Assembly (NCBI GenBank): GCA_937873275.1
Contig: CALMRC010000001.1
Coordinates: 1-48,794 of the forward strand
DNA length: 48,794 nucleotides
From: an uncultured Spirochaetota bacterium
Lineage (GTDB): Bacteria > Spirochaetota > Spirochaetia > Treponematales > UBA12059
Direction: 5' to 3'
This document shows, one piece after another, positions 1-48,794 of the stretch. Numbering within the stretch: the first letter of the stretch is position 1; the number at the start of each line of letters is the position of its first letter. The notes below the pieces were generated by a model. The model made no database searches. It saw nothing but the letters and a program-made list of their open reading frames with translations, and was not told the DNA's origin. The translations under genes were made by a program, and so were the position numbers.

Positions 1-348
<348 letters not shown>

Positions 349-368
349 GATCCCGAGGGCAACCGTCC

Positions 369-389
369 AAAGACCTTTTTGGTCTTTTT
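369..389 (+). terminator. Hairpin AAAGACC-TTTTT-GGTCTTT followed by T-run after gap
   Basis: Perfect 7-bp inverted repeat ending in TTTTT, 20 bp after the gap stop codon. Confidence 0.6.
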
Positions 390-411
390 GGCGGCTTGTA
401 TTGGTGCGGCG

Positions 412-442
412 GTTCCTAACGTTCTCATGGAACGTTAGGAAC
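412..442. repeat. Perfect 13-bp inverted repeat GTTCCTAACGTTC-TCATG-GAACGTTAGGAAC
   Basis: Arms 412-424 and 430-442 are exact reverse complements. Confidence 0.9.
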
Positions 443-447
443 TGCGA

Positions 448-473
448 GGGATGGCCGACTTGTCGGCCATCCC
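448..473. repeat. Perfect 12-bp inverted repeat GGGATGGCCGAC-TT-GTCGGCCATCCC
   Basis: Arms 448-459 and 462-473 exact reverse complements, just upstream of the pgk RBS. Confidence 0.9.
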
Positions 474-497
474 GGCCCTTTTCATTCCGGAGAAACC

Positions 498-1760
498 ATG
501 ATCAAGACGATCAAGGATATCGAGCTCGCGGGCAAGCGCATCCTCATGCGCGTGGACTTCAACGTGCCCATGAAGGACGGGAAGGTCCAGGACGACACCC
601 GGATCACCGCTTCCCTGCCCACGATCCGGTACTGCCTCGAGAAGGGCGTGAAGAGCCTCGTCCTCATGAGCCACCTCGGCGACCCGAAGAAGGACGCCAA
701 GAAGGCCAAGGAAAAGGCCGAGAAGGACGGCAAGCCCTGGGACGAGGAGAAATACCTGGCGGGCAAGCACCGGATGCGTCCGGTCGCGGAGCACCTGGCC
801 AAGGTCCTCGGCAAGCCCGTGATCTTCGCGGGGGAGGACTCCTGCTACGGCAAGAAGGCCTTCATCGAGTCCCAGCCCGCCGGATCCGTCATCCTCCTGG
901 AGAACACCCGGTTCCACAAGGAGGAGACCAGCGAGGATCCCGCCGAGCGGGACAAGCTGGCCCGGGAGCTGGCCACCTACGGAGAAATCTTCGTGAACGA
1001 CGCCTTCGGCACGGCCCACCGGGATCACGCCTCCACGGCCAGCGTATCCAAGTTCCTGCCCGTGTCCGTGGGGGGCTTTCTCATGGCCAAGGAGGTGGAG
1101 TACCTGGAGCCCATGGTGGTGAACCCGCCCAAGCCCATGGTGGCCGTCATCGGCGGGGCCAAGGTGTCCTCCAAGATCGCGGTCCTGGAGAGCCTGCTCA
1201 AGAACGCCCATGCCCTGGTCATCGGGGGCGGGATGGCCTACACCTTCCTCCGGGCCCTGGGCAAGAAGACGGGCAAGTCCCTGGTGGAGGAGGACATGGT
1301 CGGCACCGCCCGGTCCATCCTGGACGCCGCGGCCGCCGCGGGCGTGGAGATCGTGCTGCCCCTGGACCATGTCTGCTCGGCGTCCTTCGACGCCTCCGCG
1401 GCCCCGGTGGCCGTGGACGGACTGGACATCCCGGACGACCTGATGGGCATGGACGTGGGGCCCAAGACCCTCTCGAAATACGCCAAGGTGCTGGAATCCG
1501 CGAAGAGCATCGTCTGGAACGGACCCGTCGGGGTCTTCGAGTTCGAAGCCTTCTCCAAGGGCACCGGGGAGGTCGCCAAGCTCGTGGCCCAGGCCACGGG
1601 CCGGGGGGCCGTCACGGTGGTCGGCGGCGGGGATTCCGTCGCGGCGGTCAACAAGTTCGGCCTGGCCGACCGGATGAGCCACGTGTCCACCGGCGGGGGC
1701 GCGAGCCTCGAGCTGCTGGAGGGGAAGAAACTCCCGGGCATCGAGGTCTGCCGGAAGTAG
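498..1760 (+). CDS. pgk: Phosphoglycerate kinase
   Basis: [45 protein letters not shown]. Confidence 0.98.
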
Positions 1761-1778
1761 GTCCCGTCCGTCCGTCGG

Positions 1779-1816
1779 GCCGCCGGCGGGAACCCCGAAG
1801 CGGGTCCGCCGGCGGC
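1779..1816. repeat. 11-bp inverted repeat GCCGCCGGCGG / CCGCCGGCGGC between pgk and tpiA
   Basis: Arms 1779-1789 and 1806-1816; no T-tract. Confidence 0.7.
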
Positions 1817-1847
1817 ACTCTCGCATCCTGACATCGAGGAGAACCCT

Positions 1848-2597
1848 ATGCGTTCCTATTACATCGCCGGCAACTGGAAGATGCACAAGACCGTCGGCGA
1901 ATCCGTCGCCCTCGCCCAGGCTCTCGCGTCCGCCCTCGGGGACTGCAAGGAGAAGGTCATGATCGCCCCGGCTTTCACCTCCCTGGCCGCGGTGGCCCAG
2001 GTCCTCCGGGGTTCCAAGCTGATCCTGGGCGCCCAGAACATGGCCGCCGAGGAACAGGGGGCCCATACGGGAGAGGTGTCCGTCCTGATGCTCAAGGACC
2101 TGGGGGTCCGGGCCGTGATTCTCGGTCACTCCGAGCGCCGCCATACCTACGGGGAGACCGACGAGCTCGTGAACCGCAAGGTACGCCTGGCCCTGGCCCA
2201 CGGCCTGGATCCGATCCTCTGCGTCGGGGAAACCCTCGAGGAGAGGGAGGCCGGGCACCTCGAGAAGGTCGTGGGAACCCAGATCCGGGAAGGACTGGCG
2301 GGTGTCTCCCCGGCGGAATTCGCCCGGGTCACCATCGCCTACGAACCGGTCTGGGCCATCGGAACCGGGAAGACCGCCACCCCGGAGGACGCCGATTCGG
2401 TGCACGCCTTCTGCCGGAAGGTTCTAACGGAGCTGTACGGCGAGACCGCGGCCAAGTCCGCCTACATCCAGTACGGCGGCTCCGTGAAGCCGGAGAACGC
2501 GGCGGCCCTAATGGCCAAGCCGAACATCGACGGGGCCCTGGTGGGCGGTGCGAGCCTGAAAGCCGAGACCTTCGTACCCATAGCCAAGTTCCGGTAG
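1848..2597 (+). CDS. tpiA: Triosephosphate isomerase
   Basis: GNWKMHKT, ILGHSERR, AYEPVWAIGTGKTA, QYGGSVKPEN. Confidence 0.98.
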   Translation: MRSYYIAGNWKMHKTVGESVALAQALASALGDCKEKVMIAPAFTSLAAVAQVLRGSKLILGAQNMAAEEQGAHTGEVSVLMLKDLGVRAVILGHSERRHTYGETDELVNRKVRLALAHGLDPILCVGETLEEREAGHLEKVVGTQIREGLAGVSPAEFARVTIAYEPVWAIGTGKTATPEDADSVHAFCRKVLTELYGETAAKSAYIQYGGSVKPENAAALMAKPNIDGALVGGASLKAETFVPIAKFR

Positions 2598-2714
2598 AAC
2601 CGGAGCTCGCCTATTGATCCTGCGGCCGCCGGCGCTGTATGATGCCTTGCCCCGAAGGGGCGCGCGGCGGCCGGCGGGCCCGGGGTCGCGGAATCCGTCA
2701 ACGGAGTCTAATCC

Positions 2715-3116
2715 ATGGGTCTTCTAAGTGTCATTCTGCTGGTATTCTTCATCGTCGTCTCGGTCCTCCTGGTTCTCCTCGTGATCGTCCAGGATTCGGA
2801 CGGCGACGACCTGGGCGGGATCTTCTCCGGCGGGAGTTCGTCCGCCTTCGGGTCCCGCGCCACCAACGTGGTGGTCCGGGTCACCTACATCCTGGGCGGG
2901 CTCTTCTTCGTCTTCGCGTTCAGCCTGGCCCTTCTCAACCGCACCCCGACCGGGTCCGTCGAGGCCGCCGCCCTCCGGAAGGCCGGCCAGGGGACGACGG
3001 AATGGTGGTCCGCGGAAAGTCAGGCGGCGGCCCCCCTGCCCGGTTCTGAGGTCCAGGGTCAGCTGACCCCCCCGCAGGACGAACCGGTACCGCCTTCCCA
3101 GAATTCCGGCAACTGA
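2715..3116 (+). CDS. secG: Preprotein translocase subunit SecG
   Basis: N-terminal TM, VIVQDSDGDDLGGIFSGGSSSAFGSRATNVVVRVTYILG. Confidence 0.88.
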   Translation: MGLLSVILLVFFIVVSVLLVLLVIVQDSDGDDLGGIFSGGSSSAFGSRATNVVVRVTYILGGLFFVFAFSLALLNRTPTGSVEAAALRKAGQGTTEWWSAESQAAAPLPGSEVQGQLTPPQDEPVPPSQNSGN

Positions 3117-3236
3117 TCCTTCGACGGCGTCCGTTCGGCTCGGCCCACCCTGCGGCTCGGCCGACCGGCACGCCCGTCCGGGACGGACGCCTTCCGTCCG
3201 CATCAAACCCGAATCCCTTCCGTTCCGGAGCCATCC

Positions 3237-4082
3237 TTGGTAGAACAACCGCTGGCTACGTATTACGAATTCCTGGGTGTTCGTCCCGAGGCGTCTCCCC
3301 GGGAGATCAAGAGTGCGTTCCGGAAAAAAGCCAAGGTCTTCCACCCCGACACCGCCCGCAGCGACGACCGGTCCATGCGGTTGCTCCTGGAGGCGTATCG
3401 GACCCTCTCGGATCCCCAGCTTCGACGAGACTACGACCGGAAGCTGCGAAGGACCCAGGCGAGGAGCCGGGAGCACCCCTCCTTCGAGTACCGGACCTGG
3501 CTCCTGGAGAGGCGGGAGGATCCCGAGTACCGGGCCAAGCTGGTGATGTACGACCTCCTCCACGACCGGGACGACGAGGCCCTGGAGTACTACGAGACCA
3601 TCTCGGGGGACGAGCATACCCGCCTGACCCGGTATTTCGAACGGGCCGAGGCCATGGACGCGGAGTTCTGTATCGCGGAGCTCTACGAGAAACGGGGAGA
3701 GTGGCGAAAGGCCTACGGGGTATACCGGACCTTGATCGAAATGGAACGGGAGAAACCGGCTTTCGGGTATTTCTTCGACGTGGTGGAGCTGCAGTTCCGG
3801 CGCTTGGTGCTCGAGGGTATCTGCCTGCCGGACGGGCGGGAGGAATACCTGGATATCCTGGAGGAAGCCGCCCGGATCGCCGCGGACCCGGAGGACTCGG
3901 CCCGGTTCCTTAGAAGGAAGGCTGAGATCCTGGCGAAAGCCGGACGGGGACGGGAAGCCCTCGCCGCCCTGGGGGAGGCGGAAATCCTGGCGCCCAAGCT
4001 GCCGGGGATCAAGCCCCTCCGGAGACGGCTGGAGGCCTCCGGATCCCCGGGAGGACCTTCGCCCGCCTCGAGCCTTGCATAA
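3237..4082 (+). CDS. J-domain protein with C-terminal TPR-like region
   Basis: TTG start; YYEFLGVRPEASPREIKSAFRKKAKVFHPD (HPD motif). Confidence 0.85.
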   Translation: MVEQPLATYYEFLGVRPEASPREIKSAFRKKAKVFHPDTARSDDRSMRLLLEAYRTLSDPQLRRDYDRKLRRTQARSREHPSFEYRTWLLERREDPEYRAKLVMYDLLHDRDDEALEYYETISGDEHTRLTRYFERAEAMDAEFCIAELYEKRGEWRKAYGVYRTLIEMEREKPAFGYFFDVVELQFRRLVLEGICLPDGREEYLDILEEAARIAADPEDSARFLRRKAEILAKAGRGREALAALGEAEILAPKLPGIKPLRRRLEASGSPGGPSPASSLA

Positions 4083-4181
4083 ACCCCGGGATTTGTTTAC
4101 CTTTCTTCGGATCGTTTGTTCTAAGTACATGGGCGTACCGTCCCGACGGGGATCGCCGATTCCATAGGACAAGGAAATTTT

Positions 4182-5219
4182 ATGCGTCGCAGTCTTGTAT
4201 CCCTGTGCCTTCTCCTGGCCGTCGTCGCCCTGCAGGCCCAGACGACCATCGATACCCCGGTGGCCACGGTTCGCCTCAGCCGGCAGGAAGTCATCTCCCA
4301 GCGGAGCCTGAAGACGGACTTCGATCGCCTGGAGACTGTCGCCAAGCGCAAACTGACCCCGGAGGAGCGCAAGCAGGTCCTGGACATGCGGATCAACAAC
4401 GTCCTCTTCTTCCAGTTCTGCGAACGGGAGAAAATCACCGCCGCGGACGCCGAGATCAACGCCCAGATCACGAATATGCGGTCCCAGCTGGGACCCGCGG
4501 CTACGGACGCCAACCTCGAACAGCTCCTCCGGGCCCGGGGCGTCACCCTGGACCTCAAGGTCTGGGCCCGCCAGCAGGTGCTCCTGCAGAAGTACATCCA
4601 GACCAAGCAAGCCGACCGGCTCAAGGCCATCCCCCAGCCCACGGCGGACGACATCATCAAGGAATACGAGTTCAACAAGAAGGATTACTTCCTGCCGGAA
4701 ATGGCCCGGGTATCCATGATCTACGTGGACCTGAAGGACAAGGGACCGGAGGACCGCAGGAAGGCCCTGGAAACCCTGAACGGACTCTCCACCCAGATCA
4801 AGTCCTCCCCCGACAAGTTCGGGGAGTTCGTGACCCGGGCCATCGCCGGGGGGATGCCCTACAAGGCTTCCTCCCAGTTCACCCTGCCGAAGACCGCCGA
4901 CGCGGTGCGGGCCTTCGGGCAGAAGTTCACCGATACGGCCTTCACGGTCAAGCCCGGCCGCATCAGCGACCCCGTCGAGAGTTCCGGCTCCCAGCTGACG
5001 GGCTACGCGATACTCCGGGTGGAGGAGCAGAGCCCCGAGCGGTTCCTCGGGCTCGCCGACCTCATTCCCGGCCAGAACCGGACGGTCCAGCAGCTCATCC
5101 AGTACAAGCTCGGAATGGAGCGTCTCCAGAATACCCTGGACCAGATCGAGAGCGACCTGCTCAAGCAGTTGCGTTCCGAGGCCACGATCAAGATCGTCGA
5201 CGAGAAGCTGGAGTTCTAG
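4182..5219 (+). CDS. Exported SurA-like peptidyl-prolyl isomerase/chaperone
   Basis: Signal peptide; SurA-N-like RLSRQEVISQR...LTPEERKQVLDMRINNVLFFQFCEREKITAADAEINAQI. Confidence 0.65.
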   Translation: MRRSLVSLCLLLAVVALQAQTTIDTPVATVRLSRQEVISQRSLKTDFDRLETVAKRKLTPEERKQVLDMRINNVLFFQFCEREKITAADAEINAQITNMRSQLGPAATDANLEQLLRARGVTLDLKVWARQQVLLQKYIQTKQADRLKAIPQPTADDIIKEYEFNKKDYFLPEMARVSMIYVDLKDKGPEDRRKALETLNGLSTQIKSSPDKFGEFVTRAIAGGMPYKASSQFTLPKTADAVRAFGQKFTDTAFTVKPGRISDPVESSGSQLTGYAILRVEEQSPERFLGLADLIPGQNRTVQQLIQYKLGMERLQNTLDQIESDLLKQLRSEATIKIVDEKLEF

Positions 5220-5221
5220 GC

Positions 5222-5647
5222 ATGGCCTCCCGAAGGAAGGGGAGGATCCTGGCCTTCCAGGCCCTGTACGCGTGGGAGGCCTCCCGGCAGCCTCTGGAGG
5301 ATCTTTTATCCTACGAGTGGGTGGAGGATGCCAAGCGGGAATCCCTGGAGGACGAGCTCAAGGCCTTCGCGGGCCTGCTCATCTCGGGTACGATCGAGAA
5401 TATCGAGGCCGTCGACGCCTGCATCCAGCGGCACCTGGAGCATTGGACCTTGGAGCGTCTCAAGAAGGTGGACCTGGCGGTCCTCCGGCTCTCCGCCTAC
5501 TCCCTGATGTTCCAGAAGGACATACCCGCGCAGATCACGATCGACGAGGCCATCGAGATCGTAAAGGAATACGGATCCGAGGATTCCTACAAGTTCGTGA
5601 ACGGGGTTCTGGATGCCATCTGGAAAGCGGAATCGCAGGGATCCTGA
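5222..5647 (+). CDS. nusB: Transcription antitermination factor NusB
   Basis: ASRRKGRILAFQALYAWE...ITIDEAIEIVKEYGSEDSYKFVNGVLDAI. Confidence 0.95.
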   Translation: MASRRKGRILAFQALYAWEASRQPLEDLLSYEWVEDAKRESLEDELKAFAGLLISGTIENIEAVDACIQRHLEHWTLERLKKVDLAVLRLSAYSLMFQKDIPAQITIDEAIEIVKEYGSEDSYKFVNGVLDAIWKAESQGS

Positions 5648-7160
5648 GACTTTCTGGAGAGACCGCGGGACGGTCGCCGCGATCCTGGCGGTCCTCCTCC
5701 TGGGGGCCTGTTCTCCCGGCGCCGGATTCGAGCGGTCCCTTGCGAGTTTGGATGCTTCGGGAAACGACCCGGCCCGTCTGAGCCGTCTCCTGGACGCGGG
5801 ATCCCGTCGGGCCCGGAGCTCCTCGGACTGGATCCGGCTCCTATCCCGGGCGTTCCGGGCCTCGGAGAAGACCGGGAACCCGGCCCTGGCCGCGGAGGTC
5901 GCGGAACGGGCCCGCAAAGTCTATCCCACCTACGAGGACATCGCCCTGGCCGCGTGCCGGGCCTACCTGGACGCCGACCGGCCCGGGGACGCCCTCGCCC
6001 TGTTCCCGGCACCCCTGGATCCCGAGCTCCGGCCGGCCTGGTTCGCCGAGGCCTACCTGGAATGCTCCCGGCTTCCGGGCGGCGACCCGTCCCGGCCGGG
6101 AGAGGAGGACTCGCTCCTGCGCGTGGCGGACGCCTCCGGGCGGGGGGAGCCCGCGATCGACGCGGCCCTCCTTCGGATGCGGGCGGGAGACCGGGACGGC
6201 GCCGCCGCGTACCTGCGCCGGGCCGTCGAGCTCGGAGCCGCCCCGGATCCGGACCTGGCCTGGGATGCCGGAGCCCTCGATTCCCTGCTCTCGGATTCCC
6301 GGCGCGCCTTTTCGGGCCGGGACCTGGAACGGAAGGCCGACGCGGCCTTCCTGCTGGGCGAACGGGAGTGGGCCCGGGAATACCTGACGGAGCTGGTCCT
6401 GGCGGATCCCGGGTATTCCTGGAAGGTATACGCTTCCCTGGCCTCCCTGGAGGAGGATCCCGTCCGGGCCGACTATTGGTACGAGGCGATGGCCGCGGCC
6501 TTTCCCTCGGATTCCGGCGCACTCCGCGCCCGGGCGGCCTATCTGGCGCGGACGGGGCGGGAGGAATCGGCCCTGACGATCCTGGCCGACCGGCGGGAGG
6601 ATCCTCCGGACCTCCGGTCGGCGGTCCTGGAGGCGGAGATCCGGCTTCGCGGCGCCCCGGTAGAGGCCCGCGCGGCCCGGGCGATGGAACTGGCCGACGC
6701 ATTCCCGGACGACCCGTACCTCCAGTCCTGGTCCCTGGGAATCCTGGCGTCGGCGGAACGGTTCCCCCAGGCCGCGGAGGCGTACCGCCGGCTCAAAACC
6801 CGGGGCGTGGACCTGGGAGAGCCCTGGTATTTCGAAGCTCTGTCCCTCACCCTGGAGGGCCGGATCGCGGAGGCCGTCGAGTTCATCGAGGGGGCCGGGC
6901 CGGCGTCGGAGGGCCCGGATGCGCCCTTCGCCCTGGGAGTGCTATATTCGGAGATCGGGAACCATACGCTCGCCGCCGAGAGGTTCCGGATCGCGGCTTC
7001 CCGGGCCGGGGACCCCGAAGGCCGGGCTCGGGCCCTGACCGAGGAAGGCAAGGAGCGGGCGGCCCTCGGGGACCGCCGGGGGGCCCGAGCCGCCTGGGAA
7101 GCGGCGTTGGAGGCGAAACCGGATTACGCGGAGGCCCTGCGACTGTCCGGCTCCCGATAG
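5613..7160 (+). CDS. TPR-rich lipoprotein (start overlaps nusB, or starts slightly downstream)
   Basis: Lipobox-like AVLLLGAC; repeated TPR-like helices. Confidence 0.7.
   Translation: MPSGKRNRRDPETFWRDRGTVAAILAVLLLGACSPGAGFERSLASLDASGNDPARLSRLLDAGSRRARSSSDWIRLLSRAFRASEKTGNPALAAEVAERARKVYPTYEDIALAACRAYLDADRPGDALALFPAPLDPELRPAWFAEAYLECSRLPGGDPSRPGEEDSLLRVADASGRGEPAIDAALLRMRAGDRDGAAAYLRRAVELGAAPDPDLAWDAGALDSLLSDSRRAFSGRDLERKADAAFLLGEREWAREYLTELVLADPGYSWKVYASLASLEEDPVRADYWYEAMAAAFPSDSGALRARAAYLARTGREESALTILADRREDPPDLRSAVLEAEIRLRGAPVEARAARAMELADAFPDDPYLQSWSLGILASAERFPQAAEAYRRLKTRGVDLGEPWYFEALSLTLEGRIAEAVEFIEGAGPASEGPDAPFALGVLYSEIGNHTLAAERFRIAASRAGDPEGRARALTEEGKERAALGDRRGARAAWEAALEAKPDYAEALRLSGSR
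6836..6846 (-). repeat. GGGACAGAGCT motif (reads ALSL in CDS)
   Basis: AGCTCTGTCCC exact. Confidence 0.8.
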
Positions 7161-7182
7161 TCCCGGAGGAAAAGAGGAATCC

Positions 7183-7929
7183 ATGCTGAAGCTGAAGAAC
7201 GAGGAACAGATCCGAGGAATCCGGGAATCCTGTCGCCTGCTTTCCGGCCTGTTCGCGGAACTCCGCCCCCAGGTGCGGGAGGGGGTCTCGACGCGGGACC
7301 TGGACGATTTCGCCCGCACCTACATCCAGAAAGCCGGGGGACGGCCCGCCTTCCTCGGCTACGAAGGATATCCCGCCTCCCTGTGCGTCTCCGTCAACGA
7401 GGAGGTCATCCACGGGATCCCGGGCCCCCGCCGGCTTCGAAGCGGCGACATCGTGGGACTCGATTGCGGGATCGACCTCGGGGGATACTTCTCCGACGCG
7501 GCCATCACCGTGCCGGTGGGGCGGGTTTCGACGGACATCGAGGCCCTCCTCTCGACGACCCGGGAGTGCCTGGACCGGGCCATCGCGGCGATCCGGGTGG
7601 GCGGACGGATCCACGACATTTCCCGGGCCGTGTACGGACTCGCCCGCAGCCGGGGCTACGGGGTCGTCCGGCAATGGTGCGGGCACGGGGTGGGCTTTTC
7701 CCCCCACGAGGATCCCCAGGTTCCGAACTACGTCGGGGTGGGACCGAATCCCCGCATCGTCCCCGGCATGGTCCTGGCCATCGAGCCCATGATCAACCTG
7801 GGAGGGGACGACGTGGAAACCCTGGACGACGACTGGACCGTGGTCACCGCGGACGGGAAACCCTCCGCCCATTTCGAACACACCGTGGCCATACTTCCGG
7901 ACGGGCCCGAGGTCCTGACCACCTGGTGA
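7183..7929 (+). CDS. map: Methionine aminopeptidase, type I
   Basis: LGYEGYPASLCVSVNEEVIHGIPG, GDIVGLDCGIDLGGYFSDAAIT, GHGVGFSPHEDPQVPNY, FEHTVAI. Confidence 0.97.
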   Translation: MLKLKNEEQIRGIRESCRLLSGLFAELRPQVREGVSTRDLDDFARTYIQKAGGRPAFLGYEGYPASLCVSVNEEVIHGIPGPRRLRSGDIVGLDCGIDLGGYFSDAAITVPVGRVSTDIEALLSTTRECLDRAIAAIRVGGRIHDISRAVYGLARSRGYGVVRQWCGHGVGFSPHEDPQVPNYVGVGPNPRIVPGMVLAIEPMINLGGDDVETLDDDWTVVTADGKPSAHFEHTVAILPDGPEVLTTW

Positions 7930-8007
7930 AGTCGGCACTGTAACCATTGCGGTCGTCCGGTAGTATATTTTAGCGAGAGCGAATCGGACGAACGCAAGGA
8001 GTGTGCC

Positions 8008-9525
<1,518 letters not shown>

Positions 9526-9535
9526 GGCTAGAATT

Positions 9536-9572
9536 GGGGCCGTCCCGGATTCCCGGGGCGGCCCCTTTTTTT
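9536..9572 (+). terminator. Rho-independent terminator after htrA
   Basis: GGGGCCGTCCCGG-ATTC-CCGGGGCGGCCCC followed by TTTTTTT (one wobble). Confidence 0.9.
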
Positions 9573-9648
9573 CGCGGGCCGCGGGATTCCGGAACCCATG
9601 CGGAACATCGGGCGGAGCGATAGACGACCGACCCGCGAAAGGACGGCC

Positions 9649-10254
9649 ATGCGAAAGGAATTCCTGCCCTACGATACGGTCCGCAACAACGCCCTCAAGC
9701 TGGCGCACCGGATCCACTCGGACGGATTCGTCCCGGACATCATCTACGTCTCCCTCCGGGGCGGGGCGTATCTGGGAAACGTGATCTCCGAATACTTCAA
9801 GATCGTGCGGAAATCCGACCGGCCGGTCTTCTATGCCGCCGTCGTCGCCCATTCCTACACGGACGTGCAGGCCCACGAGCAGGTCCGAATCGACGGCTGG
9901 ACCTACAGCCCCGAATATCTCCGCCACGGGGACCGGGTCCTCCTGGTGGACGACATCTACGATTCCGGACGCACCATCAACCACCTCGTGGAGATCCTCC
10001 TGGAAAAGGGAATTCCCCGTACGGACATCAAGGTCGCGGTCCACGACTACAAGGTCGCGAAGTACCGCAAGGAAGAGCTCCCCATACGCCCGGATTACTA
10101 CTGCCGAAGGGTCGAGGTCGAGTCCCCCCAGGACGAGGTCTGGATACACTACATGAGCCACGAGCTCGTGGGCCTGTCCGAGGAGGAGTTGAGGGTCCAC
10201 TACTATCCCGAGGATCCCGAACTCAAGGACATACTCTCGGTCCTCAAGAAGTAG
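9649..10254 (+). CDS. Phosphoribosyltransferase-family protein
   Basis: PDIIYVSLRGGAYLGNVISEYF and PRPP loop VLLVDDIYDSGRTINHLVEIL; ORF open from 9598. Confidence 0.85.
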   Translation: MRKEFLPYDTVRNNALKLAHRIHSDGFVPDIIYVSLRGGAYLGNVISEYFKIVRKSDRPVFYAAVVAHSYTDVQAHEQVRIDGWTYSPEYLRHGDRVLLVDDIYDSGRTINHLVEILLEKGIPRTDIKVAVHDYKVAKYRKEELPIRPDYYCRRVEVESPQDEVWIHYMSHELVGLSEEELRVHYYPEDPELKDILSVLKK

Positions 10255-10256
10255 CG

Positions 10257-13235
10257 ATGCGGTTCCGAGCCGGCCCGGTACTGGTACTCGCGCTCGCCGC
10301 GGCGTCGGCGGTTTCCCAGGAAAGCGGCCTCGCCTGGACGCCGGAGCCCGGGAGATATTCCTCCGCCCGGGTCCAGGCCGTCCTTCCCCCCGGCGCCACC
10401 GGGGAGTACCGATTCCAGGAGAGCGGGGACGGCATCTGGCGTCCCCTCTCGGGCGCCCTCGAACTGACGGCCTTCCCGAGGGAGGAGAGGACCTACGTCC
10501 TGGAGGTCCGAGGTGCTCGAGGCACCGAACGGTTCGAGGGGCAGGCCCGGTACGTGATCGACCGCCTTCCCCCGCCGGCTCCCGTCCTGTCGCCCCCCCC
10601 GGGATCCTACGAGGGACCGAGGGAGATCCGGCTGGCTTCGGAGCCCGGGGCGGCGATCTACTATTCCCTCGAAGCTTCGAACCGGCCGTCCCGGGGGTTT
10701 GTGCCCTTCGACCCCGCCCGGCCTCCCGCGATAGACCGTCCTCCCGACGGAACCCGCTCCTGGACCCTGTCCGCGTACGCCGTGGACCCGGCGGGCAACC
10801 CGGGACCCATCGCGACGGCCCGGTACGTCGTGGAACCCGCGCCCACGGGTCCCCGGGATCCGGGCGTCGGGGATTCCGGGAACCCCCCGATGGGAACCGG
10901 GGCGGAGGCGAAACACCGGATCGAGCGAAAGGCTCCGGGATCGGCGGCGGTCCTGTTCGAGGTCGCCGAGGGAGTCCGGATGTACGCCGCGGTCAACCCC
11001 CGGGACCCCTCCGATCCGGCCTGCTACGTGGAACTTCCCGCCCCGGGCGGCACGGCCGCGCTGGAGTTGTCCGCCCCGGCCGGCTGGGTCGGGCCCCTGG
11101 CGGTGTATTATGCCCTCCGAGAGGACGGCCGGCTCGCCCGGGCGCCCGAGGCCCTGGAGGTGCGCTTCACCTTTGAGGATCCGGGCAAGGCCCCGCCGTC
11201 CCCTTCCGAACCGACCGTCCTGTACCCGCCGGGAACCCGGACCGCCCTCGTATCCTGGGGGCCGTCTCCCTTCCGGATCGAGGTATCCGTGGGAACCGGT
11301 TCCTTTTCCCCGTATTCGCTCCCGATTTCCCTGCCCCTTCCCGAGGGAGCCGAGGGCGTACGGATCCGGTACCGCGCCGTGGGGCCTTCCGGCACCGCGT
11401 CGGAGGAACGGTCCCTGATCCTGGCCGCCCCGACTCGGCCGGGACTCCCGGACATCTCCGGCCTTCCGGAGGGGGGGCGCACGGCCCGGGCCGTCCTTCC
11501 CCGGTCCGCCCCGGGCACCGTGGTGCGGTACGAAGCCGCGACCGAGGGCTTTCCTCCCGCCGTGAGCGCCTCCTCACCCCGGCTGGACGAGAGCGTCTCG
11601 TTCGCCGGGGAGCCCGGACGGGACGTGCGGTACACCCTGCGGTTCCGAGCCTTCGCCGACCCCTCCCCGGAATCCGCAGGATCCGACGAGCGGTTCGCCT
11701 CCTTCACGGTGGATCGGAGTCCCCCTACCGTTCCGAGGCTCGCCGCGGGAAGCCTCGCGGGGGACACCGAGGAGGATCGGGTCATCGCCTTCGAACCCGG
11801 GGAGGGGACCATCCTGTTCGCCGCGGTCGAGAGCGGCAGCCCTCCGGAGGGGAAATTCCAGGAATACTCCGGCCCCGTGACCCTGGAGGGGAGCGGCGAC
11901 CGCCCTCGGGCCTACGACGTGTACGCCTACGCGACGGACGAGGCGGGAAACCGATCCGAGACCCTGGGGCCCGTATCCGTCCGGATCGACCGCGCGTCCG
12001 TGTACGTCGCCCCCTGGGGCAGCGATTCCGCGGGCGGAGGCCCCCGGAACCCCCTGGCTACGGTGGCGGCGGGGGTGGAGGCGGCGGCCGCGACCGGCCG
12101 GAGATTCGTCCGCGTCCAAGGGGACGTGGACCTGGGAGGCCCGATACGCGCCCGGGCGGAGGTGGAGATCCTGGGGGCCTGCGATGACTCCTGGGAACCC
12201 GTTCCGGGACATCGGAGCGCGATCGGGGCTTCCGGGATTCCGGGGCCCTGGTTCATCGCACAGGGCGCGACCCTGATCCTCCGGAACCTGGCCGTCGACG
12301 TGGACGCCCCGGGGGATTTCACCCTGGCCGAAATCTCCGAAGGAAACCTTGAAGCCTCCAACCTGAACGTCCGGATCCGGGCGGGCGGGGAGCTCGTCGT
12401 CTTCCGGGCCCGGGATTCCATCGTGGACCTAGCGGGTTCGGACGTGGAGATCTCCGGAGCCCTCTTCGCCCGGGTCCTCGAGGCGGCCGGGGGAGGGACC
12501 CGGATCCGGGACCTCGGGCTGCGCGCGGAGGATTCCCTGACCTACCTGACGGCGTTTTCCTTCGCCGGCGGAACCGCGGATCTTTCCCGGATCCGGTCCC
12601 AGACTCGCACGTCCGGTGGATTCACCTTCGCCCGGGGCGTGGGGGCGCGGATCGAAATCCGGGAATCGTACCTGAGATCCCGGGGAACCGGTTTCTCCGA
12701 GACCTTCCGGCTCGAATCCTCCCGAACGGCCCTGTACACGGTTTCCTCGGACGCGGAATGCCGGGGGCCCCTGACCTTCGCTTCCGTGGAAGGCGGAAGG
12801 ACCGATATCCTGCACTCCACCTTCGCGCTTCGAGGGGGCCCCCTTCTGTTCCTGGACCTCCGTTCGGCCTCCCTCCGCCTCGGCAACTCGATCGTCCAGG
12901 ACGCGTCCGGGGAAGGCGTTTTCCTTCGAACGGACGAGGCCCCGCAAAAGGGCGGGGTGGTCCGGAACGCGCTTTCGGGATTCCGGACCTACGTCGCGGG
13001 GGCCGGGACCGCGGCCACCGTGGATGCCCTCAACCGGCTTGCCGCGCCGCCGGACGGATTCAACTTCCAGGAGACCTTCCTGGAATCCCGGGATCCGGGC
13101 AGGCAGGGACTGCCCCTCCTGCCCCCGGGATCCGCCGGGGCGGGGGGCGCCTATCCTCTGGAGATACCTTCCGGGGATTCCGGCCTCCCGGCGATCCGGA
13201 AAGGGGATGTGGGAGCCTTCGAGGTCGAGCCCTGA
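10257..13235 (+). CDS. Large exported protein with chitobiase/Fn3-like repeats and C-terminal beta-helix-like region
   Basis: Signal peptide; PGSYEGPREIRLASEPGAAIYYSLE (CHB_HEX_C-like) repeats; YVAPWGSDSAGGGPRNPLATVAAGV. Confidence 0.7.
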   Translation: MRFRAGPVLVLALAAASAVSQESGLAWTPEPGRYSSARVQAVLPPGATGEYRFQESGDGIWRPLSGALELTAFPREERTYVLEVRGARGTERFEGQARYVIDRLPPPAPVLSPPPGSYEGPREIRLASEPGAAIYYSLEASNRPSRGFVPFDPARPPAIDRPPDGTRSWTLSAYAVDPAGNPGPIATARYVVEPAPTGPRDPGVGDSGNPPMGTGAEAKHRIERKAPGSAAVLFEVAEGVRMYAAVNPRDPSDPACYVELPAPGGTAALELSAPAGWVGPLAVYYALREDGRLARAPEALEVRFTFEDPGKAPPSPSEPTVLYPPGTRTALVSWGPSPFRIEVSVGTGSFSPYSLPISLPLPEGAEGVRIRYRAVGPSGTASEERSLILAAPTRPGLPDISGLPEGGRTARAVLPRSAPGTVVRYEAATEGFPPAVSASSPRLDESVSFAGEPGRDVRYTLRFRAFADPSPESAGSDERFASFTVDRSPPTVPRLAAGSLAGDTEEDRVIAFEPGEGTILFAAVESGSPPEGKFQEYSGPVTLEGSGDRPRAYDVYAYATDEAGNRSETLGPVSVRIDRASVYVAPWGSDSAGGGPRNPLATVAAGVEAAAATGRRFVRVQGDVDLGGPIRARAEVEILGACDDSWEPVPGHRSAIGASGIPGPWFIAQGATLILRNLAVDVDAPGDFTLAEISEGNLEASNLNVRIRAGGELVVFRARDSIVDLAGSDVEISGALFARVLEAAGGGTRIRDLGLRAEDSLTYLTAFSFAGGTADLSRIRSQTRTSGGFTFARGVGARIEIRESYLRSRGTGFSETFRLESSRTALYTVSSDAECRGPLTFASVEGGRTDILHSTFALRGGPLLFLDLRSASLRLGNSIVQDASGEGVFLRTDEAPQKGGVVRNALSGFRTYVAGAGTAATVDALNRLAAPPDGFNFQETFLESRDPGRQGLPLLPPGSAGAGGAYPLEIPSGDSGLPAIRKGDVGAFEVEP

Positions 13236-15010
13236 TGCGGGTGCGCGGATACTCGAGTCGGGCGATGAGGTTCCGGGCGGTCCTGGTCGCGGGGTTGCTT
13301 CTCACGAGCTCTGTCCCCCGCGGCTTCCCGGACGCGTTTTCAGCGCTGCCCGCAAAGGACGCCCAGAGGGCCCGCCTGCTTCTCGTCCGCCTGGATGCGT
13401 CCTTGGACGCCTGGATCGACCTTGAGCGCCGGCTGGCCGCCGAGGTCCAGGACGCCCGCGACCCCGATTCCGAAATCGAGGGCTCAAAGCGGGTGAAGAT
13501 CCTGCTGGAGGCGCGGCTCCGGGGCACCTGGACCCCGGGAGCCGGACCCACCCGGACCAAAGTCCGGGAGGAGACGCGAAGCCTGGCGGGACAGCTGGAA
13601 TCCATCCTGGCTCCCCGGCTCGATCGGCTGGACCCGGCCGCCCTGGCGGGGCTCATCGCGGAGTGGATGCCCCGGGCACGAAGGGTGCCTGGAGCCGTAC
13701 CCGAATACCTCTTGTTCGCGGAGCGGGCGGCCGCGGGCGGCCCTTCCGGGACCCGCTTCGCCCTCCGGGCCCTGCTGGCCCTGGATCCGGAATCCCTCTC
13801 CCTCCGACTGGCGCCGGAACCGGGCGATCCCGCGAAACCGGCTTCCGGCGTACCCCCGGAGCTCGAGGAGGAAGCCGGTCGGATCCGGCGGATTCGGACC
13901 GCGGTGGCCGCGCTGGAACGCTCGTCCCCGGCCCTGGGGGTTCCGGAGCTGCCCTGGTCGCGGGAGGAGGGCTCGGATGTCGAGCGGGCTGCCCGAGCTC
14001 TGTCCCTCGTGGAGCCATCTATCCGGGCAGGGATTCTGGAAGCTTCCGGGATCCCGGGTATCCAGGTCCTGCCGGCCTTCCTGGCGGGGCTTTCCCCGGA
14101 GGATCGGGGCGAATGGATCCGCACCCGGAACATTACCCAGGGGGCGGCGGAGGTCTTCCTCAGCTGCGTCCCCGGGGCGCTCGCATCCGCTCCCGGGGCG
14201 CCCTCCGGCGATGCCTCCTTGCCAGCGCTCGCAGCTTTGGGGGAGCTCGAGCGGGAGGTCGCCCGGGGTACGGCGGGTGTTTCCCTGCTCCGTTACCTCA
14301 CGGACCCGACCCTGAGGCTAGCCCTCCGATCGCCCCGGGCGGCTCCGAGCGTTCGGACCGCCCTGTCGGATGCCATGATCCGCCTTGCCGCGGACCTGGA
14401 GGCCGAGCTTGCGCGAACCGCGGCCGGGGCCGCGCATCGAGTCGAGATCGTGGAGATGCCGGGCGCTTCCGGATACTCCGCGGTCCGGGCATTCTCGGTA
14501 TCTCCGGACGGCGGTCGCGTTCCCGTGTCCCCGGACACGGTCCGTTCGGCCCTTGCAAGGGTCCTGCCCGGTTCCGCGGAGGGAACCGCGAGGACCGTTT
14601 CCGGACCGGACCTCGGGATCGTCGTGGAACCGGAGCGCACACTGGCCGGTGACTCCGCCTCGGGCGGCTCTGTCCCCGCGAGTCGGCTCCTGGAAATCCT
14701 GGATGCCCCCGGAGCTCTGTCCCCGGGGTCCTTCGCGGCCCGAACCGTGCTCGTCCAGGATCGGTTCCATCAATCGGCAAGAACCTGGGGCATTCCTCCG
14801 GCGTACGTGATGCCCGTGGAACTGTTCCGGCTGGCTAAGATTTGCCGGGAACGGTGCCTGGGGCTGGTCGGGGATTCGGAGGTGGATCGAAGCCTGGAAG
14901 ACCTCGGAGACGATCCTGTAGCCAGGCGGCTGTGGGAAACGGCGTTTTCCAGGCTGGAAGCGACACGGCTTTGCATTTCCACCTATCTCGGACAGGAGGC
15001 CATCCGATGA
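13235..15010 (+). CDS. Exported protein of unknown function
   Basis: ATG overlaps upstream stop (TGATG); signal peptide MRFRAVLVAGLLLTSSVPRGFPDAFS. Confidence 0.6.
   Translation: MRVRGYSSRAMRFRAVLVAGLLLTSSVPRGFPDAFSALPAKDAQRARLLLVRLDASLDAWIDLERRLAAEVQDARDPDSEIEGSKRVKILLEARLRGTWTPGAGPTRTKVREETRSLAGQLESILAPRLDRLDPAALAGLIAEWMPRARRVPGAVPEYLLFAERAAAGGPSGTRFALRALLALDPESLSLRLAPEPGDPAKPASGVPPELEEEAGRIRRIRTAVAALERSSPALGVPELPWSREEGSDVERAARALSLVEPSIRAGILEASGIPGIQVLPAFLAGLSPEDRGEWIRTRNITQGAAEVFLSCVPGALASAPGAPSGDASLPALAALGELEREVARGTAGVSLLRYLTDPTLRLALRSPRAAPSVRTALSDAMIRLAADLEAELARTAAGAAHRVEIVEMPGASGYSAVRAFSVSPDGGRVPVSPDTVRSALARVLPGSAEGTARTVSGPDLGIVVEPERTLAGDSASGGSVPASRLLEILDAPGALSPGSFAARTVLVQDRFHQSARTWGIPPAYVMPVELFRLAKICRERCLGLVGDSEVDRSLEDLGDDPVARRLWETAFSRLEATRLCISTYLGQEAIR
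13307..13317 (-). repeat. GGGACAGAGCT motif (reads SSVP)
   Basis: AGCTCTGTCCC exact. Confidence 0.85.
13996..14006 (-). repeat. GGGACAGAGCT motif (reads ALSL)
   Basis: exact. Confidence 0.9.
14667..14676 (-). repeat. GGGACAGAGC motif (10-mer core, reads GSVP)
   Basis: GCTCTGTCCC exact. Confidence 0.85.
14713..14723 (-). repeat. GGGACAGAGCT motif (reads ALSP)
   Basis: exact. Confidence 0.9.
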
Positions 15011-16608
15011 ACCTCTTGTCGAATGTCCCGAAGGTTTCCAGGGCCCTTCTTGGTATGGTTTTGGGGGCTTCCGTCCTCTTCGTCCAGTCCTGCGGGAGGG
15101 AGGGAAAAGCGCGGGGCTCCACGGATTCGGGTACGGCGCCGGCCGTCCTGCGTCCCCGGACCGCGGACGATTCCGGCTGGTTCGGGGTCTCCGGACCGGA
15201 GCGCTTGGACGGGTCCGAAGACCTGTTCCTGCCCTCCGGTGCCGGTATCCGGGATCTGCGGACAGCGGGGCGGGATCTCCTGGTACTGGACACGGCCGGG
15301 CGGCTGTACAAGGTTACGGAGGGGCCGGGGGCTCAGGACGTCCTGGCGGAGCCGGAACGGGGCGAGCGGATCTCCGCGATGGAATCGGGACCGGCCGGGT
15401 TGGTTCTCGCCGAAGAATCCGGAAGTGTCCGGGCGTATTTCCCGTCGACGGATTCCGGCCAAGGCAGAGGTCCGGGGGCGGAGTCCTGGTCCTCGACCCC
15501 GGGGTTCCGGTCCGACTGGGTTCTGGACGCGGAGGGAAGCTTCGTATGTGTCGCTTCGGATGGCCGGATCGCCGTGCTGTCCGCCTCGGACGGGGCCGTC
15601 CAGGCATTTCGCGACCTGGGATATCCGTTCACCGGGAAACCCGCCGTCGCGGGGGACGTCCTCGCGATTCCCCGGGACTCGGGTATCGTCGCCTTGGCGA
15701 TCCCGAGCCTGGAGTTTCTCTGGAGCGGGACCCGGATCCCCGCCGGTTCCGCTCCGTTCCGGACGGTTGATTCCCTCCTCGCATTCCAGGATCGGGACGG
15801 TCCCGTCCAGGTGGTGGAAGCCCGGAAGGGGACAGAGCTCTACAGCGTACCCGCGGAGAAGGACTCCTCCTTGGCCTGCGACGGCGACCGATGGTACGTC
15901 GCGGGACCGGACGGCCGTCTCGGCGCGTTCCGGGTCTCGGACGGGGTGCCGGTCTGGACGGCCGGCTCCGCAGGCGCCGATCCGAATAGAGAGCGGCCGC
16001 TGCTCCGGGCCCGGCTTGCGCTGGACGATTCCCGGCTGTACCTGGCGGGTGCCGAGGGGCTGGAGTCCTGGAATTCCGGGACGGGTGAACGGATCGAGAG
16101 GGTTCGGGTGGACGGCGAGGTGGACGGCCTTTATCTAACCCCGGGCCGGCTTCACATCCGGCTGCGCGACGGAAGCCTCCGGACGTACGGCGGGAAGTCG
16201 GAAGGGGGATCGTACCCGAACTTGGATGCCCTCATCCGGCCTATACCGGGAGTCGAGGAGAGAATCGCCCGGAGGCTCGAGGCCTACGCCGAGCCGGGTA
16301 CGCCGGTCGAGATCGCGTGGCGTACGTTAATTCCCGGGGCGGTCCCGTCGCCGGATTATCGTTTCACGATCTTCCGATACGAGGTCGGGGAGGCGGGAAC
16401 CCGATCGTTCTCCCAGAGGTCGGACGGAGCGGACCGTATCCTGGTCGCCGTGTTCGACGCCAACGGCGAGGAGCGTCACTCCAACGTCGGAGAGCTCGGG
16501 GTGGATCTCTCCTTCGAATACTGGCTGGAAGCGGGTATCTGGTACATAGCCGCAGGCCGGCTTCGAGGCAGCGAGCTGTCGGGCCCCGTGTTCCTGGATA
16601 TCCGTTGA
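15007..16608 (+). CDS. Lipoprotein with PQQ/WD-like beta-propeller repeats
   Basis: ATGA overlap with upstream stop; lipobox-like VLFVQSC; repeated propeller blades. Confidence 0.65.
   Translation: MNLLSNVPKVSRALLGMVLGASVLFVQSCGREGKARGSTDSGTAPAVLRPRTADDSGWFGVSGPERLDGSEDLFLPSGAGIRDLRTAGRDLLVLDTAGRLYKVTEGPGAQDVLAEPERGERISAMESGPAGLVLAEESGSVRAYFPSTDSGQGRGPGAESWSSTPGFRSDWVLDAEGSFVCVASDGRIAVLSASDGAVQAFRDLGYPFTGKPAVAGDVLAIPRDSGIVALAIPSLEFLWSGTRIPAGSAPFRTVDSLLAFQDRDGPVQVVEARKGTELYSVPAEKDSSLACDGDRWYVAGPDGRLGAFRVSDGVPVWTAGSAGADPNRERPLLRARLALDDSRLYLAGAEGLESWNSGTGERIERVRVDGEVDGLYLTPGRLHIRLRDGSLRTYGGKSEGGSYPNLDALIRPIPGVEERIARRLEAYAEPGTPVEIAWRTLIPGAVPSPDYRFTIFRYEVGEAGTRSFSQRSDGADRILVAVFDANGEERHSNVGELGVDLSFEYWLEAGIWYIAAGRLRGSELSGPVFLDIR
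15829..15839 (+). repeat. GGGACAGAGCT motif (reads GTEL)
   Basis: exact. Confidence 0.9.
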
Positions 16609-16634
16609 CCGGCCGGGAAAACGCCTCGGGTCGA

Positions 16635-16668
16635 GGGACAGAGCTGCGAGGATGTGAGGGACAGAGCT
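16635..16668 (+). repeat. Two tandem motif copies (16635-16645, 16658-16668), unit GAGGGACAGAGCTGCGRGG
   Basis: exact 11-mers, intergenic. Confidence 0.95.
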
Positions 16669-16749
16669 GCGGGGTGGAACCCCGGAGGTAGCTTTGATTG
16701 ACATTTCCATAACAAGTCGCGAGGCTTTCCTGGTATAGGGGGATACACG

Positions 16750-17265
16750 ATGCCGGAAACCAAGCTCAGCGTATTCGATTACGCGATCCGTTCGGAGGAG
16801 GAGGGTGCCGCCTTCTATGCCAAGGCGGCCCGAACGTTCGGGGAGGGCCCGGAGAAGGCATTCCTGGAAAACCTCGCGGCCGAGGAGACGAAGCACGCGG
16901 CAACCTTCCGGGAATTGAAGGAGAAAGCCTCCCGGAAGGGAACCGCTGAAATATTCGCGTCCGCGGAGGTCAGCGACTACCTGGACGCTGTGGTCCGGGG
17001 CGGCCTCTTCGAATCCGCCCGAGGGGCCGTACCGGACGGGGCTCCCCCGGAGAGCATCGAGGACGTCTACGCCGTCGCCATCCGGGCCGAGCGCAGTTCC
17101 ATCCTGCTGTACGGAGAATTGGCCCGGCAGGCCAAGGATAAACCGATCCGCAAGATCCTCGAGCAGATGGGGAGGGAGGAAAAGTACCACCTCGTTAGAA
17201 TCGTGGCCCTCCGGGCGGACCAGGATACGATGTTCGCTATCGAGCGGTTCGGCTGCGTGTGTTGA
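16750..17265 (+). CDS. Rubrerythrin-like ferritin-fold protein
   Basis: AIRSEEEGAAFYAKAAR...AAEETKHAATFRELKEK; IRAERSSILLYGELA. Confidence 0.8.
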   Translation: MPETKLSVFDYAIRSEEEGAAFYAKAARTFGEGPEKAFLENLAAEETKHAATFRELKEKASRKGTAEIFASAEVSDYLDAVVRGGLFESARGAVPDGAPPESIEDVYAVAIRAERSSILLYGELARQAKDKPIRKILEQMGREEKYHLVRIVALRADQDTMFAIERFGCVC

Positions 17266-17348
17266 GGCTCGATGGCGAGAAGGAAAATCCGGTAGAAGCC
17301 GCTTCGCGGGATGACCGGTGCCGTTCGGACGCCTAGTTCTCCGAGGAG

Positions 17349-17390
17349 GCTCTGTCCTTCTCGCATGGTTCATCGAGACAGCTCTGTCCC
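17349..17390 (-). repeat. Motif pair: degenerate GGCTCTGTCC (17349) and exact (17380-17390)
   Basis: intergenic, same orientation. Confidence 0.85.
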
Positions 17391-17424
17391 TCCCGCGCTC
17401 CCGGGACGTTTCCCTGTCGAAGCC

Positions 17425-18087
17425 CTAGAGTTCCCGTAGAAGCCGTTCGGGATCCCCGCAAAAATCCGCGCTTGAAAGGATGGTCCCGCCGCAGACTCCC
17501 CGGGAGGCGAAGAGGGAAGCGAAATGCTCGTCCGCCCCGTAGTCCGCCTGGGCGTCCTCGATATGGAGGATCCGGTAGCCCCGGTCCGAGGCGTCCCGGG
17601 CCGTGGTATCCACGCATTGGCTCGTGGCGAGGCCCGCGAACGCGATCGCCCGGGGGCGAATCCCCTCGAGCCACCCGGAAAAGCCCCCGGACGCGAAGCC
17701 GCTGAACGTGGTCTTGTCGAAGACCGCGTCCCCCGGTCCGGGGGCCGCTTCGGGAAGGATGTCCGCCAAAGGATCCGAGTCGAGGGGATAGAGATCCGGG
17801 AATCCTTCCCCGGCAGCCTTGCTATGGGCTTCGCGGAAAATCCAATGCAGGTCGGAACGGTCTTCCCGGCTGCCGCAAAGCCGCAGGTAGGCCGTCGGCC
17901 AGCCGCGCTCCGCGAAGGCGGACTTGAGCCGGGCGACCGCCGGCAGAACGGAGCCGCGAATTCGGTCCTCGATATATGAAAGGGCACCGGGGGCACGGGA
18001 CTCCGTCCAGGCCCGGAAGGACGCCGTCGGGTCGATGTAGTATCGCTGGAGGTCCACGACGAGGAGGAGGCATCCGGGATTCGGCAT
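17425..18087 (-). CDS. Isochorismatase/nicotinamidase-family hydrolase
   Basis: LLLVVDLQRYYID...DKTTFSGF...AIAFAGLATSQCVDTTARDASDRGYR. Confidence 0.85.
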   Translation of the reverse strand: MPNPGCLLLVVDLQRYYIDPTASFRAWTESRAPGALSYIEDRIRGSVLPAVARLKSAFAERGWPTAYLRLCGSREDRSDLHWIFREAHSKAAGEGFPDLYPLDSDPLADILPEAAPGPGDAVFDKTTFSGFASGGFSGWLEGIRPRAIAFAGLATSQCVDTTARDASDRGYRILHIEDAQADYGADEHFASLFASRGVCGGTILSSADFCGDPERLLREL

Positions 18088-18097
18088 GGAGGTTCGG

Positions 18098-19372
18098 TTA
18101 GATCACGGTTCCCGGGGGGATCACGGCGTTCTTGGGGATGACGATGACGCCGTCCACCACGTACCAGGCTTGATACTCGCCGTCCTTCCTCTCCATGGCG
18201 TCGATGCCGATACGGCAGTTCTCGCCGATACGGGCGTTCTTGTCCACGATCGCGCCCTTGAGGATGCATCCGTGTCCGATGCCTATGTTCGGAATCCCCT
18301 TCCGGGCGTTTTCCGCCTTCTGCTCCTCGGATTCGTAATAGTCCGCCCCCATACAGATGGTCCCGTCCAGGTTGGCCCCGGTCTCGATGATCGTCCGGAT
18401 TCCGACGATCGATCGGGAAAGGCTCGCGTTCGTGATGATGCAGCCGTCCGCCGTAAGGGTCCGGTCCAAGGTGCAGTAATTGATCTTCGAGGCGGGCAGG
18501 TTCCGGCGATGGGTGAAGATGGGCTTCTGCTCCTCGTAGAAATTGAAGGGCGGATTGATCTCGGTGAGGTCCAGGTTCGCGTCGTAGAAATTACGGATGG
18601 TTCCGATGTCCTCCCAGTAGCCGTTGAAGATATAGGCGTTGACGGGAGTCTCGGAGAGCACCTTGGGTATGACTTCCTTTCCGAAGTCCATGAGGTCGTT
18701 GTCCAGGCTGGATTCCATGAGGGCGGCGTCGAAGATGTAGATTCCCATGGACCCGAGATAGTCCTTGCCGCCGGACCGGCGGTCCGCCATGAGCTCCTGG
18801 GGGATCTTGTAATCCGAGATATCCTTGTCGGGGCCCGGTTTCTCCTGGAATTCGACGATCCGGTGCTTCTTGTTCACCTTCATGATCCCCAGGGCCGACG
18901 CGGCCTCCCGGGTCACGGTCGTGCAGGCGATCGTCAGGCCGCATCGGGACTCGACGTGCTTCCGGAACATGTCGTCCAGGTCCATGCGGTACAACTGGTC
19001 CCCGGAGACGATCAGGTAGTGGGTGGGGTTCTGGGTGCGGAAATGGATGAAGTTTTTCCGGACCGCGTCCGCGGTCCCCTCGTACCAACCCGAATGGGTT
19101 AAGGTCTGCTCGGCCGCCATGATCTCCACGAACCCCTCCGAGAAGTCGTCGAAGATGTAGGTTCGGGCCACGTGGAGGTGGAGTGAGGCGGAGTTGAACT
19201 GGGTAAGTACGTAGATCTGCTTGAACCCGGCGTTGATGCAGTTCGATATGGGAATGTCCACGATACGGTACTTGCCCCCGAAGGGTACGGCCGGCTTGGA
19301 GCGGTCCTTCGTGAGAGGATACAGCCGAGTACCCTTTCCCCCTCCCAGAACGATGGCCAATACCTTGGACAC
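18098..19372 (-). CDS. glgC: Glucose-1-phosphate adenylyltransferase (likely GTG start at 19372)
   Basis: VLAIVLGGGKGTRLYPLTKDRSKPAVPFGGKYRIVDIPISNCINAGF. Confidence 0.96.
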   Translation of the reverse strand: MSKVLAIVLGGGKGTRLYPLTKDRSKPAVPFGGKYRIVDIPISNCINAGFKQIYVLTQFNSASLHLHVARTYIFDDFSEGFVEIMAAEQTLTHSGWYEGTADAVRKNFIHFRTQNPTHYLIVSGDQLYRMDLDDMFRKHVESRCGLTIACTTVTREAASALGIMKVNKKHRIVEFQEKPGPDKDISDYKIPQELMADRRSGGKDYLGSMGIYIFDAALMESSLDNDLMDFGKEVIPKVLSETPVNAYIFNGYWEDIGTIRNFYDANLDLTEINPPFNFYEEQKPIFTHRRNLPASKINYCTLDRTLTADGCIITNASLSRSIVGIRTIIETGANLDGTICMGADYYESEEQKAENARKGIPNIGIGHGCILKGAIVDKNARIGENCRIGIDAMERKDGEYQAWYVVDGVIVIPKNAVIPPGTVI

Positions 19373-19433
19373 GATGAACTCCTTTCGATCCGGACGGCGT
19401 TTCCTTTGCTCGATCCGTATGTTAGTATAAATC

Positions 19434-21755
19434 ATGAATTCCGATCCCGCCATCCGGGTGTTTGAACGAATTCTCGAGGATCCGGACATCAAGCCCTGTA
19501 TCGCCCGCGTGGAGAGACTTCCGGCCGCGGCCGGTTCCTACGCGTCGTTGCCTCCGGACCTCGATCCCCGCCTCGCCGAGGCCCTCTCGGCGAAGGGGAT
19601 CGACCGCCTGTATACCCATCAGCGGGCGTCCTGGGATCTGGCCCGGCGAGGGCGAAGCTTCGTCGTGGTGACCCCCACGGCCAGCGGAAAGACCCTCTGC
19701 TACAACCTCCCCGTGATCCAGACCTTGCTGGAGGACCCGACCGCCCGGGCGTTGTATCTGTTTCCGACCAAGGCCCTGTCCCAGGACCAGCAGTCCGAGC
19801 TGAACGAGGTGGCCCTAGGCGGGGACCTGCCCGTCAAGATCGCCACCTACGACGGGGATACCCCGTCTTCCGTCCGCATATCCGCCCGGGACACGGGGCG
19901 AATCGTCATCACGAACCCCGACATGCTCCACTCCGGGGTCCTTCCGAATCACGCCAAGTGGTCGCGATTCTTCTCGGGGCTCAAATACATCGTGGTGGAC
20001 GAGATGCACGGCTATCGGGGGGTCTTCGGAAGCCACGTTGCCAACGTGATCCGCAGGCTGAAGAGGATCGCCGCGTTTTACGGATCGAAACCGTCGTTCA
20101 TCCTGTGCTCCGCCACCATCGGAAATCCCCGGGAGTTGGCTGAATCCCTCGTCGAGGCGCCGGTGGAGGCGGTCACGGAAAACGGGGCCCCCCGGGCGGA
20201 GAAGCTCGTCGTACTGTACAATCCGCCCCTGGTGGATCCCGTGCAGGGGATCCGAAAAAGCACCGCCACGGAAACCCAGAGGCTCGCGGTAAAACTCCTG
20301 CGGTCGGGGATCAAGACCATCCTGTTCGCCCGCTCCCGGCTGCGGGTGGAGCTGATCGCCGGGTACATCAACCAGGAACTGCGGAACCTGTACACCGACA
20401 ACTCGGGAATCGTGGTGGAGCCGTACCGGTCGGGCCTCCTGCCCACGGAACGTCGGGCCATCGAGCGAGGACTCCGGGACGGAACCATCCACGGAGTCGT
20501 CTCCACCAACGCGTTGGAGCTCGGCATCGATATCGGGGGTCTGGATGCGGCCATCATCGCGGGATTTCCCGGCAGTTTCGCGAGTTTCTGGCAGCAGGCG
20601 GGCCGGGCCGGGCGCCGGAAGAGCCTTTCCGCGGCGTTCTTCGTGGCCTCCTCCAGCCCCCTGGACCAGTACATCATCGCACACCCGGAGTATTTCCTCG
20701 AAGTCCCGCCCGAATCGGGACGAGTGGACCCGGCCAATCCCTATATTTACGCGGATCATGTGAAGTGCGCGGCCTTCGAGTTGCCCTTCGCCGAGGGGGA
20801 ATCCTTCGGACCCGACGCCGGCGAGGTCCTCGGATTCCTGGCCGAGGACGGTATCGTCCGGAAGACCGGAGGACGGTGGTACTGGTCCTCCGGAGGCTAC
20901 CCGAGCGAAGCCGTCTCCCTCCGTTCCGCCGCGTCGGACAATGTCGTGATCGTCGACACGACGGAGGGCAGGAACAAGGTGATCGGGGAGATGGATCGTC
21001 CGAGCGCCAAGGAACTCATCTACGACGACGCCGTCTATATCCACCGCGGACGCCAGTACATCGTGCTCAAGCTGGACCTGGAGAACCGGCTGTGCAAGGT
21101 GGAGGAGCGGGAGGTCAACTACTATACGGATGCGGTCGTGAAGACGGATATCAAGGTCCTGTCGGAGGACATCCGAGGCGCCTCCGGGGGGGTGGAGTGG
21201 GCCCTTTCGGACATCCTGGTCCGCTCGGAGGCCGAAAAGTTCAAGAAGCTCCGATTCCACACCCATGAGAACGTCGGCTACGGGGACATACGCCTTCCGC
21301 CGGAGGAGATGCAGACACGAAGCCTGGCGTTGCTGTTCCCGGCCGCGGGTACCGCGGGGACAGAGCTCGCGGAGAGGGACGTCGCCTTCCGGGCGGCCAT
21401 CCTTTCGGGAACCTCCTATCTCTTCCGACGGATCGCCCCCGGCTTCCTGATGTGCGATCCGAGGGACGTAGGTACCGCGGAGAGGGTGCGGGACGATCAT
21501 TTCGGGGTTCCCGCCGTCTACCTGTACGACCAGTATCCGGGCGGGACAGGGCTCGCGGAAGCCCTGAAGGAGATCCTGCCGATCGTCGTGGAGGCCGCTC
21601 TCGACTGCGTCGAGCTCTGTCCCTGCCGAGGAGGATGTCCCTCGTGCATCGGCGTGGATTTCACCGACTCCAGGACCACCCTGGATGGATCCACCGTCAA
21701 GGCCGCCGTACAACGGTTCCTCGCCGCGATGCGGACCTCCGAGCATGCCCGGTGA
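19434..21755 (+). CDS. mrfA: MrfA/YprA-type DEAD-box helicase with C-terminal DUF1998 Cys cluster
   Basis: VVTPTASGKTLCYNLPV, VDEMHGYRG, QQAGRAGRR, CVELCPCRGGCPSCIG. Confidence 0.9.
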   Translation: MNSDPAIRVFERILEDPDIKPCIARVERLPAAAGSYASLPPDLDPRLAEALSAKGIDRLYTHQRASWDLARRGRSFVVVTPTASGKTLCYNLPVIQTLLEDPTARALYLFPTKALSQDQQSELNEVALGGDLPVKIATYDGDTPSSVRISARDTGRIVITNPDMLHSGVLPNHAKWSRFFSGLKYIVVDEMHGYRGVFGSHVANVIRRLKRIAAFYGSKPSFILCSATIGNPRELAESLVEAPVEAVTENGAPRAEKLVVLYNPPLVDPVQGIRKSTATETQRLAVKLLRSGIKTILFARSRLRVELIAGYINQELRNLYTDNSGIVVEPYRSGLLPTERRAIERGLRDGTIHGVVSTNALELGIDIGGLDAAIIAGFPGSFASFWQQAGRAGRRKSLSAAFFVASSSPLDQYIIAHPEYFLEVPPESGRVDPANPYIYADHVKCAAFELPFAEGESFGPDAGEVLGFLAEDGIVRKTGGRWYWSSGGYPSEAVSLRSAASDNVVIVDTTEGRNKVIGEMDRPSAKELIYDDAVYIHRGRQYIVLKLDLENRLCKVEEREVNYYTDAVVKTDIKVLSEDIRGASGGVEWALSDILVRSEAEKFKKLRFHTHENVGYGDIRLPPEEMQTRSLALLFPAAGTAGTELAERDVAFRAAILSGTSYLFRRIAPGFLMCDPRDVGTAERVRDDHFGVPAVYLYDQYPGGTGLAEALKEILPIVVEAALDCVELCPCRGGCPSCIGVDFTDSRTTLDGSTVKAAVQRFLAAMRTSEHAR
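21357..21367 (+). repeat. GGGACAGAGCT motif (GTEL) in mrfA
   Basis: exact. Confidence 0.9.
21613..21623 (-). repeat. GGGACAGAGCT motif (ELCP) in mrfA Cys cluster
   Basis: exact. Confidence 0.9.
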
Positions 21756-23010
21756 TCTCAAATCCAGGCTGAAGCGGGCCCGGGAGCTGACGCGGTCCCT
21801 TGGCCGGTTGCCCGGAGGGACAGAGCTCGATCCCGCGACTCGGGAATCCACGCCGATGCCTCCCGACAAGCCGAGGCCGTCGGGATTGCCCGGGTGGACA
21901 GGCATGGGGCCGTATCTCCTGTTTCGTCGGGTGCGCCGTCCCAACCCTCTACCCGAACACATCGATATGCGGCCGTACCTCCGGATGGACTCGCCCCCCG
22001 CGGTCGTCGACGGCAACGGTTCCGAAGCCGGGATAAATCGGGAGGAGATCAAGACGTCGTTTCCGTCGGACCGCCTCTTGTTCTTCGACCTGGAGACGAC
22101 GGGACTGTCCGGCGGGACCGGCACGATAGCCTTCCTTGCGGGTTTCGGCAATGTCGTTCAGGGAGCGGGGAACCGGGAGTTCGAGATCCGGCAATACCTG
22201 CTCACGGACTTTCCCGGGGAATGCGACTTCCTGGAGGCAGTCCTGGGGGAACTTCGGCGGGAGGTGGTACTCGCCACGTATAACGGCCGAACCTTCGACA
22301 TCCCCCTGCTGCGCACCCGATGCGTGTTGAACCGAAAAGCATGGCTTGACCGGGATCACGCGGATTTTCTGCCCGCGGCCCGGAGACTGTGGAGAGGGAA
22401 CTATGCGGATTGTTCCCTGGGAACCTTGGAGCGGGAGCTATTGGGACGAGTGCGAACCCTCGACATTCCCGGATCCCGTATACCCGAGATCTGGCTTGAG
22501 TACGCCCGAGCGGGGTTCCACGAGCTGATGCCCGCGGTACTGGAGCACAACGCCGAGGATCTGGAATCTCTGGGGGCCGTGGCGGCTCGATGCGCTGAAG
22601 TACATTCCGACCCGGTGAAAGCCCGGGACTGCGATCGGTCGTCCCTCGGGATCCTCTGGCTGAGGTTGAACCCGGAAACAGGACGCTCCATCCTGGAGCA
22701 GTCCTTCGCGGAGGGAGACGAGCGGGCGGGATGGATCCTGATCCGGCACTACCGGAGGCAGGGGGCGCTCGATGAATACCGCCGCATTTTGGAAGCTCTG
22801 TCCCCGTCCTGGGATTCCTGGATCGAACGATCGAAGGACGCGGAGCATCGGCGGAAACAACCCGAAGCCGCTCTGGCGGCCGCCCGGGCAGCGGAACCCT
22901 TCGCAGGGAGTGCGGCGCTCCGGTGCGAACTGGAACGCCGTCTCCGCCGCCTCGAACGGAAGTCAGCCGCTAGATGGCCTCGGGAAGGTCGTAAAGGCCC
23001 CCGGCGTTGA
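21745..23010 (+). CDS. mrfB: MrfB/YprB-type DEDDh (RNase H-like) exonuclease
   Basis: LFFDLETTGLSGGTGTIAFLAGFG, TYNGRTFDIPLLRTR, LEHNAEDLESL; overlaps mrfA stop. Confidence 0.87.
   Translation: MPGDLKSRLKRARELTRSLGRLPGGTELDPATRESTPMPPDKPRPSGLPGWTGMGPYLLFRRVRRPNPLPEHIDMRPYLRMDSPPAVVDGNGSEAGINREEIKTSFPSDRLLFFDLETTGLSGGTGTIAFLAGFGNVVQGAGNREFEIRQYLLTDFPGECDFLEAVLGELRREVVLATYNGRTFDIPLLRTRCVLNRKAWLDRDHADFLPAARRLWRGNYADCSLGTLERELLGRVRTLDIPGSRIPEIWLEYARAGFHELMPAVLEHNAEDLESLGAVAARCAEVHSDPVKARDCDRSSLGILWLRLNPETGRSILEQSFAEGDERAGWILIRHYRRQGALDEYRRILEALSPSWDSWIERSKDAEHRRKQPEAALAAARAAEPFAGSAALRCELERRLRRLERKSAARWPREGRKGPRR
21817..21827 (+). repeat. GGGACAGAGCT motif (GTEL) in mrfB
   Basis: exact. Confidence 0.9.
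22794..22804 (-). repeat. GGGACAGAGCT motif (ALSP) in mrfB
   Basis: exact. Confidence 0.9.
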
Positions 23011-23245
23011 GGACATCCGCGTATCCCGAAGCTTTCAGAATGCGAGCGGCATAGGCGCTACGGGCTCCGCTTGCGCAGTAGACGATGATACTCCGGTCCT
23101 TCGGAATCTCCGTGAGGCGGGACGGGAGTTCGTTGACGGGGATGCAGACGGAATCCGGGTAATGCTCCTCGTCATACTCCTCCAGGGTTCGAACGTCGAG
23201 GATGAAGGCTCCGGACTTGATCTTTTCCTGAACTAGGTTGGCCAT
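22970..23245 (-). CDS. Stand-alone rhodanese domain protein
   Basis: FILDVRTLEEYDEEHYPDSVCIPVNEL...IIVYCASGARSAYAARIL, active-site Cys present. Confidence 0.9.
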   Translation of the reverse strand: MANLVQEKIKSGAFILDVRTLEEYDEEHYPDSVCIPVNELPSRLTEIPKDRSIIVYCASGARSAYAARILKASGYADVLNAGGLYDLPEAI

Positions 23246-23279
23246 TGTAGTCTCCTTGATCGAGGTTTCAGGGTTCCGG

Positions 23280-24953
23280 TCATTCCGCCCAGGGCAGATC
23301 CGGCTCCAGGGAAAGGGCGGCCATGCCGCCGGATACGTTCCAGATGTTCTTGAATCCGAGCTGCCGGAGCTGTCTCAGGGCGACATGCCCCTCGAAACCG
23401 GCTTTCGAGAGCAATAGGAGGTTCCGGTCCCCGGGAAGTTCTTCAAACCTGTCCCGGAGCTCGTCCAAGGGCATGTGCAGGGAATCCCGGACGGCTCCTT
23501 TCGCGTATTCTCCGTACGTTCGCACGTCCACCAGAAGTGCTTCGTCCTTTATCAGCGCCTCTACGGTCTCCCGGGCGGTCCGAGCGGGGGAATACCCGGA
23601 CAAGTCGTTCTGGGCCGCATAGGCCGCCATGTTGATCGGGTCGTTGGCGGAGTTGTAGGGAGGGGCATAGGCCAAGTCCAGGTCGGCCAGGTCGTCCACG
23701 GTCAATCCCCCCGCCAAGGCCGCGGCCAGGGTGTCGATGCGCTTATCCGCGCCTGCCCGTCCGTAGGCCTGCCCGCCCAAAAGCTTCCGGGAGGAACGGT
23801 CGAAAACCAGCTTGAGGAAAAGGTCCTCGGAACCCGGGTAGTAGGTCACGTGATGGGCCTTGGCGACGGTGGAGGTACCGACGTCGAATCCCGCGGCCCG
23901 GGCGGCCTTCTCGGAAAGCCCCGTCATGGCGAACGTGTCCTCCATGGACTTGAACACGCTGGAGCCGAGAGCACCCCGATAGGTCATCGATCCTCCCAGG
24001 GCGTTCGTCGCGGCGATACGTCCCTGTCGGTTGGCGGGCCCGGCCAGGGGTACCCGGATTCTCCGCCCTCCGACGCGGTGGGAGATCTCTGCCATGTCTC
24101 CGGCCGCCCAGATGTTGGGATCGCTGGTCCGGAGGCCTTCATCCACGGATATCCCCCCGGAGGGTCCGATCTCCAGGCCCGCGGCCCGGGCGAGTTCCGT
24201 ATTGGGACGAACTCCTGCGGACACGAGAACGATGCCCGCCGGAATTTCCGTGCCGTCGTCCAGGGTGATCGTGCCCGACCCGGAGTCCACGGAACGAACG
24301 GACCGGCCCGTGAATACCCGGGCACCCGCGGTTTCGTAGGATCTGCGAATCAGGCGGCCGAACTCGGGATCCGCCGGAGGCATCAGGGTCTCGGTCAACT
24401 CGACGATGGAGGTGGCGTGACCGCGTTTGGTGAAGGCCTCCGCCGCCTCGAGTCCGATGAATCCTCCACCGATGACTACCGCGCTCGAGGGTTTTTCCGT
24501 CTCCAGGAACTTGTGCACCCCGTCCATATCCGGAAGGGTCCAGAGACGGAATACGTTCGGGGAATCCAGGCCCCGGATAGGGGGAAAGACCGGAGTACCG
24601 CCTTGGGCGAGGATGAGGGAATCGTAGGTAAGGTCCGACTCCCCTTCCGGTCCCCGGACTCGGACCGACCGTGCGGAACGATCGAGGGACAGAGCTTCCG
24701 TTTGAAGCAGTACGTTGACTCGGTATCTCGAGAAAAATCCCTCCGGAGTCTGGAGTATCAAAGAGGAACGCTTCGGAATATCCCGCGAAATGAAATAGGG
24801 GAGTCCGCAATTGGCGAAAGATACATAGCGACCCTTCTCCACGATGGTGATCTCGGCGGACTCATCCAGCCGTCGCGCCCGCGCGGCGGCGGTGGCGCCG
24901 GCCGCCACCCCTCCAACGATCAGTATTTTCTTCACGGATCCTTCAATCGCCAT
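23280..24953 (-). CDS. CoA-disulfide reductase-like flavoprotein with C-terminal rhodanese-like domain
   Basis: ILIVGGVAAGATAAARARR, SFANCGLPYF, VVIGGGFIGLEAAEAF; rhodanese-like C-terminus. Confidence 0.9.
   Translation of the reverse strand: MAIEGSVKKILIVGGVAAGATAAARARRLDESAEITIVEKGRYVSFANCGLPYFISRDIPKRSSLILQTPEGFFSRYRVNVLLQTEALSLDRSARSVRVRGPEGESDLTYDSLILAQGGTPVFPPIRGLDSPNVFRLWTLPDMDGVHKFLETEKPSSAVVIGGGFIGLEAAEAFTKRGHATSIVELTETLMPPADPEFGRLIRRSYETAGARVFTGRSVRSVDSGSGTITLDDGTEIPAGIVLVSAGVRPNTELARAAGLEIGPSGGISVDEGLRTSDPNIWAAGDMAEISHRVGGRRIRVPLAGPANRQGRIAATNALGGSMTYRGALGSSVFKSMEDTFAMTGLSEKAARAAGFDVGTSTVAKAHHVTYYPGSEDLFLKLVFDRSSRKLLGGQAYGRAGADKRIDTLAAALAGGLTVDDLADLDLAYAPPYNSANDPINMAAYAAQNDLSGYSPARTARETVEALIKDEALLVDVRTYGEYAKGAVRDSLHMPLDELRDRFEELPGDRNLLLLSKAGFEGHVALRQLRQLGFKNIWNVSGGMAALSLEPDLPWAE
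24686..24696 (+). repeat. GGGACAGAGCT motif (ALSL in minus-strand CDS)
   Basis: exact. Confidence 0.9.
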
Positions 24954-24990
24954 CTGCACCCTCACTTTGTTGCCTATAATATATATAAAA

Positions 24991-25009
24991 CAATATATAG
25001 TCAATATTG
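24991..25009. promoter_or_regulatory. Candidate operator CAATAT-N7-ATATTG in AT-rich divergent promoter region
   Basis: Inverted repeat inside the AT-rich 24965-25020 stretch. Confidence 0.4.
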
Positions 25010-25070
25010 ATTTCCAATGTATTCGAGTCCGTATTAGGATGTAGGCTAGTACGATACGGAAGGAAGGCGT

Positions 25071-26810
25071 ATGGATGCTCTCGATAGGGTAGATGACCTG
25101 ATAGGGCGCTTGTATTCCGGGAGTGGAGCGGAGCGGGAGGCAAAGCTCCGGATCACGGAGGTCCTAGCTAAGCGCCGGGAGGGGCTCCGAACGTCCGGTG
25201 CCATGCGGAGGGGGACAGAGCTTGAACCGCTCTCGGAACGGGATGTCTTCCTCATAACCTACGGAAACACCCTGCGGGGAGAAGACGGCGAGCCTCCTTT
25301 GTCAGCCCTAGGCCGTTTCGCCGGAGTCCGACTTACGGAGTCGGTCACCTATATCCACATTCTGCCGTTCTTCCCGTTCTCCTCGGACGACGGCTTTTCC
25401 GTGATGGATTACCGGGTCGTGGACCCGGCGCTAGGGAACTGGGAGAACGTGCGGACCCTGGGCGGGCGGTTCCGGTTGGCTTTCGATCTTGTGATCAATC
25501 ATGTGAGTTCTCAGGGAGCCTGGTTCCGGGGGTTCTTGAGGGGGGATCCGCGGTATGAAGGTTGGTTCCTCACCCGTCCGGATGGATATGACGCGTCGAA
25601 GGTGGTGCGTCCCCGGACGCATCCTCTCTTGACCCCCTATACCCGGGCGGACGGATCCAGGGTGAATGTCTGGACGACCTTCAGCGCGGATCAGGTAGAC
25701 CTGGATTTCTCCAACCCCGAAGTCCTCGCGGAGATGCTGGACGTGTTCCTGGATTACGTGGAGAAGGGCGCCCGGATCGTACGTCTGGACGCGATCGCCT
25801 ACCTATGGAAAGAGGACGGGCATGACTGTCTGCACCATCCCCGGACCCATGAAGTCGTGAAACTTTTCCGGGCCGTCGTCGACGCCTTGGAGTTGGATGT
25901 CCGACTCCTTTCGGAGACCAACGTACCCCATGCGGAGAATGTCTCGTATTTCGGCGTCGGGGACGAGGCGCATATGGTGTATAACTTCGCCCTGCCGCCC
26001 CTGACGATGCACTCCTTCGCGGCCGGCGATGCGGGCCCGATTTCCGCCTGGGCTCGGGAGCTTCGCGCCCCCCGGGGCTGTTCCTTCCTCAATTTCCTGG
26101 CCTCCCACGACGGCATCGGGCTGACACCCGTGCGGGGACTTGTGGACGAAGGGGCGTTCCGGGAGACCTTGGATGCGGAACTCAAACGGGGGTGCCTCAT
26201 CTCCTACAAAGCCGCGCCGGAAGGGCCGATCCCCTACGAACTAAACGCCTCCTGGTTCGACGCGGTCGCGGATCCCGCACTGCCCGAGGATCTTCGGATC
26301 CGGGCCCATCTGGCCAGCCACGCCATCGCTGCGTCCTTGGACGGCATGCCGGCGGTCTATATCCACAGCATCCTGGGCACACCGAATTGGACGGAAGGAC
26401 CCGCCCTACGAGGGTACAATCGAGCGATCAATCGCCGTGTCCTGGACCTGGAGACCGTGGAGTCGGATTTGGAGGACCCCGGTAGCCGGGCTTCCCGGTG
26501 CCTTGCGGCTTTCCACTCCCTGTACGGATACCGCGGCCGGGAACCCGCCCTCGCCCCCGGAACTCTTTCCCGGGTTCTTTCTCGGGAAGGCCCCGTCTTT
26601 GCGATACTCCGGGGGGAGACGGACCAAAAGCTTCTATGTGCTACGAACGTCAGCTCCCGACCCGCCCGGTTCGAGATCGAGGAAAACCTGGAACCCCTTG
26701 GAAGCCCCTTCGATCCGACTACGGGCGCGAAGATGCCCTTGACCGGACCCCCGTACCGCTTGGACCTGCCTCCCTACGGCGTGGCCTGGCTCCGTCTGGG
26801 CCCGCCTTGA
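25071..26810 (+). CDS. GH13 sucrose-phosphorylase-like sugar phosphorylase
   Basis: SVTYIHILPFFPFSSDDGFSVMDYR, RIVRLDAIAYLWKE, LLSETNVPH, FLASHDGIGLTPVRG. Confidence 0.9.
   Translation: MDALDRVDDLIGRLYSGSGAEREAKLRITEVLAKRREGLRTSGAMRRGTELEPLSERDVFLITYGNTLRGEDGEPPLSALGRFAGVRLTESVTYIHILPFFPFSSDDGFSVMDYRVVDPALGNWENVRTLGGRFRLAFDLVINHVSSQGAWFRGFLRGDPRYEGWFLTRPDGYDASKVVRPRTHPLLTPYTRADGSRVNVWTTFSADQVDLDFSNPEVLAEMLDVFLDYVEKGARIVRLDAIAYLWKEDGHDCLHHPRTHEVVKLFRAVVDALELDVRLLSETNVPHAENVSYFGVGDEAHMVYNFALPPLTMHSFAAGDAGPISAWARELRAPRGCSFLNFLASHDGIGLTPVRGLVDEGAFRETLDAELKRGCLISYKAAPEGPIPYELNASWFDAVADPALPEDLRIRAHLASHAIAASLDGMPAVYIHSILGTPNWTEGPALRGYNRAINRRVLDLETVESDLEDPGSRASRCLAAFHSLYGYRGREPALAPGTLSRVLSREGPVFAILRGETDQKLLCATNVSSRPARFEIEENLEPLGSPFDPTTGAKMPLTGPPYRLDLPPYGVAWLRLGPP
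25212..25222 (+). repeat. GGGACAGAGCT motif (GTEL) in GH13
   Basis: exact. Confidence 0.9.
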
Positions 26811-26945
26811 CAGGCTCCGGGGTTTGTCGGTATTTTCTCGAATGTACAATGAGTTGAGCCGGTCGGACACCGAGGGCCCAGCGAGGCTCGAGATGAACGG
26901 TCGGCAACCAGGATTTCCGCGCGGTTCGAGCCGCCCATGACAAAC

Positions 26946-27017
26946 GCGCCGGTCGTATAACGGCTATTACCCCAGCCTTCCAAGCTGGAGACGAGGGTTC
27001 GACTCCCTTTCGGCGCT
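26946..27017 (+). tRNA. tRNA-Gly (anticodon TCC)
   Basis: Acceptor GCGCCGG/TCGGCGC, anticodon arm CCAGC-CTTCCAA-GCTGG, T-arm GAGGG-TTCGACT-CCCTT. Confidence 0.93.
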
Positions 27018-27027
27018 ATCGACAAAG

Positions 27028-27053
27028 GCCCGCCTGACGGCGGGCTCTTTTAT
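27028..27053 (+). terminator. Rho-independent terminator after tRNA-Gly
   Basis: GCCCGCC-TGAC-GGCGGGC-TCTTTTATT. Confidence 0.9.
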
Positions 27054-27196
27054 TCTGTAATGACAAGACGAACGGACGGGCACGTGTCGCGATTGCGGGG
27101 CATGCGCGCCACGCAGAAAGCCCGAGGCGTGTGAGTGCCCTTGGACGGGAGTGTGAATGAGGCGGATCATAGTGAGACGCCCAGTGACAGCTTCTA

Positions 27197-27250
27197 GGGA
27201 CAGAGCCAACACACACGGATGGAAATGAACCCCTTTTGAGGGACGGAGCT
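27197..27250 (+). repeat. Two degenerate motif copies (AGGGACAGAGCC 27196-27207; AGGGACGGAGCT 27239-27250) upstream of the transposase
   Basis: one mismatch each to RGGGACAGAGCT, same orientation. Confidence 0.8.
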
Positions 27251-27301
27251 GATATGTGCCCTGATACAAGCAAACCCCGCGCTTCATGCCGTATTGATGG
27301 C

Positions 27302-27850
27302 ATGAGAAAGCCACGGTTACTACGGGAAGGTTCCCTGTACCATGTTTCCGCGCGGGCGAATCGCAAGGAATTCATCCTGAACGAAAATGACATGAAGGCA
27401 CTGTTTCTCCGGGTACTTCACCGCGCGCGCAATCGCTATCGTTTCAGGATTGTAAATTTCTGCATCATGGGCAATCATTTCCATCTTCTCATTCGTCCCG
27501 GGCCACGGGAGTCGCTGTCCCGGATCATGCAGTGGATCATGAGCGTGTTCGCGATGGCCTACAACCGAGCCCATGGCATTTCCGGGCATGTTTGGGGTGA
27601 GCGGTTCTTCTCCAAGATTATGGATGGATTCCGCGAATTCCTGGAGACGTTTCGCTATATCGACCGAAACCCGGTGGACGCCGGACTGGTGGGCAATGCA
27701 TGGGAGTGGGAGCATGGCGGGCTATGGTGGGATCGGATGGGCTATCCGATCGACGGTATCCGACCATCCCCTGCGAGCCTTCTCTGGTCACCCGGACACG
27801 CGACGCTCTGCATCCCCGCCGAGTCTCCGGAGATCGCATTTGTGACTTGA
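27302..27850 (+). mobile_element. Y1 (HUH) REP-associated-type tyrosine transposase (ORF open from 27236)
   Basis: RKPRLLREGSLYHVSARAN, HUH motif CIMGNHFHLLIRP, Tyr region FRYIDRNPVDAGLV. Confidence 0.92.
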
Positions 27851-27852
27851 AA

Positions 27853-27870
27853 ACTATACAAATGTATAGT
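27853..27870. promoter_or_regulatory. Candidate operator ACTATAC-AAAT-GTATAGT
   Basis: Perfect 7+4+7 inverted repeat ending 12 bp before the DUF72 ATG. Confidence 0.6.
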
Positions 27871-27881
27871 ATATCATAGGA

Positions 27882-28730
27882 ATGGGGACTCCAAGAACGG
27901 GTCTTGATCTTCGAATCGGCACCTCGGGGTATGACTACCCGGAGTGGAGGGGGAGCTTCTATCCTCCCGGGCTTGCCCGCAAGGATTTCCTGGGATTCTA
28001 CAGCGAGCGGTTCGACACGCTTGAGATCAACTACACGTATTACGGCCAGCCCCGAGCTGAGGTTTTCGAGGGTATGCTGGGACGTCTCCGGAGGCCCATC
28101 GACTTCTCGGTGAAAGCCTACCGTCGCCTTACCCATGAGAGGGACCTCGAGACGCTTCCGGAGACAGCCCGGGAATTCCGGGCGGGTCTCGATCCCTTGA
28201 TTCGGGCGGGCAGCCTTGCCGCGGTACTGCTCGAGTTTCCCTCATCCTTCCACTATTCACCCCGCGAGCGGCTGTATCTCGCCCGCCTCCTGGACGAACT
28301 CGGGGGGGTGCCCCTGGTTGTCGAACTTCGTAACGCGGAATGGTACGGTGCCCGGGTCATCGAAGCCTTGCGGGCGCGGGACGTCGGTCTCTGCATCCTC
28401 GACGCCCCCCGGCTGCCGGGACTTCCACCGATCATGGACCTGGTGACGGGAGAAATCGCGTACGTTCGGTTTCACGGCCGGAACTCCGCGAACTGGTGGA
28501 CGGGCGACGCCGGCTCAAGATACGAGTATCTCTATTCCCATGAAGAACTTGCCGGATGGCTTCCCCGTCTCGACGCCCTAGGCGCCCAGGCCGGAAAAAT
28601 CCGGGTCTACTTCAACAACCATCGGAGAGGGAACGCGGCCGCAAACGCCTGCGAACTTGCCCGGTTTGTGAACTCTTCCCGTCTGCTCGAGGACGGCCGT
28701 CGATGGGATCCGGAACCGTCCTGCACGTGA
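27882..28730 (+). CDS. DUF72 (YecE-like) family protein
   Basis: LRIGTSGYDYPEWRGSFYPPGL...FYSERFDTLEINYTYYGQP...YVRFHGRN, YFNNHRRGNAAANACEL. Confidence 0.93.
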   Translation: MGTPRTGLDLRIGTSGYDYPEWRGSFYPPGLARKDFLGFYSERFDTLEINYTYYGQPRAEVFEGMLGRLRRPIDFSVKAYRRLTHERDLETLPETAREFRAGLDPLIRAGSLAAVLLEFPSSFHYSPRERLYLARLLDELGGVPLVVELRNAEWYGARVIEALRARDVGLCILDAPRLPGLPPIMDLVTGEIAYVRFHGRNSANWWTGDAGSRYEYLYSHEELAGWLPRLDALGAQAGKIRVYFNNHRRGNAAANACELARFVNSSRLLEDGRRWDPEPSCT

Positions 28731-29914
28731 ACGCCGTGGGTCTCCTTGCCGCGCTGGAGGAAGCCCTTGATCCGGCCCTCCGGGGGCGCCCCTTCGTGAT
28801 CGCGAACAGGGCCGAGCCCCGGGCCGTGGTCCTGGATCTTTCGCGGGAGGCCCACCGCGAGGGAGTGCGGCGGGGGATGTTCCTGCCCCAGGCGAGCAGA
28901 TCCCTGGCTGGCCTTATCGTACGGGAACCTCGAACCGAACTCTGTGCCTGGGCGAACGACAAGCTCGGGCGGATCTGCCGCGCCTATAGCCCCCGGGTGG
29001 AGGCGGCGGGCAACGGGCACGTGTTCGCGGACCTTTCGGGAACCGCGAGGCTCAACGGTCCCGTGGAGGATGTATCCCAGAGGATTCGGGAGGACATCCT
29101 GTCCGAGATGGGCCTCCGGCCCGTTCTGGCTTTGGCGGGGTCCAAGACCGTAAGCAAGGTCGCCACTCGGGCCTTTCGCCCCGCAGGATTCATAGCTCTG
29201 TCCCCCGGGGAAGAAAACCTGGTGATGCGCCATCAGCCTGTCGGGTTCTTACCGGGGGTGGGCACTGTCCTATCCCGGAGGCTTGACTTGCTGGGCATCC
29301 GGGAGATCGGGGACCTCGCGGGACTGTCGGAAGCGGACGCCCGAGCCCTGGGAGCGCGAGGGCCGGAGCTTGCGGTCCGCGCCCGGGGGCTGGATGCCCT
29401 CCCCGTGGATCCGGAACCCCCGGAACAACGTACGGAGAGAGGCCGGTTCTTGTTTGAGCCGGACGCGGCGGATCCCGAAATCCTCTTTCCTCGCCTGGAG
29501 GCCCTGGTTTCGGAGCTCGCGTACTCCCTCCGGAGGAAGGGGCTCGGGACCCGGCGGCTCCTCGTGGAGTTGATGTACGCCGACGGTTTTCGGAGTTCCG
29601 CTTCCACGCGATCGCCCCGCGTCCTCGCACGGGATGACGAGGTTCTCCGCCTCGCCCGGGACGTCTTCCAGAAAGCCCGCAACCGCCGGGTCCGGGTCCG
29701 CCGGATCGCGGTCGAGCTATCCGAGCTGGATGTTGCGGGTCCGGAGCTCGACCTGTTCGAACCCGAGGGGAATCGCTTCGAATTCCTCCAGTTCGCCTTG
29801 GACAGGGTTCGGACGCGGTACGGATTTTCCGCCGTAGCTCCGGCGAGCCTTCTGACAGCCGTTCCGGCGGTATTCGGATCCCTGCTCGATACCTGCACAT
29901 CCATCGCAGGGTAA
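28703..29914 (+). CDS. imuB: ImuB-like (catalytically degenerate) Y-family DNA polymerase homologue
   Basis: HVNAVGLLAALE in place of HVDMDxFFAxVE; AAGNGHVFADLSGT in place of SxDExYLDxT; clamp-binding-like ELDLF; adjacent dnaE2-like gene. Confidence 0.8.
   Translation: MGSGTVLHVNAVGLLAALEEALDPALRGRPFVIANRAEPRAVVLDLSREAHREGVRRGMFLPQASRSLAGLIVREPRTELCAWANDKLGRICRAYSPRVEAAGNGHVFADLSGTARLNGPVEDVSQRIREDILSEMGLRPVLALAGSKTVSKVATRAFRPAGFIALSPGEENLVMRHQPVGFLPGVGTVLSRRLDLLGIREIGDLAGLSEADARALGARGPELAVRARGLDALPVDPEPPEQRTERGRFLFEPDAADPEILFPRLEALVSELAYSLRRKGLGTRRLLVELMYADGFRSSASTRSPRVLARDDEVLRLARDVFQKARNRRVRVRRIAVELSELDVAGPELDLFEPEGNRFEFLQFALDRVRTRYGFSAVAPASLLTAVPAVFGSLLDTCTSIAG
29194..29204 (-). repeat. 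GGGACAGAGCT motif (ALSP) in imuB-like gene
   Basis: exact. Confidence 0.9.
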
Positions 29915-29921
29915 AAAGCCT

Positions 29922-32900
29922 GTGTTTACGCCACTGCTGGTTTCATCCTGCTATTCGCTACAGTATGGGACAAGATTCCCCCGCGACTTGGTTCATGCGG
30001 CGCGGAGGCTGGGATATGGAGCTCTGGCATTGACGGATCGCAATGGCGTATACGGGGTTCCGGCGTTCTTGGAAGCGTGCTCGGAGGGCGATCGGCTGGG
30101 GGATGGGCTAAAGGGGACAGAGCATGCAAATACGGGATGCAACTTATCCGGTATGAGCACGGAAACTGGGGACCCGGGGACAGAGCTGGGTAATTGCAGG
30201 CCAATCCTGGGGACAGAGCTTGTAGACGGGCACGCCCGGGTGCTCCTGATCGCCCGGACGCGAGCCGGATGGTCCAGGATATGCCGAATCCTGACGAGCC
30301 GTGCTTCGGGCACCCTTGATCTGCCCGCGGCGATCCTAAAGGAACTTGAGCTCTGTCCCTGCATTCTAGGCAAGGGGCGCCCCCCGGATCTCTTCGTCGC
30401 CACCGACGACCTGAGTCTTCTTGAAGCAGCCTGCGGAAGAGCCTATGCCCTGCTCGTTCCATCCTCCACCGGGCGAGACGGCGTGGGCCGACGCGCCCTA
30501 TGGAGGGCCTTGGCCCGTACAGGCGCTCCTCCCCTGGCGACGGGGGAGGTCCGCTTCCTGGACGGATCGGATCGCGACGTACAGCGGCTCCTTATCGCGA
30601 TCGGGAGCGGGAGGACGAAATTCGAGATTCCCCAGGAGGAACTGTCGGCATCCGGGACGATTCTGTGCGCTCCCGGCGAGGCGTGCCGCCCCTATGAAAG
30701 TATTCCGGAGTCCCTGATCGCCAATGCCGCCGTGGCGGAGTCGATCGAGTTACGATCCGTCTTTGACGGGTTCGTCTTTCCATCGTACGAAACCGCCGAC
30801 GGGGACAGAGCTGCGGAAGTGTTGCGATCTTGTACCTACCAGGGCGCCGTGAAGCGGTACGGGAGTCTGGATGGCATCGTTCGATCCCGGCTGGAGTACG
30901 AGCTGGGGATCATCGAGGCCAAGGGCTTCTCCGATTATTTCCTGATCGTTCGGGATATCGTTCGAAAGGCCTCCAGGACCTGCGGACGCGGAAGCGCGGC
31001 CGCGAGCGTGGTTTCTTACGCCCTGGGCATCACGGATGTCGACCCCATTGCCCAGGACTTGTATTTCGAGCGCTTCCTGAACCCCGGCCGCCGGGATCCT
31101 CCCGATATCGATGTGGATTTTGCCTGGGACGAGCGGGATATGGTCCTGGATGCCGTGATCCGGGAGTACGGCGAGGATCGCGCGGCCCGGGTCGCGAACC
31201 ATGTCTGTTTCCAGGCCCGGTCGGCCCTCCGAGAGACTGCCCGGGCTTTCGGTTTGCCGGACGGTGAGATCGGAGCCATGGAGCGGGCGCTCTATCTCGA
31301 CCGAAACCGGGCCTTGTCCGAGGCGGATCCTGTCTGGAAGGAGGTGCTGGAACTGGCTCCCCGGATCGAAGGGATCCCCCGGCATTTGGGGGTCCATTCC
31401 GGCGGCCTCGTGCTCGTTCCCGGCCGCTTGACGGATCATGTCCCGATCGTGCCCAGCGGATCGGGAATCCGGGTGACGGCCTGGGACAAGGAAGGCGTGG
31501 AGTCGGCCGGGATGGTCAAGATAGACCTTCTCGGCAATCGAAGCCTGGCGGTAGTCCGGGACGTCCTGGCGAACCTGGAGGAGAACGGAACGCCGATTGT
31601 GGAGCGGGACTGGGAGCCGATTTCGGATCCGGATACCATCAACCTCCTGGCTCGCGGCGACACGATGGGGGTGTTCTATGTGGAGAGCCCCGCCATGCGT
31701 CTCCTGCAAAAGAAGACCGGCCGAGGCGATTTCGAGCACCTGGTTATCCATTCGTCCATCATTCGGCCCGCGGCCAACCGGTATATCAACGAGTACATCG
31801 ACCGCCTCAACGGCAAGCCCTACAAACCCTTGCATCCCCTGCTGGACGGCCAGTTGTCTGAAACCTACGGCATCCTCTGCTACCAGGAAGACGTGAGCAA
31901 GGCGGCGGTCGCGCTCGCGGGGTTCACCCCGGCCGAAGCGGACGGTATTCGAAAGGTCCTGTCCAAGAAGGATGTCCGGACACGGCTTTCGGCCTACCGG
32001 GGACAATTCGAGTCGGGCGCCCGGGCCCGAGGCGTGGACGACGCCACGATCTCCACGGTGTGGCACATGATCGAATCCTTCGCGGGATACTCCTTCGTGA
32101 AGGCGCACTCCGCAAGTTACGCCAAGCTTTCGTTCCGCTCCGCCTTTCTTCGAGCCCACCACGGGGCCGAGTTCATGGCCGCCGTGATGTCCAACCGGGG
32201 AGGCTACTACTCGACCCTGGCCTATGCCAGCGAGGCACGGCGCATGGGCCTGAGCCTCCTGCCTCCGGACGTCAACGAGAGCGAGATGCGATGCCGCGGG
32301 CGGGAAGGCGTGATCCGATTCGGCCTGGGCATGGTTTCGACCCTGGGATCCGGGACGGCCGCGGCCATCGTGGAGGAACGGAAGCGCACCGGACCCTTTT
32401 TGAGCGTCGAGGATCTCGGCCGCCGCGTTCGGATCGACCGAAGCGACGCCGAGGCCCTGGCCGGCTCGGGCGCCTTGGATGCTCTCGATGAGGGACAGAG
32501 CTGCTCGAGCAAGCTTCTGCGCCTGTTCTCCATCGTTGCCGCCCGGGAGGAGGCGACTGTTTTCGGGGGTGATCTATTCGCTGAAGCCGAGCTCGGAACG
32601 GCCGTACGGGGGACAGAGCTTCGATATGCAGATCTCCCCGGAGCCCCGTCCGGGCGCAGGCGGCTCGAACAACAGATGAGATATCTGGGCACCACACTCG
32701 AGGATCATCCCCTCCGGCTATTTCCACGGGCCCTGCGGCAGCCCCGGACACTCGGCCGGGACCTCATGGACAGCATCGGCCGCCGAGTCGAACTGTTAGG
32801 CTGGCCCATCACGGCCAAGCCGGTCCTCACCTCCGAGGACGAGCCCATGGAATTCGTCTCCTTCGAGGATGAGACGGCCTTGTACGAAGCCGTACTCTTT

Positions 32901-33044
32901 CCGGACGTGTATCGCCGGTATCGTGCCTTGCTTTGCGGAAACACGCCTCTCTTCGTCCGTGGTCGGGTCGAGGAGGATCGCGGAGCCGTGGTGCTTTCCG
33001 TGGAGAGCCTCGCGACTATAGAATGCTCTGTCCCCGGAGAATGA
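29922..33044 (+). CDS. dnaE2: DnaE2/ImuC-like error-prone DNA polymerase III alpha subunit
   Basis: PHP-like N-terminus; palm motif RRDPPDIDVDFAWDERD; HLGVHSGGLVLVPG; SFVKAHSASYAKLSFRSAFLRAHHGAEFMAAVMSN. Confidence 0.93.
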   Translation: MFTPLLVSSCYSLQYGTRFPRDLVHAARRLGYGALALTDRNGVYGVPAFLEACSEGDRLGDGLKGTEHANTGCNLSGMSTETGDPGTELGNCRPILGTELVDGHARVLLIARTRAGWSRICRILTSRASGTLDLPAAILKELELCPCILGKGRPPDLFVATDDLSLLEAACGRAYALLVPSSTGRDGVGRRALWRALARTGAPPLATGEVRFLDGSDRDVQRLLIAIGSGRTKFEIPQEELSASGTILCAPGEACRPYESIPESLIANAAVAESIELRSVFDGFVFPSYETADGDRAAEVLRSCTYQGAVKRYGSLDGIVRSRLEYELGIIEAKGFSDYFLIVRDIVRKASRTCGRGSAAASVVSYALGITDVDPIAQDLYFERFLNPGRRDPPDIDVDFAWDERDMVLDAVIREYGEDRAARVANHVCFQARSALRETARAFGLPDGEIGAMERALYLDRNRALSEADPVWKEVLELAPRIEGIPRHLGVHSGGLVLVPGRLTDHVPIVPSGSGIRVTAWDKEGVESAGMVKIDLLGNRSLAVVRDVLANLEENGTPIVERDWEPISDPDTINLLARGDTMGVFYVESPAMRLLQKKTGRGDFEHLVIHSSIIRPAANRYINEYIDRLNGKPYKPLHPLLDGQLSETYGILCYQEDVSKAAVALAGFTPAEADGIRKVLSKKDVRTRLSAYRGQFESGARARGVDDATISTVWHMIESFAGYSFVKAHSASYAKLSFRSAFLRAHHGAEFMAAVMSNRGGYYSTLAYASEARRMGLSLLPPDVNESEMRCRGREGVIRFGLGMVSTLGSGTAAAIVEERKRTGPFLSVEDLGRRVRIDRSDAEALAGSGALDALDEGQSCSSKLLRLFSIVAAREEATVFGGDLFAEAELGTAVRGTELRYADLPGAPSGRRRLEQQMRYLGTTLEDHPLRLFPRALRQPRTLGRDLMDSIGRRVELLGWPITAKPVLTSEDEPMEFVSFEDETALYEAVLFPDVYRRYRALLCGNTPLFVRGRVEEDRGAVVLSVESLATIECSVPGE
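30114..30220 (+). repeat. Three motif copies (30114-30123, 30177-30187, 30210-30220) in dnaE2 PHP region
   Basis: same orientation, same GTE frame. Confidence 0.95.
30349..30359 (-). repeat. GGGACAGAGCT motif (ELCP) in dnaE2
   Basis: exact. Confidence 0.9.
30802..30812 (+). repeat. GGGACAGAGCT motif (GDRA, AGA codon) in dnaE2
   Basis: exact. Confidence 0.9.
32492..32502 (+). repeat. GGGACAGAGCT motif (GQSC) in dnaE2
   Basis: exact. Confidence 0.9.
32610..32620 (+). repeat. GGGACAGAGCT motif (GTEL) in dnaE2
   Basis: exact. Confidence 0.9.
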
Positions 33045-33136
33045 TTTGAGCTGGGCGGTCTCTGGGGTCGAGGATCGAGCTCTGTCCCCGGAGGGCGATT
33101 TGGGTGCCCTGCTCCTGGATGAACCAGCTCTGTCCC
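33025..33136 (-). repeat. Three motif copies (33025-33034, 33078-33088, 33126-33136) at dnaE2 3' end/intergenic
   Basis: all same orientation; first two share an extended downstream match. Confidence 0.95.
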
Positions 33137-33175
33137 CCCGAAATCGCCGGGGAACTGTCGCATCGAGGAGGCCCC

Positions 33176-33943
33176 ATGAAGCGATGGTACGAGTCCCTGT
33201 TTGAGAACTACGGCCGGACCTACGACTCCGAACCATTCACCAAGGGTACGGCCGGGGAGTGCGACTTCATAGAACGGGAGCTCGAAGGCGATCGGTCAAA
33301 GCGCATCCTGGATATCGGATGCGGAACCGGCCGCCACGCCCTGGAGCTTACTGTCCGGGGCTATACGGTCGTCGGCGTCGATCTTTCCGGATCCCAGTTG
33401 GAGCGGGCCCGGGAAAAGGCCCGTGAGCGGGGCGTGACCGTCGATTTTCGGAGGGAGGACGCCCGGAACCTTCCGTTCGATACGGAGTTCGATGCGGCCC
33501 TCATGCTCTGCGAGGGCGCATTTCCGTTGATGGAAACCGACGAGATGAACTACGGAATTCTCCGCGGGGCGGCCCGGGCCTTGAAACCCGGCGGTATCTT
33601 CCTGTTCACCACCCTGAACGGGCTCTTCCCGTTGTTCCATTCCGTCGAGAAGTTCTGCGCCTCCGTCACGGAACCCGGCAATGCCGCCTACCGGGGAAAT
33701 ACCTTCGATCTCATGACCTTCCGGGACCGCAACATCACAGAGGTCGTGGATGACCTCGGCCGCCGGAAGGCCCTGGAGTGCGACGAACGGTACTATGTCC
33801 CCAGCGAGATCACCTGGCTCCTGAAGTCGGCGGGATTCACGGAAGTAGGCATATATGGGGCGCACCTGGGGGCGTTTTCCAGATCCGACCCCTTGACGAC
33901 GGAGGATTTCGAGATGCTGGTGACGGCGCGGAAAACCGTGTAA
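33176..33943 (+). CDS. Class I SAM-dependent methyltransferase
   Basis: RILDIGCGTGRHALELTVRGYTVVGVDLSGSQLERAREKA. Confidence 0.9.
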   Translation: MKRWYESLFENYGRTYDSEPFTKGTAGECDFIERELEGDRSKRILDIGCGTGRHALELTVRGYTVVGVDLSGSQLERAREKARERGVTVDFRREDARNLPFDTEFDAALMLCEGAFPLMETDEMNYGILRGAARALKPGGIFLFTTLNGLFPLFHSVEKFCASVTEPGNAAYRGNTFDLMTFRDRNITEVVDDLGRRKALECDERYYVPSEITWLLKSAGFTEVGIYGAHLGAFSRSDPLTTEDFEMLVTARKTV

Positions 33944-33958
33944 TCCGGGAGGAGCGGG

Positions 33959-34954
33959 ATGGAATATCGTACTTTAGGCCGTTCCGGACTCAAGGTGAGT
34001 CCTCTGTGGCTGGGGACCTGGAATTTCGGGGATTCGACCCCCGAGGCCGAGGCGGCCCGGATGGTCCGACGAGCGGTCGATGCGGGAATCAACTGCATCG
34101 ATACGGCAGATTCCTATGCGGCCGGGGAAAGCGAGCGCATCGTGGGGCGGGCCTTGGCCGGCGGGCTCCGGGAGAAGGTCGTGGTCGCCACGAAATTCCA
34201 CTTCCCCGTCGGTCCGGGGCCCAACGATCGAGGCAACTCACGGCGCCACATCCTTCGCGCCGCGGAAGCTTCCCTTCGCCGACTCGGGACGGACTGGATC
34301 GACCTGTACCAAGCCCACCGTCCGGATTTCGGGGTACCCCAGGAGGAGACGCTCCGGGCCCTGGACGACCTCGTCCGCCAAGGCAAGGTCCGGTATATCG
34401 GATCCTCCACCTTCCCGGCTTGGATGGTCATGGAGGCCCTGGGGATCAGCGAGCGACTCGGCCTCGAACGCTTCGTCTCGGAGCAGCCTCCCTACAACCT
34501 TCTGGACAGAAGGATCGAGAACGAGCTCGTGCCCATGGCCCTGCGGCACGGTGTGGGACTTCTGGCGTGGTCCCCCCTGGCCGCGGGGCAATTGGCGGGA
34601 AGGTACGCCGACGCCGCCCGGCCGCCTGCGGACTCCAAGGCCGCTCGGCTATCCTACGTCGCGGCGCGGCTGACGGAGCGAGGTATCGAAACGGCCCGCG
34701 TCCTGGCCGACCTGGCCGCTCGCCGGGGATTGACGTCCTCCCAGCTCGCCCTGCTCTGGGTGAAGGATCAGCCCGGCATCACGGCGGCCCTTCTGGGAAG
34801 CCGAACGGAAGTCCAGCTCGAGGAAGCCCTGCCGGTGCTCGATCTTGGCCTGGATTCGGAAACCGCCTCGGCCCTCGACACCCTCGTGCCTCCGGGAAGC
34901 GCGGTCGCCGATTTCCACAACACCTCGGGTTGGATGCGGATGAGGCTCCTCTGA
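33959..34954 (+). CDS. Aldo/keto reductase
   Basis: [24 protein letters not shown]...[17 protein letters not shown]...DLYQAHRPD. Confidence 0.95.
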
Positions 34955-34978
34955 TCTCCTCGTCAGACGTCGATCCGA

Positions 34979-35707
34979 CTACCCCAGAACGACGGCCGTC
35001 CCCGTGAGTATCAGGCCTTGTGCGATCAGATAGGTCCCCCAGGGTATCTGGTATTCATATTTCGGGTGCATCCCGTGTAGGGTCGTCTCCCCCATGACCG
35101 CGTCCGAGAGCAGGAAGAACACGGCCCCGGCGGCTACGAGCACCCAACCTCCAGCCCGGGCCAGGGCGGCCGATAAAGCGACGGCGGTCATGGCGCCCAG
35201 GGCGAATCCGTACAGGAACCCGCCCAGCATCAGACTCTTCGGCCGGCCGGCCTTGTAGACCCGCAGCCGGAATATCAAGGCCGGGGCGAGGAGGAGCACA
35301 AACAGGAGGGGAACCAGACGGCCCTTCTCCGCAAGTTCCCGGAAGGGGATGCTGCTCAGGAAGCTCGATATATAGAGGATCTGGGCGGCCGCGAAGCAGA
35401 GTATCCCCAGGAAAACCGGCTCTCGAAACCGGGAACGGACGATCGGGAACTGCAGGTTGAAGAAATCCCCCGCGAAGGAACAGGTCATGCCCAACGGAAT
35501 GAGGATGGCCGCAGGTCGTCCGGCCCCCGCCAGGAAGTGGTTCGCCCACGCGAACAACAGCAACTGGGCGGAGAAGGCCAGGTAGGCTCCCCGACAGTAG
35601 GGGAGGCGGCCTTCCGCGGTATCGATCCCGCGGATCGTCAGCCAGTGAAGAAGGAAGCCCAGGACAGCCCCTGCGGGCAGGATCGCCAGCCGTGGAAGGA
35701 TCTGCAT
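34979..35707 (-). CDS. Multi-TM membrane protein, possibly YhhN (lysoplasmalogenase)-like
   Basis: Multiple TMs; ...LIPLGMTCSFAGDFFNLQ...LLSDAVMGE. Confidence 0.55.
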   Translation of the reverse strand: MQILPRLAILPAGAVLGFLLHWLTIRGIDTAEGRLPYCRGAYLAFSAQLLLFAWANHFLAGAGRPAAILIPLGMTCSFAGDFFNLQFPIVRSRFREPVFLGILCFAAAQILYISSFLSSIPFRELAEKGRLVPLLFVLLLAPALIFRLRVYKAGRPKSLMLGGFLYGFALGAMTAVALSAALARAGGWVLVAAGAVFFLLSDAVMGETTLHGMHPKYEYQIPWGTYLIAQGLILTGTAVVLG

Positions 35708-35754
35708 CGTGGTCGCTCCTTGGTTCCGATTCGGGGTCCGGACGTTTCGAGCCG

Positions 35755-35764
35755 GCTCTGTCCC
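35755..35764 (-). repeat. GGGACAGAGC motif, intergenic
   Basis: GCTCTGTCCC exact. Confidence 0.85.
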
Positions 35765-35766
35765 TT

Positions 35767-35787
35767 GTACTATACGCTTGCTAGTAC
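35767..35787. promoter_or_regulatory. Inverted repeat GTACTA-N9-TAGTAC
   Basis: Arms 35767-35772 and 35782-35787. Confidence 0.4.
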
Positions 35788-35791
35788 CTGG

Positions 35792-35803
35792 ATACCATGG
35801 TAT
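35792..35803. promoter_or_regulatory. Perfect 12-bp palindrome ATACCATGGTAT
   Basis: Self-complementary. Confidence 0.45.
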
Positions 35804-35808
35804 TCTAA

Positions 35809-35823
35809 ACTGGTAGGACCAGT
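35809..35823. promoter_or_regulatory. FadR/GntR-type operator ACTGGTAGGACCAGT abutting the regulator ATG
   Basis: Perfect 6+3+6 inverted repeat close to the known FadR TGGTNNGACCA-type site. Confidence 0.7.
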
Positions 35824-36567
35824 ATGCGCAACAAGTTGGATTCGGCCACGAAACGGTTGGAGCGGGAAATCCTGGAAGGGCGGTTCCGGCCCGGCGACCG
35901 TCTGCCCTCGGAGCGAGCTCTGTCCCTCCGATACGGCGTGAGCCGTTCCATCCTCCGGGAGGGCATCCGACACCTCGCGAGCCTGGGACTTGTCCGAACG
36001 GAAGCCCAGAGCGGCACCTATGTCACTGATTACCGCAAGGAAGCGTCCTTGGAGTTTCTGCTCTACCTCCTGGACAACAACGAGCCCTTGGACCCGGAGA
36101 TTTTCCGGGCGGTCAACGAGCTCCGGGAGATCCTGGAACCGGGATGTGCAGTCCGTGCCGCGGTACGATCCACGCCGGAGCGAGTCCGGGCGCTCCGGGA
36201 GTCCCTGGCCGCCCTGCGATCGGCGGAGGGCAGTCCCGAGGACCTGGCTGCGCGGGATTACGAGTTCCACGCTCTCATGGTCGAGCAGACGGACAATCTC
36301 GCCCTTCGGCTCCTGTTCCATGCCTGCCGGTCGGTCTACCTGTTCTACGTCCGACAATTCTACAAGGACCCCGCGAACGCCGCTCCCACCTTCGATCAGC
36401 TCGAAAGGTTCATTGATCGGGTCGAGGCGAAAGACGAAACCGGGGCGGCCGCGGCTCTGTCCCTCGCGCTCATGTACGGACGGGATCGGGTATATCGATC
36501 CCTCGATTGGCCGTTCCCAGACAAGGGCCGTGCGGTCGAGACGGTCCCGGATGGAGGTTCTCCATGA
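35824..36567 (+). CDS. GntR-family (FadR/FCD-type) transcriptional regulator
   Basis: RLPSERALSLRYGVSRSILREGIRHLASLGLV wHTH; C-terminal FCD-like helices. Confidence 0.92.
   Translation: MRNKLDSATKRLEREILEGRFRPGDRLPSERALSLRYGVSRSILREGIRHLASLGLVRTEAQSGTYVTDYRKEASLEFLLYLLDNNEPLDPEIFRAVNELREILEPGCAVRAAVRSTPERVRALRESLAALRSAEGSPEDLAARDYEFHALMVEQTDNLALRLLFHACRSVYLFYVRQFYKDPANAAPTFDQLERFIDRVEAKDETGAAAALSLALMYGRDRVYRSLDWPFPDKGRAVETVPDGGSP
35916..35926 (-). repeat. GGGACAGAGCT motif (ALSL) in GntR wHTH
   Basis: exact. Confidence 0.9.
36454..36463 (-). repeat. GGGACAGAGC motif (ALSL) in GntR
   Basis: exact 10-mer. Confidence 0.85.
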
Positions 36568-39065
36568 AAAGCACCGATTCCTCGGTTTCCATCAAGCAGC
36601 CTTCCGGCCTTTCCCCCCGTATACGGTGGCTCCGGGATTACTATTTTCGCGGCGTCTCCCGTGCATGGAGTAACCAGCAGATCAGCTTTACGACCGGGAC
36701 TCCTTGGGACGTCCAGTACAACGAATGCAACTACCACATCGTCCCGGAGACCTACGCGTTCTTCCAGACCTTCACGAGCTCCTACCGCCAGATCGCCCGC
36801 CCGGTTCGTCTCGCATCGGATTTCTGGAATCTCAGCCTCCCGGAGCGCCGGGCGTGGTTCAACAAGGAGGTGATGACCGAGTACCTGCCGCAGGAAATCC
36901 TTCCGGGGGACCTGATCGCCGGCGGTCGATTCAACGTCCATACCTCCCTGTGCCTCACGGAGTCGGAGAATCGGGCGCGATCGGCCGAATTGTACGGCCG
37001 GAAGGGTCTTCGCCGGGGTGCGATCGAGTTCCACAACCACGGATTCGGGAATGCCGGTCCGACGGCCGGGCATCTCATTCCGGATTATTCCCGGGTTCTC
37101 TCCGAGGGATTCGAGGGGATCCGGTCCGACCTGGAAGAGTATCATACAGCTCTGTCCCCGGCGGAGCGTGACGGTCCGCCGGGTGCCCAGCTACGGGCGA
37201 TGATCGTCGCCTGCGGGATGCCGATCGACCTCGCCCGCCGGTACCGGGACGAGGTCCTCCGGCTCTCAGCGGGGGAGGGCGATCCGGGAAGGGCGGCGGA
37301 GCTCCGGCGGATGGCCGCCAACCTCGAGCGGGTTCCGTCGAAGGGTGCCCGAGACTTCTGGGAGGCCCTCCAATCCCTGTGGCTGGCCCACATGCTGGTC
37401 ATGAGCGACGAGAACTATCCGGGGCCCGGCGTATCCTTCGGCCGGCTGGATCAACTGCTCCTGCCGTACTGGGAAACGTCGGTCCGGGAAGGGATGGACC
37501 GGGAGTTCGCCAAGGAGATCCTGAAGTGCTTCTGGATCCATGCGAATACCGCCTACGACTCCATGATCCGGGTAGGGAACCAGGGAATCACGGCCGGGTT
37601 CGGCCAGTTGTTCAACCTCTCGGGGCTGGGACCGGAGGGCCGGGACAGTACGAACGACCTCACCTTCCTCATCCTGGAGGTGATCGACGAGATGTCCCCG
37701 ATCCTCGAGCCCAAGCCCAATATCCGTCTCCATCGCGGCAGTCCCGAAGCCCTCCTGGACAAGATTGTGGACATGATCTCCACCAGCCAGGGTGCGCCCT
37801 TCCTCCTCAATTTCGACGAACGGTCCATAGCGGGAATGATGCGGCAGGCCCGGATGTCCGACGCCGGGGACCGGATCCACCCCGGAAACGTCCACGAGTA
37901 CGCCTCCGTGGGATGCCTGGAGAACACGATGGTCGGAAACGACCGCTCCGGCACGGTGGACTGCAACCTGAACCTCCTCAAGGCCGTCGAGCTGACCCTG
38001 GGAAACGGATTTCCCCTCGTTCCCCACACGGATACGATCACCGGAATCACGGAACGGCCCCGACGGCAGGGCCCCTCCACCGGGGATCCCCGGGGATTCC
38101 GGGACTTCGGCCGGTTCTGGGCCGCCTACGCGGAGCAGACCCGCGCCCTCGTCCGGAGGATCGTGGACCTGTACGAACGGGGCGAGGCTCTCCGGGCCCG
38201 GTTCCACCCGACCCCCTACCTGTCCACCCTCGTCCGGGGCTGCGCCGCGAATGGCCGGGACGTCACCCAGGGCGGGGCGGAGCTTGGATATGTCACGGTC
38301 GAGGGGGTCACCTTCGCGACCACCGTGGACTCCCTGCTCGCGGTGAAATACCTCGTGTACGACAACTCGTTTTGTACTATAGAGGAGCTCATCCGGGCCC
38401 TGAAGGACAACTGGAAGGGACACGAGATCCTGCAGGCCCGGGCCCGGAACAAGGCCCCGAAGTACGGCCGCGACGATCCCGAGGCGGACGCCTTGGCGCG
38501 GAGCGTCATGGATCTCTGGGCGGAGGAAACCTGGAAGTACCGCACGGAATGCACCGGGCGCCGCTTCCGGCCCGGCATGCTCTCCTGGAACTACTGGATC
38601 GGGGACGGATTCATCCTCCCCGCGTCCCCGGACGGGCGCCCGAAGGATCAGTTCCTCTCCAACGCGATCTGTCCCTCCAACGGAGCGGACATCCGGGGTC
38701 CCACGGCCAACTCGAACTCCGTAGGCACGGTCCTGGGCGGCCGGGGTGACGGGGGTGACTGGAAGGATTACTTCAATTCCCTGCCCAACGGGGCCAGCCA
38801 CACCATCAGCTTCAACCCTTCCCTGATCCGCCGGCCCGAGAACCGGGCCAAGTTCAAGAGCTTCCTGCGGGGATACGCCGAGAACGGGGGAACGGCCCTC
38901 CAGGTGAACGTACTGGATCCCGAAGTGCTCCGGGACGCGCAACGCAATCCCTCGGAGTACCGCCATCTCCTGGTCCGGGTGACGGGGTACAACGCCTACT
39001 TCACATCCATCGGCCGGGAACTCCAGGACGAGGTGATCGCGAGGATCGCCCATGAACAGCTCTGA
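36564..39065 (+). CDS. Glycyl radical enzyme (PFL-like) of unassigned function
   Basis: Glycyl-radical box RVTGYNAYFTSIGRELQDEVIARIAHEQL; thiyl-Cys region EYASVGCLENT. Confidence 0.92.
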   Translation: MKSTDSSVSIKQPSGLSPRIRWLRDYYFRGVSRAWSNQQISFTTGTPWDVQYNECNYHIVPETYAFFQTFTSSYRQIARPVRLASDFWNLSLPERRAWFNKEVMTEYLPQEILPGDLIAGGRFNVHTSLCLTESENRARSAELYGRKGLRRGAIEFHNHGFGNAGPTAGHLIPDYSRVLSEGFEGIRSDLEEYHTALSPAERDGPPGAQLRAMIVACGMPIDLARRYRDEVLRLSAGEGDPGRAAELRRMAANLERVPSKGARDFWEALQSLWLAHMLVMSDENYPGPGVSFGRLDQLLLPYWETSVREGMDREFAKEILKCFWIHANTAYDSMIRVGNQGITAGFGQLFNLSGLGPEGRDSTNDLTFLILEVIDEMSPILEPKPNIRLHRGSPEALLDKIVDMISTSQGAPFLLNFDERSIAGMMRQARMSDAGDRIHPGNVHEYASVGCLENTMVGNDRSGTVDCNLNLLKAVELTLGNGFPLVPHTDTITGITERPRRQGPSTGDPRGFRDFGRFWAAYAEQTRALVRRIVDLYERGEALRARFHPTPYLSTLVRGCAANGRDVTQGGAELGYVTVEGVTFATTVDSLLAVKYLVYDNSFCTIEELIRALKDNWKGHEILQARARNKAPKYGRDDPEADALARSVMDLWAEETWKYRTECTGRRFRPGMLSWNYWIGDGFILPASPDGRPKDQFLSNAICPSNGADIRGPTANSNSVGTVLGGRGDGGDWKDYFNSLPNGASHTISFNPSLIRRPENRAKFKSFLRGYAENGGTALQVNVLDPEVLRDAQRNPSEYRHLLVRVTGYNAYFTSIGRELQDEVIARIAHEQL
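37148..37158 (-). repeat. GGGACAGAGCT motif (ALSP) in GRE
   Basis: exact. Confidence 0.9.
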
Positions 39066-40062
39066 TACGGGGCTGGTCCTTGAAATCCAGAGAATGAGCA
39101 CCGAGGACGGGCCGGGGCTCCGGAGCACCCTCTTCCTGAAGGGATGTTCCCTTCGCTGCCGTTGGTGCCACAATCCGGAGAGCATCTCGCCGGAACCCCA
39201 GCTCCGCTGGTCCGAGTCCCGCTGCCTGGGCTGCGGGGAATGCCTTGCGGCCTGCCCGAGACGAGCTCTGTCCCTCGGGGTCGGCATCCGGATCGATCGC
39301 GGAGCCTGCGACGGCTGCGGGAATTGCGAGCGGACCTGCCCCGGGGGAGCGCTGGAGATCTGGGGAAGGCGCAGGACTGCCGGGGCCGTCGTCGGGGAGC
39401 TTCTGCGGGACCGGTCGTATTTCGGGACCGAGGGAGGGGTGACCGTTTCGGGCGGGGAAGCCTGCCTCCAGGCGGACTTCGCCCGGAACGTCCTGGAGCG
39501 GCTCAAGCGGGAAGGTGTCGGGACGGCCCTGGACACCTGCGGGATGTGCACGGAATCCCAGCTGCTACTAGCCGCCGAACACGCGGATCTCGTCCTGTAC
39601 GACATCAAGGACAGCGACCCCGTTCGGCACCGGACGAACACGGGAGGCGATCTGGATATCGTGCTTCGGAACCTCCGGCTGCTTTCGATCCCGCGCGGGG
39701 ACAGAGCTCGAAAGCGCATCTGGGTCCGGACCCCCGTCATCCCCGCCCTGACCGATTCGCCGAGCATGATCGAGGGCATCGCCCGATTCCTTTCGGATAG
39801 CGCCGGCGACGCGGTGGAGCGCTGGGAATTGTGCGCCTTCAACAATCTATGCCGCGAGAAATACCGCCAGTTGGGCGGGGAGTGGGAGCTGGCGGAGTCC
39901 CCGCTCATGCGGGCCGAGGACCTGGACCGGCTGGTGGACGCCGCGGTCCGGACGGGCTGGCCCCCGGATCGTATTCGATGGACGGGTATGGCGGCGTCCG
40001 GCGCGGCGGCCCGGGACGTTTCGATTTCATCGCCGACGCGGGGAACGAAAACGCAGATCTAG
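39052..40062 (+). CDS. Glycyl radical enzyme activase (radical SAM, two 4Fe-4S ferredoxin motifs)
   Basis: LKGCSLRCRWCHNPES; CLGCGECLAACPRRAL; CDGCGNCERTCPGGALE; overlaps the GRE stop. Confidence 0.95.
   Translation: MNSSDTGLVLEIQRMSTEDGPGLRSTLFLKGCSLRCRWCHNPESISPEPQLRWSESRCLGCGECLAACPRRALSLGVGIRIDRGACDGCGNCERTCPGGALEIWGRRRTAGAVVGELLRDRSYFGTEGGVTVSGGEACLQADFARNVLERLKREGVGTALDTCGMCTESQLLLAAEHADLVLYDIKDSDPVRHRTNTGGDLDIVLRNLRLLSIPRGDRARKRIWVRTPVIPALTDSPSMIEGIARFLSDSAGDAVERWELCAFNNLCREKYRQLGGEWELAESPLMRAEDLDRLVDAAVRTGWPPDRIRWTGMAASGAAARDVSISSPTRGTKTQI
39264..39274 (-). repeat. GGGACAGAGCT motif (ALSL) in GRE activase
   Basis: exact. Confidence 0.9.
39698..39708 (+). repeat. GGGACAGAGCT motif (GDRA) in GRE activase
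   Basis: exact. Confidence 0.9.
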
Positions 40063-40076
40063 GACGAGGAGGCCCC

Positions 40077-40976
40077 ATGGGTGCGCGACCGGAGCGGATA
40101 GTGGACCAGTTCGAGCGGGAGGACCTCAAATTCTTCGAGCCCGACGGAAAGGTCGGGCTTCTCGCGACCTTGGATCCCGAGGGCCTGCCCCATGTCACCC
40201 TCCTGACCGCGATGCAGGCGAAGGACGAGCGGCACCTGGTCTTCGGCCAGTTCTGCGAGGGCCGGGGCAAGCGGTTCGCGGAGGATCGCAAAAAGACCGG
40301 ATTCCTCCTGATGACCCTGGATCGTCGGCTCTGGCGGGGAACGGCCCTCTGGACCGGCAAGGCCCAGAGCGGACCGGAGCACGAGATCCTGAACCGCAAG
40401 CCCATGTGGCGCTACAACTCCTACTTCGGGATCCATACGGTCCATTACCTGGATCTCGTCTCCGTGACCCCCGGGGAGGACCTCCCGATGGCAGCGGTCA
40501 TCCGGGGCGTCGTCTCCGCATCGATCGCGCGAAGGTTCGGAAGAAACCGTGCCCCGGGGACAGAGCTCGGGGGAGGCGCCGACCCGGGCCGAGGGACAGA
40601 GCTCGGGGTCGGACCCTTGAACCCCTGGACTCGGGCCTTCATAAGCCGGACGGGAAACCTGAAGTTCGCCGCCTACGTTGGCGGGGACGGTTTTCCCCGC
40701 ATCGTGCCCCAGTTTGCCGCGTCCTGCCTGGACGACCGGCGCGTTTTGCTACCGGGCGCGGAGTACCCGGAGGATCTGGCCCGCATTCCCCGGGGGGCTG
40801 CCGTGGCCCTGTTCACCCTGTCCCTGGACATGGAGGACGTCCTGGTCCGGGGACGGTGGGAGCCAGGTCGCCGAGGCGGGGTGATCCTTGTGGATTGGGT
40901 GTACAACTCCATGCCTCCCGTGGCGGAGCAGATCTATCCTCCCGTGGACCTCGCCCGGAAGATCGAGGCCTTCTGA
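40077..40976 (+). CDS. Pyridoxamine 5'-phosphate oxidase-like (split-barrel flavin) family protein
   Basis: FFEPDGKVGLLATLDPEGLPHVTLLTAMQAKDERHLVFGQFCEG; second barrel-like half after 40610. Confidence 0.65.
   Translation: MGARPERIVDQFEREDLKFFEPDGKVGLLATLDPEGLPHVTLLTAMQAKDERHLVFGQFCEGRGKRFAEDRKKTGFLLMTLDRRLWRGTALWTGKAQSGPEHEILNRKPMWRYNSYFGIHTVHYLDLVSVTPGEDLPMAAVIRGVVSASIARRFGRNRAPGTELGGGADPGRGTELGVGPLNPWTRAFISRTGNLKFAAYVGGDGFPRIVPQFAASCLDDRRVLLPGAEYPEDLARIPRGAAVALFTLSLDMEDVLVRGRWEPGRRGGVILVDWVYNSMPPVAEQIYPPVDLARKIEAF
40557..40603 (+). repeat. Two motif copies (40557-40567, 40593-40603), both GTEL, in flavoprotein inter-domain linker
   Basis: exact, same orientation. Confidence 0.95.
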
Positions 40977-41032
40977 CCGTCTGCGTCCCGTCGGGGGCCG
41001 CTTCGCCGGGCCGGGGCACAGGGTCGTTCCGG

Positions 41033-41044
41033 TGACCGCGGTCA
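41033..41044. promoter_or_regulatory. Perfect 12-bp palindrome TGACCGCGGTCA next to an AT-rich tract
   Basis: Self-complementary; followed by ATAAAATAAAAATATC. Confidence 0.4.
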
Positions 41045-41190
41045 ATAAAATAAAAATATCTTGAAAAATAATCCGCTTACGGCGTGCCGGAGGAATCCGG
41101 AACCCGCAATCAGCCCCGGGGGACGAGTCCGGTTTCCGGGGCGATCCTCGCTTCTTGCGCTGTCCCCGGGCATCCGCGATACTGGAATCA

Positions 41191-41204
41191 TCCGGTATAC
41201 CGGA
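41191..41204. promoter_or_regulatory. Perfect 14-bp palindrome TCCGGTATACCGGA just before the RBS/ATG of the small ORF
   Basis: Self-complementary. Confidence 0.45.
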
Positions 41205-41215
41205 GGGAGGCGAGC

Positions 41216-41581
41216 ATGGATCGCAAGTGTTTGTACTTCCTGAACATACTCCGGGCCGAGCTGGAGGATCTCCTGGAGGACCTCCGGGCCGTCGAGGAAC
41301 GGTATCGAGAACGGTTCGCAAGCTCGGAGATAACCAATTATGTCCTCCTGGAGAACGAAGCCCTCCTGAGCCGGGAACTGGAGTCGATCCGCGCGATGAT
41401 CTCCAGCATTGACGGAATGAATTCATCACGCTATAAAAGTGTGGACGAAATCGTAGAGGACCTGGATGCCGTCGCCCGCGAGTTCATAACCACCAAGGAG
41501 TATCCCGCCGCCGTCCATAGGCTGCTCAGGCGGAAAATGGACAAGGTGCTCTCCTACGTTATGGCGGAAGACGCCCCATAG
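41216..41581 (+). CDS. Small protein of unknown function upstream of V-ATPase operon
   Basis: GGGAGG RBS, ATG; MDRKCLYFLNILRAELEDLLEDLRAVEERYRERF. Confidence 0.7.
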   Translation: MDRKCLYFLNILRAELEDLLEDLRAVEERYRERFASSEITNYVLLENEALLSRELESIRAMISSIDGMNSSRYKSVDEIVEDLDAVAREFITTKEYPAAVHRLLRRKMDKVLSYVMAEDAP

Positions 41582-41606
41582 ATCTCTATTCGGATAAGGG
41601 GAAGCC

Positions 41607-42221
41607 ATGGACATTCGACTTCAGGAACTTCTGGAAAAGATCAGGAAGGATGGCATCGAGGCCGCGGAAACCGACGCCGCCAAGGTCCTGGCGGAGGCGG
41701 AGGAACGGCGCAAGTCCATCCTGGCCGACGCGGAGCGGGAGGCGAAGACCCTGCTGGCCAAGGCCAAGGCCGACGCGGACCGTTTCGAGGAGGCCGGAAA
41801 AGCCGCCCTGGAGCAGGCCGCCCGTAACCTGGTGATCTCCTTCCGCACCGAGATAGCCTCCGTCCTGGCCGCCATCGTTCGGACGGAAACGGAAGCGGCC
41901 CTCACGGGACCCGTCCTGGTGGAGGCGATCCCCGCGGTCCTGGCCGCCTGGAAGGACAAGGGCACCGACGACCTGGCCGTCCTGCTTCCGCCCGCGGAAC
42001 TGTCCAAGCTGGAAGGCTCCTTCCGGAAGAGGCTGGAGTCCGAACTCAAGAAGGGCATGGAGCTCCGCCCCTTCCCGGGGATCAAGGCCGGATTCCGCAT
42101 CGCGGAGAAGAACGGCGCGGCCTATTACGACTTCTCCTCGGATTCCCTGGCCGAGATGCTCTCCCAGTACCTGAACACGCGGTTGGGAGAAATCGCCGCG
42201 GCCGCCGTGCGGAAAGAATAG
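41607..42221 (+). CDS. atpE: V-type ATP synthase subunit E
   Basis: Long Ala/Lys/Glu helix EAAETDAAKVLAEAEERRKSILADAEREAKTLLAKAKADADR; operon context. Confidence 0.88.
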   Translation: MDIRLQELLEKIRKDGIEAAETDAAKVLAEAEERRKSILADAEREAKTLLAKAKADADRFEEAGKAALEQAARNLVISFRTEIASVLAAIVRTETEAALTGPVLVEAIPAVLAAWKDKGTDDLAVLLPPAELSKLEGSFRKRLESELKKGMELRPFPGIKAGFRIAEKNGAAYYDFSSDSLAEMLSQYLNTRLGEIAAAAVRKE

Positions 42222-42225
42222 CGCC

Positions 42226-42807
42226 GTGCCCGCGTACTACTACCTGCGCTCCACCCTTCCAACCCTCCTGCCCGCCGCCGCGCCTCCCTTTTCCTTCCGG
42301 GGCTTCCTGGAGCGCTGCGAGGGCCGGATGCGGGACGCCGAGTACCGCGTCCTGGAGGCGGCGGGGGACCTGGAGTCCGCCGATGCCGAGGTCGACCGGA
42401 GGATCCGTTCCTCCCGCGTCCTGGCTTCCTATCGGACCTGGGAGCGCGCCCTGCGCAACGAACTGGCGCGTCTCCGGGCCCACCGGCTCGGCAAGGGACC
42501 GGAGAAATTTCTCCGCCCCGGGGACCCGGAGTGGGAGGGAATCCGGACGGCCCAGGCGGCCGTCCAGTGCGAGGATCCCCTCGAAGGCGAGCTGATCATC
42601 GAGCGGGAAAAGTGGGCGTACGTGGAACGACTGGAAGCGGGGCACCACTTCGACCTGGAGGCCCTCGCGGCCTACGCCCTGAAGCTTCGGATCCTGGAGC
42701 GCAGGGCCCGGTTCGAGGCGGAGCGCGGCGAGGCGGCCTACCGGACCGCCTATCACGACATCCTCGACGCCGCCGAAGCGCCCGCCGACGAAGGGCGCGG
42801 GGCGTAG
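42226..42807 (+). CDS. DUF2764-like V-ATPase operon protein
   Basis: Position between E and A subunits; MPAYYYLRSTLPTL start. Confidence 0.65.
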   Translation: MPAYYYLRSTLPTLLPAAAPPFSFRGFLERCEGRMRDAEYRVLEAAGDLESADAEVDRRIRSSRVLASYRTWERALRNELARLRAHRLGKGPEKFLRPGDPEWEGIRTAQAAVQCEDPLEGELIIEREKWAYVERLEAGHHFDLEALAAYALKLRILERRARFEAERGEAAYRTAYHDILDAAEAPADEGRGA

Positions 42808-42836
42808 GTCAGAATCAGAGCGATCGGAGTTATACG

Positions 42837-44609
42837 ATGACGAAGACGAACGGAAGCGTGACGGGCGTGAACGGAAACATGGTGACGGTCCGTGTGGAAG
42901 GCGCCGTATCCATGAACGAGGTCGCCTATATCGAGACCCGGGGCAAGCGCCTCAAGAGCGAGGTGATCCGCATCCGGGGGGACCTGGTCCAGGTGCAGGT
43001 CTTCGAGATGACCAAGGGCATCCGGGTCGGGGATTCCGTGGCGTTCACGGGCGAGATGCTCGCCGTGGAGCTCGGGCCGGGCCTCCTCGGGCAGATCTAC
43101 GACGGGCTTCAGAACCCCCTGCCCGAGGTGGCGGCCAAGGTGGGCCACTTCCTCGAGCCCGGCGTCTACCTGGAAGCCCTGCCGAGGGACCGGGTCTGGG
43201 ACTTCACCCCCGCGGCCAAGGCGGGCGACAAGGTCCGAGCCGCGGACCTGCTGGGAACCGTGCCGGAAGGCTCCTTCACCCACCGCATCATGGTCCCCTT
43301 CGGATTCCTCGGGACCTACACCGTCAAGTCCGTGGCGCCGGCGGGCTCCTACAAGGTGACGGATCGGGTCGCGGAGCTCCAGGGCGAGGACGGCACGGTC
43401 CATCCCGTGACCCTCATGTTCCAGTGGCCCGTGAAGCGGGCGGTCACCTGCTACGCCGAACGCATGAAGCCCGTGGAGCCCATGGTCACCCATGTCCGCC
43501 TGATCGACACCTTCTTCCCCGTCGCCAAGGGAGGCACCTACTGCATCCCGGGCCCCTTCGGGGCCGGCAAGACGGTCCTCCAGCAGATCACCAGCCGCCA
43601 CGCGGACGTGGACATCGTCATCGTGGCGGCCTGCGGCGAACGGGCCGGCGAGGTCGTGGAAACCCTGAAGGAGTTCCCGGAGCTCCTGGATCCCCACACG
43701 GGCCGCTCCCTCATGGAACGGACCATCATTGTCTGCAACACTTCCTCCATGCCCGTGGCGTCCCGGGAGGCCTCGGTGTACACCGCGGTCACCATGGCGG
43801 AATACTACCGGCAGATGGGACTGGACGTCCTGCTGCTGGCGGATTCCACCAGCCGCTGGGCCCAGGCCATGCGCGAGATGTCCGGCCGTCTGGAGGAGAT
43901 TCCCGGCGAGGAGGCCTTCCCCGCGTACCTGGAATCCGTCATCGCCTCCTTCTATGAACGCGCGGGCATCGTGCGTCTCGGGGACGGCAAGACGGGCTCC
44001 GTGACCATCGGCGGAACCGTGTCCCCCGCGGGCGGCAACTTCGAGGAGCCCGTCACCCAGGCCACCCTGAAGGTCGTCGGGGCCTTCCACGGCCTTTCCC
44101 GGGAGCGTTCGGACGCCCGCAAGTATCCGGCCATCCATCCCCTGGAATCCTGGTCCAAGTACACCGGGATCCTCTCGGCGGAAGCCGTGCGCTACGCCCA
44201 CGGCGTCCTCGCCCGGGGCGCCGAGGTCGGGCAGATGATGAAGGTCGTCGGCGAGGAGGGAACCTCCCTGGACGACTACGTCGTTTACCTCAAGAGCGAG
44301 TACCTGGACGCGGTCTACATCCAGCAGAACTCCTTCGATCCCGTCGACGCGGCGGTGTCCCCGGAACGGCAGAAGTACACCTTCTCCAAGGTCGTCGGGG
44401 TCCTCGGTTCGGCGTTCCGATTCAAGGACAAGGACGAGGCCCGGGACTGGTTCTACAAGCTGCGCCAGGGATTCCTGGACCTGAACGGCTCGGAATGGAA
44501 GAGCGACCGGTTCGCCCAGGTCGAGAAGGGTCTCCAGTCCCTGATCGACGACCGAGCGACCGGCCTGGATCCCAAGGCGGCCCGCATCCTCGAGACCCTG
44601 GAGAAGTGA
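42837..44609 (+). CDS. atpA: V-type ATP synthase subunit A
   Basis: [35 protein letters not shown]. Confidence 0.98.
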
Positions 44610-44610
44610 C

Positions 44611-45912
44611 ATGAAGAAGGTATATTCCCGCATCGAATCCATCACCGGCAACGTGATCACCGTCCGGGCCGAGGACGTGCAGTACGGCGAACTGGCCCAG
44701 GTGAGCACCCGCTTCGGCATCTCCCTGGCGGAGGTCATCCGCCTGGCGGACGACGAGGTCTCCCTCCAGGTATTCGCCGGCGGCCGGGGTATCTCCACGG
44801 GGGACGAGGTCCGATTCCTGGGGCACCCCATGCAGGTGTCCTTCACGGACTCCCTCCAGGGCCGGATCTTCAACGGCGCCGGGGAACCCCGGGACAAGGG
44901 GCCGGAGCTCTCGGAAAACCTCATTCCCATCGGCGGGCCCTCGGTCAATCCCGCGAACCGCATCATCCCCCGGGAGATGATCCGAACGGGCATCCCGATG
45001 ATCGACCTGTTCAACACCCTGGTGAAGAGCCAGAAGCTCCCGATCTTCTCGGTCTCCGGGGAGCCCTACAACCCGCTCCTGGCACGGATCGCCATGCAGG
45101 CCGAGGTGGACCTCATCATCCTGGGCGGCATGGGCCTCAAGTACGACGACTACCTCTTCTTCAAGGACACCCTGGAGCAGGGCGGGGCCCTGTCCAAGAC
45201 CATCATGTTCGTGCACACCGCCGCGGACCCCGTGGTGGAATGCCTCATGGTGCCGGACATCTCCCTGGCCGTGGCGGAGCGCTTCGCCCTCAAGGGCAAG
45301 AACGTCCTCGTCCTGCTCACGGACATGACGAACTTCGCGGACGCCATGAAGGAGATCGCCATCACCCAGGAGCAGGTCCCCTCGAACCGCGGCTACCCCG
45401 GCGACCTCTACAGCCAGCTGGCCTCCCGGTACGAGAAGGCCGTCGACTTCTCCGACGCCGGCTCCATCACGATCCTGGCGGTCACCACCATGCCCGGCGA
45501 CGACGTCACCCACCCGGTGCCGGACAACACGGGCTACATCACCGAGGGGCAGTTCTACCTCAAGAACGGCCGCATCGAGCCGTTCGGATCCCTGTCCCGG
45601 CTCAAGCAGCAGGTCAACGGGAAGACCCGGCCGGACCACCGGGCCATCATGGACGGCATGATCAAGCTCTACGCCTCCTACAAGGACACCCTGGAGAAGA
45701 AGGCCATGGGCTTCCAGATGTCCAACTGGGACGCCAAGCTCCTCAAGTACGGGGAGCTCTTCGAGCAGGAGATGATGGACCTGTCCGTGAACATTCCCCT
45801 GGAGGAAGCCCTGGACAAGGGGTGGGAGATCCTGGCCTCGTGCTTCGATCCCCAGGAGACCGGACTGCGCACGGAGCTCGCGGAGAAGTACTGGCCGAAA
45901 GCCCGGGCATGA
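44611..45912 (+). CDS. atpB: V-type ATP synthase subunit B
   Basis: [48 protein letters not shown]. Confidence 0.98.
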
Positions 45913-45926
45913 GAAGGCGATAGCCG

Positions 45927-46541
45927 ATGGCGAAGATCAAGCTGACCAAGAACGAGCTGAAGAAGCAGAAGGACGCGCTCAAGATGTACAAGCGCTACCT
46001 TCCCACCCTCCAGCTCAAGAAGCAGCAGCTCCAGACCGAGATCCGGGGAATCGAGGCCAAGGCCAAGGCCCGGGCGGAGGAGAGGGAGCGCCTCCTGGCG
46101 GAGTTCCGCGCCTGGATCGCGGTCTTCGGGGAGGAGGAGGCCGTTCGCACGGATTCTGGGGGCTGGCTCCTGGCGGTCCGGGAGATCCGGACCACCGCGG
46201 GCAACATAGCGGGGGTCGAGATCCCCGTGTACGCGGGGGCGGATTTCGAGCTGGCGGACTACGACCTCTACCTCAAGCCCCTGTGGATCGACAAGGCCCT
46301 GGAGCGCCTCAAGGCCATGCTCGAGCTGGACCTTGAGATCAAGGTCCTCGAGGAGCAGATCGCCCGGCTGGCCCGGGAGCTCCGGATCACCACCCAACGG
46401 GTGAACCTCTTCGAGAAGGTGAAGATCCCGGAGACCGCGGAGAACATCAAGCGGATCCGCATCTACCTGGGAGACCAGCAGACGGCCCAGGTGGTCCGCG
46501 GCAAGATCGCAAAGCGGAAGGTGGAGAGGGCGGCGTCATGA
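45927..46541 (+). CDS. atpD: V-type ATP synthase subunit D
   Basis: Coiled-coil LTKNELKKQKDALKMYKRYLPTLQLKKQQLQ. Confidence 0.95.
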   Translation: MAKIKLTKNELKKQKDALKMYKRYLPTLQLKKQQLQTEIRGIEAKAKARAEERERLLAEFRAWIAVFGEEEAVRTDSGGWLLAVREIRTTAGNIAGVEIPVYAGADFELADYDLYLKPLWIDKALERLKAMLELDLEIKVLEEQIARLARELRITTQRVNLFEKVKIPETAENIKRIRIYLGDQQTAQVVRGKIAKRKVERAAS

Positions 46542-48364
46542 TAGCACCCATGAAGAAGGCCATCCTCGTACTGCGGGAGCGCGGCAAGTCCGCGGCCCTC
46601 CGTTCCCTGCGCCGCCTGGGCGTGGTCCACGCGGACCCCGTCCCGGGGCGGGGACAGAGCTGGGAGGCTGCCGCCGAGGAGCTGGCCCGGTTCGAAACCG
46701 CGGTGGGCATCCTCCTGTCCTACAAGACGAAGGACACGGCTCCGTCCCTCGAGTACTCCGAGGCCCTCGAACTCGCCCGAAAGGTGACGGAGACCGCCGA
46801 GTCGATCAAGGCAAGCCAGGAGAGGATCGCCTCCCTGCGCAAGGAGATGGAACGGATCCAGGGCTGGGGCGACTTCGACCCGGAAACCCTGGGCTACCTG
46901 CGGCAGAAGGGCATGGACCTGCGGCTCTACGAGGCGGTTCCCAAGGCGGCGGCCGCGATCCCCGGGGACCTCCCGGTGATACTGCTGGCCTCGGACAAGA
47001 CCGCGGTCCGGTTCGCCGGATTCCCCGCGGGATATGTGAGCCTCCCCGAAGGGGTGGCCGAGTTCGTCCCGCCCGCGGTCTCCCTGTCCGCCCTCAAGGG
47101 GGTGGAAAAATCCCTCCTCGACGACGTCGCCCGGGGGGAAGCCTTCCTCGCGGACGCGGCGAAGGCCCGGCCCCGCCTGGAGGAGGCCCGGGAACGCGCG
47201 CGCTCCCGCTTCACCTTCGAGTCCCTGCTCACGGGAATGGAGGGGGAGGGGCCCGTGGCCTGGATCTCCGGCTGGGTTCCGGAAAAGGACGCTCCCCGGC
47301 TCTCCGAGGAGGCCGCCAAGCACGGATGGGGGCTCCTCCTGGACGATCCCGGGGCCGACGAGCTTCCTCCCACCAAGGTGGAGAGCAATGCCGTCGTGCG
47401 CATGATCGCCCCGGTCTTCGATTTCCTGGGAACGGTCCCGAATTACCGGGAATACGACATTTCCGCCTCCTTCCTCGTGTTCTTCACGATCTTCTTCGCC
47501 ATGATCTTCGGGGACGGCGGATACGGAAGCATACTCCTGGCCTTGGGTATCTTCGCGGCCCTGAAGGCCAAGAAGACCGGCGGCGCGGTTCCGGACGCGG
47601 TGAGGCTTCTACTGTTGTTGTCCTCCGCGACCGTCGCCTGGGGCGTCGTCACCGGGAGCTGGTTCGGACTTCCCTCGGACCTCCTGCCGGGCTTCCTCAA
47701 GGGCCTGCGGATCGGATGGCTGGCGTCGGACAATCCGATGTCCGGAGCCAACACGAAACAGCTCTGCTTCATCCTGGGCCTCGGCCACCTCGTCTGGGCC
47801 CACATGAAGAACATCCGGCGGGATATCAAGTCCCTGAAGTTCCTGGCCCAGTTGGGCCTCCTGCTCCAGCTGATGGGCATGTACTTCATGGTACTGAACC
47901 TGGTCCTGGACGCGGTCCGGTTCCCGATTCCGAACTTCGCCCTGTACCTGATCGGTGTCGGGTTCCTCCTCAACTTCGTGTTCGCCAGTTACGAGGGGAA
48001 CATCCTCAAGAGCATCCTGGCCAGCCTGACGAACATCGTCTCGGTCCTTCTGGGGGTGGTGAACGTCTTCGCGGACATAACCTCCTACATCCGCCTCTGG
48101 GCCGTGGGACTGGCGGGACTGGCGATCAGCCAGACGGTCAACACCATGGCGGGACCGATGCTCGGACGGGCCCTGCTGTTCGCCTTCGGGATCCTCTTGA
48201 TCGGGTTCGGCCACGGCCTGAACCTCGCGCTGAGCCTCCTGTCCGTCATCGTGCACGGCGTGCGGCTCAACATGCTGGAATATTCCGGCCACCTCGGGAT
48301 GGAGTGGTCGGGGTTCAAATACGAGCCCTTCCGGGAAGGGTCGGACGAAGAAGCTTCCGCATAG
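46538..48364 (+). CDS. atpI: V-type ATP synthase subunit I
   Basis: FFTIFFAMIFGDGGYGSILL; SYIRLWAVGLAGLAISQTVN. Confidence 0.96.
   Translation: MIAPMKKAILVLRERGKSAALRSLRRLGVVHADPVPGRGQSWEAAAEELARFETAVGILLSYKTKDTAPSLEYSEALELARKVTETAESIKASQERIASLRKEMERIQGWGDFDPETLGYLRQKGMDLRLYEAVPKAAAAIPGDLPVILLASDKTAVRFAGFPAGYVSLPEGVAEFVPPAVSLSALKGVEKSLLDDVARGEAFLADAAKARPRLEEARERARSRFTFESLLTGMEGEGPVAWISGWVPEKDAPRLSEEAAKHGWGLLLDDPGADELPPTKVESNAVVRMIAPVFDFLGTVPNYREYDISASFLVFFTIFFAMIFGDGGYGSILLALGIFAALKAKKTGGAVPDAVRLLLLLSSATVAWGVVTGSWFGLPSDLLPGFLKGLRIGWLASDNPMSGANTKQLCFILGLGHLVWAHMKNIRRDIKSLKFLAQLGLLLQLMGMYFMVLNLVLDAVRFPIPNFALYLIGVGFLLNFVFASYEGNILKSILASLTNIVSVLLGVVNVFADITSYIRLWAVGLAGLAISQTVNTMAGPMLGRALLFAFGILLIGFGHGLNLALSLLSVIVHGVRLNMLEYSGHLGMEWSGFKYEPFREGSDEEASA
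46651..46661 (+). repeat. GGGACAGAGCT motif (GQSW) in atpI
   Basis: exact. Confidence 0.85.
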
Positions 48365-48377
48365 AAAGGAGTCCTAC

Positions 48378-48794
48378 ATGAATATCGGCATGATCGGGGC
48401 CGGCGCCGTCATGGCCCTGGCCGCCATCGGTTCCTCCATCGGGGCGGGCATCGCGGGACAGGCGGCCATCGGGGCGTGGAAGAGGAATTACCTGGCCAAC
48501 AAGCCGGCGTCCTTCCTCCTCATGATCTTCGCGGGGGCCCCCCTCACCCAGACCATCTACGGCTTCATCCTCATGGGAGCCATGATGAACTCCTCCAAGG
48601 ACCCGGCCCTCCTCCTGGCCATGGGCCTGGCCGGCGGTACCGGAATGGCCATGTCCGCCATAGCCCAGGGAAAGGCTTCCGCCGCCAGCTGCGACGCCTT
48701 CGGGGAAACCGGCAAGGGCTTCGCGAACTACATCACCATCGTCGGCCTCTGCGAGACCGTGGCCCTCTTCGTGATGGCCTTCAGCTTCGGGGCG
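48378..48794 (+). CDS. atpK: V-type ATP synthase subunit K (proteolipid), truncated by window end
   Basis: MNIGMIGAGAVMALAAIGSSIGAGIAGQAAIGAWKRN...VGLCETVALFVMAF. Confidence 0.95.
   Translation, partial: MNIGMIGAGAVMALAAIGSSIGAGIAGQAAIGAWKRNYLANKPASFLLMIFAGAPLTQTIYGFILMGAMMNSSKDPALLLAMGLAGGTGMAMSAIAQGKASAASCDAFGETGKGFANYITIVGLCETVALFVMAFSFGA

Follow-up and report, generated by a model that had tools for sequence, protein, structure and literature searches.

The question raised by this locus is why one short word, GGGACAGAGC, should recur 36 times in a stretch of 48,794 bp (hereafter the window). Dinucleotide shuffles of the window yield a mean of 0.18 exact copies (maximum 2) and a third-order Markov null a mean of 0.20 (maximum 2), in agreement with the expectation of well under one copy given in a preliminary description of this DNA. 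The other counts of that description also held on recounting: 30 of the 36 copies are followed by a T, all 36 are preceded by a purine, and each strand carries 18 of them. A logo built from 509 copies at 40 loci gives the consensus (G/A)GGGACAGAGC(T, sometimes A/C, hardly ever G), and the flanks of the word are not conserved; in this pool the word reads RGGGACAGAGCT, the GGGGACAG form accounting for about 65% of copies and AGGGACAG for the remainder. Neither GTAG nor any hairpin-forming self-complementarity was found in the word among the 509 copies. It is also rigid, as single-mismatch versions are not in excess in the window (seven copies versus 4.7 expected). Strand-balanced and largely intragenic, it fits no standard feature class, as was originally proposed.

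Most copies lie within the span first reported (13307-40603), although two fall outside it, at 6837..6846 (minus strand) and 46651..46660 (plus strand), both being conserved in a congener. The left arm of the cluster (13307..17390) carries words at 13308, 13997, 14667, 14714 and 17381 on the minus strand and at 15829, 16635 and 16658 on the plus strand; those at 13308, 13997 and 15829 are intact in the congener. A second group (21357..25221; plus strand: 21357, 21817, 24686 and 25212; minus strand: 21614 and 22795) is located in MrfA-like helicase, RNaseH_2 exonuclease, redox and amylase genes, and every alignable word in it is intact in the congener except that at 25212. The imuB-dnaE2 cassette and the next gene (29194..33136) contain words at 30114, 30177, 30210, 30802, 32492 and 32610 on the plus strand and at 29195, 30350, 33025, 33079 and 33127 on the minus strand, the DnaE2 gene alone holding at least seven. 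The right arm (35754..40603) has minus-strand words at 35755, 35917, 36454, 37149 and 39265, and plus-strand words at 39698, 40557 and 40593. The words were described at the outset as lying mostly inside genes, and 31 of the 36 do fall in conservation-supported reading frames, on either strand and in differing frames. Genes are nevertheless not preferred, because 95% of the 13-41 kb region is coding; in the scant intergenic space of the cluster, words are if anything about three-fold enriched. Word pairs within 80 nt of each other are mainly in the same orientation (102, versus 20 in opposite orientations), direct-repeat pairs being spaced by 20-50 nt. Tandem word arrays with 13-21-nt spacing occur at G010:C1 21611-21813 and 102555-102803, and at L033 10272-10428.

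The 13-41 kb cluster has at its centre a gene (27302..27847, plus strand) for a 182-aa RAYT, or TnpA_REP-like Y1 (HUH) transposase. The protein matches PF01797 (E 5.2e-15), scores 79.1 bits against NCBIfam REP_Tyr_transpos (cut-off 80), and gives a profile match to PDB 4ER8, the E. coli TnpA_REP (E 1e-8). Its catalytic motifs, the HUH histidines H59-x-H61 and Y119-xxx-N123-P124, are invariant in A1, and this combination of HuH and Y-xxx-NP is that of the Y1 HUH fold (class 2 of Quentin 2018). In sense orientation on the plus strand, one copy of GGGACAGAGC is located ~105 nt upstream of the RAYT start (27197..27206) and a variant word, GGGACGGAGC, ~62 nt upstream (27240..27249), which is the usual anchor position. 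Between the word and the gene, RAYT upstream regions (e.g. window 27206-27302 and L115-L194) share two recurrent features, possibly the RAYT promoter: a TAT-rich stretch beside the ATG and, ~25-45 nt ahead of the start codon, a conserved AAGC(A) box. To our knowledge, the function of RAYTs, although these enzymes are widespread, has no settled answer. Within 19434-33041, the gene adjoins DUF72, imuB-like and dnaE2-like genes, and genes for an MrfA-like helicase and an MrfB-like exonuclease lie upstream of it. A shared repair-gene neighbourhood was considered as the cause of the cluster and rejected, as this neighbourhood is absent from the other RAYT loci; among the genes next to the window RAYT, only the amylase and an aldo/keto reductase are found at other RAYT loci, in a few of them.

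The enrichment extends beyond the window. With pattern counts set against reversed-pattern controls as the genome-wide null, the genome holds 120 copies of the 10-mer versus one of the reversed pattern. These copies are clustered: 30% lie in this 49-kb contig, which makes up 1.4% of the assembly, and eight contig stretches without clusters contain none. Further clusters, in this genome and in relatives, likewise contain a RAYT, among them those of G000 (C7, C70 and C130), G034 (788 kb) and G051 (C241). On a 649-kb contig (G001:C1), words reach 0.75 per kb within 5 kb of the RAYT, 0.50 at 5-10 kb, 0.23 at 10-20 kb, 0.11 at 20-40 kb and 0.06 at 40-80 kb, a roughly tenfold drop from the first interval to the last, followed by none at 80-200 kb and 0.008 beyond 200 kb. 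When RAYT loci are pooled, the halo is symmetric and strand-balanced relative to the RAYT genes. The 200 nt upstream of RAYT genes contain 83 words (6/kb; 73 sense, 10 antisense) and the 200 nt downstream six (0.44/kb), and the RAYT coding regions of 69 pooled loci contain none, versus ~25 expected at the local density. At most of the more than 100 Spirochaetota RAYT loci, a word closely precedes the start codon, and it is usually the word enriched in the surrounding 20 kb. Word clusters in free-living spirochaete genomes centre on RAYT genes.

The same word occurs in relatives from the family and the order, with high counts patchily distributed; all relatives that could be identified are consistent with the spirochaete assignment of the window. 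Among 59 genomes, 20 have both at least 12 words and a Y1 gene, four the words only, 13 a Y1 gene only and 22 neither (Fisher p = 0.0005). Some of the genomes that depart from this co-occurrence have other words or Y1 genes of other subfamilies. Three genomes (G009, G042 and G057) have many Y1 genes without GGGACAGAGC, and four (G002, G014, G020 and G023) have at least 12 words with no RAYT detected; G002 was set aside, its short and broken contigs being uninformative on RAYT absence. Most of the genomes compared are MAGs, and all loci examined belong to Spirochaetota. In the closed G034 chromosome, the words are regionally clustered. Secondary clusters are present there (G034:C1 508-512, 682-698 and 964-976 kb), 100-300 kb from the RAYT, with no recognisable RAYT remnant near them.

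RAYT loci have their own words. In 20-kb stretches around the RAYTs of relatives, the top word is often not GGGACAGAGC but GGGACAGACC, GGGACGGAGG, GGGACGGACC, GGGACAGACA or GGGACACTC, and at some it is a palindrome such as GGTGACTGTCACC. The word nearest to position -70 from the start codon is the most abundant surrounding word at 51 of the 62 readable loci, versus a mean of 25.5 and a maximum of 39 in permutations; at the remaining 11 loci, the two differ by at least one letter. Word labels cluster on the RAYT tree, yet the word has changed several times. The pattern recurs in a second set of loci drawn from the class, mostly with RAYTs new to the analysis: a word precedes the RAYT at almost every locus, and of the 13 new loci with a strongly enriched, scored 9-mer, nine carry this 9-mer upstream of the RAYT. 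A single example of co-switching was observed: at a homologous site (L114:2216 and L110:3199), the word is GGGACAGAGC near a GGGACAGAGC RAYT and GGGACAGACC near a GGGACAGACC RAYT. Among cultured relatives, Breznakiella homolactica RmG30 (locus L157) possesses the system, with words GGGACAGAGT/C. Other RAYT relatives (L096 in G009:C82, and L091 and L092 in G034) sit amid palindromic or unrelated words (GTGCCAGGTTTC, GGTGCCAGGCACC, GGTGACTGTCACC), with ~40-56 copies of GTGCCAGGTTTC in 20 kb. A genome may contain several words, each around its own RAYT. These patterns bear on the possibility of a segregation or recombination site independent of the RAYT (KOPS, Chi, matS or parS-like), with which the regional clustering in the closed G034 chromosome is compatible. 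Such a site is hardly credible here, as the words show no strand bias around RAYTs, unlike Chi or KOPS, form clusters around several RAYTs of a genome, amid different neighbouring genes, and change along with the RAYT.

How the words arise and persist can be followed between species, as the window is syntenic with a congener contig (G001:C8) over nearly its full length. Of its words, 27 are alignable with the congener and nine are not. Intact copies amount to 25 of these 27, versus 1.9 expected from controls matched for local identity. Identity reaches 93-100% over the 12 motif columns and ~65-70% on either side, and third codon positions inside words are identical in 82 of 87 cases (94%), versus 60% (0.601) elsewhere in the same genes. 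Just 5' of the window words (-20 to -3), identity is ~0.62, versus ~0.75 at -30 to -21; both loops and a locally raised mutation rate are possible explanations. At a second large locus, 18 of 21 words are intact (4.6 expected), and in another genus six of seven copies of the word GGGACAGACC (0.8 expected). In the two largest clusters, the words keep nearly all their letters from one species to another and thus look like maintained recognition sites rather than debris. The excess is modest at the C73 locus (7/11 intact versus 3.8 expected), and small clusters show little of it (C70, 1/4 intact; C130, 1/2). At G000:C73, a RAYT remnant of the first ~46 codons (25988-26125; L012 5988-6125) stands amid 16 words, and the RAYT is complete at the syntenic G001 locus; this loss led to no conclusion, as a comparable relaxation is seen in small clusters whose RAYT is intact.

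Given that the enzyme belongs to the RAYT family, the words might be REP/TIR-like mobile repeats, the RAYT copying a short element by local insertion and the copies being parasitic or relics. The GGGGACAG form fits the GGGGWSAS motif given for the TIRs flanking TIRYT genes in PMC3733652, and there are tandem arrays and a few indel-type differences between species, including a 30-nt stretch with a word that is missing from C3. Indel-type differences are, however, mostly confined to intergenic arrays or poorly aligned stretches. Coding words present in one species only mostly lie in gap-free alignments, with 1-6 substitutions inside the word, and insertion was rejected on this ground as the main origin of coding words. 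Copies in large clusters are moreover conserved far beyond neutral expectation, and the near-absence of excess among one-mismatch copies leaves hardly any decayed relics, so that mobile repeats are an unlikely explanation. Words arise mainly by substitution and are conserved at the nucleotide level in the larger clusters.

This evolutionary behaviour recalls DNA uptake sequences, to which the window's word had been likened. The DUS of Neisseria and the USS of Pasteurellaceae are ~10-nt words that lie on both strands and inside genes, arise by substitution and are conserved; they are spread genome-wide, with one dialect per genome, and are recognised by the uptake machinery. The likeness stands as far as a short, intragenic, conserved word found on both strands and mainly born by substitution is concerned, and a ComEC-family gene is present. 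It fails for an uptake signal serving natural transformation. The spirochaete words are local, decay with distance from the RAYT, are absent from the eight control contig stretches, lie within tens of kb of RAYT genes, and differ among the RAYTs of a single genome. The ComEC-family competence gene is as frequent in word-poor relatives as in word-rich ones. On this distribution and the absence of a ComEC association, the uptake reading was rejected, and we regard it as very improbable.

Two further known systems are close. Di Nocera et al. (2013; PMC3733652) describe TIRtrons, or TIRYTs, as RAYT-like genes flanked by inverted repeats that share GGGGWSAS; the TIRs fall into several separate families, some of them of moderate genomic abundance. 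Like TIRtrons so outlined, the spirochaete system combines a RAYT-like Y1 transposase gene with a short GGGGWSAS motif; as GGGGACAG fits this motif, the family of enzyme and motif is known in outline. Relative to the same outline, the spirochaete word differs in being a bare 10-12-mer, usually on the sense strand upstream of the gene, and in forming a distance-dependent halo of mainly substitution-born words, conserved at the nucleotide level, in neighbouring genes. Inverted repeats on both sides of the transposase gene are not observed, words being concentrated upstream (6/kb, mostly sense) rather than downstream (0.44/kb). REPtrons, which associate REPs or REPINs with a RAYT (Nunvar 2010, PMC2817692; Bertels and Rainey 2011, PMC3116915; Quentin 2018, PMC6006769), share with our system a RAYT family enzyme, a RAYT-specific repeat and repeats next to the RAYT gene; Quentin et al. 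(PMC6006769) found no REP-like sequences for RAYT subclasses 2.1 and 2.3. REPs are 20-40 nt long, palindromic, GTAG/GTGG-tagged, mostly extragenic, spread over the genome and inserted as units. The spirochaete word is unlike them: as derived from 509 copies it is no palindrome with a GTAG/GTGG foot, most window words (31/36) are in reading frames, and coding words present in one species only mostly reflect gap-free substitutions, with some indels, largely in arrays or poorly aligned stretches. REPINs, i.e. inverted REP pairs forming a hairpin, are not matched either, as close word pairs are mainly direct (102 versus 20). In the open-access literature, we found no account of conserved words forming an intragenic halo around a RAYT; a search on the word itself mainly brought up eukaryotic and clinical papers on other subjects.

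We consider, with a probability of roughly 0.6, that RGGGACAGAGCT is the cognate recognition word of the linked RAYT at 27302-27847, gained by point mutation and retained near the RAYT. Because one-species coding words usually differ by equal-length substitutions, and because words are conserved, we infer from these comparisons of sequences that the words are conserved recognition words tied to the RAYT in cis, rather than inserted REP/TIR repeats. The RAYT would bind, and perhaps nick or join, DNA at the words, preferentially near its own gene. Cis preference is established for bacterial transposases, and the locality of the halo could mean that the enzyme acts in cis or that only words linked to the RAYT matter. 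Near an active RAYT, point mutations would create words, which would then be kept in one of two ways: by a cis-limited molecular drive, for instance favoured transfer or recombination of fragments carrying word and RAYT, or because the RAYT has a local host function that is under selection.

The host-function alternative supposes that a domesticated RAYT binds nearby words and organises or repairs the chromosome locally, host selection keeping the words. RAYT loci are syntenic between two species, the words are under strong constraint, direct-repeat pairs at 20-50 nt could be cooperative sites, and the window RAYT adjoins imuB-dnaE2 and mrfAB-like repair genes. These repair genes are, however, absent at other RAYT loci, and the patchiness of RAYT and words across the order disfavours a general housekeeping role; a host benefit is conceivable, though we would not bet on it. 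With three species compared, we only slightly favour drive or linkage over host function as the reason for retention. Under cis-limited drive, the gene of a single-stranded DNA endonuclease would make its neighbourhood gain and keep a private 12-nt word by point mutation, DNA carrying word and enzyme being favoured in transfer or recombination. We put this forward tentatively; if true, it would be a local, gene-linked counterpart of uptake sequences.

For the RAYT family, the halos suggest a local action of the enzyme, and RAYTs paired with matched words inside ordinary genes, naturally varied and often several per genome, provide directly testable enzyme-substrate pairs. For the spirochaetes, the words represent a nucleotide-level constraint on coding sequence that is unrelated to the encoded proteins, and RAYT-linked words would explain puzzling over-represented k-mers in their genomes.
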